Source: Nereocystis luetkeana (lineage: Eukaryota > Sar > Phaeophyceae > Laminariales > Laminariaceae). Taken from it: a stretch of 64,000 nucleotides of DNA. Positions 1 to 64,000 of this stretch are shown piece by piece (position 1 is the first letter of the stretch; the number at the start of each line of letters is the position of its first letter). Where the stretch lies: the NCBI GenBank assembly GCA_031213475.1, contig JARUPZ010000008.1:11465938-11529937 (forward strand), read 5' to 3'. Under the pieces are notes generated by a model that worked only from the letters and a program-made list of their open reading frames with translations, ran no database searches and had not been told where the DNA came from. The position numbers and the translations under genes are program-made.

Positions 1-9
1 TGCTCGAAT

Positions 10-125
10 CTCTGCATGCACAACAAATCCGACTATTATTCCGCATACATACCGATTGTAACACCGTCTCGATTTTTCGAAGTTAGCAGCCGAAAAAGGG
101 ATCGGGCCTAAATCTGAAGCTCAAC
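10..125. repeat. Dispersed repeat R8, copy 1
   Basis: This stretch aligns in the same orientation with 34826-34945. Shared landmarks are a CTGCAYGCACAA start, TTTTCCGCATA, TCGATTT-TCGAAGTT and GAAAAAGSGATCGGG. Homology in the other copy also continues upstream, so this copy probably extends past the left edge of the window. No open frame or terminal repeats were seen, and the class is unknown. Confidence 0.55.
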
Positions 126-629
126 CTCTGAACCGCATACGAAACAGCCTTGGTGTCATTTCCTCGAAAGTTGTGGAGCACATTGAGCGGCGGCGCCCTT
201 ATAGGGCGTGAGGGATAAGGGCCACAGTAAGGCAAACACTCAGCAATGTTAATGCGCACAAAAGTGCGTTTTCAGGCTTACACACCAATGAACAAGCGTT
301 CGAGACGAACTACTCGGTCTTGGACTTAATACATGATAGTGGACAATTTAGCGGGAGCATGTGATACGTTGGTTGTTACGGCGCCTAACCTACACATTAC
401 AGAGGCCACTTAGACGGGAACTCCCTAAAGTAGGGGGCGTGATGGCGACGTATTGTGAATGCGCCTTCGCCCCCCAGGGAAATATTTTCTTCGCGCAAAA
501 TAACTCAATGCGGCCATACGTTTCAGTACAGAGTAGGGTCTCCACATTGTTCCCTAGTTATTTGGGGATCTAGCGGCGTTATTTCTGGCCACAATAAGAA
601 ACGCGGTGAGTCTCTCGTCATCGTCTTGA

Positions 630-718
630 CCCCTTTAGAACCGCAGTCCCGTTTTGGGGGCAAACTACTTGAAGTTTGAGTGGTTTGTCCCCAAAACGGG
701 ACTACGGTTCTAAAAGGG
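630..718. mobile_element. Foldback MITE family F1, copy a
   Basis: This is an almost perfect 89-bp hairpin. The left arm starts CCCCTTTAGAACCGCAGTCC and the right arm is its reverse complement, ending GGTTCTAAAAGGG. Only a short spacer around ACTTGAAGTTTGAGT separates the arms. Four more copies lie at 2801, 2961, 27841 and 37162. It is too small to code for anything and is presumably moved by a transposase encoded elsewhere. Confidence 0.85.
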
Positions 719-1266
719 ATCCTATATCCCCATTCCTGGCCTTCCGGGCAACTCCAAAGTATCTTTTTTTTTTACCTTAACCCAAACTGGGGGCGCTATT
801 CTGTCACGCTGCGTTTGCGCGTTCGGCTGGTTCGTGCCTACCAGAGATAGGGTGTGACCCAAGGGAGGAACATCACTCCAGCTTGTCATTGTCTTCGGAT
901 CGGTCTTCCGCGTTCCTGTATCTTAACAGAGGCCTACAACTCGACCGAGATATGTTGCAGTGATCGATCCCGGTGGAAGTTAGGGGAGCACAAAAAGAGA
1001 AAAGAAATATAATAGTACCATGTCTCTCCGGCTATCTATTATAGAGTAGTATGACGATCTTGGGCCCTCCTACAAGAAGCAAAAAATGAGGGTTTCTTTT
1101 TTTTAGCGGAGACCTTTAATCAATAATTAATTTCCTAATTGTGGGATTTTGGAAGTTTGCAAGAAGATACGGAGGAGGCGTTTTCTGTGGCCATTAATCA
1201 ATTGTGTGGAATTCTTCAGAAGCGAAAATATCAAAATATCAGGAAAATTCAGAATCGCGTATTTAA
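719..1266. other. No recognisable gene
   Basis: I see no credible exon, RNA gene or repeat copy here. The short open frames have no family features and overlap on both strands. Confidence 0.5.
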
Positions 1267-1657
1267 CAGACAAATCGGAAAAATGGGAACGAAGCCTAAA
1301 ATGACAACCAAGCCGTATCTCCAGAACCATGTGGTGTATCAGATAACCAAAATGATCCTGCGAAACCCCTTGGCCAGCCCTGTGAGAGGAGCTCGTCAGA
1401 ACGGTCATGCTCCATCTCGTGCCTTCGGGTGGGCGCAAAAAGCGATATACGCTGGCTCTATTGTGATTTCTCTAGATGCTGGCTACCGCGGCGATGCCGA
1501 GGACTTCCAGCCTGAGCGACAGCTCATTCGAAGGCTGCCGTACAGCCCCACAGGACTGTCAACTTTTTTTCTTGGAGTTGTACACAATTGGTTTGCTTTC
1601 TAAAAAAAAACGTCCGTTCTCATTTTTTGTTTCGTTCCCATTTTTCAGATTTGTCTG
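1267..1657 (+). mobile_element. TIR element M1, copy a (391 bp)
   Basis: The element begins CAGACAAATCGGAAAAATGG and ends with the inverted complement, finishing GATTTGTCTG; the terminal inverted repeats are about 25 bp. Copies of the same length lie at 43543-43933 (minus) and 58639-59031 (plus), nearly identical throughout. It carries a 106-codon open frame (1283-1603). Differences between copies nearly all change the amino acid, so I do not regard the frame as under selection. It looks like a non-autonomous DNA transposon (MITE) of undetermined superfamily. Confidence 0.85.
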
Positions 1658-1800
1658 CTAAATTTGAAAAACCCCTAAAACCAGCAAGTTCTGGAAGATT
1701 GGGAAATCGCCGGGAACACTTTTGGAAAATACGGGGAAAAACAAACCTCTCCGGTAAGCATGACCTCAAACAGCACACTGAATTTGAGTAGGTTTAGCAG

Positions 1801-2091
1801 TCTGGGAGAAGGGATCTTTAGGGATGTTTTTTACTTGAAAAATGTGTAGCGTGGTCTGCACTCCGGAATCGTCGTCCGCATCTATCTGAGAAATTTCCTG
1901 GTTCGATGCAAACGCGGTTACGCCGAGTTTATAGCGAGTTTTGGCCCGTTTTGGCTGCGGTTCGGGGTTAGGGTCAGGGTTAGAGTTAGGGTTAGAGTCA
2001 GGGGTTGGATTTGGTCTTCGCCCGTACCTTGATCCCAACAGGAACCAAAACATCCGAACAACCTACCAACCTAAAGATCCCTTCTTCCAGA
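1801..2091. mobile_element. TIR element M3, copy a, with telomere-like core
   Basis: The left end TCTGGGAGAAGGGATCTTTA is matched in inverse by the right end, TAAAGATCCCTTCTTCCAGA. The interior contains GGGTTAGGGTCAGGGTTAG-type repeats (about 1967-2003). A reverse-oriented, more diverged copy lies at 31375-31628. The TTAGGG-like units are therefore part of a mobile element and not a chromosome end. Confidence 0.75.
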
Positions 2092-2176
2092 TTGTTAAAG
2101 GTCCTCCAGGATTTTATTTTAATCTAGTGTTACTCAAAACTCTGAAACTTCGAAATATCATATATATATAAAGCCG

Positions 2177-2495
2177 GTCGCCCCGGTGGTTCAAGTGGTC
2201 AACCTCGAATTCTACTTGTTTGAGTCCTGGGTTCGAGCCCTAGGAGGGTCGGACTTTGACTTTATTTGCAAAAATAAAAAAAGGGATTCAATTGTTGAGA
2301 GCGCCTTGCAGCGTGGGTAGGCACAATTCGATGCGAGTCGACGAGGGAAGAAAAGGCTGAAATCTTCTCGCGATAAAAATGAAGGCACGTACCGTAGCGG
2401 GAAGGGGGGAGAAGAGCCTGCTATGTGACCCCGGATCTGAGTTACGAGTTGGAAGGAGAGAGAGAAGAAGATGTGCGAAGATAATGAATGGGATA

Positions 2496-2541
<46 letters not shown>
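2177..2541 (+). mobile_element. tRNA-derived SINE family 1, copy a
   Basis: The head carries an A box (TGGTTCAAGTGG, 2187-2198) and a B box (GGTTCGAGCCC, 2230-2240), which are the internal RNA polymerase III promoter signals of a tRNA-like sequence. About 250 bp of tRNA-unrelated body follows. The element ends in a (TA)n run from about 2500. The second copy (31625-31971) is nearly identical but ends in poly-A. Open frames spanning it are by-products. Confidence 0.85.
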
Positions 2542-2543
<2 letters not shown>

Positions 2544-2800
2544 ATCTGCATTTATTTCAAACTCCGTACGACGTCCTCTACTTCCAAGTGGTATGGACAA
2601 GTCGCCGAAACCCTATACCCTGGTACTTGATAATATATTTCTCAGTGACCTACACGACGTACTCGTGCACTACTACTATACTACTGCTGTACGTATAGAA
2701 ACCAAAATATTATGAGCAAATTTCCAAGTGAGTGTTTAACCCTCCTGTATACGGGGCAAGACATCCAGTCAGTACCCGCCAACGGCGTTGCATCATATTA

Positions 2801-2885
2801 TTTAGAACCCCAGTCCCGTTTTGGGGACAAACTACTTGAAATTTGACTGGTTTGTCCCCAAAACGGGACTGCGGTTTTAAAAGGC
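2801..2885. mobile_element. Foldback MITE family F1, copy b
   Basis: This hairpin shares the CAGTCCCGTTTTGGGGACAA arm with the other F1 copies, and the inverted arm ends GCGGTTTTAAAAGG. The outer left end is slightly worn (TTTAGAACCCC). It lies about 75 bp from copy c, so two foldback elements sit side by side. Confidence 0.8.
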
Positions 2886-2960
2886 CCTTCGAAGGTTGAG
2901 GCCTACTGTAGTCGGGTGCCATACTCGTGCGAGTACGAACCTCCGCACGAGTATTATTAA

Positions 2961-3049
2961 CCCCTTTGGAACCGCAGTCCCGTTTTGGGGACAAACTGCT
3001 TGAAGTTTGAGTGGTTTGTCCCCAAAACGGGACTGCAGTTCTAAAAGGG
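2961..3049. mobile_element. Foldback MITE family F1, copy c, with extended arms
   Basis: This is the standard F1 hairpin, but its inverted symmetry continues outward: CGAGTATTATTAA on the left pairs with TAATAATAC..CGAG on the right. The right extension is interrupted by CTGGTAC, which creates TACCTGGTA at 3057-3065. That interruption is one of the five comparative cases for the 7-bp micro-insertion. Confidence 0.8.
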
Positions 3050-3065
3050 CTAATAATACCTGGTA

Positions 3066-3973
3066 CGAGATAGTAGTAGCGTGCGCTCAGAATGGTGGCA
3101 ACAAACCAGCACAGCTTGACCCTCGACGACAAGTTGGCGAGCTAATCGTGGGCGCCTTTTTGTCGGCAGTATTGTACGATAGATAGCATTCCATCAGTTT
3201 CGAAATTCCAAGCATGCATATCCTCAACAACGGAATGGAAAGAAGCACGTACAGCAGTACGAGTAGTAGCAGGTGGCGGTGGTGGCGAAAAAAGATGTGT
3301 TCTGACTTCCAGATATCGAACGGCTTCGGGGTATTTTTTCAACCGTGAAACAAGTTTGCCTGGTCTACATCCATCTGCTGTGTTGTGGTGCTCGTACTTA
3401 TCTAGTAGTGAGTGGGTGTCCTGTAAGCCTCCGTCCAGTGTTTGTGTGTTTGTGATTGTTCTCCTAACCGTCTGGAAAAAAAATCACACGATTGGGACCT
3501 CATTGCGAGCATTATTGCGTCATAATCGTACGCTGTAATAACAGAAGAAGAAGTAGAAGTGCATACAAGCGTATCTATCTGTTGTCGGTCTATACGTAAA
3601 CGAAGACGACGCTCCCCTCCGACGTTGAGGTTTTGCCAACTCGGGGTATCGAAGCAGTTTGAGTCGCCAAAGAGGAGGGAGACGCAAGCAAGCAATGCCT
3701 ATACGCCTCGCAGTCGGCTTCGGGGCGCAAGCACCAGGTTGGGACGCTATTAACACAATAAAAAAGTACCTTCGCTGAGCAGGGAGCACTCTATCACGCC
3801 GCACGCACGACATAATCGATTTTGATTCAAGAACCCTGAGGGAAGTTCTCGCGTTTCTACAGCAAACAACACGCCGCCGTTCACGAGTAGTAAAGGAAAA
3901 TGAAAGGGGGAGGGATACAACAGAATTTCTCGTGTTTGCCCTTTTCGTCTTCATGGTTTCAAGACACCTGCTG
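3066..3973. other. No recognisable gene
   Basis: Open frames of up to 144 codons exist on the minus strand but show no family features. I found no exon flanked by credible splice signals. Confidence 0.4.
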
Positions 3974-4084
3974 CTATTTACGGGGGAACATAGTTAATAG
4001 GACCAAATATTGTTTGTAAAATGGTTAAATATATACGTGTTTATGTTTACCATAGGTCCTGTTAACTATGGTCCCCCGTAATAG
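3974..4084. mobile_element. Foldback element F2, copy a
   Basis: The arms CTATTTACGGGGGAACATAG and its inverse (CTATGGTCCCCCGTAATAG) enclose an AT-rich spacer of about 45 bp. The inner part (GTTAATAGGACCAAATATTG) recurs at 37268-37507, where the family has a longer interior. Confidence 0.75.
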
Positions 4085-4365
4085 TCATAGTGCAACCTTG
4101 ACCTTATGATGCCGGCAGCGTCCACAACGTTTCTACTACTACTATTATTGTAATACAGAGGCACCAGAAGACCTCCACGACAACGGCCCAATCGTCTGTA
4201 TTAGTATCCCTTCCAGCCCGCGTGGGTAACGAGGAAAAAATCACGTACCAGAGGCAGACAGACGTGGATGTGTTCCCCACCGCTACGTACAGTAGTAGTA
4301 CCACAGCCGGGTGCTACGATCCCTGACGCCGGTGAAGATGCATTCGTGGGGGTGATCGAACCTAC

Positions 4366-4424
4366 CTGGCCGTGGACAAAGCCGAGGAGGTTGCCAACGC
4401 GAGCAAAACCCAAGACTTGACCAT
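4366..4424 (-). CDS. Orphan signal-peptide exon 1 of a third beta-helix paralogue
   Basis: Read on the minus strand, this is a 59-nt exon from ATG to GCCAG followed by a GTAGGT donor. It encodes MVKSWVLLALATSSALSTAR: a short basic start, a hydrophobic core and a small-residue cleavage region. It has exactly the length, phase and donor position of exon 1 of gene A (36816-36874) and gene B (42724-42782). The sequence upstream of the ATG also resembles that of gene A. No matching exon 2 was found below 4366, so the rest of the gene is off the left edge or lost. The longer minus-strand open frame across this site reads a different frame and is probably not coding. Confidence 0.6.
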
Positions 4425-4751
4425 CCTCCAGTAGTACGAGTCGGTTGGGGGTGGTGTCGAGATGGGGAAGTCGGTCGTGTTTGCGGATGAGTACTTGACT
4501 GCAGTGTATGCTGCTGCTGCGACGGGTACTCAGACTAGCGCGGCAGACAAATTCTAAAAGGGAGAAACTCAAATATACTGCTGTCTTCGGAAATTCCCAT
4601 TTTTATCATCACTCTACGTATGTATACGTATCATTTACCAGGTATACGGGTACGTGCGTATGAGGTCAGTAATACAAATTGACCGCTTTTTCTGTACGAT
4701 ATTTTGAATGAAAATAAGAAAAGCCCATCAGATCTCATTTTGCTCGGGATG

Positions 4752-5333
4752 GTGTGCGTGTGTTCTTCACATTAAAAAACCGTTCTTTCTACCCGTCGAC
4801 ATCCAGCACAGCAGTGTTCGTGACAATTCTTCAATCAATCCTAGAAGGCGTCCCCGGTGGCTTGGTGGGTGGTCCGCGTGCCTATCAAGATCAATTTCGT
4901 CGGTTCAAGCCCCACCGAGTGCATGCTCGTAAGGGCTGTTTCTTGGATGAAAGAAATTGATTGGCGGAAAGAGCGAGGGCGTGAGTTAGCTACATTCGAT
5001 GAAAATCGACGAGCAGTGGGAATGCTGAACCCTATGCGCGACAAAAAATAAAGGCACGTACCGGGGGGGAGAAGGGTAGACACCTGTGACCACAGCTTGT
5101 CCAGAAGGTCGTCGAGGGTAAAACCTCCTGCGAGTTAGGCTGGAAAGTGGAAGTGACGATATAAAAAAAAAAAAAAAAAAGAGATGCAAGTTGTTCTTCT
5201 GTGGTCACAAAACTAGGCAACAGAGATACTACGTTGCCACGTACCAGGTATGCAGCAAGGACAGCAGTGGGCATTGCAATGTCATGTCGTCATATTGGGT
5301 ACGACGGGCACGACGGAACTGAAAGATTAAAAG
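4752..5333 (-). repeat. Dispersed repeat R5, copy a, split by a SINE
   Basis: Read on the minus strand, 5333-5181 then 4847-4752 aligns with the uninterrupted copy at 35452-35655. Shared landmarks are GGCAACGTAGTATCTCTGTTG, CTTCTAGGATTGA and GATGTCGACGGGTAGAAAGA, with an (AC)n-like tail. The SINE at 4848-5180 sits inside. A third, more diverged copy is at 33455-33600. The class is unknown; the microsatellite tail suggests a retroposon. Confidence 0.75.
4848..5180 (+). mobile_element. tRNA-derived SINE family 2, copy a
   Basis: The head CCCCGGTGGCTTGGTGGGTGG contains an A-box-like TGGCTTGGTGGG, and GGTTCAAGCCC about 45 bp later is the B box. The body ends in a run of about 18 A. Other copies are at 34129-34471 (minus) and 41765-42096 (plus). 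Insertion into repeat R5 is shown directly by the uninterrupted R5 copy at 35.5 kb. Confidence 0.85.
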
Positions 5334-6355
5334 TTTTCTACTTCATTTTTATTTCAGAGTGCTTGGATATAGTCCGTAAAATGTGAAAACGAAAACCCTG
5401 GTCGCCAGCTGCCCTCTCCAAGCGTCCACACGGAACTCGCACGCACACATCTTCCCAGGAAGCGGCAAGGAAAACTATCTAAACGCGAAAACTGCTTTCT
5501 CGCCTTGGACAGATCATCATTCACAGTTACTTCACTTATTAGTTGCTCTTGTGAGAAGGTTGTTGTAGGTCTTCTCGGTCCCCACCTCCATTGTAAGAGG
5601 TCGTGCAGGATTTATTTATTACCTGTTGTCCAAACCCCAGGAAACATACGGTCTGTACGTGCTGGGTCAGGTAGATTCTACCGGCCCCACCCAGCAACAT
5701 AGGCTACTACAGTAGATCAGACAAGATCCGGAGTACATCTGCCTGGATAGATCTACACTATTAGATTTTGCAATACCAGTCGATGACTTGTCCGGGGTGT
5801 CCAACTCTCAACTGCTTCCACGAAATATACACTCGTTTCTTGTGACCAACTATTTACTATATTGTGAGGAAATTATGTGGCTCCAGGAACCCAAATTAGT
5901 CACTGTTATGCCTACAGATCACCATTTATTTGTATTATTGTTTCCTACGTAGTCATCCGACAACGTGCAGCATGATCTTCAATATTGAAATTTTTATTGT
6001 ATGAACACCGATCGATACACTCCTTCTGGAGATCAACCCCCGACAGAATTCCGAGTCCTTCCTGGAGCACTTCTTCTATGTTGTCCTGTGGCAACCAGTT
6101 TGATTTTTAGTGCTACTATTCTCAGGTTTTTCTGCCGACGCGGGGTTCTTGGATACAACAAGGGCAACAACAATGTTTTCTGCTGTGTTTTTTTGTATAA
6201 TAACTTGACCCTGGAACTGACACATTACATGCCTGAACAGTTAAACTACGAGCCTGGGAAAACGGAAAACTACCCCGGCAAGCTCCTCGGGAAACCGCGG
6301 GCAGCAGGCTGAGGAGTTTGCCGGTGTAGTAAACGCTCTCAACGATGAAGATAAC
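5334..6355. other. No recognisable gene
   Basis: Short open frames (up to 103 codons at 6001-6312) have no recognisable domain. No repeat family was identified. Confidence 0.45.
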
Positions 6356-6356
6356 G

Positions 6357-6489
6357 CATACTTCTGGCTTGAAAACTTAGTTCCCGGACCCCAAACAAAA
6401 ACCTCCTTTCTATTACGTAGTAACCCATACTTCTGGCTTGAAAACTTAGTTCCCAGACCCCAAACAAAAAACCCTTACTCTTACGTAGT
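6357..6489 (+). repeat. Two-copy tandem duplication, period about 69 bp
   Basis: CATACTTCTGGCTTGAAAAC followed by TTAGTTCCC-GACCCCAAAC and an AC-rich/TTACGTAGT tail occurs twice in direct succession, from 6357 and from 6426, with few differences. Confidence 0.8.
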
Positions 6490-6823
6490 CAGTCGATGAA
6501 AAACAAATGAATGGGTGGAGATCTTACTGTCTTACTCTTTTGCTGCCTACCAAATTGATCGCCCGCATCTACATCGTGTTTTGAATTATGTTTTAGACTC
6601 AGGGTGCCTGGGTTTTTAGCAAAACAATATTCGGCAATATATATGCTGGTAGGCCATACGGACCGGTCGCCACCGGAAAATGAATGGAAGATGGAACGAA
6701 GGAAATCTGGGTTTTGTGCAGAGATACCGAATCGTTGGCACGCTCGAGAAGCAGGGACGGGGGATAGGGCCGTCAAGTTGATGGATGGAGTTGCTTGTAC
6801 GGAGTAGACAGGGGGCGGGAGAA

Positions 6824-7063
6824 TCACCCCACGGTAGGGGTTGCACGTTTAGGACCAAAGGTTTCTGGCCGATTGAGTTCCCTAAGTAGTGAGGAACTAC
6901 CAGTGAGGATGTAAAATTACCAAAATGCTCGTTTTGGGACTAGCGCATACAAGTGCCGGTCGGGTGGTGCGAACGAATTTTCTCCAAGTAGTGTATCGGG
7001 TGAGATACTGAGCTCCTATTGTGAGGGGCTCAGGAACTTCCGGTGCACCCCTACCGTGGGACG
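6824..7063 (+). mobile_element. TIR element M2, copy a (240 bp)
   Basis: The left end TCACCCCACGGTAGGGGTTG is inverted at the right end (GCACCCCTACCGTGGGA). The second copy is at 7404-7645 in the same orientation, and a third at 26822-27059 in reverse. Shared interior landmarks are GACTAGCGCATA and GTATCGGGTGAGATA. It looks like a MITE; copies are about 70-80% alike by eye. Confidence 0.8.
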
Positions 7064-7403
7064 AAGGGCTGGGTTGAGAAGGAAGAATATCACGTATTAA
7101 ACGTACGGGGCTCTCCTCGTGGGCGCGGGGGAGCAGGGGTTTGGCTCTGGGGGGGGAGATCCGCAAGATGAAATAATGTATATTAATGCCTGAATTATGA
7201 GACAAATAAATAACGGGTGTGTACCGCCAACGTACCACTTCAAAATGAGATATCATCCATTGAAAATCGTCGATAAAGTGCACGAATTTTTCTTTTTTTT
7301 TCTTTAGGGCATCATCAGAAAGAAGCAGACGACGGGCGAACTGCTGTCGTCTTTATTCCCCCAACAACTACATTTTTTCCCGGCACCTCAAACAATACCA
7401 GAG

Positions 7404-7645
7404 TCACCCCACGGTAGGGGTTGCATATTTTTGGGTTAAATATTTCTGACCGACTGAGTTCCCCCAGTCAGTGAGAAACCAGCAGTTGGGATGAAATGTT
7501 TACTCGTATATTCGTTTTAGGACTAGCGCATAGAAGAGCTGGTAGGGTGGCGCGAACAGTTTTCTTTCAAGTACTGTATCGGGTGAGATATTGAGCTCCT
7601 GATGTAAGAGGCTCAGGAACTTCTGGTGCACCCCTACCGTGAGAT
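7404..7645 (+). mobile_element. TIR element M2, copy b
   Basis: This has the same termini and interior as the copy 580 bp upstream, again starting TCACCCCACGGTAGGGGTTG and ending CACCCCTACCGTGAGA. The open frames across it read through the element and are not supported as genes. Confidence 0.8.
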
Positions 7646-9329
7646 GGCTCACCAGTTGCTTCTCGTAGCAATATCCCTCCCTGAACATGTGATATATTCC
7701 CTGGGGTGCAGCTCGTAGTAAACATGAATGGCAGGGGAAGAGCCAACAATGTGGCATGGGGACACCATTGGCGAGGCTCACCAGGTACTGCCTGCAGCAT
7801 GAAGTACTGGGTTTTCTAGTACGGAAGTTGAACCATACTTGATGTTTGTCGAAGAGCACTCCAAATATGAAGAGAGTCTCAAATCGCTATTCTGAATACT
7901 ACAAAATGTACGTCAGAATTTCACTTTTTGATGATGCTGTACGCACCCGTACAATTACACCTATGCTTGGTTTTAGACACAACTGGTCGTAGGATTGCTC
8001 CCGCCTCCTACCAGTCCACCGCGTAGAGTCTTTGCCGTCGAGCGTCCCTGCCTTGTGTCCACGGGCCAGCGCCACGGATCGGCAGCCTTCTCTCGCGCGC
8101 GTCCCGTGCTCGATGACGGCGTCTGAACTTCAGCGACGTATCACCGGAAAAATAATCTAGACGAGTCATTACCTCCACATTAGAGTATAAACACACGCCC
8201 TCCCGACAGCGTCGGCCACCTGCCCTGCCAGCGCCGCCATCGTAGGGGCCTGTGTGAACGCCCGGATCTTGAGACACAATACATATATATATAGTGTTGC
8301 ACCCCCGGGAACGGCATGCCACCCAGGTGTCGTTTTGTGGCTGGTCTGGTGTCTATATCCCTATCCCGCACCTTCAATCTAGTCTCAGCTCGTTGTAGAA
8401 TCAGCTTAGCCTATCACAGGTCCTGCCTCACTTCCTATCCGTCTCCTGTCCTTTTTTATCGGGGGGAGGGAAGTAGGTTCTCCTCTTCTCACAGTGTGAC
8501 AATTCCGAGATCCAGGCAAGTGTATAACAAGGGGGTCTTGGAGAAACCCACTGTGCGATGGCATCCAAGTTGCGTGTGATGCATGCGTTATACTGCTATC
8601 CATGCGACACGAATGTGCGTATGATTCCACGGCCTTAGACAGTCTTATTATACGGATCGGTAGACGAATTTGTTCCTGGTTGGTTTCGCTCCGTCTGTTC
8701 CTTTTCTTCGGCTACACCAATATGGCGAAGGGTCTCCACTTGGCATTGCTGTGTTCAGATCCGGAGCTAATACCCTCAGGGACCAACGTAGCAGCGGCCC
8801 AGAAATTCCCGTGCTTGGAATTGCAAACCAGCGACAACCCACATGACACCAACACGATCGCTTTCCAAAGTAAACAGTAAGCTGGCTCTATATCGCAAAG
8901 TTTCACGAAGGCAGCCCACTGGCTGATAAAAATTCGCGAAGGTTTCGTGCGACACGGCGATATGTACAATGAATCATCTTTGATCGTCGGTGCTTGTGGG
9001 GGTGTATGTCCTCCGTCTGCGCGTGGAACGCCCTTAGATAATGTGGAGCACGCTCCAATGGGTGTTCCGTCTCTCTCCCAGGCTCCAGACTGCGATTCGG
9101 CGCTCTGGTATGGCACCTAAGGGGTCCGTACAGTACTACATAACGGCACAATCCTCTCCTACGGCGTCAATACCATACCGCCATAATTATGTACTATTAA
9201 TATGCCACACGACCACGGGCAACGTCAGGATATATATAGCGCCACCGGGGGGGACGTGGCCTTGCCGCTGGTATTATACACAGATAGTGGAAAAGCTGGC
9301 GAAACTCATGGGTCTCATGTAGCATATAT
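7646..9329. other. No recognisable gene
   Basis: Both strands have open frames of up to 134 codons, but none shows a known domain, and no exon-intron pattern was evident. The GC-rich part at 8000-8260 is the densest in open frames and would be the place to look for transcripts. Confidence 0.4.
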
Positions 9330-9510
9330 TCACAGACCGACGCCACCAACACGTTGCATAATAATGCTCGTACATTTGACAGCGAAATCTTATATCCACA
9401 TCGTGACTGCCGATTTGAATCGCTTCCACCCTCCGAATTCTCACACCCGATAAAAACATTGGGAATGCCTTTCATGAGGGGTGTAGGCATGGTCACCAGT
9501 TTTTGAACAA
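9330..9510 (-). repeat. 3'-flank segment shared with gene A
   Basis: CCGACGCCACCAAC, ACTTGCAT-like sequence and GTGTAGGCATGGTCACCA occur in the same order here and at 23656-23815, just beyond the stop of gene A. It lies about 160 bp past the stop of the gene fragment at 9673-10349, matching the spacing at gene A. The fragment was therefore copied with its 3' flank. Confidence 0.5.
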
Positions 9511-9672
9511 TAAGGTTGAGGACTTCTAGCGTTAATGTACTGCTGCGATGCTTCATTTTGCGGTTATCTGCCCCGGGGTTCTGCGAACAAGCTAATCAGT
9601 CACACGCGCATGATGCCAAGAGTCGAACGACAACGCTCGGCTAAGCACTCCAACGCAACGCGCCGTGCACGA

Positions 9673-10349
9673 CTAACACATGAGACCACATGTAGACTGT
9701 GAAAGCGCAGCGTACGAAATACACCGCCACGTGAGGCGAATGACGCACATGTGCTGATCGGCAGCAACGGCAGGGACACACGTCTCCTCGCCAGAAACCC
9801 CAACAAGCGTGCTTTTTTCGCGGACCTCACCAAAACCGCAGTCTAGATCGCTCTGTGAACGGGATGAGGCACGACCGGGACAAGTGTTTGTGAGAGTCCT
9901 GTGTAAGTTCATAATGCAAACAACCATACGCTACATGACGAGCGAAGCATACTTTCATTACTACCCAGCGTGGCGTTTTCCGAGCGATAGTAGTTGTCGA
10001 TGTGAGCATCACGGCAGCTTCAAGAGTTCTAGGCATCCTGCCCGAATTATTTATCTACCGCTTGAACCACGGGGGGTAAAATCATGTCGAGGTGAGGTGG
10101 CGAAGCTTCAGCAACAACAAAAAAGAAATATTTATAACTATCAAGTTCACGTACTGGGAAGCTGACATTACAGTGGCCACAAACGCTGGTGCTGATAAAG
10201 CCTACCGGAAAGGCTTCGACGTACAGTAGGTGACGGCCCTCCTGGAGACAACTGTTTCCGGCTTTCAGAACGTGAGCGAGCCACGATCGACGGCGAAAGT
10301 GGAGCCTGAAATGTTTGTTTTCCCATCAAACGTCACCACATTGTTGAAG
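9673..10349 (-). pseudogene. Decayed 3' end of a beta-helix paralogue (gene C)
   Basis: The first block, 10349-10225 after a TTTTCAG acceptor, matches exon 11 of genes A and B (FNNVVTFDGK, then GSTFAVDRGSLTF). It carries an in-frame TGA where the others read LTFKKP or LTFKRP, and is 125 nt long instead of 133. The second block, from 9852 after a TTCACAG acceptor, matches exon 12 (SDLDCGFGEV, then VSGEETCVPAVAA). It runs on for another 36 or so codons because the usual stop is missing. No exon 1-10 equivalents were found above 10349, where an interspersed repeat begins. The premature stop, length change and missing exons mark it as a fragment copy. Confidence 0.7.
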
Positions 10350-10377
10350 CTGAAAAGCGACGCGACAACCACGATTT

Positions 10378-10590
10378 GACCGGGGTTGGTGTTGTTGTTG
10401 GCGTGTTTCTACCATTAACTCCCAAACCAAAGGTTCCGCGGTCACAAAAAAGGCGCTGAAACCCTAGCAAGATCCGAGCACGATCCGAGAAACCATAAAA
10501 AAAAAACAGAAATGCACGAGACGAAGAAGGCGCACACATGGGATGAGATCAATGTGCAAACCGAACTAACATGACTGCGGATATCCACCT
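10378..10590 (-). repeat. Interspersed repeat R3, copy a, with (AAC)n tail
   Basis: On the minus strand it starts near CATGTTAGTTCGGTTTGCAC. It passes through CGCCTTCTTCGTCTCGTGCA, TCGGATCTTGCTAGGGTTTC and GACCGCGGAAC-TTTG-GAGTTAATG, and ends in an imperfect (AAC)n tail. Copy b at 20155-20352 has the same order; partial copies are at 32098-32165 (minus) and 33876-33925, and a tandem version is at 36270-36733. The polarised tail suggests retroposition. Confidence 0.7.
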
Positions 10591-11610
10591 TAACTGCAGG
10601 ATACGGTTTCCGCCGTTCCCACAACTAGCCAACTCGTGGTTGTTGTCCGGGGTACTGCATTGACTCGACGAAACGCACGGTAGCCGTGAACACAGGGATT
10701 AACACGCCTGCTCTCTGGGGTGCTGTCAGAGTGACGAATAGCGGGCATGCAGTGAAAAGTTAGCAGTCCAAACAACAGCCAACACGCAACTATCAACGAT
10801 TGCCTTGTCTTCCCAGATTGTCTGAAAAAACGTGCAGCACAGCTATTAGACCACGTCCCTGATCATTGTAGCGCTCATTCCTCACGAAGAGTATACAACC
10901 CGCCTACACTTTGAAGAGCAGTGACGGAAGATACAGGTACACACTACTGCTTCGTAAAACAATCAGAACGAAGCGATGGCTACTGCTCTAGTGATGGTGT
11001 GCGCGCCGGTCGTGGTTCTCCGTGTGCCGTTCTGCGGTTTGTTCTCCATGGCGGCGTCGTCGCGTTAGACCAGTCGCCAATCTCCTCCGCGCATGCTCTC
11101 GTTCCCACTCCCTTCGAGTGTATTTCCCTTCTCCCCCGTCCTAAAGACGGTAAGGTCCTCGCACCTGGGGTTCTGATCTGACAAACAAGAACGTTAGCGA
11201 CGTAGCTCAACCCGTCTCTTCCCCGGTCGTCGACGCTCTGTTTCTCTCCTCGCTCGGGCGTCGAATCCAGGATATTTTCGGTGTAGTTGGACTGTGCCGT
11301 GGTTTGGCCTTTGGTGGGGCCTGCCTTTGCCCACAGGCATTCCGATTGAGCATTGCTGCTCTGTCACCGCTGCTTGAAGAAGATGCGCGAATCGGAGGTG
11401 TCCGTAGTTGACGCACCACGTACGACCCAACTCCACTGCCGCCCCTAAACATCGACGCCACACGGAGAAGCAAGGAGGTATCATTCTTTGAGGGTGAGTC
11501 CGGCCTTACACCCGCCAGAACGAGCTACCCCACTCTTTATTAGCGCGATAGAGCATGCTTCGCAGCAAGCTTTGAGGAAGCAACGAGGGGAAATCAAGCA
11601 TCGCAAGATG
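10591..11610. other. No recognisable gene
   Basis: Only overlapping short open frames on both strands. No long terminal repeat for the neighbouring Copia remnant could be identified here by eye. Confidence 0.4.
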
Positions 11611-11615
11611 AGAGG

Positions 11616-14422
11616 GTGGCAACGGCATCGATCACAAAATTGTTGGAAGTAAACAATCCCGCTTCTGGAAGTAGCCCGCAGTCGTTTAACATTGTGGCCA
11701 CGAAAATCGCAGGGACTCGCAAACTTCAACACAACCTCGACAAACTAACCCACGCGTGGGCATGGGTAGTAATCTGGTTGATGGCGCCTTCGCACGACAC
11801 CGCACGGAACTTGATAAGACGACCAACTACATCAGAAACCTTCAGGGAATATCGTTTCACTTACACGACATTGCGTCCCCGCAAGCACAGTCCTTCACAG
11901 GTATCGTCGAAGCCTACAATACTGCCTGTCGAGCTGCGCGGCGGCGTTGCACCTAGAGGGATACAGGAGAGCACGACACAGAACATTCTCCGCAGGGGAG
12001 AGAAACGCCTGACGAAGGGCGCAGCAACGGTACCGACCTTCGGCACATGGCGGTTGGTGCCTACTGGTACACGACATGCGTGGTTCCCCGTCGTGCGTCG
12101 TGTCTTAGGTGTGGCTCCATGGCGCAGACCTGTAACCGTCACTTTACGACGCGCGGTCGGTGTCCGTGCATCCCTTACGAAGCACTACCAGGCTCGTATT
12201 TCTTGGCCGATCGGTAGACTGGGCCGAGACACCAGCGGTGGCCTCAATCCTGAAACGCGTTGAACGCAGGTTGGCAGACAAAAAGCTAAACATCGGTTGA
12301 AACACAGCAAACATCGACGGATACAAGTTTCACAGGGTTGCGTATATCTTCGCAGGCGTTACTGTGAATTAGGCCATGTGTTCATAAGGATAGCTCGAGC
12401 ACTTCGTTCTCCGCTCTCAGTTGCGAGAAAGGCGGCGCCCTCTCTCTCATCCCCTGTTCTCTAATATAACGATTATAAGAATATATTCATACCACGTGGT
12501 TGTGATCAGGGCATCAAGGTTTGGACTGTACGAAAACATTATTCATAGTGCCTTAGACGTTTGAGGTCTGGCACCAGAAGCCAATGCTGTCTCCGGAGAG
12601 GTCGGCTCACGTAGAGCACGATTCTTCTAGTAAAGTCCAAAAGCTGCGACACGAGATCAAGCTTGCGTTGGAGCATGGGCAGGTATCGACGATGTGTGCC
12701 ATGAGGAGCATGATGACCGAGTTCACGAGGAACAACAGTCGATCGGATCCAGTCGGCGCTAAAGGCAGCGTTGCTAAAGGAGAGATCACAGCTGAAGTAG
12801 GAGACACTGCTGTAGGGGAAGGCCCACGAGGGGCACCAGCCACTGATGTTGTACGAGACACTTCTGCTGGTGTTGAAGCAGGCATTACTCGATCGGAGTC
12901 CGGCAGCGCTGAGGGTAGCGCTATGGTAGGTAGGGGAGAACCCACCAGGGGCCGTACCCACTGCTAAACGATGCACTACAGCAGGAGGTGGCAAGTTTTG
13001 TTTGCCGTGAGAATGCTTCGTGTAATTTAGTAGCGGCGGAACGCAGCGAAACTGCGTTTCCTGTCGATGTTGGCCCACGGAGACGCCAGCCAGGCCAGCC
13101 GGGGAGGGCTATAAAAACAGATCTGTACCTCGGCGGTGAGTAGGGTGGTGACTCGGGCGCGCCTACCGGTGGCGACCGTACCAGCGCCAAAACCACCGAA
13201 TGTAGGACCTTCGCCGGGAGGTGCTTCAGATATGGCAAGGAGGGCCAAAGGGTTGCTAACTGTATGGTGAAACTGTGCGGTTGATGCAACTGACGGGGGA
13301 ACGCTGCTGACGTCTGCCCCACGTCGAAAAAATAATATATCATGGCGGCGGCGAGCCAGCTTGGGGCAAGGGACGACGGCCAAGAAAAAGGTACAGTCCA
13401 GGCTTTAGCTTTCAAGGCAGAAGAGGCAGGCAAGTGCAGTGATGGTTGGGGGGAAGGGGAGTCTACTTGGCAGGCAAGAGACGAGGCCTGGATATGCGAT
13501 AGTGGTGCGCCTACTCACATGACGCCTTCAGCAGATTCCATGATCAACTATCGAAATTGCAACCCTAAACTGCGCGTCGCCGATGGATCCACTCGATCGA
13601 TCGACGGCTACCGTGACATAAACTTTGTCTGTCAGCCCGGAAACGATCTCGTGCAAGTGCTGATTACCAACGTTGCGCACGTGCCGAATCTCCGCTACCA
13701 CCTATTGTTTTTGCCCACCTTCATCAAAAACGGCCACACGTCCGAAAGGCTCCCCACGAGGGTTGTAATCAGGCTCAGCCCAGAGCGTTCGATCTTGTTT
13801 CCGTCGAGTGGGACTCTCTACAGCCTGTACGGCTACCGGGGGCACCGCAGTTGTAGGGAAAATACGTGTACTGTACTCGCCCCGGGGCAACTGCCCCATA
13901 AGTTGCGATTAACATCAACGACTTCAACTGCGCGGCTAGAGAATCCCACGGGGTACCTCTGCGCAAGACCGCTGAGCAGCAAGGGATTGCCCTCGAGGGA
14001 GAGCTGCCGGAGTGCAAAGGGTGCCACCTGGCGAAGGGTCTCCGCGAAGGTATCCAGCCGTCCACACACACGACCAGATAAGAAGCTCGTCTCGAGGGGA
14101 CCTAAGGCTGCAGAGTCTCTCGGAAGGACGCGGAATACTCTTATCGTGCGAGGCGAGTTTTTCACAATATACGTGGGGGTACCTTATGCGGCACAAGCCG
14201 GGTGCCGCGGAATTGTTCGAGCAACTCCTTGCGGAGTCTCGTTCAGACGGTGTCGCTTCAACGGGTGTAGTCATCCGATCTGATGGAGGCGGTGAATTCC
14301 GCTGGGGAAGGCTTGGAGACCTGTGTAGATCAGGAGGGATCACGCAGGAATTCACTAGGCCCGACAGTCCCCAATTCAATGGAGCAGCAGAGCGAGCGCT
14401 AGGTTGGATTGAGACGGACTAG
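11616..14422 (+). mobile_element. Decayed Copia-type LTR retrotransposon remnant
   Basis: The certain part is 13.2-14.4 kb. A worn zinc knuckle (CFRYGKEGQRVANC near 13,230; the second Cys and the His are lost) is followed by an aspartic protease with the WICDSGAPTHM motif, a GAG-pre-integrase segment and an integrase core. The order protease then integrase before any reverse transcriptase is that of Copia. Sequence from 11.6 to 13.2 kb is probably a frameshifted gag region with an internal imperfect duplication (12,720-12,960), but this is weaker. No reverse transcriptase or RNase H motif could be read after 14.4 kb, and no LTR pair was found. Confidence 0.65.
13200..14422 (+). pseudogene. 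Copia gag-pol fragment, frameshifted
   Basis: Three successive frames carry recognisable parts. Frame 1 (13342-13800) holds the protease around WICDSGAPTHMTPSADS and LITNVAHVPNLRYHLL. Frame 3 (about 13908-14080) holds the pre-integrase region (ELPECKGCHLAKGLREGI). Frame 2 (about 14190-14420) holds the integrase end, with VIRSDGGGEF, TQEFTRPDSPQFNG and AERALGWIE. Those are the second Asp and the Glu region of the DDE catalytic core. At least two frameshifts plus a stop after WIETD show it cannot make a working polyprotein. It would have cleaved the element's own polyprotein and inserted its cDNA. Confidence 0.8.
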
Positions 14423-14589
14423 CCCCAGTGCCATTGCCGCGTATAGGCAAGTCGGGCGAGTAGCTTTATGTCTTCTTCAACCTTTTGACCTGGAAATACT
14501 TTGATGTCGCCACTTGCCATAGCAATACCATGGTGGAGGAAACCCCCAGACCATAGAGCATATGCGCAACAAACTGCAAATAGTTACGG

Positions 14590-14645
14590 CAACCAAGCGA
14601 TCAACAGCGGCTATCGGCAACCAAGCGATCAACAGCGGCTATAAG
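14590..14645 (+). repeat. Short tandem duplication (28 bp x 2)
   Basis: CGGCAACCAAGCGATCAACA plus GCGGCTAT is present twice in direct succession, immediately after the Copia remnant. It was probably produced by local slippage. Confidence 0.85.
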
Positions 14646-15129
14646 GCTAAAAATATTATACCTAAACTCAACCTCCCTGACGTACCATTGGTCTACTTCT
14701 CGCCTTAAGTTGCACACCAGGCCTGAGAGCGACGGATTTGACCCCGGACAAGAGGAACAAACGCCCTTCAATCGCGTACATAGATACTTAGTGAATTATG
14801 TCCTCTAAGTCCTTGTTTAACCTGAATTGCGCAGCCATCTCTTCAGTCTGGGAGCTCAATATTGCCCTTCGCTCTGCGATAAGTTTAGCCATGCCCAGTC
14901 GAGGGTGATAAAACGTACGCCGTATGACCGAGCACCGGTGCGACGCATGTGTTCCAAACGATGCCAACAGACTTCTTCGTTCGCGGTGACATGCGACGCC
15001 TGTTTCGGAAGCTGTACCAACTGCACCGTGGAAAATCCCCGACAGAGTTCAGCAGTGTCAGCCGGTCCTGGAGCGAACGACTAGCCCCGATGCAGAGGGG
15101 GATCTAGAATCTCTCAGCCTCCATTCTGG

Positions 15130-15229
15130 ATTCTGGAGAAGCTCGCTCAGGAGTAAGGACGTTCGTGAGTGCTACGAGCCGTCCGCCTGCGTGGGGGGGA
15201 CGGAGCAGTATTGCCGTGACGGTTACCAG
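15130..15229 (+). CDS. Possible cysteine-rich exon of the membrane-protein family
   Basis: In one frame this reads ECYEPSACVGGTEQYCRDGY followed by QGPC. The C..ACxGG...YCxxGYxGP pattern resembles the Cys-rich segment that precedes the membrane domain in stramenopile beta-helix receptor-like proteins (recalled family feature, not checked). A GTGAGT donor follows GGGGCCAT. It lies 2.4 kb upstream of the membrane domain at 17650-19269 on the same strand and could belong to that gene. Exon limits are uncertain. Confidence 0.35.
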
Positions 15230-17649
15230 GGGCCATGTGAGTGTCGAGATACCGATCGTTCGTGAACCCGATAAGCTTATCAGAGCGTCGCTACCTGTAG
15301 GTGACCCCATCGAGGCGGTGGAATCTCCTTACAATCCGATTCTTAGTGCTCTATAAAGGGTCGACACGTATGTCGTTGCTGCGTCTGATAGCGGCTCGTC
15401 AGCAGCGTCTACCTGCGTCCGTTACTCGATAAGCACGGGACATCCAGGTTAACACAGGGGTGTTACCGGCTTTACTACAACAAAAAAGGATCAAAGACGT
15501 CAAACTTAGCACACGGAACGAGTAACTGCGTTTGCCAGGTGTCGCAGAGAGGACAGTATTGTTGGATTTCGATATCAGACGTCCAGGAGACATACGCAAT
15601 GTTTGAACACCAACTATCAGACGCCAAGGCCTATTGTGCTAAACATGAGGTATATACGCATGGTACAGGAGATATGCACCCTAACGATTCTGCGGCTCCT
15701 CCCTCCAGGAGCTCTACACTATTCCCAATGTATCTAAATTATTGGTGCTAAGACTAATGAAGATCCTTCATCGTGAAACACTTCAAGACCTAGGGATTAA
15801 AAAATGTTAGTTTGCCAAACCAGAATGACTTTCGGACGATTTGGTGATAAGTAGCCCCGTCATTTTGGAAACCTTTACCCAAACAATTGTAGATGCCCAC
15901 CTAGTCTCCCAAATAGTCTGGGACTTGCCTTAACCCCAACCAAGAGCGTGAATGTGATCTTCATTTTTCTAGATCCAAGAAGTCCCGGTCGAAAAACTCG
16001 TATGTGCGTTCCATCCAGCCTGACCAAATTTTCAAGCCAAAACGCGATCGCCGGGACCGGTGTTCTGCGATCGATAGGTTTTGGGGCGTTCCGACATCGT
16101 GATTCCATCGTATTAGCGATCATTGCACTCCAAGGCTGAAACCACATACTGAGACGTTTACCGCACAAGCACGCCTTTCTCGATCTCCACATGGCTTCGT
16201 GGTATGCTTTCTCTGTCACGTATGTATACAACCTTACAATTACGCAGGCCCTTAGCCCGGTCGGTTGTATTTATCATATTTCCAACAGAATTCTGCGGCG
16301 TTTTACATTTTCATCAAACACACAAGATGTCGTTTTCAAAGTCGGGTATATGGTCGAACAGCCTAAACAACAGCGGTTGGTCCAAAATTAGTCGTATTTT
16401 TCCCGCATCATGGGCAAGCAAAATAAGGATGAAACATTTTTTTGTCATGATTCCTGAATCCCGATACTTGGGTACTCTCAAGCCTTGTCGACCAATCCAG
16501 TATCAATTTCCCGGGATAAGGGGAGGAGGGTGTAATGTACTATTTCTTGGGTTTCGGTGAACGTTTTCGTCGTTGGGGAAAGTACTAACACAATTCCCAA
16601 ACAATTCCCTGTTGAGCTTTTTTTACCCGTGTGTGTAACCACCTTGGTGCCGTTTGGGCTATACTTTAGTATATTCCCCCACGCTATTTCCTCCATGCGA
16701 TAACGAGCACAATATCTTCAACCCCGTCGTCGGTGCGATAGGCCATCGGCCGACAAGGTGGCTTACCTCTGTGACAGAGAAAGTATACCTCTGTGACAGA
16801 GGAAGCACTAGCGTAAACTTAACGTTCAACACAACCAAAATGTAATCGTTGGTAGATTTAATACGGAAGACCGCGTAGGTGCGCCGTACTTGTCCGCCCT
16901 ACTCGACACAACGCCGTATTGTCCCGACAGTTTTTCTGGAAACACATGTATACCGCGATCTAGAGAGAAGCCAACAGATGGAGTATCACGTGGTATTAGT
17001 TGATCGATGGGGGTAACAACAGGCGAGTTCCTCGTCTTCCAAGCAGGGACGTCAGCATGATATGGCGATCAGCTTTGCGACCAGGTTTCTGTTGGGTGGC
17101 AAGTCCATGAACGTCGAGTCCCCAATCACGTTCAAGCGAGTTGAACGCTCGTGGTTTCAAGCACAGGATATTACATAGAATTATCTGCCTTGTATAGCAC
17201 TGCTAGGCGGCGGCGTTGCGGAACCACTGATAGTATCGGGCCGTCGTTCCGCCTGAGTGTACCGGTTAAAATAATACCTGGTAGATGAATATATGGCAAA
17301 AATGACTTGGCTATCGCTGGACATGGGTTCTCGCCCGGTAGTTGAAGCTGAGATATACCTTTAAGAGTCACACGGTCTGCGTACTGCTCGCTAGCAATCG
17401 ACGATGGTCATAACGTCAAGCGTAGTGGGTATCTTCATCTACGACCGCCTCAGCATCATACGAAGCGAGCTCAGGAGGGCGTTATACATTTTTCACTCCA
17501 CGGTATACCGCTCGTGGAACCGTGGGTAGGTGTATTTTCACTGTTAACGAGCCGGTGCTGGCTTCGCTTATTGGCACAGCTGCATTCTTCCTCGGAAGAA
17601 AGTGTATTGGTGTCTCGAAACGTAAACGTTTGAGCAACTTCTCGTTTCA
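15230..17649. other. No recognisable gene
   Basis: A plus-strand open frame of about 119 codons (15392-15751) looks protein-like but matches nothing I know. The rest shows no supported exon. If the membrane-protein pseudogene is one gene with the 15.2-kb exon, this stretch would be intron. Confidence 0.35.
16764..16805 (+). repeat. Tandem pair of CCTCTGTGACAGAGG palindromes
   Basis: Two 22-bp units, each centred on CCTCTGTGACAGA(G/A)G. This is an odd palindrome with 7-bp arms around a central G in the second unit. It lies in unassigned DNA, and no function can be assigned. Confidence 0.7.
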
Positions 17650-19269
17650 GCCGACAGTCGGGCTTATTCCCCGCTCCTACATCTGTATGTATCGCCGCGT
17701 GCTTATGTTCCCCGCCTGTTTGTGCTGTATGTGCGGGCGGCTACACCGCCGGGCTGGGATACACTTGCTCAGAATGTAGCCCAGGGCGCTGCAATGCAAC
17801 TATCGCAGTTAGTTGCGGTGATCGTTGGTATCGCCTCGATCATCGCGATCGCTCGAAGTTTGAAGTTCCTCACGTCGAGTGCGGGGCAAGAGGCACCCGG
17901 GGATAACCCCCCCCACCGGAGCAGGGCGTGTGTTCACCATTTGGTACGAGCAAGGGCTTCTCAGGCCCTGAAGGTCCTCGTGGTGTCGTGGCAAATAGTA
18001 ACACAGGTACGCAAGCACAGGGCGCGTAATCAATGCATGATGACATTTATTCGCGAAATAAATACGTACAATAATCCCCCGGATCAGATAGAGTTGTCTA
18101 AGACACGTGGCTGTCTGTGCAGAGCAGTGTTGGTATCTTTTTCCTTTCTGCTACTTACTTGATCACGCATGCCTTGTGGAACACGAAACACATGCAGCAC
18201 GCCAAAAAAGTGATTTCAGGCATATCCAGCCTCGTGCTAAAGTGTCCTTGATAGTGTTTACTATGGTATGAACTCTCTAAATCGTGCCTTCGCTTTCCGA
18301 TATTGTGTCGTCGGCCAGTTCTCTATGGTGGCGAGCGTAGTGTACCCAGACATCTACAACACAATGCTTACGTACGCCGATGTGGTCAACCTAAATGTGG
18401 GCTGCATGCTCTCGGCGGGCTGCGTGATCGACACCGACTTCTACCACCGTCTGCTTATATCGACCATACTGCCCTTGGTGATCCTTGTCGGCGTGGGAGT
18501 CTCACACAAAATCGCCACCAGCAAAATCTCCGCCAGGGCCTGGCTGAACGGCGCTGAAATCGACCGTAGGCATGCGTCTGTTATCTTCTGGGTATCGTTT
18601 CTGTGCTATACCACGGTATCATCCACCATCTTCCAAACGTTCGCTTGTGACGATTGGGATTCTGGGATGTCATACCTTCGAGTGGACCACAGCCTGGAAT
18701 GCTACACTGAGGAACACACGTTTTTCCGGGTGTACGCTGGCGTGATGACTGTCGTCCACCCGTTCGGCATTCCGTTCTGCTACGCGGTCATTCTTCGCAG
18801 AGGCCGTGCCGCTTTGATAGATCCGGTGGCTCGGGAAAGGGGTGCCGCCGACGAGGCCGTGCTGAGATAATTGTGGGTTGCATACCGGCCTGGAGTGTAT
18901 TTCTACGAAATTGTGGAAAGCATTCGTCGTGTGGTCCTCTCTGGTGTGATCGCCATGGCCTTCTTTCTTGCGCTACTCTTCGCCGCTGTGTTCTTGATAC
19001 TGGACCCGTACGCCAGCTCGTTTGATACTTGGGCGGCCCGAATCGGTCACACAATAGTCTTGATGAGCATGTTCGTGGCGCTTCTTCAGAAGGTGGACAT
19101 TGGGAGAGATGATGAGTTCAGCCAGAACGTCTTCGCGGTAGTCCTGGTATCGGCAAACGTTGCTATGGTCGCCGCCGCCGGAGTGGAAGGGTGCGAAATG
19201 TGCTTTGTCGCTGTCCAAGAAGTCCGTCAGACTGTATCCACGTTAAGAAGCAACACAGAACCAATTTAG
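17650..19269 (+). pseudogene. Multi-pass membrane domain of a beta-helix receptor-like protein, with in-frame stop
   Basis: The first exon ends at 18006 (…VVSWQIVTQ, then a GTACGC donor). A phase-0 intron of 312 bp ends with GGCCAG, and the next exon starts at 18319 (FSMVASVVYPDIYNTML). Recognisable blocks follow: DVVNLNVGCMLSAGC, DFYHRLLISTILP, TTVSSTIFQTFACDDWDSG and PFGIPFCYA. After these come YRPGVYFYEIVESIRRVVL, LDPYASSFDTW and ALLQKVDIG. There are about six or seven hydrophobic segments. The order is that of the C-terminal membrane region of Pmp-like proteins common in brown algae and other stramenopiles (recalled knowledge). A TAA at 18868-18870 interrupts an otherwise continuous frame between AVLR and LWVAYRP, where homologues keep reading. 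It is likely a recent nonsense mutation. The 5' end is not resolved. Confidence 0.7.
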
Positions 19270-19734
19270 GAGCGACGTCCTCCCCCCCAAACCGGGCTTG
19301 GGTCGCGTTGAGCGGAAGCGACGACCAAGTTCCGTAATTTCTGCGGTGTCTGCTGGTACGGTAAAAGGACATGCGAAGTGGAACCCAGCTGTTGCAGCTA
19401 TCGGTCCGGCGAATTTCCATCGCCCCTGTTGATATACAGGTGGGCTATAAATAATAGGAGAGAGCGTTTGTAAAAACCAACGAGATACCTCTAGGCCGGG
19501 TGAGGCATGTCGTTTGTGATCTGCATTGCTGCTGCCACTGCTGCAAGTTGTTGCTGCCGCGCGAAAGACGTATGGCCATGACGTGTCGGTTTGGCCTGAT
19601 GATACAATTATTATGAGAAAAAACTCCGGAGTGCTCAACAATCCGACATATATATCTTGATAACTGGGATACGTTTTATAAGGGTCGAGTTTTCTGTTCG
19701 GCGGGGCTTAAGGCGGAAACGTCTCTATTTTTTG
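19270..19734. other. No recognisable gene
   Basis: This is the 3' flank of the membrane-domain pseudogene. I recognise no gene or repeat. Confidence 0.4.
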
Positions 19735-20145
19735 TTTTGTTTTTCACTGGAAGGCATGTATGTCATGGTAGAGCGTGTGTTGCCTCTTTCTTTGGTGTTT
19801 CTACCTCTTCTTGGCGTATTTCACCTGTGTAATTCGATCTAGCAACCCTGCTTTGTATTTTTTTAGGTGGATGTGTCATTTTTATCTTCTGGTACTACTA
19901 CTCCCTCTTTGTCTCTTATCACTTGAATTTGTTTGGTTGTGTGACATATGGTACTTTGTTTTCTTCGTATTGTGCTCAATTAATATTAATAGTCGAGTTT
20001 TGTGTTCATCGGGGCTTGATATAATATACCAGGTATATATATAGATTATATAATACATAATATATACCTTATATATATATTTTCATTCTTCGTATTGTGC
20101 TTAATTAATAGTCGAGTTTTGTGTTCATTGGGGCTTGATTCTATG
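19735..20145 (+). repeat. T-rich repeat R7, copy a
   Basis: TCACTGGAAGGCATG, GTGTTGCCTCTTTCTTTGGT, ACCTCTTCTTGGCGTATTTC, CTTATCACTTGAATTTGTTT and CTTCGTATTGTGCTCAATTA occur here. They recur in the same order at 20385-20640. The end segment (TTAATAGTCGAGTTTTGTGT) is itself repeated at 20085-20145. The strand is strongly pyrimidine-biased. Confidence 0.7.
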
Positions 20146-20154
20146 TTGTAGTTG

Positions 20155-20352
20155 AGAGGGTATACCCGTGGCCATGTTAGTTCAGTTTGCACATTGGTTT
20201 TAGCTCGTGTGCGCTTTCTTCGTCTCGTATATTTTGAGGCAGCCGAATTTTCGTTTTTTTTCGTTTTTCGGATCTTCCTAGGGCTCCAGCACCTTTTGTG
20301 TGACCACGGACTCCTTCGTCAGAGAGTTAATGTGAGAACAACAACAACAAAT
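20155..20352 (+). repeat. Interspersed repeat R3, copy b, with (AAC)n tail
   Basis: It runs from CATGTTAGTTCAGTTTGCAC through CTTTCTTCGTCTCGT, GGATCTTCCTAGGGCTCCAG, GACCACGGACTCCTT and GAGTTAATGTGAGAAC to an (AAC)n tail. The order matches copy a on the opposite strand at 10378-10590. It sits between the two R7 copies. Confidence 0.75.
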
Positions 20353-20384
20353 AATACACCATATATATATATACCTGGTATATA

Positions 20385-20640
20385 TTATTTCACTGGAATG
20401 CATCTCTTGGTAGATCGTGTTTTGCCTCTTTTTTGGTGTTTCAACCTCTTATCGTGTTTCACTTGTTGTGTATGTCACTCCAGCTAGCCTCCTGTGTTTT
20501 GCCAAGGTGGATGTTTCGTTCCTACTATTAATATCTATCGAGGATTCCCTCTCTCTGTCCCTTATCACCTGAATTTATCTGGTTGGGTGACATATATATG
20601 GTACTTTTTTTCTTCTGTGTATTGTGCTCAATTCATGTTC
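20385..20640 (+). repeat. T-rich repeat R7, copy b
   Basis: This is a direct repeat of 19735-20000, about 650 bp downstream, with roughly three-quarters identity by eye. Landmarks are TCACTGGAATGCATCTCTTG, TTGCCTCTTTTTTGGTGTTT and TCTTCTGTGTATTGTGCTCA. Confidence 0.7.
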
Positions 20641-23600
20641 TTCGCCCTTTCCTGTTTTTATTCGTGATGTTGGCTTCGATTTTCTTCGTCACTCTTTGAT
20701 TCGTCTTCAGCCTACTTTTTGGGGGGGAAAGCTAGGCTCTGTGCTCTTGGTTTTTGTTCATCCCCTCACCGCTTTTTCTCATTTTTCAGGGGTGTCTGAT
20801 TTTATCTGGTCGGAGTAAACTGTACATACATACATGCAGCTGGACCTGTGGAGAGCGGGTTCGTATATATATCGTATGAGCCTAGAATTATGTTTGTGTC
20901 GGCTAGTAGTAAGTCGCGGGTTCTATCTCAGAACGGTAAGTTATTCTACAAAGCGCTTTCTGGATCTTCTTCAGTCGCTGAAGGCGAGAGCTAGGCAAAT
21001 TAAAAAAAAAAAAACAAGTATCGACCTAGTGGGAGTAGTAATCAAACGCATGCGCGATAGACGGTATGGCCTATATATCGGGGCGGAGGGGGTTTAGTAC
21101 CCGTGACCACTGCTCGTTGTGTCAGTTAAGTTGGCAAGACATATCGTTCGAAAACATGTCGTTCCCAGAGTATTTACTTGTTTTAGCGAATCTGCACAGA
21201 TTGCCCAACAGCTCCCGTACGATAGCAGCGGCAGCGGTTCAACAGGAGCGGTTAAACAGCAGCAGCAGCGGATTTTCACATGGGCTTTTCGTTAATAATG
21301 CTGGAAAATAACACGTGTTCTGTGTTCCTCCCTTTTCATCCTGCGACACCCCCAGGATTCAAGCCAACCATATATATATATATAGAAGGGGGCCTCGTCT
21401 GTGGTATGGTATGTGCACAGTTAGTTTGTGCAAAAAGATATGCGACAAACTCCTGCTGCTGTTTGTTGCTACTACAGCTTCTGCTGCAAGCACGCCTACT
21501 TACGTTGCGTTCAACACGTCCTACAGCAGCAAGCAGACACACATGCGCATTTTACAAGAAACTCATATCTCCGTCGCCTTATTATATAACGCGGTTCCTT
21601 TAAAAATATCGATTCCCGGTTTAGCGTAAATATGTTTCAAGCATACTTCAGAATCGTTTTTTTTGCCATTAATAACCGTACACCATCACCGGTGTCTGCC
21701 CTAATCGATACACCAATGCTGGTGTATTGAACCTGTTCGCGACACACATACATGCCGCCAGTCTCTTTGTCCGGCCAATATGTGTGCCTCGAACGCGCGG
21801 AGGTTCGCGGCGTACTTTGCAGTCCTAAATAAAGCTCAGAGGTACTCCACTCGCGTACTGTTTCCGGTGTGTCAAGCAAAGTTGTCCTGGAATACGGGAA
21901 CGCGTACAGTGGTGTTCAGCTCGTGACATTGAGGCAAAGTGGGTGGCCGTATCCGCTCCCCGCCTCCGTACTTCCGGACGGCTTCAATGTGTACGTCGAT
22001 GTTGCTCCGGTGCGGTTCGGTACGCCGCTATGTACTTTGACACGCCGCATACATGTGGACCTTCGTCCGGTTCGTGCAAGAGGAACGAGCGGGCTTGTTT
22101 GCATCGTATTGCATCTACAACAGCTAATGCTTGCATCCTGATTGACATTCGGCGGTTGCCCGACAAAGGTCTACAGCTCAACTTTGGGGTGCTGCAGTGG
22201 TCGAAATTTCTTCGATACTTGAAAGTCACATAATGAGACGCGAACGAACCCGACAAAAAACGATATTAAAATGCTGCTGTACTTGGGCGAAACACGCGCA
22301 GCAGCCTATGCATCAGGCTTCTTCTGGCATCGCGATATGATATCTTCTACAGAAGCATAATGTCAGAACGACTGTGCGGCTAACACCCTCATTAGTTTCT
22401 GCGGATGCTCGGTTTATCAGTTTTGAGTGACCTCGAAACTCCAGGTATCTTTCGACTGGTAGAGGTAACACATGGCACGTAAATGCTAGGACCGTGTGAT
22501 CTTTAGATGAATATTGCAACGGTTCTTACAATTCTGTCACAGAGGTATCAAGTGCCTGGCCGAGTGGCAGATATTGATCTAGTGGGGGCGGACGATAGCG
22601 CATGCAGTCGACCTGTGGGTCAAACATTGGTGCCCGTAACGTGAAAGCTCGGCGCTAAACGTCAAACCCATCGCGGGAGTCACGCCGGGGGCTCCATGCG
22701 CCCGAAACTGTCAAAACGGCCTGCAACAAGCGGTGTGTTTCACAAACACGAGACTTCAAAAATCGACAGGAAATCCTCTCCAAATAATATGGTACCAGGT
22801 AGTCGTTCTTCTTCACTGGTGACGGAGAAGCAATAAGTAAGCTCTCAGGTACGTTTGTTCTTGTTTTCCCTTGCGGCCCTCAACTTGACTCAATAAATTT
22901 AACGGTGGGACACCATGCCCCACCGATCAATGTCCTCGTCTGCTCCTCTTCTCGAGAAGCAAGAGTCAGGCCCAGGGTTAAACGTTTTACGATTTTGTAT
23001 CTGGCGTCGGAGCTCAAATCATCATCACAGAACCAACCTAACATCGGTTTGGGCACTTACTTCCTTCTGTAGTCTCACTAACCATCCACAACCTCCTTCA
23101 CATCAACACTATCGCCTCCGATCGCATAGCAAACAACCAGAGGCAGTCTGATCGCTGACCCTGTATATCGAGTAAGGAACAGACAACGCCCAGGGATTGC
23201 CCAATGAATTGTCGAACATTTTGTGGATAAATCAACAATCCTCCGTCGTGTATTATTGACGGAATATGTGGGAGTCAATGTTTCCGTGCCTGAACTGAAC
23301 AGGAAATCTCTCTTCTTCACATGGAACTCCCTGAACGGGCGTTTCGTCTCTGTTACAAGCCGTGGACTGCGAGTTGGCGCTCTCTTGAGGGCGCGTTGGG
23401 AACAACTAATTCCACCAGGCATAACACATTACTACCCGACTGTATCACAACACATCACTACCCTACGACGTCATGCCCACACCGTTCCCTGTATGCAAGA
23501 TAATACAGCATGCACTTAACATACATACGCACAATGAGCAACGTAGGGCTGCTTAAGATTGCCGCAGGCCGAGCCGTGACCGTATCGCTAGTTGTACATA

Positions 23601-23655
23601 TTACAGACCATTCAAACACACGAAGGCTCGTCAAAACTGATGGAACTCACCTACT
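20641..23655. other. No recognisable gene
   Basis: Three kilobases of unassigned DNA with short AT dinucleotide runs and CAG-rich patches (about 21220-21270). Open frames up to 114 codons have no domain I know. Confidence 0.4.
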
Positions 23656-23815
23656 GTACAAGCTCACACCGACGCCACCAACGACTTGCATGCCTACGCG
23701 TGGTCTCTCAATAATATGTACACCCACGACGTGAATATTCCGCAATCACCTTCATACACTCAGCGGGAATGTCCTGTGGACGCGTGTAGGCATGGTCACC
23801 AAACCATACGAGTAC
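23656..23815 (-). repeat. 3' flank of gene A shared with the fragment at 9.3 kb
   Basis: CACCGACGCCACCAACGACT and GTGTAGGCATGGTCACCA correspond in order to 9330-9510. The segment lies downstream of the gene A stop codon and supports a duplication that included the 3' flank. Confidence 0.5.
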
Positions 23816-24027
23816 GTGGGTTGATATTTTACAATGTTTACAGCACTGCTGCGTGGGCTTCGTTATCGCGTTGGCCAAGGATTGACACCAAACTAGTTCG
23901 CAAGAATCGTATAATAAGCTCGTCTGACAGACACGGGGGATAGACGTGACATAATTAAGGGAGTGACAGCGTGGCTTTCGAGACTCTCGGTAGGAGAGAC
24001 GAGGAACCACACGATGACGCGTCCGTT

Positions 24028-27000
24028 TTAAGCAGCATCCGCAGGGACGCAGACATCATCGCCGGCGAAGCCAATCAGCGTGCCTCCGTCGGAGACCTCC
24101 CCAAAGGTGCAGCTGAGGTCATTCTGTCAACGGGGTGCCGTGCGATCGGGACATGGTGTCGGCAGCTATTGATTAGTGCCTCCAAAGGTTAGGAGGCCTT
24201 ACCCCGATTGCGGCGTGTCAAACAAACGGTTATCATCGACCCACGTGTGCACACCGAGAAGAAATCCCGGTTGATCATACCGACACGATATAATGTAGCG
24301 TTTTCGAGACCCCATGCGAAACGTTTTGGTACCATTAGAAATTGATCGGCGCTCGATTTTTATGCGGTTTAGGTTATCTACGGTGGCATCAAACCCAAAC
24401 TCGCATTTCCTACTTAGCGACCGGCAACGGGGCGATCCTAAAAGCTGTTGCTCAAAGGGCGGCGTACCGAGTACGTGTCGAGGACGGCGTTCCTAGAGAT
24501 GACTCGACCTGGCCTCTTGAACGTGAGTGAGCCACCACTGACAGCGAAAGCGGACCCCGAGCTAGCGCTGTTGCCATCAAAAGTTACCGCCCTGTTAAAG
24601 CTGAAAAACGATGCGCCAGCGAGGGTTTTCGCGGGACATCACAATAGGGTGACATTGGGGCTTTCGCGGGACATCGCAATAGGGTGACATTGACATCATC
24701 ACGGTAATGTTTGAGGCACATACATGTATTCACAGCTAATGCGTTGCCCCAGCAGTTCACTATATTGCAGGGACGATAATGGCATGGTGTTGTAAACTCC
24801 AGCATACCCGGAGTTTTAATAGTTGCTCAACCTGTTCACAAGGACAAGGAACCGCACGGAGGTCGCTTTGAACAACACCGAGAGGCACTTTACAGGGCGA
24901 CCTAGTACAAGAGCTCTATTGATAATCTCGTTGAACTTACACAACGTCGCCTCCAGACACGGATACGCCTCCGCCGTCAAATTCAAAGTCGGCATGGTTG
25001 TTGTTGAACTGCACGGCGGCCTTGAACCTGAATGGTAACAGGAGAGCACGGAACAAAGCACCGTGCGCGTTTAGGACGTCGAAGAAAGAACGACATTTAC
25101 AGCGGTCGAAGGGACTGGTTTTTAGGCACACCTTGTGTGTTGCATCCATTCGATATGTGGGCCAACCTCTCTATGACGAACGTCTTGATCGCGCAGAACG
25201 TAAATAGTTTCTTCGTCGCTTGATGAGGGTCAATCCCTCCCAGGTTCTACCCCTCCCAAGAACGGTATGCCGTGTCGAGCTGAGTTCATCGGGACTTTGA
25301 CCTGTGCAACTGCAACAGGAACAGCGGTCGCTGTACTCATGTATCGCGTTTATGTGTGCATTGGCATTGTATGCCACACGCCGTCGTGGAACCAGGAAGG
25401 ACCACGAATCAAGCGAGATACGAACACTCACGTCGCTGAGCCCGCACGATTAAAAAGGCCGGCGCCGTGGGACTCGCTTTCGTTGTCGTTGAATGACGCC
25501 TTTCCGTAAAACCTGTAAACCAATTGCGTGCATGCACGATATACGCGAACAATAGCAAGGGGTATAACAGCTGGTGAGCGCTAAACGTTGACGAGTTGCG
25601 TACGTTAATGCCAACGCTACACATGATGCCAAGGTTGCGAACATCTGCGTCACTCTCAACACAGGCCGAGTCAGAGATGGATCACGGCGTGCTCCTTCCA
25701 CGCGTTCGGTAAGGAACGTCCAATATTGGCTTACTTCATGTCTCCCTCGTTCAGAACGGCTGGACCTTCCCTACATCCATTGTTTATGAATGTTGCCTCT
25801 CCACGGAATCTGTAACATGATGTCAACAACGTTAAGGCGGAATCATATAGACATCGAGGAGGGAGAGATAAAACGTGGGACGCGAAGATAGGTGTAAGCG
25901 AAAAACAAGTTATGTGGAGCATGAAGCCGATCGTGGGAACTCATCAAGACTGTCATGGATCATGCATCACGAACGCGAATCGTATAATTCATGTTTTTTT
26001 GTTAAACAAAAGGTATAACTGGCCACGTTTCGGCCAAAATCAGTTACATTCTACAAACAAGTACGAAACACACCCCAGGAGCCCTGCTATTGGCAAGGCT
26101 GACATCGTAACTGATTTTAGCCCGAAAAGGCCAAGGTAAATCCGTTATATTTTACCCTGTCTAGCTTCCAACAGAGTTTGGCCAGCTTTGAACCAATCAG
26201 AGATGCCATACGTACACTGTGTTTTCTCTCTCAGTATGCGTCTGCCCTCCCACGGTTGAGATTATTCTGCGCTGACGTATAACTCTGTACTCGTACGTTG
26301 TACGTGAAAGTACCTATTTACATATGCATACATGCGCACGCTAATGGTTTCACTTTTCTTCGTTGAGGTGTGCGACGTGCTTCAGTTAGTTGTTGTGATG
26401 ACTGCTGCTGTGTTGTTTTATATGGTCACAGCGGTGTATACAGCACCATGGTCTTCATCTCTACCACCCCGCGTAGAGGTGGTCTCAACTTTGGTACGGC
26501 AAGATTATTTCGTGCCGAGCAGGCGGTTCCGCGAGGGCGGTCTTTGAAATTTCAAGCTGTCAAGGGGGGGGAGGGGGGGGGGTAGAACAAACACTCTTTT
26601 TGGCGCCACCGCCGTGGGAAAACAAACGAAGCCTATTAATAGTGACTCGCTGAAGCCCGTGGTACCTAAACCCTAAAGAAAGGAGAAAAACGGTTTAGAT
26701 TTGGGAGGCCATGTGGCACGCTTCGTTTTTACCGGACTTTCATGGAAAAAGAACACCGCTCGTGGCGCGCGTATTTTAATTGGTTTTAGCATATACATGA
26801 TTTTGGCTCAAACGAATGAGCCATCCCAAAGTAGGGGTACACGAGTACTTCCTGAGCCCCTCACAATAGGGGCTCAATATCTCACCCGATACAATACCTG
26901 GGAGAAATTTGGTTGTGCCAACTGACCGGCACGTGTTTGCCCTAGTCCTAGAACCAAAAATACGAGTAAATTGTTCATCCGACCGGTAGTTCCCCCCTTA

Positions 27001-30000
27001 AGGAACTCATTTGGCCCGAAATCTTTATCCCAACTCGTGCAACCCCTACCGTGGGGTGACTCGAATCAGGTATATATAACTGATTTTGGCATTTTCCCTA
27101 AAATTAGGGTATCAGCCATGACGTCTACACGCCAGTTAAATGCAAAATATGTTTATATTCGGTACGCTTCCTCGCCGACTAGTATGACCTCGCTTATGAA
27201 AGACCAGGCGAATGTCGTCAATGTTCACCTGATCTTCGAACCTTCACGGTTCGACAAGCTGCAGCCCGGTGATCCGTCGACATTGAACGCGTTGTTGTCA
27301 AAGGTAGCCTTCTTCGAAAACCTGCGCGACCAGACAATAATCTAGTATCCATTACATTTTCAGAGGAGGAGGGTACTATGCAGCTCATAGGACCCAGTCG
27401 AAGCGAAAAGAAAAAGTGGGCAGGCTTTCTGTGGCAAGGGTGCACCTTTCTTCTCTTTGAAAGTCTCGCATGAGCGAACTCTGCATCTCTGACTCAAACG
27501 CCGACAGTGCGAAAATGTGTAACCGCGACGCGATGAAAGCTCACACGGCCTATCAATAGGATTGCACCGTTTTTACGAAATATTGGAAAGCACCAGGATC
27601 GTGTCAACGACAGCATTTATTTCCTCAGTTAGTTGCGGAGACCATTCTGTCGAAAACCCGTTCGTCAGAAAGAGCAGCCCCTGTCCTAGCCAACGCCTAG
27701 ACGATTCGCGTTTGGCGCCATGTAGCGGGTGATGCTGCCCGCCTTGTCTGCCGAGAGAAAATCAATCGGAAGGGTGTGCCGAAACATCGACTTCATAAAC
27801 ATGTCTCGGGTCACGTATCGCCTACCAGGAAAGTGCTTAACCCCTCTAGAACTCCAGTCCCGTTTTGGAGACAAGACACTCAACTTCCAAGTAATTTGTC
27901 GACAATTGTCCCCAAAACGAGACTACAGTCCTAAAAGGGTAGCACGTATCGCCCACATTTTTCACGGTGAACGTGGTATGATCGTATCAAGCGGCGCGAG
28001 AAACGCGATACACAAAATCCCCTCCGCTGACCTGATGAATCCAGACCCTTCGTTTTCCATGGAGTAGTACCGGTTGTCCTTGAAGGTAGCATCCCCGCGG
28101 AATCTGTTGAGAGGGCGAGTGATGTGACAGGGCACGAGCGCTAATTGATACATTCCTTGGCCATCAGAAGCAGGGCATGCCTGGTTGACAAGGCATTCCC
28201 TGTCTGTGCGAAGTCGACCGGATCAGGTCTAGCGTGCGATCGTCCCCACAAACATATACGGTCACTTGAAAGCACAAGACTCGCAATAGATATCAGTTCG
28301 TCGTGCAAGTAGACGTTGCAGTTACATATAGATAGGTGGGGCCTTAACCGTTACGTCGTATTTATAATGCTACTACTGCGAAAATACCGGCCGGCGAATG
28401 GGTTGGAAATGTCGGAACGCTGAACATTTCAGTACCCAACAATCTCACGCGCGCGATGCATCGATATAGCAATGTTATGAACCGGCGCGATGTAAGGAAA
28501 TAGATAACCAAGTGATCCGGGGACGCGATTCGTGGCGATGACCGAGACTTTGAGCACCACAAACTCGGTCGTCGAGATCAACCCATGTCCGAATCACACA
28601 CAGGCCAAGTTTCTACTCAAAATCGGCTCGACCCGAGCGGGGGATCGAACACTCACTTTATGCTTCCGGTGTTTTCGCTGAACACGCTGCCGCCATCCTG
28701 ACAGATCACGCTTTTCTTGAACCTTTCGAGCGGACGACGTTCCAGAACCAAGTTAGCGTAGCATGGTTTCCCGGGACGACCTTGTAGGAGTAGCAACGTG
28801 TTCTTGCAAATGGCTATGGGAAGAGTAATACTGATCGTTTCGGCAGGCCCCGTCCGTGATTAAACTATTGAGGATAGCTTGCCACGGTGATGCGAGCTGG
28901 TCGGCCTGATCGTGACGGCAATGTGTCGGTCGTTGGGAACCACAGTATTCAACCGAATAGCCAAGGTTCACGAACATCACAATTCGTATTTTTTTACGGT
29001 TTCCATCTTTTAGAACCAAACTGCCGTCGACTAACCCGGGATAGAGCCTGCCAGATTATACTAAGAACACAATGGCAAAACAGTTTCCAGATAGATGGGG
29101 CAACGGAAACACCGGGTCGACACCTCAGTAGTACGGGCGGAAGGGGTGCAACCCACTTACTCCATGGTGCCGGCGTTCCGAAAGAGGCTGCGTGTGTTGG
29201 TGATCTCCGTCGCAACGACGTCCCCCAAGAAAGTGACGCTCGCACCCTCCTCAACCATGACGGTAAAGCTGCCGTATGATCCGCGGTGTTCCCCCTGAAA
29301 ATACCACAGGGGTTTACACATACATGACAGGAACACGGTGCGGGGGTTGGGCGGGACCAAGTCGCGGAAATGTGAAAATATTGGGTCAGATGACGCAGGC
29401 GCCCTCAGACATTGTCTCACAGGACACTGAAGACGTTCGAGGTGTTTGTGGCTTACAAAAGTCGGTATTTAATCGACTTTGTGACTGCCGCCCACCATTC
29501 ACCGGCTACACTCGAGGATCGCGGTTGTGACTAGCAATGTGTCGGGCACGCTGTTTTTCTTCGACCGACGGGGTCGACTGCACTTGAACCGCAGCATGTA
29601 TGCAAGACTTGGTCAACAGCGCACAACCACGTTGCCAACATTTGTGGTGCTCACTTCGTTGTTGGGTCCGAAATCCGTCTGGAGCATGTCGAACACGAGA
29701 TTGCCCCCGTGGACGACAGTGAAGGCAATGTCCACAAATCTGAGCACGTCACGTTCACGTGTGGATCGCAGGCACCGGCTGTTAACCCTGCCTTGCGTAT
29801 TGTTAATCCTCACGGTGCAACTGATCCTTTGGGTTTCCATTTTGAGGAGGGCGTCCTACGGTAGGGCAAACGAGTTTTGGCTCACCGGGCTCCCATACCC
29901 CCATCTCGTTAGAACACCTTTCGTGTTTTACTGTACAGTATGGTTCGTTATACCTAGGCTTCGGGATTGATCACTATCTGGTTCCGCCGCTGTCTCTATA

Positions 30001-33000
30001 TCAGTATTTGCTTCGGGAGCGGCCACGACATTCATCTCCAGAAGCTCGAACAGTTATCAACAACAGTGCTCGACAGTCGCCTCCACCAAGGATTTTTGGG
30101 GGTGTCAACCATTCTTCCAAGTGGGCTCCGGAAATATAGTTAGGCTGTTCGAGATGCTCAAACCGCAGGAAACCATCAGTGGCGATGATAACAGGTTGGT
30201 CTGTTGGGCCATCCCCTTATCTACAACGCTGCTGTTGTTGAATACCAACCTAGAATTTCTCTTACCACACAAGAAGCGTAAGAGTCATACGACCTTACCG
30301 GACATTGCTGGAGCTCTTCAGCGTTAGTGTTCCGCCGTCGACAACAACAGTCTCCAGCAAGTTCTCTTCGGCTTCGCCCCTCACTTCGATCTCAACACAT
30401 GCGATCGTGTCCACGCCATCGAGGTTGATCTCCACGTCGGCCGTCATCGGCGAGGGTATGTCGAGGTACTGGTCGATGTCCACGCAAGCAGCTCTGACAT
30501 TCAATCCACGGGGAGTCAAGGAAAGAGGGGAGGGGGGGGGGGGGGGGGGGGGGGTGTCGTGGACAGAGCGATCGCATTCATTTCTTATTTATGTTCGCAT
30601 TCAGACCCATTGCTTGCTGGGAAAACAGCACGATGAGCCGCGACATGACGCGCAAGAAGATTTGTCGGCGAGAGGGTGCAACGCAATGGTCACCTTCTGC
30701 GCCGCGAGAGGAGTCAAGAAGACCTTGCGAAACAGAACAAATTCGTAAGGGGCCTTTACGCTGCTCAGACTATGGCGTACATTATTAGCAATATCATAGC
30801 TGGTACTGCGTATCTGACATACCTGGTAGGAAACGGTCCCGGTGAAACGGTTTCGATGGCGTGTACTCCCGGCCCCTGAGAGGAGGCTATCTACAGCAGT
30901 TAGGATCGTCGTTCACGAACATGGTCGTTGCTCACAACTTCACAATCCTTCCGCCAATTCCAGGTATGCTTCGTACTATTATTATTACAATGGCGGAAAC
31001 GAGAGCACGCAGTAGGTCTCCACGCGCAGGTCTCGACGTCCTTATTTATGGTGCGAGTTTTCTACCGCGTAACACCTACGAGTAATACTGTATTGACACC
31101 AGAGGTACAGAGTATATGTACGATACACGACACTAAAAACATGTTCCTGCCGCTAACGACGTCCCGAAAACAGTGGCGGTCACGACAATCCCTCGATCTG
31201 CAACTTATTGCTGTCGATATGTTTTAGGAAAAAAGTCAAAGAAGGTACGCCTGTTCCGTTCGAGCCGAAACCAGTCCATACCTCGTGCTGAAACCGAACG
31301 ACACGCAGATGCCACGAGTGTTTTGTTTAGGTCCCATCACAATCTGGGAGAAAGTATCTTTATAGGTTGATAGGCTCTTCAGGTATTTTGGTTCCTGTTG
31401 GGATCAAGGCACGGGCGAAGACCCAACCCAACCCCAGACTCTAAACCCTAACCCTAACCCTGACCCGAAAACCGGAACTAAAATGGGCCAAAACTTCCCA
31501 CAAACGCGGCGCAGCCGCTTGCAAAAAACAGGAATTTTCTCAATTTGAGGACGACAATTCCGAAGTGCAGACCGCGCGACGCAAATTTCATGTCAAAAAC
31601 ACCCCTAACGATTCCTTCTCCCAGGTCGCCCCGGTGGTTCAAGTGGTTAACCTCGAATTCTACTTGTTTGAGTCCTGGGTTCGAGCCCCAGGTGGGTCGG
31701 ACTTTGACTTTATTTGCAAAAATAAAAATAAAAAAGGATTCAATTGTTGAGAGCGCCTTGCAGCGTGGGTAGGCACAATTCGATGCGAGTCGACGAGGGA
31801 AGAAAAGGCTGAAATCTTCTCGCGATAAAAAAATGAAGGCACGTACCGTAGCGGGAAGGGGGGAGAAGAGCCTGCTATGTGACCCCGGATCTGAGTTACG
31901 AGTTGGAAGGAGAGAGAGAAGAAGATGTGCGAAGATAATGAATGGGATGGAAAAAAAAAAAAAAAAAAAAAGGTTGCTAAACCTACTCTTTTTTCGCCAT
32001 GAGGAAATAAAAACACACACACACACATTTTTTTGCGCCTGAAGATTGAGCGCGTGGCCTCCAGAATCTGAATCGTTTGGTTTTCGTTACGGGTACTTGT
32101 TTTTGTTGTTGTTGTTGTTCTCACATTAACTCACAATTCAATGCAGTCCGTGGTCGCAGGACAGGCTCCAATAACTCTGGAGTGGAAGAAATACCTCAAG
32201 TAAAAACAGAGGCAAAAAACAAAAAACAAGCATACGCACTCCACAACTGCGGACACCAGGGAAGCAAAAAGGAGACTATTAATAGCAGACAAAAACCTAA
32301 AAAAAGAAGATGAAGCTAAGCAAAAGAAAAACAAAAACTAAACTAAAACAGACGCAGATAGCAAAACGCAAAAAAAAGGCAAAACGGACCATACTAACAA
32401 AGACACAGAGAGGTACAAACGGGAATGAAAGAAAAATGAAAGGGACAAAAAAACGATAATCACGGGCGGGGGGGAAAGAAAATACCAAAGGCAGGCACTG
32501 GAGCATACAGACACGCAAAGTTGCCCAGATGGCACCATGCTAGTTACTTGGGTCCCAAAGAAAGGAGTGCATCATGACGATGATGGCCATAACCAGGCTT
32601 CAGTCTGTTGGGCAGACCGCCTCCCCTCCCCCCCCCCCGCCATTCCCCCTCGTCCCCCTTTCGCCCCCCCCCTCTTCCCTGCCATTCTGCACACTCGCGT
32701 TGGCGTCAACGGCTGTGGTCGTGGTTGCAGCTATTCTATGCCGTTCTGCCGATGCCTCCTTCTCATCTGTATGCCATTTCCGCATGAAGGCCTCCGCCCC
32801 TTCCTCGACCCGTCGGAACCATCTGCCGGCTTTCTGTGCTGCCTCGCGCCACCCTTCGAGCTTGATGCCGATTTCCTTGAGGTCCTCCTCAAGGTACCTC
32901 ATCCAGTCCCACTCCTGTCCTCCGGAGTAACCCTTACCCCCAACCATCTCCCCAAACATCACCCTCTTCGGCAGACGCTCCTCTCCCATTCTATTGTAGT

Positions 33001-36000
33001 ATAGGCACCACGGACTGCACTTGGGCCTTCAGAGTGTGATCAGGCTTCGTTCGTTTCCCCATGGCGGGAGTGCCAAGAATACTTAATCTGGCGCCTCCCC
33101 CCCCCGTTTCCACCTTTGAAGCTTTTCTCCACCCTCCTCGCGGAACCGCCTGCCCAGCAAAAAATTATCTTGCCGGGGACCAAACCTGAGACCACCTCGA
33201 GGCGGGATGGTGCAGACGAAATGCCGTTTGTGTCCATGGTACAGAGTAGCATGACTTCTGTGCCCACAAAAAATAACAGAATACCACTACCAGGTACACA
33301 TCAGGACAACAACTATTAATATTGTTAACTGGAGCACATTGCTCTTGTTTTTCCGGTCTTGCTTGTGTTTTTGTGTTCTCGTCCGCGGTACGGTGACACT
33401 TCACTTGCTTGACACTTGAATTTGCGATTTGGTTTTATTTCTGGTCTTCCTCTGTCTCACAACCTGTTACCACATAATCAGTACCTGGTATCTCTCTAGG
33501 ATAGGGAATCAGGACGGACACTGGGTGTGCTGATGAAGCTGGGTAAAAAGGACGATTTAATGTGAAGACAACAACAATAATAGTAAGTGAAGACAACAAC
33601 TGAAGCACACGGCCCCAACGAAGAAGCAAGTGAAATCATCGTAATATAGTACCAGGTACCTGGTAGGTAAGTATGCTCGAATACTTACGTACGGATGAAG
33701 AGTTTATGGACGATAATTGCAACCAAGGGGCTGCAGATTGAGCAGACGCATACACAGCCGCCAAAATATGGTGTACGTGGCCTCTCTGACTGGTTCAACA
33801 TTCGCCAAAATCAGTTGAGAGCTAGACAGAGTAGACAAAAACAGATGAACCTGGAGCCTCGAAGCCGTTTTTTTTTTTTGCCAGGGTTTCAGCACCTTTT
33901 TAGTGTGACGAATGACGATCAACTTTTTGTTTTCCTACGTCGTCGATTTCGAGCTTCAGCTTTATATTTTTCGAACTTAAACCTGAATGCCCCGGTTACG
34001 CAGTCCAAATATGCAAAATCTGACCGGAAAATAATCGATTTGAGAATACGATGATCCAAGTCGTCGATTTTTGGGCCAAAATCGGGCGACTTGGATCATC
34101 AGATTTTCCAATCGAAAAATGGCATGCTCTTTTTTTTTTTTTTTTGACCATCGTCCTTACTTTCCAGCCTAACTCGTACCTGGTAGGAGGTTTTACCCTC
34201 AGCGATCTTCTGGGCATTCCGTGGTCACAGATGTCGTCCCCTTTCCCCCCCGGTACGTGCATTTATTTTTTGACACGCATAGGGTTCAGCATCCCCACTG
34301 CTCGTCGTTTTTCATCGAATGTAGCTAACTCACGCTCTCCCGCTTTCCGCTGATCATTTTTTTCTGAAAGAAAAAGTCCCTACGAGCATGCACTCGGTGC
34401 ACTCGGTGAGACTTGAACCCACGAAATTGATCTTGATAGGCACGCGGACTACCTACCAAGCCACCGGGGATAAATGTAAAAGTTATCCACGACAACAAGT
34501 AAGTAGCAGCAGAACGATCGATGAGTCGATGAGTTGGATGGTGACACGGCTGTGTAGCGACGTTGCTTCGCACCCGACGCGCGGTCGGCGGGTGTCGTGT
34601 CTCGCCGTGGCCAGACTATAGCTGGCCGGCGCGGGCTCGGGCGTAGAGACCAAGAGAAGCGCACTCTCCGTGGACACGTTCTCGTGGACTACACTTCTGT
34701 ACAGCAACATCCGCAGCAGAGTCGCAGTCACATATATATGTGAAACACAAACATGCAGTGCAGCGCACGCACAGCGTTTCTTCGCGGACCACAACAACAA
34801 CCGTTGGTCTCTGCTTTTGCTCTAATTTCTGCACGCACAATATATAAGATTTTTCCGCATAGGAAGGCTACTGTTTCGATTTGCGAAGTTGACAACTGAA
34901 AAAGCGATCGGGGTAAAAAAATATGAAGCTAAAAAACCAAAGCCCGTAAGAATCAGCCCACTCATAATGAGAGAACAGCAACAAATACCTGGCGTTAAAT
35001 CACGTTCGTAGTCAGTCACAGGCCATATGCGAGTAGCATGGGTCCTGGCGTGGGATTTGGATTTGTTTTTAGTGTGTACCTGGTAATTGTTTTCGGCCGG
35101 AACGCGGCCAGGTACACCTGATTCTGGCTTCGTATAACCTTTTCTTGACTATTATGTTATAGTGGCATCAAATTGTTTACGATGTACTCTTCCTTGCTAC
35201 TTTTTTCCTTGGTTCTTCGTCTCAGTCTGTTTACAAGCAGTGGTGTTTTTTTCTTATTCTTTTTCTTCCTTTTTTTCCAGCTCGTTCTTTTTCAAGTGTT
35301 GGCCACCTCGCCTGCGGGGGAGGGGCACGACAGATTGTTTCTCTTAGATTTTACTTTCATTTTTTTATTTTTCTCTTTCGATTTGTCTACCTTGTTTTTG
35401 TTTTCTCTTTGATTGTTTCTTTTCGTTTCACTATTTCATAGATTGCGTATGTCGTGCCTGTCGTATCTAGTACCTGGTATGATGACATGGCATTGCATTG
35501 CCCACTGCAGTGCATACTGCACACGTGGCAACGTAGTATCTCTGTTGTGACCACAGAACTTGTATCTCTTCTAGGATTGAAGAATCGGCACGGACACTGG
35601 TTGTGCTGGATGTCGACGGGTAGAAAGAACGGTTTAATGTGAAGAACACACACACAACCTAGCACGTATACTTCGTATATGAATTCGTGTTGTTTTTCGT
35701 GATTCGGTTTGTATTTTTAGTTTCTGTTTTTTCCGCCACAATATATTTGTTCATTCTTCTTCTTCTTCAGCTTCCTCCCAACAGGTCGCGACTCAGATCA
35801 GCAAAGTTGAACGCAAATCAGCATGACGTTCCCCTTTTTTTACTCTGCCATGTGGTGCGCGGCTTGCATCTTTACGGATCGCGAGGGGAGTGTTTGACAA
35901 GACCCTACACCGCCGACTCTGCTGTTCAGATCGTGCCTACACACGCTTCCCATGGGAGGGTCTCTTAATTTGATACATCTCGACCAGAATCAAGCTCCAC

Positions 36001-36516
36001 AGGGTACTCTCGCTGTTTACGACCACCGGGGTGATGGGTAGAGGCTACAGCAGAGCACGATGGGCCAACCAACAAAAACCACATTTTTCGGGCAAGCCTG
36101 AGATACATATTGGGGCACCATCTTCAAACAACCTTAAGCATAGGCTATTATGAAGGACTTAAGAGTAGAGTTAACCACTGATATGTTTTTCCCACCCCTT
36201 TTTTCTTAGCTTTCTCCTACTTACAAGTGAGCATTATGTTGTTATTGAGCACGTTCTTATTGGCGGGCGTATGCTGCTGTATGCCAGGTACGAGTACGTA
36301 TGGATATTGTGTGATTGCGGACTCCTTGTTGTTTCGAGAGTTAATGTGAACACAACAGTAGCAACAACAGCAACAACAACAGCAACAACAGCAACAACAA
36401 CAACAACAACAACAACGACAACAACGCCTATGCTGCTGTATGCCAGGTACGAGTACGTACGGATATTGTGTGACCGCGGACTCCTTGATTTGAGAGTTAA
36501 TGTGACAACAACAGAG

Positions 36517-36565
<49 letters not shown>

Positions 36566-36666
36566 CGACAACAACGCCTATGCTGCTGTATGCCAGGTAC
36601 GAGTACGTACGGATATTGTGTGACCGCGGACTCCTTGATTTGAGAGTTAATGTGACAACAACAGAG

Positions 36667-36730
<64 letters not shown>

Positions 36731-36874
36731 CGACTATTTAATTAGGATACGTCATGACCATACATGCCAAAAATTGAGAATGTTACCGTAACATCATTCA
36801 TCGATATTAGAGTACCTGGCCGTGGACAAAAACGCCGACGCCGCCAGTCCAAGCCTAGCCCAAGACTTCCCCAT
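24028..36874 (-). CDS. Gene A: secreted parallel beta-helix (Pmp-like) repeat protein, 12 exons
   Basis: Exons on the minus strand, in order: 36874-36816, 30493-30299, 29739-29655, 29294-29161, 28722-28657, 28103-28032, 27321-27229, 25809-25735, 25512-25432, 25027-24941, 24600-24468 and 24123-24028. They join in frame to 391 codons ending TAA, with GT-AG introns throughout. Exon 1 encodes a signal peptide (MGKSWARLGLAASAFLSTAR). Exon 2 starts AACVDIDQYLDIPSPMT. Exons 6-11 each contain a beta-helix rung with an FxxN motif: FKDN, FDNN, FINN, FNDN, FNNN, FDGN. The end is DVCVPADAA. FxxN repeats are typical of chlamydial Pmp-type helices, so I infer a secreted right-handed beta-helix. No catalytic motif is visible and the function is unknown. 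Gene B is its inverted twin with equal exon lengths. Intron 1 (6.3 kb) is full of repeats, so the exon 1 assignment rests on phase, position and the gene B parallel. Transcript data would settle it. Confidence 0.75.
26400..26690 (+). repeat. Dispersed repeat R6, copy a, in gene A intron 7
   Basis: CACCATGGTCTTCATCTCTA, GGTGGTCTCAACTTTGGT, GAGCAGGCGGTTCCGCGAGG and AACAAACGAAGCCT align with the reverse complement of 33010-33280. A G-rich run sits in the middle. The equivalent gene B intron (48994-49234) lacks it, so it was gained on this side or lost in gene B. Confidence 0.65.
26822..27059 (-). mobile_element. TIR element M2, copy c, in gene A intron 7
   Basis: This is the reverse-oriented copy of the elements at 6824 and 7404. 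Its high-coordinate end CAACCCCTACCGTGGGGTGA is the best-kept terminus, and the other end (CATCCCAAAGTAGGGGTA) is worn. The equivalent gene B intron is only 241 bp and lacks it. The insertion therefore followed the A/B duplication, unless gene B lost it. Confidence 0.75.
27841..27939. mobile_element. Foldback MITE family F1, copy d, in gene A intron 6
   Basis: The arms are CCCCTCTAGAACTCCAGTCC and the inverse GACTACAGTCCTAAAAGGG. The spacer is slightly longer than in other copies. ACGTATCGCC occurs on both sides within 25 bp. The equivalent gene B intron (48392-48900) is about 200 bp shorter and has no F1 element. Confidence 0.75.
30532..30554. repeat. Run of 23 G beside gene A exon 2
   Basis: An uninterrupted G run about 40 bp upstream (in the gene sense) of the exon 2 acceptor, so the transcript would carry a C run before the splice site. 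Gene B has no such tract. The length may be unreliable because homopolymers are hard to sequence. Confidence 0.7.
31375..31628. mobile_element. TIR element M3, copy b (reverse orientation)
   Basis: GGTTCCTGTTGGGATCAAGG, GGGCGAAGACC, CTAAACCCTAACCCTAACCC and TTCCTTCTCCCAG are the reverse complement of blocks in 1801-2091. The outer left end is degraded. A SINE 1 copy begins directly at its right end. Confidence 0.65.
31625..31971 (+). mobile_element. tRNA-derived SINE family 1, copy b
   Basis: Nearly identical to 2177-2541, with the same A and B boxes, but ending in a run of about 21 A instead of (TA)n. It lies in intron 1 of gene A, on the opposite strand. The high identity of the bodies suggests recent activity. 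Confidence 0.85.
32098..32165 (-). repeat. Interspersed repeat R3, partial copy c
   Basis: The reverse complement reads GACCACGGACTGC, then GAGTTAATGTGAGAAC and (AAC)n, the 3' end of the R3 family. The body is missing. Confidence 0.6.
32170..32530. repeat. Strand-asymmetric A/C-rich tract
   Basis: The plus strand is almost devoid of T for about 300 bp, built of AAAAC, AAAAG and CAAAA words. The complementary T-rich strand leads into the R3 fragment, as the T-rich R7 module flanks R3 at 20 kb. It may be part of the same larger repeat. Confidence 0.5.
32600..32995 (-). pseudogene. LINE-type ORF2 C-terminal remnant
   Basis: The minus-strand frame starts MGEERLPKRVMFGEMVGG and continues WMRYLEEDLKEIGI, then GWREAAQKAGRWFRRVEEG. 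The pattern RLPKxxxFGEL-x-GK … DLK-x-LGI … W-x-xAQDR-x-WR is the usual segment after the reverse transcriptase in many non-LTR elements (established family pattern). No reverse transcriptase motif was found upstream, so this is a short 3' remnant inside intron 1 of gene A. Confidence 0.6.
33010..33280 (-). repeat. Dispersed repeat R6, copy b
   Basis: The reverse complement of the 26400-26690 repeat. Shared words are ACCATGGACAC, GAGGTGGTCTCAGGTTTGGT, GGGCAGGCGGTTCCGCGAGG and AACGAACGAAGCCT. It lies directly upstream, in the LINE sense, of the LINE remnant. Confidence 0.65.
33455..33600 (+). repeat. Dispersed repeat R5, copy b
   Basis: It aligns with 35452-35655: TGTTACCACA, TCTCTAGGAT, CGGACACTGG-TGTGCTG, GGTAAAAAGGACGATTTAAT and a GTGAAGACAACAAC tail. 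A TACCTGGTA insertion at 33482-33490 separates bases that are adjacent (GTATCTC) in the other copy. Confidence 0.65.
33650..33665. other. Two overlapping TACCWGGTA motifs
   Basis: TACCAGGTACCTGGTA consists of two 9-bp motifs sharing the central TA. It reads as two successive 7-bp insertions at the same site. See the finding on this motif. Confidence 0.8.
34050..34100. repeat. 51-bp near-perfect hairpin F3
   Basis: GATGATCCAAGTCG on the left is inverted as CGACTTGGATCATC on the right, and the inner part (CGATTTTTGGGCCAAAATCG) is also self-complementary, leaving almost no loop. AT-rich flanks show weaker symmetry (ATCGATT / AATCGAA). Confidence 0.8.
34129..34471 (-). mobile_element. tRNA-derived SINE family 2, copy b
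   Basis: Reverse-oriented copy of 4848-5180, with its poly-T at the low end. The tRNA-like head (TGGCTTGGTAGG A box; GGTTCAAGTC B box) is at the high end. Two private changes are a 9-bp duplication in the head (CACTCGGTG twice) and a 7-bp insertion creating TACCTGGTA at 34177-34185. Confidence 0.85.
34826..34945. repeat. Dispersed repeat R8, copy 2
   Basis: Aligns with 10-125: TCTGCACGCACAA, TTTTTCCGCATA, TCGATTTGCGAAGTT and GAAAAAGCGATCGGGG. Identity is roughly three-quarters by eye. Confidence 0.55.
35452..35655 (+). repeat. Dispersed repeat R5, copy c (uninterrupted)
   Basis: The most complete copy. It runs from GTCGTGCCTGTCG through TGGCAACGTAGTATCTCTGT, TGTGACCACAGAACTTG and TCTTCTAGGATTGAAGAATC to GATGTCGACGGGTAGAAAGA and an (AC)n tail. 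It serves as the empty site proving the SINE insertion in copy a. A private TACCTGGTA lies at 35471-35479. Confidence 0.75.
36270..36733 (+). repeat. Compound tandem array of R3 ends with (AAC)n tracts
   Basis: Three units start at 36271, 36430 and 36580 (periods 159 and 150). Each consists of ATGCTGCTGTATGCCAGGTA, ATTGTGTGA-YGCGGACTCC and GAGTTAATGTGA followed by a long (AAC)n tract. The last two units are almost identical. The 156-codon open frame is the repeat read in one frame. Confidence 0.85.
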
Positions 36875-37161
36875 CGTCACGGAGTACTTAGGGAAACTGC
36901 GGTAGGGTTGGTGTCACGAGTGAGCAGCTCGAGCTTCGCCGTGTGGGAGTGTTCTGGTGGGGGGTGGAGTAGACAGAAATTCTAATTCCCGTCGACTCTA
37001 CTACTGTTGTTTAAAACGCAGACTACGCATATAGATATCCCGTCGTGTCCAATTCTGTAATCCCCGTCTGTTCGGGGTTCGTGGTCTGCATATAGAAGAA
37101 TTGATGCTTATGGCTGTGTCGTGCAGAACTTTATTAAATACCCCGAACGCAGTTATCAACG

Positions 37162-37248
37162 CTTTTAGGACTCCAGTCCCGTTTTGGAGGCAAACCACTT
37201 GGAATTTGAGTGGTTTGTCCCCCAAACGGGACTGCGGTTCTAAAAGGG
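37162..37248. mobile_element. Foldback MITE family F1, copy e
   Basis: The arms are CTTTTAGGACTCCAGTCCCG and the inverse ACGGGACTGCGGTTCTAAAAG, spacer CACTTGGAATTTGAGTGG. It lies upstream of gene A. Confidence 0.8.
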
Positions 37249-37267
37249 TCAGTAATTAGGAGGGGTC

Positions 37268-37507
37268 ATTGTTAATAGGACCAAATATTGTTGGTAAAAA
37301 GAGCGAAATTTATATTTTTTTGTGTGCCAGGTGCACCGTATTTCCTACCAGGTATTTTTTATGGTTTAGGGTTGAGTTAGTGAATACGGGGGGCGATAGC
37401 AAATACGAAGTAGGAAAAAATGTTGTTACTGACTGTAGTACAATCAGGTAAATACATTGGTTTTTGTTTATACCAGAGGACCTATTCTCTATCGCCACCC
37501 GTAATAG
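37268..37507. mobile_element. Foldback element F2, copy b (long interior)
   Basis: GTTAATAGGACCAAATATTG matches copy a, and the far end GAGGACCTATTCTCTATCGC then CACCCGTAATAG is partly inverted. An inner inverted pair (ATACGGGGGGCGATAG at 37383 and CTATCGCCACCCGTAAT at 37490) suggests a nested or rearranged structure. Confidence 0.5.
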
Positions 37508-40316
37508 TGTGTTCGTACTTGTGGGGGTTCGAATCCCACTACCATGGTCACCTGCGATCGCAGTCAGCGCCGAAAAATTAGTAGCGGATAACTCGCCGTA
37601 TTGCCGTGGACAGGTCCCCAAGCTAGGTTCCCTTGTAGTCGCTGCTACGGCCGACGCCAGCCGAGGAGAGTGATGTCGTGTATTTACGGCAAGGCAATGC
37701 CAGGCCCAAGAGCGTCACGCCTGTTCGAGTGCACCGTAAAAGTGGCCACAAGGATCTGGCCTGATCGGGTTCGGTTCTGGAGGTACACGTAGTCAGTTTG
37801 AGGGGAGAAGCCCACACACGGTCCATGCCGCGGATCTGTGCCGATAACAACAGATAAATCGGAAACGCAAAGTTTTGATTCCAATGATACCCGTTAGTAC
37901 TGTTGTTGTAGGTAGAATGTTCAGATATAGCTTGCTATATAGATACCAGGGTGTGAGCACGGTGATTGTGAAAACGGAAATTTCCAACTTTTACTCCTTC
38001 ATCAACCCCCCGAAAAATGTCATGCTGGGGCCGATGTTGGGCCAAGATCCGCTTGAGATTAACTCTGTAGAGGAGTGTTGGCTCGAAGCGGCTAGATTTC
38101 GAATCCTCGACAGATCGACAGATAGATATCCATTGACAAAAATATCAACGGCGTCGTCATTAAGCTGAACGGAATGCGCTCGTTAGGTGCCTCGAGCCGC
38201 CCTCGGGTCACCATGTCATAAAACGGAGGGTGACACAATGTCATGTTGGGCGCTGGCTACCAGTGTGATGAAAAACAATTGGCCGCTGGTATGCACAAAA
38301 CATATATATATATATGGCAAAATTCCTCGATCGGTCTCGAATGTAAAAAAATATACTAGTTTTGTTTTTCAGGTTTGGTAGAAGACCCTAGGTCATGGAT
38401 CCACCTGATATCTTCGAGGCCGTCCTATTTTCTCGTTGTCCTTGTTTGACACAAAACGGGTTGGCCGTGAGCTGAGTCAATGTCGAGATCGAGCGTCTAT
38501 CGTCGCACGAACTGATTTTCATGAGCGTGTTCACAATTTGCAGCGAGAACAACCAACTTCCGATGTGTGCAGCCGTGAGGAAAAAAGAAAGAACCCAACT
38601 TTTAACACCAACCTGTTGAAACTACTGTACGAATATTCGTATACAGTTTTAACCACAGCGGCGGTACGAGGGTCTCTTCGACTGTTCTTTGAAAACAAGT
38701 TATTTTCGAGATTTTCGTTTCACCGCCTTCTCATGTCATCGACCATTCTATTAAATGATATATACCCGAGATCTATACTCCAGTGGAATCTTTCGTCCCA
38801 CGACTTTGAGGTGTATCGTCCCATGCATGGGTGCCCCGAGGTCTACTATTGATACGTTTACCCTGTCGGTGACAGATATATATGCTCAATCATGCATGCT
38901 AATTTCCTTTTGAGACGGTCCCACAAAAACACATCGCAGTTAATCGAAAACACTGAATTCCCTCGAGAACATTTTTCCTCAGGGGAACAGATAAATAATG
39001 AAGTATTTGGGACAATCTTACCGAAGAGTTTTTTCCCCCCATACTTTCGACATTTTTTCGCGCTATTTTTCAATCTTCCATATTTTCATGTTTTTTTTCC
39101 CCGAATGTTGGAATGTTAACGAACTTAATATTTTTGGTTATATTATTGAAGAATTTCACGAATAGTGTCAGAACGCCTGCGTATATTGATACATATCTCC
39201 AATTATTTCCAAACTTTGGAATTTTCTGAAATAAAGCTCTCCGACAAGAATGAGCCTAAGTACACAGATGGATGCCGCGCTCTCTGGCAGTTCGTCGTTT
39301 ACCTCTGCTTTCGCACCTCTATTATGAAAGGCATCACGTACACACCTACTGGTTTACTACTGCATGTGTTCGGCATCTCTCTGGACCCTGGCACTCCGCC
39401 CAAGTCTACCCCTTGCGATGGATCCCGTACTTATTCGTAAGTTCTTTGCATTGGACTCCGCAGGGGATGTCGCATGCAACACCAAGGCGTTCGGACAACG
39501 CCTCCCCTGGTAAAGACCGGGGAAGACTCATGACCCCCTACAATAGATTGCACATTTTGGCTTACGGTGGAATTCCTCGACAGGTCACAAAGGTATCCCA
39601 TGACGTTCGTTCTCGTGATATTCCACGGCACTTCCCATGGGATATCGAAACCAAAGTCGCCTCGAAGTTCCTCGTGTCGTAACTGGTATGTCATCATATT
39701 CCCCCGGGATATCATGTGTGACCTCGTGATGGTTTCTTTCACGGGAACCTCGTGTGCCCCGCTGTGAAAATCATGACCCCCATCTGATGTGGGGTAGGAA
39801 AGAAGGTGCTACTGTCCTGGTAGATTCACAGTCGTATCTGAGTATTCATTTGTGGTACATGCAATCGTATACTACTGGGTAGCTGTTCCCAGCAACTGTT
39901 ACAGCCGAGCGAGGCATAACTCCTTCGCACTTCGCATCTTTCAGGTGACAGTTTTTGCGAGTTGGAAAACGAAATTTGATATGATGGTTGTGCGTCATGA
40001 TAATCTAAACAAACATCAGAGTGGACTTGTTTTCTGATATCGTCAACTTGGACTTGTACTGATTGACGAGAAAACAAAAAATGAAGAAAAGGCTACCCTT
40101 GTTATTCGTCTTTTGTCATCGCGCACAACCATGCCAACCTTTGACCTCCAACTCGCACAACCCAATGCGGAAACACGATTTCCTTGAGGCGTAAACTGAG
40201 TCCGCAGATAGCTCAATAGATTATTCTTGTCCTCCGTCTGGTGTTTCTTGTAACAGTAATCGAGTGTGTCTGTTAGAGGAAACAAGTCGCACGGATGGGC
40301 GTCTTCCCCTATTTGA

Positions 40317-40339
40317 TACCTGGTACCAGGTACCTGGTA
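40317..40339. other. Three overlapping TACCWGGTA motifs
   Basis: The 23 bases from TACCTGGTACC to GGTACCTGGTA contain three 9-bp motifs sharing their TA ends. They are alternately centred on T, A and T. This is the longest chain in the window. Confidence 0.85.
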
Positions 40340-41764
40340 GCTACTATTTGATGTCATAATTTCAACACGTCTACTGTCGAACCATTTGTCTTGCTGAGCG
40401 ATGTACGGCTTGAAAACGACATATATGGAGGATATTATGGGAACAAAATCACTTGGAGATAAGGCCGCTCCAGGTTTTGCGAACAGTTCCCATATTTCGC
40501 GACTCTAAGTCGCACGCAAACAATCTCTTACTCTTAGGTTTAGCGGAAGGCTGGAGTTGAACTTGCATCCTTCTGCGGAGAGATTTTCGGCTGTAGTACC
40601 GCACTGCTGTGTATACATCCATACACAACAACTCCGAACTGCTATATATAGGCTCAACATTGCCCGCCTTACCGAGCAGCCTACATCAAGTAGTTGGAAC
40701 CTACACTCCACAGAAGAAGCAAGCGAGGTGTGTGGGTGTCATAAAGTGGTGTGTAGTAACAGTTGTTTCTTGTAAATTTATGTCATGTATATATATGGGG
40801 GTTAGGCTCATTCTTATCGGAGAGCGTTTTTTCCAATTTTTCAAAAGTTTGGAAATAATTGGATTGGGTGTGGGCTTGTGGAGCGTGGAAGGGCGACGAC
40901 CCCACTACCTGTTACTAGCACCGCCGAATTTGAACGGGAACTGACTGTGCTCCGTTGCCAAGAGCGTAAGGTCATGAAGGTGTTAAGATCAAGGTCGGGA
41001 CACGCTGTCGCCGGGAAAACAACTGGTTTTCAAACTAAGATACGCCTCCCAAGTGGTACAAATACGATCCCAATGCCTGAATCCAGGTAGTTACCGAGTT
41101 TCCAGCCTCATTCAAAGCGGTACCACAACGAGCACTCGCCAGCCTGGAGGAGCGGGAACCTTTGAAATCTTTGTTTTTAAAACTAGTAAACCTCCTCATC
41201 GCCATCATGATCATATTGACCAAAGTTCGGTCACAAACGGCGTGCTGCCGGCAAACACGTATTTCGCGGGTGACAGTTCGTGTCGAGTTATATACCCACT
41301 AAGTCAGTGGTGGTTAGGTTTGCCGTCAACAGTCTTCTGAAAAAGCCCCGGTCACAGTTGTTAGCCTTCCCCCCCCCCCCCAAACACGTGCATGCCTCCA
41401 TTTGTTCATTGTGTACAGGGGTAGCATGCATGTCGACGTCAGTGAATTGTCCCAGTTCCGTCCTTGTTTCCCACTTACTTAGGGGTATGGAATATACTCT
41501 CGAAATATATACTTCCTTGATGTTTTGAAGGTCAACGAGAAAATGGTTTCGGGCGGAGGTTGGAGGCGAACGCGGAGTTCGCCTCTGACGGTGCGGGGGT
41601 GTGCATTTCCCACTTTCTTACCGCGGCACTTGGTAGCCCGTATGTATGCCGTTGTGGCAGGAAAGCAATACGATTCGTCAGCATATTTTTTTCATGAGAA
41701 TATTTTGTTTGCACTCAACTATTAGTCTGAACTCATATAAACATGGACCTGTCTGTGTGTGGCC

Positions 41765-42096
41765 GGCGTCCCCGTTGGCTTGGTAGGTGGTCCGCGTGCC
41801 TATGAAGATCAATTTCGTGGGTTCAAGTCTCATCGAGAGCCTGCTCGTCGTACGGGCTTTTCTTGCTAAAGAAAAATGATTTGCGGAAAGCGCGAGAGCG
41901 TGAGTTAGCTACAGTCGATGAAAATCGCCGAGCAGTGGAAATGCTGAACCCTATGTGCGCCAAAAGATAAAGAGGCGCGTACCGGGTGGGAGAGGGGACG
42001 GCACCTGTGACCACGGCTTGTCCAGAAGATCGCTGAGGGCAAAATCTCCTACGAGTTAGGCTGGAAAGTAAAAGTGATGACTGAAAAAAAAAAAAA
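41765..42096 (+). mobile_element. tRNA-derived SINE family 2, copy c
   Basis: Same head, body and poly-A tail (about 13 A) as 4848-5180. The B box is intact (GGTTCAAGTC). It lies about 630 bp upstream of the gene B start codon. Confidence 0.85.
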
Positions 42097-42723
42097 TGTT
42101 TGCGGTCTACACATACAGCGGATACGCCCTATCACCTCTGTGCACCGGTGACTGCAAGTTCTCCGTGTGGTGAAACTCGCTCCTGGTAACATTCTGTCGT
42201 TCGAGCCATACCATGAAATTATATATCTTTTGAGTTTCTTCGTGTGTGGCACGTCTGAGCAAACGCGAGTGCCACGACCAGCAAGGGTGTCAACAACAGA
42301 ATGTTTGTCCGAAATGTAGCAGTGTAAGACACAAAATAAACATCAGTTCAAACCTTCTTCAACTAAATAAATACCTAAAATGAATGCACATTGTTGCAAC
42401 ACGATGTACGTACGTTATATGTCATGCTTGTATACCCAATCTCGTTTTCTACACGAACGTACAGGGTGAGATGAGTGCCACTACGCTCGGGGTATTTGGC
42501 CTCTGCCGTAGGAATATTCATGGAGTTGTCCCGTTCTGTACACACCACAAATATATGTACAGCCGTGTACTACAAGTACCACACGACGATCACTAACTAC
42601 CTGGTGCGTCGTTTCGGATTGAAGATCAAAGCAACCCACGGCACCCCCACGATACCACTCATCTACCGCCAAGCTCCACACAGCAACCCTTCAAGCTTTA
42701 CCCGAGTACTAAAGAACGTTAAG

Positions 42724-45700
42724 ATGGCGAAAGTTTGGGGTATGCTTGTGCTGGCAACGTCAGCGCTTTTGTCCTCGGCCAGGTGGGTCATACTGGACTG
42801 GTGAATATTGGTATCAAGAAGGCCCCAACAATACACTGCTCACGCCAAGCTTACAAAATTAACTCAGGGAAGGCCGTGAAACGTAGCTATCTTGAGTAGT
42901 AGTGCAATTATGCCTGTCTGCGTGTAACGACTCTCTTTTCGTAGACGATGAAGAAATTTCGAAAGTCCGTGAGCATCACCGTTGATCAATATCACTGAGT
43001 AGAGCCGCTCTTGAGGCGGAAGCTTAAACTCTCCGGGGGAAAAATACAATAAAATTTACCCGGGTAGGCGCATGGGGTGCACCTGGGAAGGCAGGATATT
43101 TAGTCGTTGGCGCGCATGGATTGATTGGGTATACCTTATAGAATAACATAGTTGTGATTGCAGTCGTCAGTCGCGAACGGCGGGGTACTAGCTGCCCGGC
43201 CTCCTTTCAGGAGGTGTCAAGCGCGCCGTCGAAGCCAATATTCCGCACTCCCTCTCAAGCAACGTTGGCTGCCCTCGGAATGTGGGCCGCACGTCGTTAT
43301 GAAGATGACAGTTATTTTTAAGGACGGTGTCAGTCAACGTTTCTCGACAGCACATACCCTGGCACGGTTTTTCTAAGGCCAAGCACGGCAGGTTCGTTTC
43401 TGTGTGACCTCGAATACCCTCGTGAGCATCACACGTATTCTAGTGCCCAGTACTACACTGTTTGCACCACACGCCTGGAACAATGGCATACGACACACAC
43501 TTCGCTTTTCGAAACCCTTTGATATGTTCATTTGACCTGTAACAGACAAAACGGAAAAATGAGAACGAAACAAAAAATGGGAACGGACGTTTTTTTTTAG
43601 AAAGCAAACCAATTGTGTACAACTCCAAGAAAAAAAGTTGACAGTCCTGTGGGGCTGTACAGCAGCCTTCGAATGAGCTGTCGCTCAGGCTGGAAGTCCT
43701 CGGCATCGCCGCGGTAGCCAGCATCTAGAGAAATCACAATAGAGCCAGCGTATATCGCTTTTTGCGCCCACCCGAAGGCACAAGATGGAGCATGACCGTT
43801 CTGACGAGCTCCTCTCACAGGGCTGGCCAAGGGGTTTCGCAGGATCATTTTGGTTCTCTGATACACCTCATGGTTCTGGAGATACGGCTTGGTTCTCATT
43901 TTAGGCTTCGTTCCCATTTTTCCGATTTGTCTGTTCTGTGAACGCTTGTCGACGAGAAGGATGCCGTTCTACAGGTAGCAATATTTACGTACGAATAGAT
44001 TATAACACTTTCAGCCCCTATTAGTCTATCAAAGGTTGTCGATTGTATCAAAATTTACACATTTTGGGGGGTTCAAGTTCACTGGGAGCAAGCATAGGAC
44101 GGCTGGAGTGCACCCCTCGTCAAATAAGTGCAATATATATGCTAACACTGTAGTGGTCGCGCATAGGAAATCACTTGCCACTTTTTTATGAGCGTGGGAA
44201 GGCTCGACTGTTCTCGCTCTCGATCGAGTAAATGTATTTGTAGCATACACGTAAGAAGTATCGATAGTTTTGCAGGCTCCGTCACACCAGATACTTACGT
44301 TTAGGCTAAAAAGGGCGAAGTCCAATCTCGCCATCAACCATACTTAAATGCCAGGTACATGTTTTGTTTAGACAGGGTGGGCTAAAATACGTGGTTTTGA
44401 TTACTGTGTGCAAGAATTCGCTCACGTTGCGAGACGCTTGCACTCCACGAGCGTGCGGAACATGCTGCGCCAGTTTCATTCGAATTTTTTGTATTTGCGG
44501 GGCTTCCATGATTTCCGCTGTCCTGTTACCATTTGCGAAGGCGCGATAAAAGGCGATAATTGCCTTCATTGGTAACAAACAGCACAAATTGGGCGGTTCT
44601 TGAAAATTAAAAGGTGTGCGCGCCACAGACAGATTTGATGTCGACAACAAAAAACAGAAGTATAGGTGTACCCACATACTGGGGCGGTGCCATGCATGCT
44701 TTGTCTATCGTTTACCCCGGTTGGTTGTTAGACGCTCCACCTGCCAGCCTACACGTACCAGGTATTGTGTATCATTCGTCACATTGTACGAGACGAGCGA
44801 GCGTTGGTTATATTTTTCTCGATCGATTATCGAGTGTACATAATATCGGCACTACGCTACAAGGTACTTACAGGAATTAATTACATGTTACAAGATCGCC
44901 AGTGTTTCATAGATAGATACATGGAAGAGTAGAAGTCGGGGGGCTATCGGTTGGGAGGATTGGCGTTTGTTTGTTAGTCTGGAGAGTGTTGGTCATCGTT
45001 CATTCGCCAAGAGTGGTACTCTTCATATTTTTTCTCGTTCTCCGTGATTGACTTTCACGCCGCACATTGCCCGACGTCACGACCAAAACATAGGGCGATT
45101 CCTACTATACGACTGGGTAAACTATTTTATTTCACTCGTTTCGGCAAGGGTCGGACGAGCCGTATGTATACGTTCAGTGTGCCGCGGTACATATTATGCG
45201 TAAGGACCCATGCTTCGATGTCAGGTTTTTTGTGTCAAAGAGTGTCGCTGTCGATCGGCTCCGGACTCGAACGGGCATGACGATACAAACTAAGAATCTT
45301 TTGAAACAGGAAATAATGGTACCGAATACTGTACACCCCAGTAGTTAGTATTCCTCCAAGTTCGTGTCTATAGAACATGCGATATAGCCTGAGATTTAAG
45401 GGTCTCCGTTCGTACGAATGCGGTGCCGAGAGTCCACGTACGATTCGCGATGGGAAACGTTTTGCATCATGTTTTTGGAAATTTTGGTACAGGGTCGTGG
45501 CCTGCCCTCGACTTCGCCAATGTGCGGCTCATCGCAACCTTAGTGTGGTGACATACTGCGAGACGAAGACACAGCACGCGGTGCATAACTGCCACACCAC
45601 CTGCGTATTATAATTGCAAAATTATTAGAAAAAGCAACATTGCCGCCGGTACCAGATTCGTTCAACTCATCGAGCAACGCTTCGGCTGGTGATACACTTA

Positions 45701-48700
45701 TCGTTTCTGGGCCCATCGGTCAAATGTTAGTATTTTTTCAAGGGAGTGAAAGTGAATCTCCATCAAGGGCAACTCTAAATCTCGTGTTGATAACGACGGT
45801 TCCCGTTTCCTCTACCGGCTGCGTGCATACAACCCTCAGTGCTGCATGCGTGGATATCGACCAGTACCTCGACATACCCTCGCCAATGACGGGTGACATG
45901 GAGATCAACCTGGATGGCGTGGACACCATTGCGTGTGTAGAGATCCAAGTGCCGGGCGAGGCCGAACCCAACTTATTGGAGACTGTCATCGTTAACGGCG
46001 GAACTCTTACGATCAAGAGCTCCAGCAGTGTCCGGTACGAAATAAGGGTCGTAATATTCTTGTGAGGGTGGGTGAAACTAATTTGAAAAATATTTCAATC
46101 AGTGTGGATTAGTTTCGTGGCTTTGTTCTAGAGACGATATGGCGCCGGAGGAATTTCAGTAGTGTACCTTCATGTCTGGTGGGCTAAAAATCACATAACT
46201 ACTTTCGTTGAGGCAAACCACACGGTAAGCCGTGGGAAAACGATATCATTGGCTGGCCTACACACAAATAGCATTGGAGCTTACGCGTCAGATGGTAACA
46301 TTGGTTGGTCAGCTCACCAGACAAGGAGCCCGGCCCTTGCGGAAGGTCTGGACTCTGATGTGTGGACCCCCTACCAGTTGTAGTCTCGCGGCCGGGCGTC
46401 CGCTGTAGCTTGTGCTCAACGCCGCGGAAAAAACAAACCCTAAAGAACACCAGTCACCTTTCCAAGCACATGTTGGGGGGGGGCGCAAGCGTTTAGCCTA
46501 TTATTGTTGAGGGCGCCTGCGGATAAATCGTGCTCAAGAAACGAGATTTAGTTGTTTTTCGTCGTTTCGATTGGCAGATGACGCCCAAACGAGGCAAATT
46601 GCACCGCCACAATCTAGCCCTCGTCGCGGTAATAACATTTTGTGTCTGTGACGCGCGTGGGATTGTGCCGTTCGTAGGTTTGTGGACGTCGCTTTCACCG
46701 TTGCGACCGGGTCTAACCTCGTGTTCGACATGCCCGAGACCAACTTCGGCCCCAACAACGAAGTAAGTGCGCCCCGTGAACGGTCTAGGCAGCTATGGTG
46801 AGGCCGACCGAGTCCTAGTCGTGTGATGTTTTGTCGGGGGCACTCATCGGTGTTAGGTTCCGCTCAACAAAGCGCTCGAGAGATATGCAGCCGTTAGCAC
46901 TTGTCTGGAGGGGAGACATAATATGTCCGGTCAACAGGTACAGTTTCACGCGCGTCTGACGTTTTCATCAATTGTCGGAAATGTAAATGCGTCACACGCA
47001 AGCATATAATCTCCTCGTAATAAACACTGCTTGCACTCCGGCCACGCACCGTGTTCCTCTCATGTGTACACACTTTTGGTAAATTTTCCAGGGGGGACAC
47101 CGCGGATCATACGGCAGCGTTACCGTCATGGTTGAGGAGGGTGCAGGCGTCACTTTCTTGGGTCACGTCGTGGCGAAGGAGATCACCAATACACGCAGCC
47201 TTTTCCGGAACTCCGGCTCCATGGAGTAAGCGGGTTGCTCCGCTCCCACTGACGCATTCAAAGTGTCGGTCTGGGTTTCCGATCGTCACGTTTACGCCCT
47301 CGATGAAGCGTGTAGTCGCTACTCATAGAGAGTGACTGGCTATACCCGTGCTGAGACAGCGGCGTTGGGCTTAAACAATACAGACGCCACCAAAGTATAC
47401 AGAATGTGCTCTATATTACTCGGTTGAGCTTTGTAGTTTCCAGCGGTCGCCACTGGTTCGTAAAAAATCAAGCCGAATGTGAGGCACGTTGTAAGGTGCT
47501 CCCCGAGGTGCGTTAGAAGATGGAGTTCCCGAACACAAACCGATGCTCTCATCGCCAGTGACCACTCCATCAGAGAACCCGCGGCAGACCGTACTACTCT
47601 AACATAGTTCTGGAACGTTGTTCGCTCGGAAGGTTCAAGAAAAGCGTGGTCTGTCAAGATGGCGGCAGCGTGTTCAGCAGAAACACGGGAGTCATAAAGT
47701 GAGTTTGTAGATACCCTGCTTAGGTCGCGACGATTGTGTGTGTAGCACGTTTGACCCGTCTCTATGCGTGATTCCCTAGTGGATTGATCGGTGTGACGAG
47801 GGCCGTGGTATTGGAAACCTTAGTCGTCAACGAACGCTATGTCCGAATCATATTTTAATCAAATAGTCCAGTATCGCTGAAGTGGTCGCCGGTTTTTATC
47901 ATTGCTTGAAGGAGCGTCCGAGCGTTGTGAAGGGCTTTGGGTGCACACGCGAGCGTGGTGAATGACATGCTTTCGAGTTGATGCTTCGGATACGTCCGTT
48001 GCTCAAATACTACTGAGTACTAGTTTACAGCGTTTGGAAGTCCCCCACCCATCTGGTGCTCTTTTCGTGGTAGCACGATAAGTAGCAGGCGCAAAATAGC
48101 CTGCATCCGTATGCAACTGCAATACCTTAGCAAACGTTTACAACCAGAGAGGTGCCCTTTAGTGACCTCCTATGTTTGTGGGGACGATCGCAAATATAAT
48201 ACTGCCCCGGTCGGTTTGGCAAGACCAATGGTTTCTCAACCAGGCATGCCCTGCTTCTGCTTGCCTGTCAATGTATAAATTATCGCTCGTGCCCTGTCAC
48301 ATCACTGGCCCCTTGCCAGATTCCGCGGGGATGCTACCTTCAAGGACAACAGATACTACTCCATGGAAAACGAAGGGTCTGGATACATCAGGCTAGTGGA
48401 GGGTTGTTTTTGTTGTGGTTGTTGTGCTGCCTGGTCTACTCACCTTCGCGTTCACCCTGCACAATGGGTACCATGATTGCTACAGCATCATTTTGACCAC
48501 CGACATACGTGTACTTAATTCATTTTTTGGTGCATCCTCCCTATTACCCTGGTAGTTACCTCTCGGCAGACGCGATGAACAACATCTCACACTTCATTGC
48601 GCCAAGCATAAAAAAGGCACGATCCTTGCTGAGACCGGGAAAACGCTTCCTGGCCAACACATTTCGGACGGACTTGGTTCTTTCATGTATCTGCGGGTAT

Positions 48701-51700
48701 AACGTTTCACACAGTCAGCGTTTAGGTAAACGATACAGAGCTCCCTCTCCTGAGAGACGCTTCAGGGAGAAGAAAGTTGCACCCTTGCCATAGCAAATCT
48801 CTCAACATTTTCGCTTCCATTTCGCCCGGTGAGCTACTGGGTGCCCCCGCCGTCTGAAATAGTCGTGGATATTCTAATTTAATACCGTCTGCTTGGCCAG
48901 ATTTTCGAAGAAAGCGACCTTCGACAACAATGCGTTTAACGTCGACGGATCAGCTGGCTGCAGCTTGTCGAATGGCGACGACGCAGAGATCAGGTGATCA
49001 TTGACGACATACCCCTCCCCTGTGTTTACCAAGGAAAAAAAAACTAGGCGACGCAGTACCGTAACAAAGTGTTATTTACGTTGAAGTTAACAAGCTTGTG
49101 TACGTCATATATTATCATTGCCAGCCTTGCTAGACTATCATTATCGGGTTCATGCTTCATATAACTTGGCCTTTCTCACACTTATTCTTGTGTCTGTGCG
49201 TTTGTGCTCTCTCGCTCTTGACACCACGTTACAGGTTCCGGGGAAAAACAACTTTCAAAAACAACGGATGTAGGGAGGGTCCGGCCGTTCGGAACGAGGG
49301 AGACATAACGTAAGCGATATGACGACGTCCCTGACGGGGCGCAGACAACTAGGACGACGAAATCCATCTTCGATTCGGCCTGTCAATCCTGACAGACGCC
49401 GCTTATTGCAAATTGTCAGTTTGCTCAGAGCTGGATGTAGGGCCCATCTTAACAGGGAACGCTATTAAATTTTGGAAAAAAAACAATTTCAAATTAAGTT
49501 CCTTTTGATTTCGAAAAACAAAACGTGTTTGCGTTTTATCTGGAGACGGCGTATTTATTGTCAACAAAAAAGAAGTCAGAAAAAACGCTCCCCGTCACAC
49601 AAAGCCCAGCCGACGAACCACGCCGCGCGCAGACGAGAGCGAAGGTTTGCGCTGCCGCGTGCGCGCCGCCCCCAGCCTCTTTTTCTTTTTGGTCGCGCAC
49701 GATAGGAAGATATCACTCTCAGGGTGTCTTGGGTGGGCAGAGGAAGCCCTCAAGCGCCACGTGCGGAACAGCAGCGGTGATTCAGCTATCGAGGTCTCGA
49801 GCGTATCCTCCGTTGTGTTTGCTCGTTCGCTCGGTGTTCGTCATTGTTGGCCGATCGAGCAGGCCGTAAACTTGGGATTGCGGCCGTCAGAATTACTCCA
49901 CCGACGGGGTACGATGTGCTATGGTGTGTGGACGTGGGCGCGGACATTACTCTGGTCACCTATCGTTGAGGTTCGCGTTTTATCGCCTCGATCGTGGTCA
50001 CCGAAGAGGCCGAGAATCGCCCCGGACTCCACCGAGGGTGTTGACACACCATGAGCACACTAAATCAAGACCGAGGAACTCCCAAATTCCAAATTGAAAT
50101 TCAAAAAGAACACAAAAAACGTCCCAAAAGATTTTTCACTCAAACTGAACTTTGCTGGTTTGCCTGCTTGGTTGTATACTCTCCGGCCAATCAGATGCCA
50201 ATAAAATTAGAAGAAAAAACAAAATGTCCCCGTTTAGATGGGCCCTTGACATGCGCAACTCGCTAATGCTTGGCGCTCGCCTGCTGGTGTGTTGTTTCGG
50301 TTGCCTCGTTGACATACCCTCGATTAATTCCACAGGTTTCACAGAAAGACGTACTTCAACGACAATGAAAGCGAAGCCTCCGGCGCTGGCCTGCAAAACC
50401 GAGGAGGTTCAACCACGTGAGTTCTCACGTATCGCTGGGTGTATGGTGCTGCGTTGTTCCATGCAGACGTGGACTGACGATCTGCCAACCAATCGATGCA
50501 GAGTGGGATACGAGAATACTACCACCGCTGCTGGCGTTTAACGGGTCCAAGGTCAGATAGCCTGAGCTTGACACCGCTTGCCGTTCGGGGAGGTGGTACA
50601 ACCTGGCAGAGCTTCGCCCACAACAGGTCACAAAGTACCCATGTCCGTTGTCAGTGGCCACGCTGTACCGCGTGAACAAGGTGAAGCCCCATACTAAGAA
50701 AATGTAAAACAAGTGACACTACCGTTACCGTGCCCATCGTAAGCGTTTGCTCTCCCGGCACTGTGAACGTTTTCGTTTTTTCGGCGTCAGTAACGCGCAT
50801 TATGCTCTGTTTGGCACTCTCCTGTTCCCGTTCAGGTTTAAGGCCGCCGTTCAGTTCAACAGCAACCACGCCGACTTTGAGTTTGATGGTGGAGGCCTAG
50901 CTGTGTTGGGAGGCGACGTCGTGTGAGTAAAACGAGATCCGTCGGGAAGCTCTGCCTATAGTAGGCCGTCCTGTCAAATGCCTGGCAGTATCGTGCAAGA
51001 GTTACCAGCAATCGGCACCGTGTCCACGTGCACGGGTCGAGCAATGTACTCGGAGTTGGTGTTGGGAATCGCGATCCCATGCCGTATTTGTTGCCACGAT
51101 ATTTAAATACGGCAATTACACGTCAGGCGTGAGCACGTGTGCTTCCAACATTTTCACGATCGACTCCCATGGTCACACTCGTATCTTAAGATCTTCTTCG
51201 AATTTTGTATTCCGGGCATCATTTATCAGATTCAACAGAGCCGTTACTTTTGACGGCAACAACGCGAGCTCAGGGTCTGCCTTCGCTGTCGAGGGAGGCT
51301 CGCTTACGTTCAAGAAGCCTGGTCAAGTTATCTCGAGGAACGCCATGCTCGACATGTATTCGGTACGCCCCACTAGGAACTGCGAGTAAGTTTGCCCGGT
51401 TGTCGCCCGCTATGTAGTGAAAACGGTAATGTCTATATATCCCACCGTAAATAAGTTCAACTAGGGCCATTTTGGACCTTGACACGTCCAATGGTACATA
51501 AATGCTCGACGCAGTGGTTTCCATACACCTGATCGCATCTCAGCGATAGGATTAACCACGATGAGGTTTCCTTTAGCGCTATATCTGCCGACGATAACCA
51601 TACAGTTCACTCGCGCTGAACCGCCTGAAGAAACTAAGACGTGCCAATCATTGACGTACAACGACATATATCTATCCCGATCGTGACCGTTGACAGGGCG

Positions 51701-51792
51701 ACCTCAGCTGCACCTTTGGAAAGGTTTCCGACGAAGGAACGCTGATAGGCTTCACCGGGGACGACGTCTGCGTCCCTGCTGAAGCTTCCTAA
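42724..51792 (+). CDS. Gene B: secreted parallel beta-helix (Pmp-like) repeat protein, 12 exons
   Basis: Exons: 42724-42782, 45840-46034, 46678-46762, 47092-47225, 47633-47698, 48320-48391, 48901-48993, 49235-49309, 50336-50416, 50836-50922, 51230-51362 and 51697-51792. They join in frame to 391 codons ending TAA. Exon 1 is a signal peptide (MAKVWGMLVLATSALLSSAR). Exon 2 gives AACVDIDQYLDIPSPMTGD. Exons 6-11 carry FxxN rungs (FKDN, FDNN, FKNN, FNDN, FNSN, FDGN). The end is DVCVPAEAS. Every exon equals the corresponding gene A exon in length, and protein identity is high by eye. All donors are GT except after exon 6 (AGGCTAGT, where gene A has AGGTCAGC), which would be a GC-AG intron or a damaged site. 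No catalytic motif was seen; it is probably a secreted or cell-wall beta-helix. Exon 1 is assigned from phase, position and the gene A parallel across a 3.1-kb intron. Confidence 0.75.
43543..43933 (-). mobile_element. TIR element M1, copy b, in gene B intron 1
   Basis: A 391-bp reverse copy of 1267-1657, with CAGACAAAACGGAAAAATG at one end and GATTTGTCTG at the other. Its 106-codon frame is open on the minus strand (43597-43917). Confidence 0.85.
49439..50246. mobile_element. TIR element M5 (808 bp) in gene B intron 8
   Basis: The left end AGGGCCCATCTTAACAGGGA pairs in inverse with the right end, where GTCCCCGTTTAGATGGGCCC precedes the final T. The equivalent gene A intron is 222 bp against 1026 bp here; the difference of 804 bp matches the element. 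AT-rich subterminal regions flank a GC-rich centre with a 135-codon frame of no known family. It is probably a non-autonomous DNA transposon. Confidence 0.75.
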
Positions 51793-53305
51793 ACACTATT
51801 TGGTTACACACTAAGGTTTTTTCATCCTAGCCTCTGGGCGCGGTACGGTTTCGTACGCGACGGCTCAGATGCTATCCACAGGGTGTTCACGTAATGTTGC
51901 AGTGTCGCCGGAATCCGTTGCTGTGCACAGTTGGACGGTCTTGGGATAATCTCGTGATCAACCTCGAGCAATTGGTCGAAACTATATGATGGTCCCGACG
52001 AGACACAGTTAGACAATACAACGCAACAGTCGAAAGGTCACAACACGTACTCGACCGATACAGTTTGGTGTCCGTACCGATGAGCGTTCGATAGGCACCC
52101 CCAATACGTTCGATGGGGTTTTCGTTGGTTATACGAATATGTCGAGGCATTTCATTTGAGGCAGAGATATGTTGAGGTTTTCATCGGCTGGAGGGTTTGT
52201 TTGAGGACTCTTGTTCGTCGTGGCACGGCGTGAAGTTTATAGTTGGCTGGGACCTACTTCGTACGTGTGAAGGTCTTCATGTGTTTCGGGTCATGTGAAA
52301 GTTTGTAACATTTGTGGTGGTGGTAATGAGTGAAAGATGAAAGTCGTGCAGCGGCAAGCACTAAGCAGTCATATATTCGTTGTCGAACAACTAGCGAGCA
52401 TGCGAGGTACAGGCGGAGTTGATGTGTAATTATGATGTTGATACCGGTAACGCTCATCTGGTTGGGCGACTGTGCTGTGCGTTTGATGACATACGTATCT
52501 ATATTGGGCCCATCGGCGTTTGAAGAGACGTTGACGTTGCGTTGGACATTATATGAGTGCTTGTTTTGCGCACTCGTTCGACCGAGCACCCAAAACTCAG
52601 GGGGCGCAATAGATGGGTCCCGGTTTCGTGTAGTGTCGTGGATTATACAAGCGCGTGTTTGGCAAAAAACAGAACTAGAAGATTGGCTGCGAAATAGATA
52701 TGAATACACGTACGGAAGCGGGCGGAAGGAAAACACCTGTCGCCGCGTCTACCGCTACATTACCTACTACAGTATCCTTCAATCTGCAATAACAGTCAAC
52801 AATGCCGCTGTACCTGAAACCTTCGACGAGTTGGGCTCGAAGATCAAAGGGATGGTTAAAACAGAAGCAACTGCGGGGAGGCTGGCCGCATGGCGTTTAA
52901 ATCTACACACAGCAGTCTTGGTATTTAATTCAAATACGGCGGGCGCGTGGTGACTCCATACGGTGATGGAGTGAGCATGCTTGACCCATTGGCGTCTACT
53001 CTGCGCTGTGGCAGAAATTCCGTGTTTCGTGTGGGGTCCTTGCATTCACACATTCTCCCATCCCCGGTGTGCACGAGTCTACCACACCAAAGTTCTCTAC
53101 AGCCGGATGGCGACTCAGCTACTACAGGCCTACAATAATCTCCCCCTAGAGTAGGTATCGTAGACATCGGCCTGCAGTCTTCGTCTCGGACACATGTGTC
53201 GGCGAATACGCTGAATATATATTAATTATATGTAGACAGCTTGATGCCCAATTTATAACTTCATCACACTATTGCCGCTAATTAATGCCAACTTGTTTGA
53301 AAAAT
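51793..53305. other. Unassigned; one open frame of 173 codons
   Basis: The plus-strand frame at 52432-52953 (…VVSWIIQARVWQKTELEDW…, then YRYITYYSILQSAITVNN) looks protein-like and is the best coding candidate here. I recognise no family, and a 160-codon frame overlaps it on the other strand. Nothing else is supported. Confidence 0.3.
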
Positions 53306-53308
53306 GTA

Positions 53309-53431
53309 TATCTCACGTACTTCAAAATCAACTTTTGTAAGCTCCCTTCGTGCAACAACGAAACAAAAATATCTCTCACTAAATCCGAAGTCACATTTTG
53401 CAAGCTGCCTTCGTGCAACGCTCCAAGATCT
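53309..53431 (+). repeat. Two-copy tandem duplication, period about 61 bp
   Basis: TATCTCACGTACTTCAAAAT … CTCCCTTCGTGCAAC is repeated with changes as TATCTCTCACTAAATCCGAA … CTGCCTTCGTGCAAC. Confidence 0.7.
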
Positions 53432-54235
53432 TGTTCTTTGCGACGTAATCTTCGAACATGAAATGTGTTCTTGCTCTCCTGTGCTTTGAACTTCCGCTCC
53501 TCGTCATCTACCGCCGCTTCACCCGACGTCCATCGAAATAAGAGTCTTTGGAGCTAACGAGGGGTTCACTCTATCCTCTCTGTCGTATTTTGTACACTAC
53601 ATACGCCTCGCTGTGGACTCTTGCAGACAACAAAGCAGTACCTTCCTCTATAGCTCTGCAACAACACCCCCAATTTCCAACCCATTCTCTCTATCTCCTT
53701 TTACCGCAGCACACTGCTGTACACACACAACCATGCACGCTTGACACGAAAAGGTATATGTTTGTCCCGCCACGTACTTTGCCGTTACGTATCGAACACC
53801 CGCCGCAGTTTAAAGTATTCCAATAACCGACACCTCCCGCATAGAGAGGAGGAAGAGCGACGCTCGCTACACCACGTTGTTGGTGGCCCGTGGCGATGAT
53901 GATGAGTTTCGGCACGAAGACCTTGCCCCGAGCAAAGACATATTAACTGCATACAGCAGTGGAAGAAAGAAGCCTGCCTACAGCGTCTGTGGCGAGAGAA
54001 CACAAACCGCCTATCGCCGCTACGCGGGGACTCCCGAACGAACTGGCCGTAGGCGTTACAGGTAAGGAAGGTTGACCGAAGGCATACGACACCTGACTAT
54101 ACCCCCAAGAGGGCGCGAAGTCGGTCAATGCGTTGGCGGCGCCTGTCTGTCTGCCTCGCAAATATCAACCCGGCCGCGAGAGACGAGTCAACCCGTGTTC
54201 TTCACACAGTTAGTTATGTACCCCTTTATCTCCAA
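53432..54235. other. No recognised gene; one possible exon
   Basis: The frame ending at 54062 (…AYSSGRKKPAYSVCGERTQ…RRRYR) is followed by a good donor (TACAG/GTAAGG). It could be an exon of an unknown gene, but no acceptor or partner exon was identified. Confidence 0.25.
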
Positions 54236-54870
54236 TTCACAGCCACTCCGAGTAATTTTCGTACTCCGAGTACTCCGAGTATTTGAATACTGGTGGCCTA
54301 AATACTCGGAGTACATTGGAGTATGAGCGCAGTACTGAAGATCCTAATAAATACTCCATGTACTGGCAGTATGAGTAGTACTCAAAGTCGGGTGCAAGCA
54401 GTAGTACCTGGAGTACAAACATCTAAATATCTCGGAGTACTCCGAGTATTGCGAGTACTGAACCCGGGAATACTTCATCATCCGAGTTAAATACTCCGAG
54501 TAATACTCTAACCCGGAGTAAGCTGGGAGTATGAAACCCTCAAATACTCCAAGTATTTAAGTTTTCGCACTGCAAAATGCAAGTGCTCCGAGTACGTAAA
54601 GTAGGAGCAGTACAAGAGATCCCCAAATACTTCAAGTACAACGAGTATTCCACACAGAGTAATAAACCCCAAAATGCTCGGACTACAGCAGTATTTCAGA
54701 GTATCGAACCCCAAAATACTCCGAGTACAAGCAGTGCTGAGAGTGATCATACTCGAAATACCCCGAGTACGAGCAGTATCCCGGAGTATCGAGCCCTGAA
54801 ATACTCCGAGTACACGAAGTACCAATTTATCTCCAATAATACTCGTTACTTTACTCCAAGGTACTCGGAG
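54236..54870. repeat. Degenerate array of ACTCSGAGT palindromes
   Basis: About 630 bp built around TACTCCGAGTA and variants. At least eight exact ACTCCGAGT/ACTCGGAGT words occur (for example 54245, 54263, 54272 and 54304), with many one-base variants. Towards the right end a period of about 42 bp is visible: AAATACTCCGAGTACNAGCA … GAGTATCGARCCC. Frames read through it because of the repeat. Confidence 0.8.
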
Positions 54871-56596
54871 CATCTCTCTGCACCTTCCCATATTGATATA
54901 TTACGAGCATCGTCTGGCTTTTGCTCAGGACGACCCAATCCGGCACACTCTTCTGTCGATGACCACCATAATGAAAGCCGTTCTTCGTGCAGATACGTCT
55001 CGTACGGCATTTACATTTTGCGTCACGACTGGTTGGTGCTGCCGTCTCCATCATCCTCGTGTTTGTGACTAAGTAAGGTCGACATCGTTTTCATTTCATT
55101 ATCCTACCAGCACGGTCGTCTGATCTCTGCTCTGGCACCTTGTTTTCAACACACCTCACCCTCTCGATTAAAGTGATAATATTGACGACCGTTCATTCGG
55201 ATATTTCGGCGTCCGATCCAGCGGGCATTCCTTGCACGCTGGCATTTGGATTTTTAGTACAAATCACAATCGCACTTACTCGCAATATTCAGGCAGTATT
55301 TTGAGATTTCAAGTTGAGTAGTCCTCACACTCCCAGTCACTCGCAATGTTCAGGCCGCAACCACCCGATCATTAATAGTCTCCGCATTAAGAGTACAAAA
55401 TTTACTCGATACGGAAACAGTCGATACTCCCGAGTATGGTCCCTCTGCTGCATGTTTATCGTATTACCCGTAGATTGTATAGCATCGTACTGGTGGATCC
55501 TACGACTAGTTTAGCTGGCAGTGTGATATTTCAGAGAGGGAGCAATCACATCGATCAAGTTTTCCACAAATCATAATTTCAACGCTTATTGAGGCCCCTA
55601 CATAAAGTGACTTACAACGTGGTTTTCATTAGTTTGAAGCACGGGGCCACAATTAATGTCCATTCTATGTATGTAGTCTCGATAATACCTACAGGAATCA
55701 GGCCCGACCGCCGTTGGGGGCTGGAGGGGCTTTTATCCCCTAGTTGTATATAACAACCACTCAGTACGAAATCTCTAGACTTTCTTCGCAATACCCACTA
55801 TCACAATGTGACCCTAGACAATATTTTGTCGAGCAAGGACGGTCGGAAAACTTACGTGGGAGTCTGGAGTTGGTATCGCCGCGTTCTGCATGCTAACGCT
55901 TTCTTTTTATTCGTCGTGGCGTTGTTCAAGTCATCGATACTGTTTGCGAGTTAAACAAATACACTGAACTACAAACATGAACAAATTAATTGCGATTGAT
56001 AGGACTTGCAGATACAATTCGTCTAGTAGGTGCATGGAATGTTTTTTCTAATCTATCTATTGGATTTCGACGCTACTACATCGTCCTCAACAGAACCTCT
56101 GCGGGCTGCTGTTGGCCTTTCGTGGTGGTTGATCCGCCCCCTCCGAGCGGTCAGAAAACCCAGCTAGTGTTGCTTCCCGATGAAACTTCCGCCGGGGGTT
56201 CTTCAGGCCAAGTTCGGTCTGAATGGATCTCTCATACGTAGCGTCGAAAACAATCACACTTCCTGCCAGCGGGTTAACAGATGATTGAAAATAGGACGCC
56301 GTTGGGTCCCGCAAATTCTCAATCGCCTGCACCGACCGGCGAAAGAGGTTGCTACGGTCTGGATATTTCCCAAGCGGAATTCACGAGTTCCCTGCTCATT
56401 GCAGTTGCACACACACGCGTATCGTGGCTTCCTGACGTCTAAGGTTTATCTCTCATGCTCATTCCCACTGCGATTAATTATCCAATTTGAACGAGTTTTG
56501 TCAATTCAAGCGGGGTCGATTGTGACCAAACCTCAGCCCCAAGGAAAGCAAGAAACTATATATATATGGTAATTCCCCCAGGAGTCTTTTTTTGAA
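54871..56596. other. No recognisable gene
   Basis: AT-rich unassigned DNA. Open frames below 100 codons show no domain. Confidence 0.4.
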
Positions 56597-56690
56597 TAAG
56601 ACATGTTGGGATCAAACCTGCGCCTTCGATGATGACAAAAATGCGTAAAGTAACGGTATGACCTCCTGAGCTAGAGGGTTAGACAAAATA
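56597..56690 (-). repeat. tRNA-like sequence with A and B boxes
   Basis: On the minus strand TAGCTCAGGAGG (56673-56662) matches the polymerase III A box, and GGTTTGATCCC (56619-56609) is close to the B box, 42 bp apart. The acceptor ends do not pair (AACCCTC against AACATGT) and the T stem does not close. It is therefore a tRNA-derived remnant or SINE head, not a working tRNA gene. Confidence 0.4.
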
Positions 56691-56964
56691 ATCAAGTACC
56701 CATCTTGATTATTACGTGAAATATCAACCGAAAAGAAACAGGTGACCATTACTCAGGTGCTCTACGGTACCCATTCTGCGCCACTGTGATGCCGGTACTA
56801 CCACTCTGGAAAAGACGGACAAATACTCAACTCGATAGTAAACTGTATGTCCTCGACCCCAAACGACGCATATTCCCTGAAATCAGGGGGAAAAGTTGAT
56901 GTGTTTTTGTAAGAAAGAGCTGAAAAATCCTGTTTCAAAGAAAATATAGGGTTCCAGGTGAGAG

Positions 56965-59900
56965 CAAAAGAGATATAGCACCACCAGGGCTGGCCAGGTG
57001 GTCCCGTATCGAGACGATGGTGATAGGTGGCCCTACCCATGTATGTATGTGATCGTTCGCCGGGCTCCAACAAAAATAGTTTCCGGTAGCAGTATGCAGT
57101 CGTAGTAGTAGGAGTTCAAACTGTAGGAGTAAGAGTAGTAATACTCTAGTACTAGCAATCCATGTGCTGTAGGCATGGGTATAACGACTGTCTACTACCT
57201 GTAAGATCCACACTCCAGTATTCGTGGTGGTCGCTCGATATCTAGAAATGTTGGTTGCGATTCCAGCAGCAAGAACCCCAACAACAGTATTTACTCGTCA
57301 CCGAAATTCCTGATCCAATTTCCAAGGTCTACAGGGGTAGAGTAGCAAACCTGGGTATGTTTCCATCATTATGAGTTTGGGATCACCACGCGAAGACTAT
57401 TTGTGAGCGTCTATATGCTGCGCAGATACGAATGGGGAGGAGTGTGGCTGTTTGTAGGAGGCCCTGCTTGTATGGAGGTAGGGGGCCTGGGTGGCCATGT
57501 GATCGTTGAGTTGAGCAAAGAAAGGAGGAATGCATAGCACCACCAGGGCTGGCCAGGTGGTGACGTCTGGAAAAGATGATGGTGGGTGGCCATGTTGATG
57601 TATGTATGTGATCGGTATTTGGGCTCGGCCAAGAAACATTTCCGGTAGCAGTATGCAATCGCAGTATTAACTCAAACCGTAGGAGTAGGAGAAGGACTAC
57701 TCTAGTAGTAGCACTCAGTGTGCTGTAGGCATGGGTATAACGACAGGCTACTCCCTCTCCGATCGACACTCTAGCATGCGCGGTGGTCGCTCGAAATCTA
57801 GAAATGTTGGGTGTGATTCCAGCAGCAAGAACCCCAACGGTATTTACCCGTCACCGAATTTCCTGGCAAAATATCCCAGGTCTACAAGGAGGGTAAAGTA
57901 GGAAACCTGGATACGTTTTCATTTTAGGTTTAAGATCACCAGGCCAAGAGTATTTGTGAGTGTCTACATGCGGCGCAGGTACGAATGGGGAGGAGTGTGG
58001 CTGTTCATACGAGGCCCTGCTTGTATGGAGGTAGTGTTGCTGGGGGGCCATATGATCGTTGAGTTGAGCACGAGAGGAATAGCACCACCAGGGCTCGCCA
58101 GGTGGTGCCGTCTCGAGAAGATGGTGGTGGGTGGCCATGTTCATGTATGTATGTGATCGTTCTTTGGGCTCGGGCATAAAACGTTTCCGGTAGCAGTATG
58201 CAATCGTAGTATTAGGACTATAAACAGTAGGAGTAGGAGAAGTAGTACTCTAGTACTATTAATAGCAATCAGTGTGCTGTAGGCATGGGTATAACGAATA
58301 TCTACTCCCTCTCCGATCGACACTCCAGTATGCGCGGTGGTCACTCGATATCTAGGAATGTCGGGTGTGATTCCAGCAGCATTAACCCCAATGGTATTTA
58401 CCCGTCACCGAAATTTCTGATCCAATATCCCAGGTCTACAGGGGTAGTAGTTCAACTTTAAGATCACCAGGCCAAGAGTATTTGTGAGTGTCTACATGCT
58501 GCGCAGGTTCGAGTGGGGAGGAGTGTGGCTGTATATAGGAGGCCCTGCTTGTATTGAGGTAGTGGTGCTGGGTGGCCATATGATCGTTGAGTTGAGCAAA
58601 GGAGGAATACATAGCACCACCAAGGCTCGCCAGGACCTTAGACAAATCGGAACAATGGGAACGAAGCCTAAAAATAGAACCAAGTCGTATCTCCAGAACC
58701 ATGTGGTGTATCAGAGAACCAAAATGATCCTGCGAAACCCCTTGGCCAGCCCTGTGAGAGGAGCTCGTCAGAACGGTCATGCCCCATCTCGTGCCTTCGG
58801 GTGGGCGCAAAAAGCGATATACGCTGGCTCTATTGTGATTTCTCTAGATGCTGGCTACCGCGGCGATGCCGAGGACTTCCAGCCTGAGCGACAGCCCATT
58901 CGAAGGCTGCTGTACTGCCCCACAGGACTGTCAACATTTTTTCTTAGAGTTGTACACAATTGGTTTGCTTTCTAATAAAAACCGTCCGTTCCCATTTTTT
59001 GTTTCGTTCCCATTTTTCCGTTTTGTCTTTGAGGTGGTGCCGTGTCGAGAAGATGGTGGTGGGTGGCCCTGTTCATGTATGCATGTGATCGTTCTTTGGG
59101 CTCGAGCAGAAAAACAATCCGGTAGAAGTATGCAGTCGTAGTAGTTGGGGTTGTAACAGTATGAGTAGGAGTAGTAGGACTCTAGTATTAGCAATCAGTG
59201 TGCTGTAGGCATGGGTATAACGACTGTCTACTCCGTGTAAAATCCACACTCCAGTATGCGTGGTGGTCGCTCGATATCTAGAAATGTTGGGTGTGATTCC
59301 AGCAGCAAGAACCCCAACGGTATTTACCCGTCACCGAAATTCCTGATCCAATATCCAAGATCTACAGGGGTAGAGTAGGAAACCTGGGTATGTTTCCATT
59401 TTGAGTTTAAGATCACCCGACCAAACTTATTTGTGAGTTTCTACATGCTGCGCAGGTACGAATGGGGAGGAGTGCGGCTTTCCGTAGAGGGTCCTGCTTG
59501 TATGGAGGTAGTGATGCTGGGTGGCCATGTGATCGGTGAGTTGAGCAACGGAGGAATACATAGCACCACCAGGGCTCGCCAGGTGGGGCCGTCTCGAAAA
59601 GATGGTGGTGGGTGGCCATGTTCATGTACGTATGTGATCGTTCTTTGGGCTCGAGCAAAAAAACAATCCTGTAGAAGTATGCAGTCGCAGTATTAGGAGT
59701 TGTAACAGTAGGAGTAGGAGTAGTAGGACTCTAGTACTAGCAATCAGTGTGCTGTAGGGATGGGTATATCGACTGTCTACTCTGTGTCAGATCCACACTC
59801 CAGTATGCGCGGTGGTCGCTCGATATCTAGAAATTTATGTTGGGTGTGATTCCAGCAGCATTAACCCCAACGGTATTTACCCGTCACTGAAATTCTTGAT

Positions 59901-62900
59901 CCAATATCCCAGGTCTACAGGGGTAGTAGTTTAACTTTAGGATCACCAGGCCAAAAGTATTTGTGAGTGTCTACATGCTGGGCAGGTACGAATGAGGAGG
60001 AGTGTGGCTGTATATATGAGGCCCTGATTGTATGGAGGTAGTGGTGCTGGGCGGCCATGTGATCCTTGAGTTGGGCAAAGGAGGAATACACAGCACCACC
60101 AGGGCTGGCCAGGTGGTGCCGTCCCGGGAAGATGGTAGTGGGTGGCCATGTTCATGTATGTATGTGATGGTTCTTTGGGCTCGGGCTAGACACGTTTCCG
60201 GTAGCAGTATGCAATCGCAGTAGTAGGAGTACATACAGTAGGAGTAGGAGAAGTAGTACTCTAGTACTAGCAATCAGTGTGCTGTAGGCATGGGTATATC
60301 GAATGTCTACTCCCTCTCCGATCCACACTCCAGTATGCGCTGTGGTCACTTGATGTCTAGGAAGGTTGGGTGTGATTCCAGCAGCATTAACACCAACGGT
60401 ATTTACCCGTCACCGAAATTCCTGATCCAATATCCCAGGTCTACAGGGGTAGTAGTTTAACTTTAGGATCACCAGGGCAAAAGTATTTGTGAGTGTCTAC
60501 ATGCTGCGCAGGTACGAATGAGGAGGAGTGTGGCTGTATATAGGAGGCCCTGATTGTATGGAGGTAGTGGTGCTGGGCGGCCATGTGATCGTTGAGTTGA
60601 GCAGGAGAAGAATAGCACCACCAGGGCTGGCCAGGTGGTGCCGTCTCGAGAATATGGTGGTGGGTGGCCATGTTTATGTATGTATGTGATCGTTCTTTGG
60701 TCTCGGGCATAAAATGTTTCCGGTAGCTGTATGCAATCGCAGTATTAGGTTTCCAAACAGTAGGAGTAGGAGTAGTAGTTCTCTAGTACTAGCAATCAGT
60801 GTGCTGTAGGCATGGGTATAACCACTGTCTACTCCTTCGCCGATTCACACTCTAGTATGCGCGGTGGTAGCTCGATATCTAGAAATTTCGGGTGTGGTTC
60901 CAGCAGCAAGAACCCCAACGATATTTACCCGTCACTGAAATTCCTTTTAACAAATCCAAGGTGTACAGGGATAGAGTAGGAAACCTGGGTATGTTTCCAT
61001 TTTGAGTTGAAGATCACCAGGCCAAGAGTATTTGTGAGTGTCTATATGCTACGCAGGAACGAATGAGGAGGAGTGTGGCTGTTTGTAGGATTCCCTGCTT
61101 GTATGGAGGTAGTGGTGCTGGGTGGCCATGGGATCGTTGAGTTGAGCAGGAGAAAAATATCACCACCAGGGCTGGCCAGGTCGTGCCGTCTCGAGGAGAT
61201 GGTGGTGGGTGGCCATGTTCATATATGTACGTGATGGTTCTTTGGTCTCGGGCATAAAACGTTTTCGGTAGCAGTCTGCAATCTCAGTATTAGGAGATCA
61301 AACAGTAGGAGTAGAAATAGTAGTTCTCTAGTACTAGCAATCAGTGTGCTGTAGGCATGGGTATAACGACTGTCTTCTCCCTCTCCGATCCACACTCCAG
61401 TATACGCGGTGGTCACTTGATGTCTAGGAATGTTGGGTGTGATTCCAGCAGCATCAACCACAACGGTATTTACCCATCACCGAAATTTCTGATCCAATAT
61501 CCCAGGTCTACAGGGGTAGGAGTTTAACTTTAAGATCACCAGGGCAAGAGTTTTTGTTAGTGTCTACATGCTGCGCAGGTACGAATGGGGAGGAGTGTGG
61601 CTGTTTGCAAGAGGACCTGCTTGTATGGAGGTAGTGGTGCTGGGTGGCCATGTGATCGTTGAGTTGGGCAACGGAGGAATACATAGCACCACCAGGGCTG
61701 GCCAGGTGGTGCCGTCTCGGGAAGATGGCGGCTATGTTCATGTATGTATGTGATAGTTCTTTGGTCTCGGGCATACAACGTTTCCGGTAGCAGTCTGCAA
61801 TAACAGTCTTAGGAGTTCAAACAGTAGGAGTAGGAGTAGTAGTTCTCTAGTACTGGCAATCAGTGTGCTGTAGGCATGGGTATAACGACTGTCTATTTCC
61901 TGTAAGATCTACACTCCAGAATGCGCGGTGGTCGCTCGATATCTAGAAATGTTGGGTGTGATTCCAGCAGCAAGATCCCCAACGGTATTTACCCGTCACC
62001 GAAATTCCTGATCCAATATCCCAGGTCTACAGGGGTAGTAGTTTAACTTTAAGATCCCCAGGCCAAAAGTATTTGTGAGTGTCTACATGCTGCGCAGGTA
62101 CGAATGGGGAGGAGTGTGGCTGTATATAGGAGGCCCTGCTTGTATGTAGGTAGTGGTGCTGGTTGGCCATGTGATCGTTGAGTTGGGCAACGGAGGAAAA
62201 CATAGCACCACCAGGGCTGGCCAGGTGGTGCAGTCTCGAGAAGATGGTGGTGGGTGGCCATGTTCATGTATGTATGTGATGGTTCTTTGGTCTCGGGCAT
62301 AAAACGGTTCTGGTAGCAGTCTGCAATAACAACAGTCTTAGGAGTTCAAACAGTAGGAGTAGGAGTAGTAGTTCTCTAGTACTGGCAACCAGTGTGCTGT
62401 AGGCATGGGTATAACGACTGTCTACTCCCTGTAAGATCTACACTCCAGAATGCGCGGTGGTCGCTCGATATCTAGAAATGTTGGGTGTGATTCCAGCAGC
62501 AAGATCACCAACGGTATTTACCCGTCACCGATATTCCTCATCCAATATCCCAGGTCTACAGGGGTTGAATTTTCAACTTTGAGATCACCAGGCCAAGAGG
62601 TTTTATGAGTGTCTACATGCTGCGCAGGTACGAATGGGGAGGAGTGTGGCTGTTTGCAGGAGGACCTGCTTGTATGGCGGTAGTGGTGCTGGGTGGCCAT
62701 GTGATCGTTAAGTTGAGCAAAGAAGGAATACATAGCACCACCAGGGCTGGCCAGTGGTGCCGTCTCGGGAAGATGGTGGTGGGTGGTCATGTTTATGTAT
62801 GTATGTGGTCGTTCTTTGGTGTCGGGCAAAACACCTTCCCGGTAGCAGTCTGCAATAACAGTCTTAGGAGTTCAAAAAGTTGAAGTAGGAGTAGTAGTTC

Positions 62901-64000
62901 TCTAGTACTAGCAGTCAGTGTGCTGTAGGCATGGGTATAACGAATGTCTACTCCCTGTAAGATCTACACTCTAGAATGCGCGGTGGTCGCTCGATATTTA
63001 GAAATGTTGGGTGTGATTCCAGCAGCAAGATCCCCAACGGTATTTACCTATCACCGGAATTCCTCATCCAATATCCCAGGTCTACAGGGGTAGTAGTTTA
63101 AACTTTGAGATCACCAGGCCGAGAGTATTTGTGAGTGTCTACATGCTGCGCAGGTACGAATGAGGAGGAGTGTGGCTGTTTGCAGGAGGCCCTGCCTGTA
63201 TGGAGGTAGTGGTGCTGGGTGGCCATGTGATCGTTGAGTTGAGCTAAGGAGAAATACATAGCACCACCAGGGCTGGCCAGGTGGTGCCGTCTCGGGAAGA
63301 TTGTGGTGGGTGGCCATGTTCATGTATGTATGTGATCGTTCTTTGGGCTCGGGCAAGAAACGTTTCCGGTAGCAGTATGCAATCGCAGTAGTAGGAGTAT
63401 ATACAGTAGGAGTAGGAGAAGTAGTACTCTAGTCCTAGCAATCAGTGTGCTGTAGGCATGGGTATATCGAATCTCTACTCCCACTTCGATCCACACTCGA
63501 GTATGCGCGGTGGTCACTTGATGTCTAGGAAGGTTGGGTGTGATTCCAGCAGCATTAACACCAACGGTATTTACCCGTCACCGAAATTCTCGATGCAATA
63601 TCCCAGGTCTACAGGGGTAGTAGTTTAACTTTAAGTTCACCAGGCCGAGAGTATTTGTGAGTGTCTACATGCTGAACATATACGAATGAGGAGGAGTGTG
63701 TCTGTATATAGGAGGCCCTGCTTGTATGGAGGTAGTGGTGCTGGTCGGCCACATGATCGTTGAGTTGGGCAACCGAGGAATACATAGCACCACCAGGGCT
63801 GGCCAGGTGGTGCCGTCTCGAGAAGATGGTGGTGGGTGGCCATGTTCATGTATGTAAGTGATGGTTCTTTGGGCTCGGGCATAAAACCTTTCCGGTAGCA
63901 GTCTGCAATCTCAGTATTAGGAGTTCAAAGAGTAGGAGTAGGAGGAGTAGGTCTCTAGTCCTAGCAATCAGTGTGCTGTAGGCATGGGTATAACGACTGT
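56965..64000 (+). repeat. Satellite array, monomer about 526 bp, about 13 units, open at the right edge
   Basis: The marker TGCTGCGCAGGTACGAATG (or a close variant) recurs at 57416, 57969, 58497, 59446, 59976, 60502, 61047, 61569, 62088, 62618, 63144 and 63670. The spacing is 519-553 bp except where a TIR element is inserted. Each monomer contains GCACCACC…GGTGGTGC, a perfect 8-bp dyad with an 11-bp loop, and a short GTAGGAGTAGGAG-rich patch. Two length classes differ by a 27-bp segment (GAGTAGGAAACCTGGGTATG…). Minus-strand frames of about 80 codons recur in most units only because the units are alike. Confidence 0.92.
58639..59031 (+). mobile_element. TIR element M1, copy c, inside a satellite monomer
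   Basis: The element runs from TTAGACAAATCGGAACAATG to ACGGTTTTGTCTTTG-like termini, interrupting …GCTCGCCAGG/AGGTGGTGCC…. Neighbouring monomers read GCTCGCCAGGTGGTGCC, which gives the exact empty site and a probable 3-bp AGG duplication. It splits the right arm of the monomer's dyad. Confidence 0.85.

Follow-up and report, generated by a model that had tools for sequence, protein, structure and literature searches.

The window, by which we mean the whole stretch of DNA that we analysed, is 64,000 nt of the Nereocystis luetkeana assembly GCA_031213475.1 (JARUPZ010000008.1, 11,465,938-11,529,937, forward strand). A first reading made from the sequence alone had counted 20 exact copies of TACCWGGTA at 17 loci, and all 20 of the 20 were found where this sequence-only reading had placed them. 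These copies, which we call scars, are listed here without strand, along with three stranded SINE-like copies.

3057..3065, scar TACCTGGTA adjoining a foldback element; exact match, empty state of the other arm ambiguous
4636..4644, scar TACCAGGTA; exact match
4847..5187, + strand, SINE-like copy with the site empty (TG, a changed TA); repeat alignment
5242..5250, scar TACCAGGTA in a copy of repeat family R5; three empty counterparts, all with TG for TA
17275..17283, scar TACCTGGTA; exact match
20027..20035, scar TACCAGGTA in AT-rich surroundings; exact match
20372..20380, scar TACCTGGTA in AT-rich surroundings; exact match
22793..22801, scar TACCAGGTA; exact match
30820..30828, scar TACCTGGTA; exact match
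33288..33296, scar TACCAGGTA; exact match
33482..33490, scar TACCTGGTA in an R5 copy; empty counterpart in L021
33650..33665, double scar in tandem, TACCAGGTACCTGGTA; exact match, tandem excess
34122..34470, - strand, SINE-like copy with scar; repeat alignment
34177..34185, scar TACCTGGTA in this SINE-like copy (CCAGG on the SINE strand); two empty copies
35077..35085, scar TACCTGGTA; exact match
35471..35479, scar TACCTGGTA in an R5 copy; two empty counterparts
37346..37354, scar TACCAGGTA; exact match
40317..40339, triple scar in tandem, TACCTGGTACCAGGTACCTGGTA; exact match, tandem excess
41765..42096, + strand, SINE-like copy with the site empty (single TA); repeat alignment
44756..44764, scar TACCAGGTA; exact match

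Abundance of TACCWGGTA in the window and the genome

The chance expectation of about 0.5 copies in 64 kb given by the sequence-only reading agrees with 100 dinucleotide shuffles (mean 0.47, maximum 3), and out of all odd 9-bp palindromes in the window TACCWGGTA ranks first by the ratio of observed to expected copies (20 vs 0.60). A near-expected genome-wide count had been set beforehand as a possible refutation, and this refutation does not occur, because the motif is found at 182,395 places in the whole 465-Mb genome, far above expectation, vs 1,744 for the reversed word. A sample of 10-kb pieces taken at regular spacing from C1 and C2, 20 in all with 181,141 non-N bases, held 47 copies vs 1.46 expected, and 13 of the 20 pieces contained the motif. 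The excess is genuine and is spread over the whole genome. A matched control, TACCTAGGTA, occurred 0 times in 281 kb vs 0.15 expected, which is too small an expectation to discriminate. It had also been remarked that no copy lies past 45 kb in the window; this is true, but it is weak evidence because only 4.2 copies are expected in 45-57 kb (P ~0.015) and because 57-64 kb is a satellite array.

The central W is A in 38 and T in 37 of 75 scars, and one-base variants of the motif exceed their expectation by about 34, alongside 67 exact copies. Separately, TACGAGTA is likewise in excess (41 vs 8.6), without explanation, and TACCAGTA occurs 27 times vs 8.9, partly owing to one tandem array, with 5 of 24 sites in L025.

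Scars form by insertion of 7 bp at TA

Repeat alignments span 24 scars, and nine of these have a clean empty counterpart that carries one TA or a one-base change thereof; L012:1501, which the script flagged as EMPTY, was left out of the nine because its alignment is poor by eye. At these nine sites the motif came about by insertion of 7 bp, with TA duplicated around CCWGG, as had been claimed. Four of the five filled and empty cases originally put forward (5242, 33482, 34177 and 35471) stand, while the case at 3057 is ambiguous: the two foldback arms align best without any 7-bp gap, and we left this case out of our counts. Among the 23 gaps of 7 bp that passed our filter, nine duplicate TA, and eight of the nine are CCWGG, at seven distinct sites.

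Could the motif be ancestral in the repeat families and lost from some copies? Some repeat pairs do share a scar, three of them strictly and more with one-base changes (at four scars another copy has a one-base variant), but differences outnumber shared scars by 14 to 3 in those of 512 repeat alignments that span at least 100 columns, a count in which related alignments repeat some events. At sites where several copies are comparable, the empty state is mostly the common one, and the scars at 5242, 33482 and 35471 sit at different places within copies of one family, R5. We regard ancestral presence as very improbable. The differences are unevenly distributed with pair identity, at 0 per 316 substitutions in pairs above 95% and 1 per 8,020 in pairs below 75%.

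The preferred insertion site is R-TA-Y with a further TA seven bases away, and the preference is symmetric around the TA. There were 52 scars for 4,943 RTAY sites and 0 for 1,975 YTAR sites, and a TA at -7 was present in 35 of 114 scar flanks vs 580 of 9,309 other RTAY sites. Scars in tandem, of which 10 pairs were counted vs 0.85 expected, may occur because a scar recreates the TA spacing of seven bases.

The main residue between the TAs is 5 bp, with minor classes of 4 and 6 bp. The minor class TACCATGGTA occurs 3,002 times vs 623 and was also observed as an 8-bp insertion. Empty copies were found for the CCATGG variant (three), for CCAG (two) and for CCCTGG (one). The CCATGG variant suggests that donor ends may contribute only CCA each, and therefore donor termini need not begin CCWGG.

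The search for a donor element

The sequence-only reading had proposed an element with CCWGG-type ends, but neither a set of 82 half-sites nor ~288 kb of DNA (including 19 kb of N) scanned for inverted ends next to TA yielded one, and scans for CCA- or CCAG-type ends likewise gave no donor. The 82 half-sites have no consensus continuation after TACCWGG; a CCTGGCA continuation appeared at 10 of them, but six came from one tandem array (three) or from related repeat copies (three). Inverted-end candidates in the sample were chance matches, scar pairs or long inverted repeats. The long inverted repeat of L019 had an apparent TA-CCAAAG end, but its homology extends beyond the TA to TGTGGGATT, and we rejected it. 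Zero donors in ~288 kb corresponds to at most ~4,840 per genome at 95%, and scars exceed any donor by at least ~38-fold, which is an extreme ratio.

DDE/DDD transposases of the Tc1/mariner superfamily exist in this genome, and none is linked to the scar. The DDE_3 profile (PF13358) gave no match at E 0.001 but did match at a looser limit, and L038 and L050 were confirmed; PF01359 gave no match, and its controls were likewise without signal. Two Tc1/mariner-like families with a DDE_3 match, A (L038-L047) and B (L048 and L049), have a TA adjoining the end, but the single readable end of each starts TTACGG (TTACGGAGG or TTACGGTGA), a sequence that cannot yield CCWGG. Family A contains 0 scars in 29.3 kb vs 11.5 expected, which carries no weight, as all ten copies descend from a single recent ancestor. 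Family C is represented by an intact 599-aa frame (L050) and a degraded relative (L052, 48% identity), between which no common ends were found; in the DNA search for this family, matches to a high-copy repeat at L050:900-1175 drowned out the rest. Pogo-like DDE_1 genes, whose superfamily targets TA, are present as well (L053-L056), and no convincing ends or terminal repeats were found in their four 4.2-kb pieces, which are possibly too short to reach them. Stowaway-type MITEs also target TA and leave short scars. The genome does have a TA-duplicating MITE with TTACGGGGG ends, but it starts TTACGG and has C before TA at 6 of the 11 ends listed, unlike the scars.

Origin of the scars

We consider it probable that the motif is the excision footprint of a TA-targeting cut-and-paste transposon, whatever the stagger of the cut. 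The likeness to such a footprint with a central W, which the sequence-only reading had pointed out, is supported by the nine clean sites, by the symmetric target preference and by the minor variants CCATGG, CCAG and CCCTGG, all of which fit this reading. We infer the excision of a transposon, a three-base stagger and a rejoining step. The transposon would insert at R-TA-Y, preferably with TAs seven bases off, and duplicate the central TA; upon later excision about three terminal bases would stay on each side, CCA on the left and TGG on the right, and rejoining with one base lost or overlapped would give TA-CCWGG-TA. Lossless joining would instead give TA-CCATGG-TA and further trimming TA-CCAG-TA, and W would be A or T depending on which side's base survives or on the repair of an A:A mispair. 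With every scar, a second TA would appear at a distance of seven bases from the first, so that the scar would resemble the target, and another hit would produce tandem runs. According to PMC7827188, the transposases of Sleeping Beauty and mariner nick the element three nt inside its ends, and the 3' overhangs make up the footprint. The five-base residue, the lack of a donor in our searches, the ratio of scars to donors, the shared scars and the uneven differences count against the footprint reading.

A variant of it has donor ends starting with CCAGG, a cut five bases inside them, and overhangs that mispair at the centre. Judging from the letters, CCAGG and CCTGG would pair at four of five positions, which would explain the uniform product, and CCCTGG could be C + CCTGG; however, CCATGG is unexpected and a five-base residue falls outside the reported 2-4 bp, and we hold this variant to be possible but doubtful. 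An enzyme might also add CCWGG + TA at TA sites as a self-contained 7-bp process, with no larger element ever involved. Such a process would suit the absence of a donor from all searches, the high uniformity of the main product and the ease with which tandem units arise, but CCATGG, CCAG and CCCTGG resemble the end-joining of two residues, staggered insertion is expected to duplicate TA, and we know of no enzyme that acts in this way; we think it unlikely. Quite unlikely, too, is that a genome-wide programme excises TA-bounded unique segments and seals the break with CCWGG, or that a domesticated transposase, a host-owned enzyme, writes 7 bp at TA-N5-TA, with every scar making the target for the next. 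The palindromic form and high frequency of the motif could also be those of a functional DNA site under selection, for example one that binds a protein, yet this is hardly credible given the empty counterparts with TA duplication, the free central W, tandem runs and target context, which point to insertion and drift, and the decayed one-base neighbours.

The footprint reading places the scars beside known ones. Footprints of Tc1/mariner elements (Sleeping Beauty, Mos1 and ZB) likewise consist of a TA duplication around a short residue of the element end, and that of Sleeping Beauty has a central W, as do the scars here. The Sleeping Beauty scar is TAC(A/T)GTA. In a review it is printed as TAG(T/A)CTA, and PMC7913693 and PMC9976928 give footprints of 2-4 or 0-4 bp for Tc1/mariner and Passer. 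The main residue here, at 5 bp, is beyond the 2-4 bp reported for Tc1/mariner. Also unlike Tc1/mariner, there are well over 100,000 scars with no donor seen in ~288 kb, and the scars prefer an additional TA seven bases away, which to our knowledge is no feature of that superfamily. PiggyBac targets TTAA and excises without a scar, and is not matched, since here TA alone is duplicated and a scar remains; PIF/Harbinger duplicates three bases (TNA or ANT); read symmetrically, the duplication here is of two bases, and at some sites it may be of three (TAC). Open-licence PMC work on footprints, brown algae and Tc1/mariner reports no such scars in the titles and abstract openings of the matches listed, and the motif's own letters as a query gave no match there.

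The absence of a donor poses a question that can be tested directly. If a genome-wide programme or domesticated transposase were at work, the genome would contain a 7-bp repeat that propagates itself without any underlying element. Excision scars have mostly been studied a few at a time, whereas here there are ~180,000 uniform copies in one genome, from which statistics can recover element history, target choice and host end-joining, even should the element itself no longer exist. Scars that rebuild their own target would offer a short sequence a simple route to tandem growth.

Abundance and origin of the motif

All 20 exact copies of TACCWGGTA counted by the sequence-only reading stand at its stated positions in the window (C8:11465938-11529937, in an assembly of 465,085,209 bases and 1,987 contigs), and its claim of over-representation holds: the motif ranks first among all odd 9-bp palindromes there (20 vs 0.60 expected), and 100 dinucleotide shuffles gave a mean of 0.47 and a maximum of 3. 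A genome-wide count, which that reading had proposed, finds the motif at 182,395 places and its reversed form at 1,744, and the longer word TACCWGGTACGAG occurs 1,424 + 1,417 times against 4 + 7. The density is ~1 per 2.5 kb genome-wide and lower, ~1 per 3.9 kb, in a placed sample of 20 regularly spaced 10-kb pieces (16 from contig C1, 4 from contig C2), where 47 copies were found vs 1.46 expected and 13 of the 20 pieces held at least one. The phenomenon is real and far larger than the window alone indicated.

Copies of repeats were compared across the window to 56,900 and genome pieces L010-L017 (chosen for motif presence) and L018-L037, and this set underlies the empty-site, gap-spectrum and strict counts. 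A SINE-like repeat of the window illustrates the filled and empty states.

34470-34122 (minus): filled copy, CTCC-TACCAGG-TACGAG
4847-5187: copy without the motif, CTCC-TGCGAG
41765-42096: copy without the motif, CTCC-TACGAG

The set holds 89 motif copies (hereafter scars), 24 of which are crossed by alignments, and 9 of these 24 have a clean empty counterpart in which TA stands once, either intact or with one base altered.

Scars with a clean empty counterpart
Window: 5242, 33482, 34177, 35471
Other pieces: L013:2438, L014:2227, L016:1501, L017:613, L030:9132

The four window sites are among the five filled/empty cases proposed earlier; the fifth, at 3057, proved ambiguous. The nine clean cases show that TACCWGGTA arises by a 7-bp insertion. 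Three repeat pairs have a scar common to both copies (L010/L015, L012/L017, L012/L014), and four scars (L013:1501, L014:2161, L016:1501, L030:9091) correspond to a version with one changed base in another copy, so scars also get copied with repeats. A strict count on alignments of at least 100 columns, from 512, gave 14 scar differences vs 3 shared scars, with some events recurring in several alignments. For pairs with 75-95% identity the rate is one difference per 430-590 substitutions; above 95% there is none in 316 substitutions, and below 75% one in 8,020.

Target preference, tandem scars and age

When the target is read by joining scar flanks through one TA, the preference is symmetric, with R before TA, Y after it, A or T at -7 and A at -6. 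By site type, RTAY has 52 scars for 4,943 sites and YTAR 0 for 1,975. With TATATA flanks removed, 35 of the 114 scar flanks in the window and placed sample have TA at -7, vs 580 of 9,309 other RTAY sites; the second-highest excess is at -8 (0.14 vs 0.07), and -6 is close to background. Four of the 35 five-base spacers are one change from CCWGG and six are two changes away, which means that the excess does not come mainly from decayed scars. Because a scar is itself TA-N5-TA, it offers the preferred spacing. Tandem pairs number 10 vs 0.85 expected among 75 scars (window, L018-L037, L050, L051), and the mixed central bases of the neighbours (AA 4, AT 3, TA 2, TT 1) fit repeated events, not simple copying.

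One-base variants are ~34 above expectation alongside 67 exact copies, and we infer a mean scar decay of roughly 5% per base. The process has a long history and may or may not continue today.

Residue classes and proposed mechanism

TA is duplicated by 23 of 170 filtered gaps of 4-14 bases in the comparison set. Among seven-base gaps 9/23 do so, eight of these nine with CCWGG (7 distinct sites) and the ninth with CTTGG; ten further cases are 2- or 4-base ones, such as TA, CA, TTAA and AAAA.

TA-duplicating gaps of other lengths
L033:5887: CCAG; fair alignments, two empty copies, a third shifted
L016:1839: CCATGG; clean alignments, three empty copies
L018:2841: CCCTGG; fair alignment, one empty copy
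L015:1502: tandem case

With the complement included, 281 kb holds 27 copies of TACCAGTA vs 8.9 expected and 4 of TACCCTGGTA vs 0.65; TACCATGGTA has 2 vs 0.26 in 281 kb, and genome-wide 3,002 vs 623, the comparator being its reverse; the matching control TACCTAGGTA has 0 vs 0.15 in 281 kb, numbers too small to decide. TACGAGTA is ~five-fold over-represented in the window and sample (41 vs 8.6), which may reflect either a further type of scar or repeats.

Tc1/mariner transposases insert at TA and nick the 5' ends slightly within the element, so that the overhangs form the footprint; the offset is three for Sleeping Beauty and mariner (PMC7827188) and two for ISY100 (PMC2170065). If each end of a donor transposon left CCA, rejoining without loss would give CCATGG, loss of one base CCWGG, and further loss CCAG, which would account for the free W and for these three classes of residue. 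For CCCTGG, a later change would be required. A variant of this footprint reading, in which the donor's ends carry CCAGG and the stagger is five bases, would better explain how uniform the product is but explains CCATGG less well, and we think it unlikely. Footprints are given as 2-4 bp or 0-4 bp in passages of PMC7913693 and PMC9976928, whereas the main residue here is longer, at five bases; we therefore describe the process as working like Tc1/mariner and do not assign membership.

Candidate donors and other elements

Eighty-two half-sites had no common continuation, and no inverted ends with CCA or CCAG next to a flanking TA turned up in ~288 kb, of which 19 kb is N. Transposase family searches report best candidates only, and their negatives on the donor hold among those. 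A DDE_3 profile search found no gene at E 0.001; among the matches listed at a looser limit are Tc1/mariner-like family A, family B, which is divergent, and family C. Family A comprises ten near-identical copies (L038-L047; L040 and L044 identical including flanks), ~99-100% identical over a common 2.9 kb. Their open frames measure 437-515 aa, they have a TTACGGAGG end, and the family looks recently active. The one end lying within the pieces is TTACGG in families A and B, with TA adjoining in 7 of 10 and in both copies, respectively; such ends cannot yield CCWGG, and both families were rejected as donor. These ends resemble those of a ~110-bp MITE family with TTACGGGGG ends and a TA duplication (L022:9532-9635, L015:833-933, L035:2891-3007), which A or B probably mobilises. 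Family C (L050:2178-3977) has an intact 599-aa transposase-like frame with a DDE_3 match, which might be domesticated, one closer, degraded relative (L052) and no readable ends. A DDE_1 search gave at least 48 matches, at least 10 being family A; four others examined in detail had no convincing ends.

Other elements in the window
625-718, 2801-2884, 2957-3049, 27840-27940, 37159-37250: foldback elements, CCCTTTTAGAAC-type ends
1265-1660, 43540-43935, 58640-59028: ~390-bp repeat, inverted ends, 95.6-97.5% identity
24027-30497 and 45836-51793: pair of blocks in inverted order with piecewise similarity of 67-85%; an old inverted duplication that may involve genes
54271-54821: short repeats centred on TACTCSGAGTA (7 copies in the window vs 0.03 expected, at least partly here)
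56962-64000: satellite array, units roughly 530 bp, ~80-88% alike, continuing past the window end

Retrotransposon domains were also detected in the genome and, together with its size, point to a eukaryote. TTAA stands on the left of the foldback copies at 2957 and 27840 and of one in L048 (a family B piece), and these are perhaps piggyBac-like.

The TACCWGGTA copies are best read as excision scars. What makes them unusual is the missing donor, their number, the uniform 5-bp residue and the fact that each scar remakes the TA-N5-TA target.
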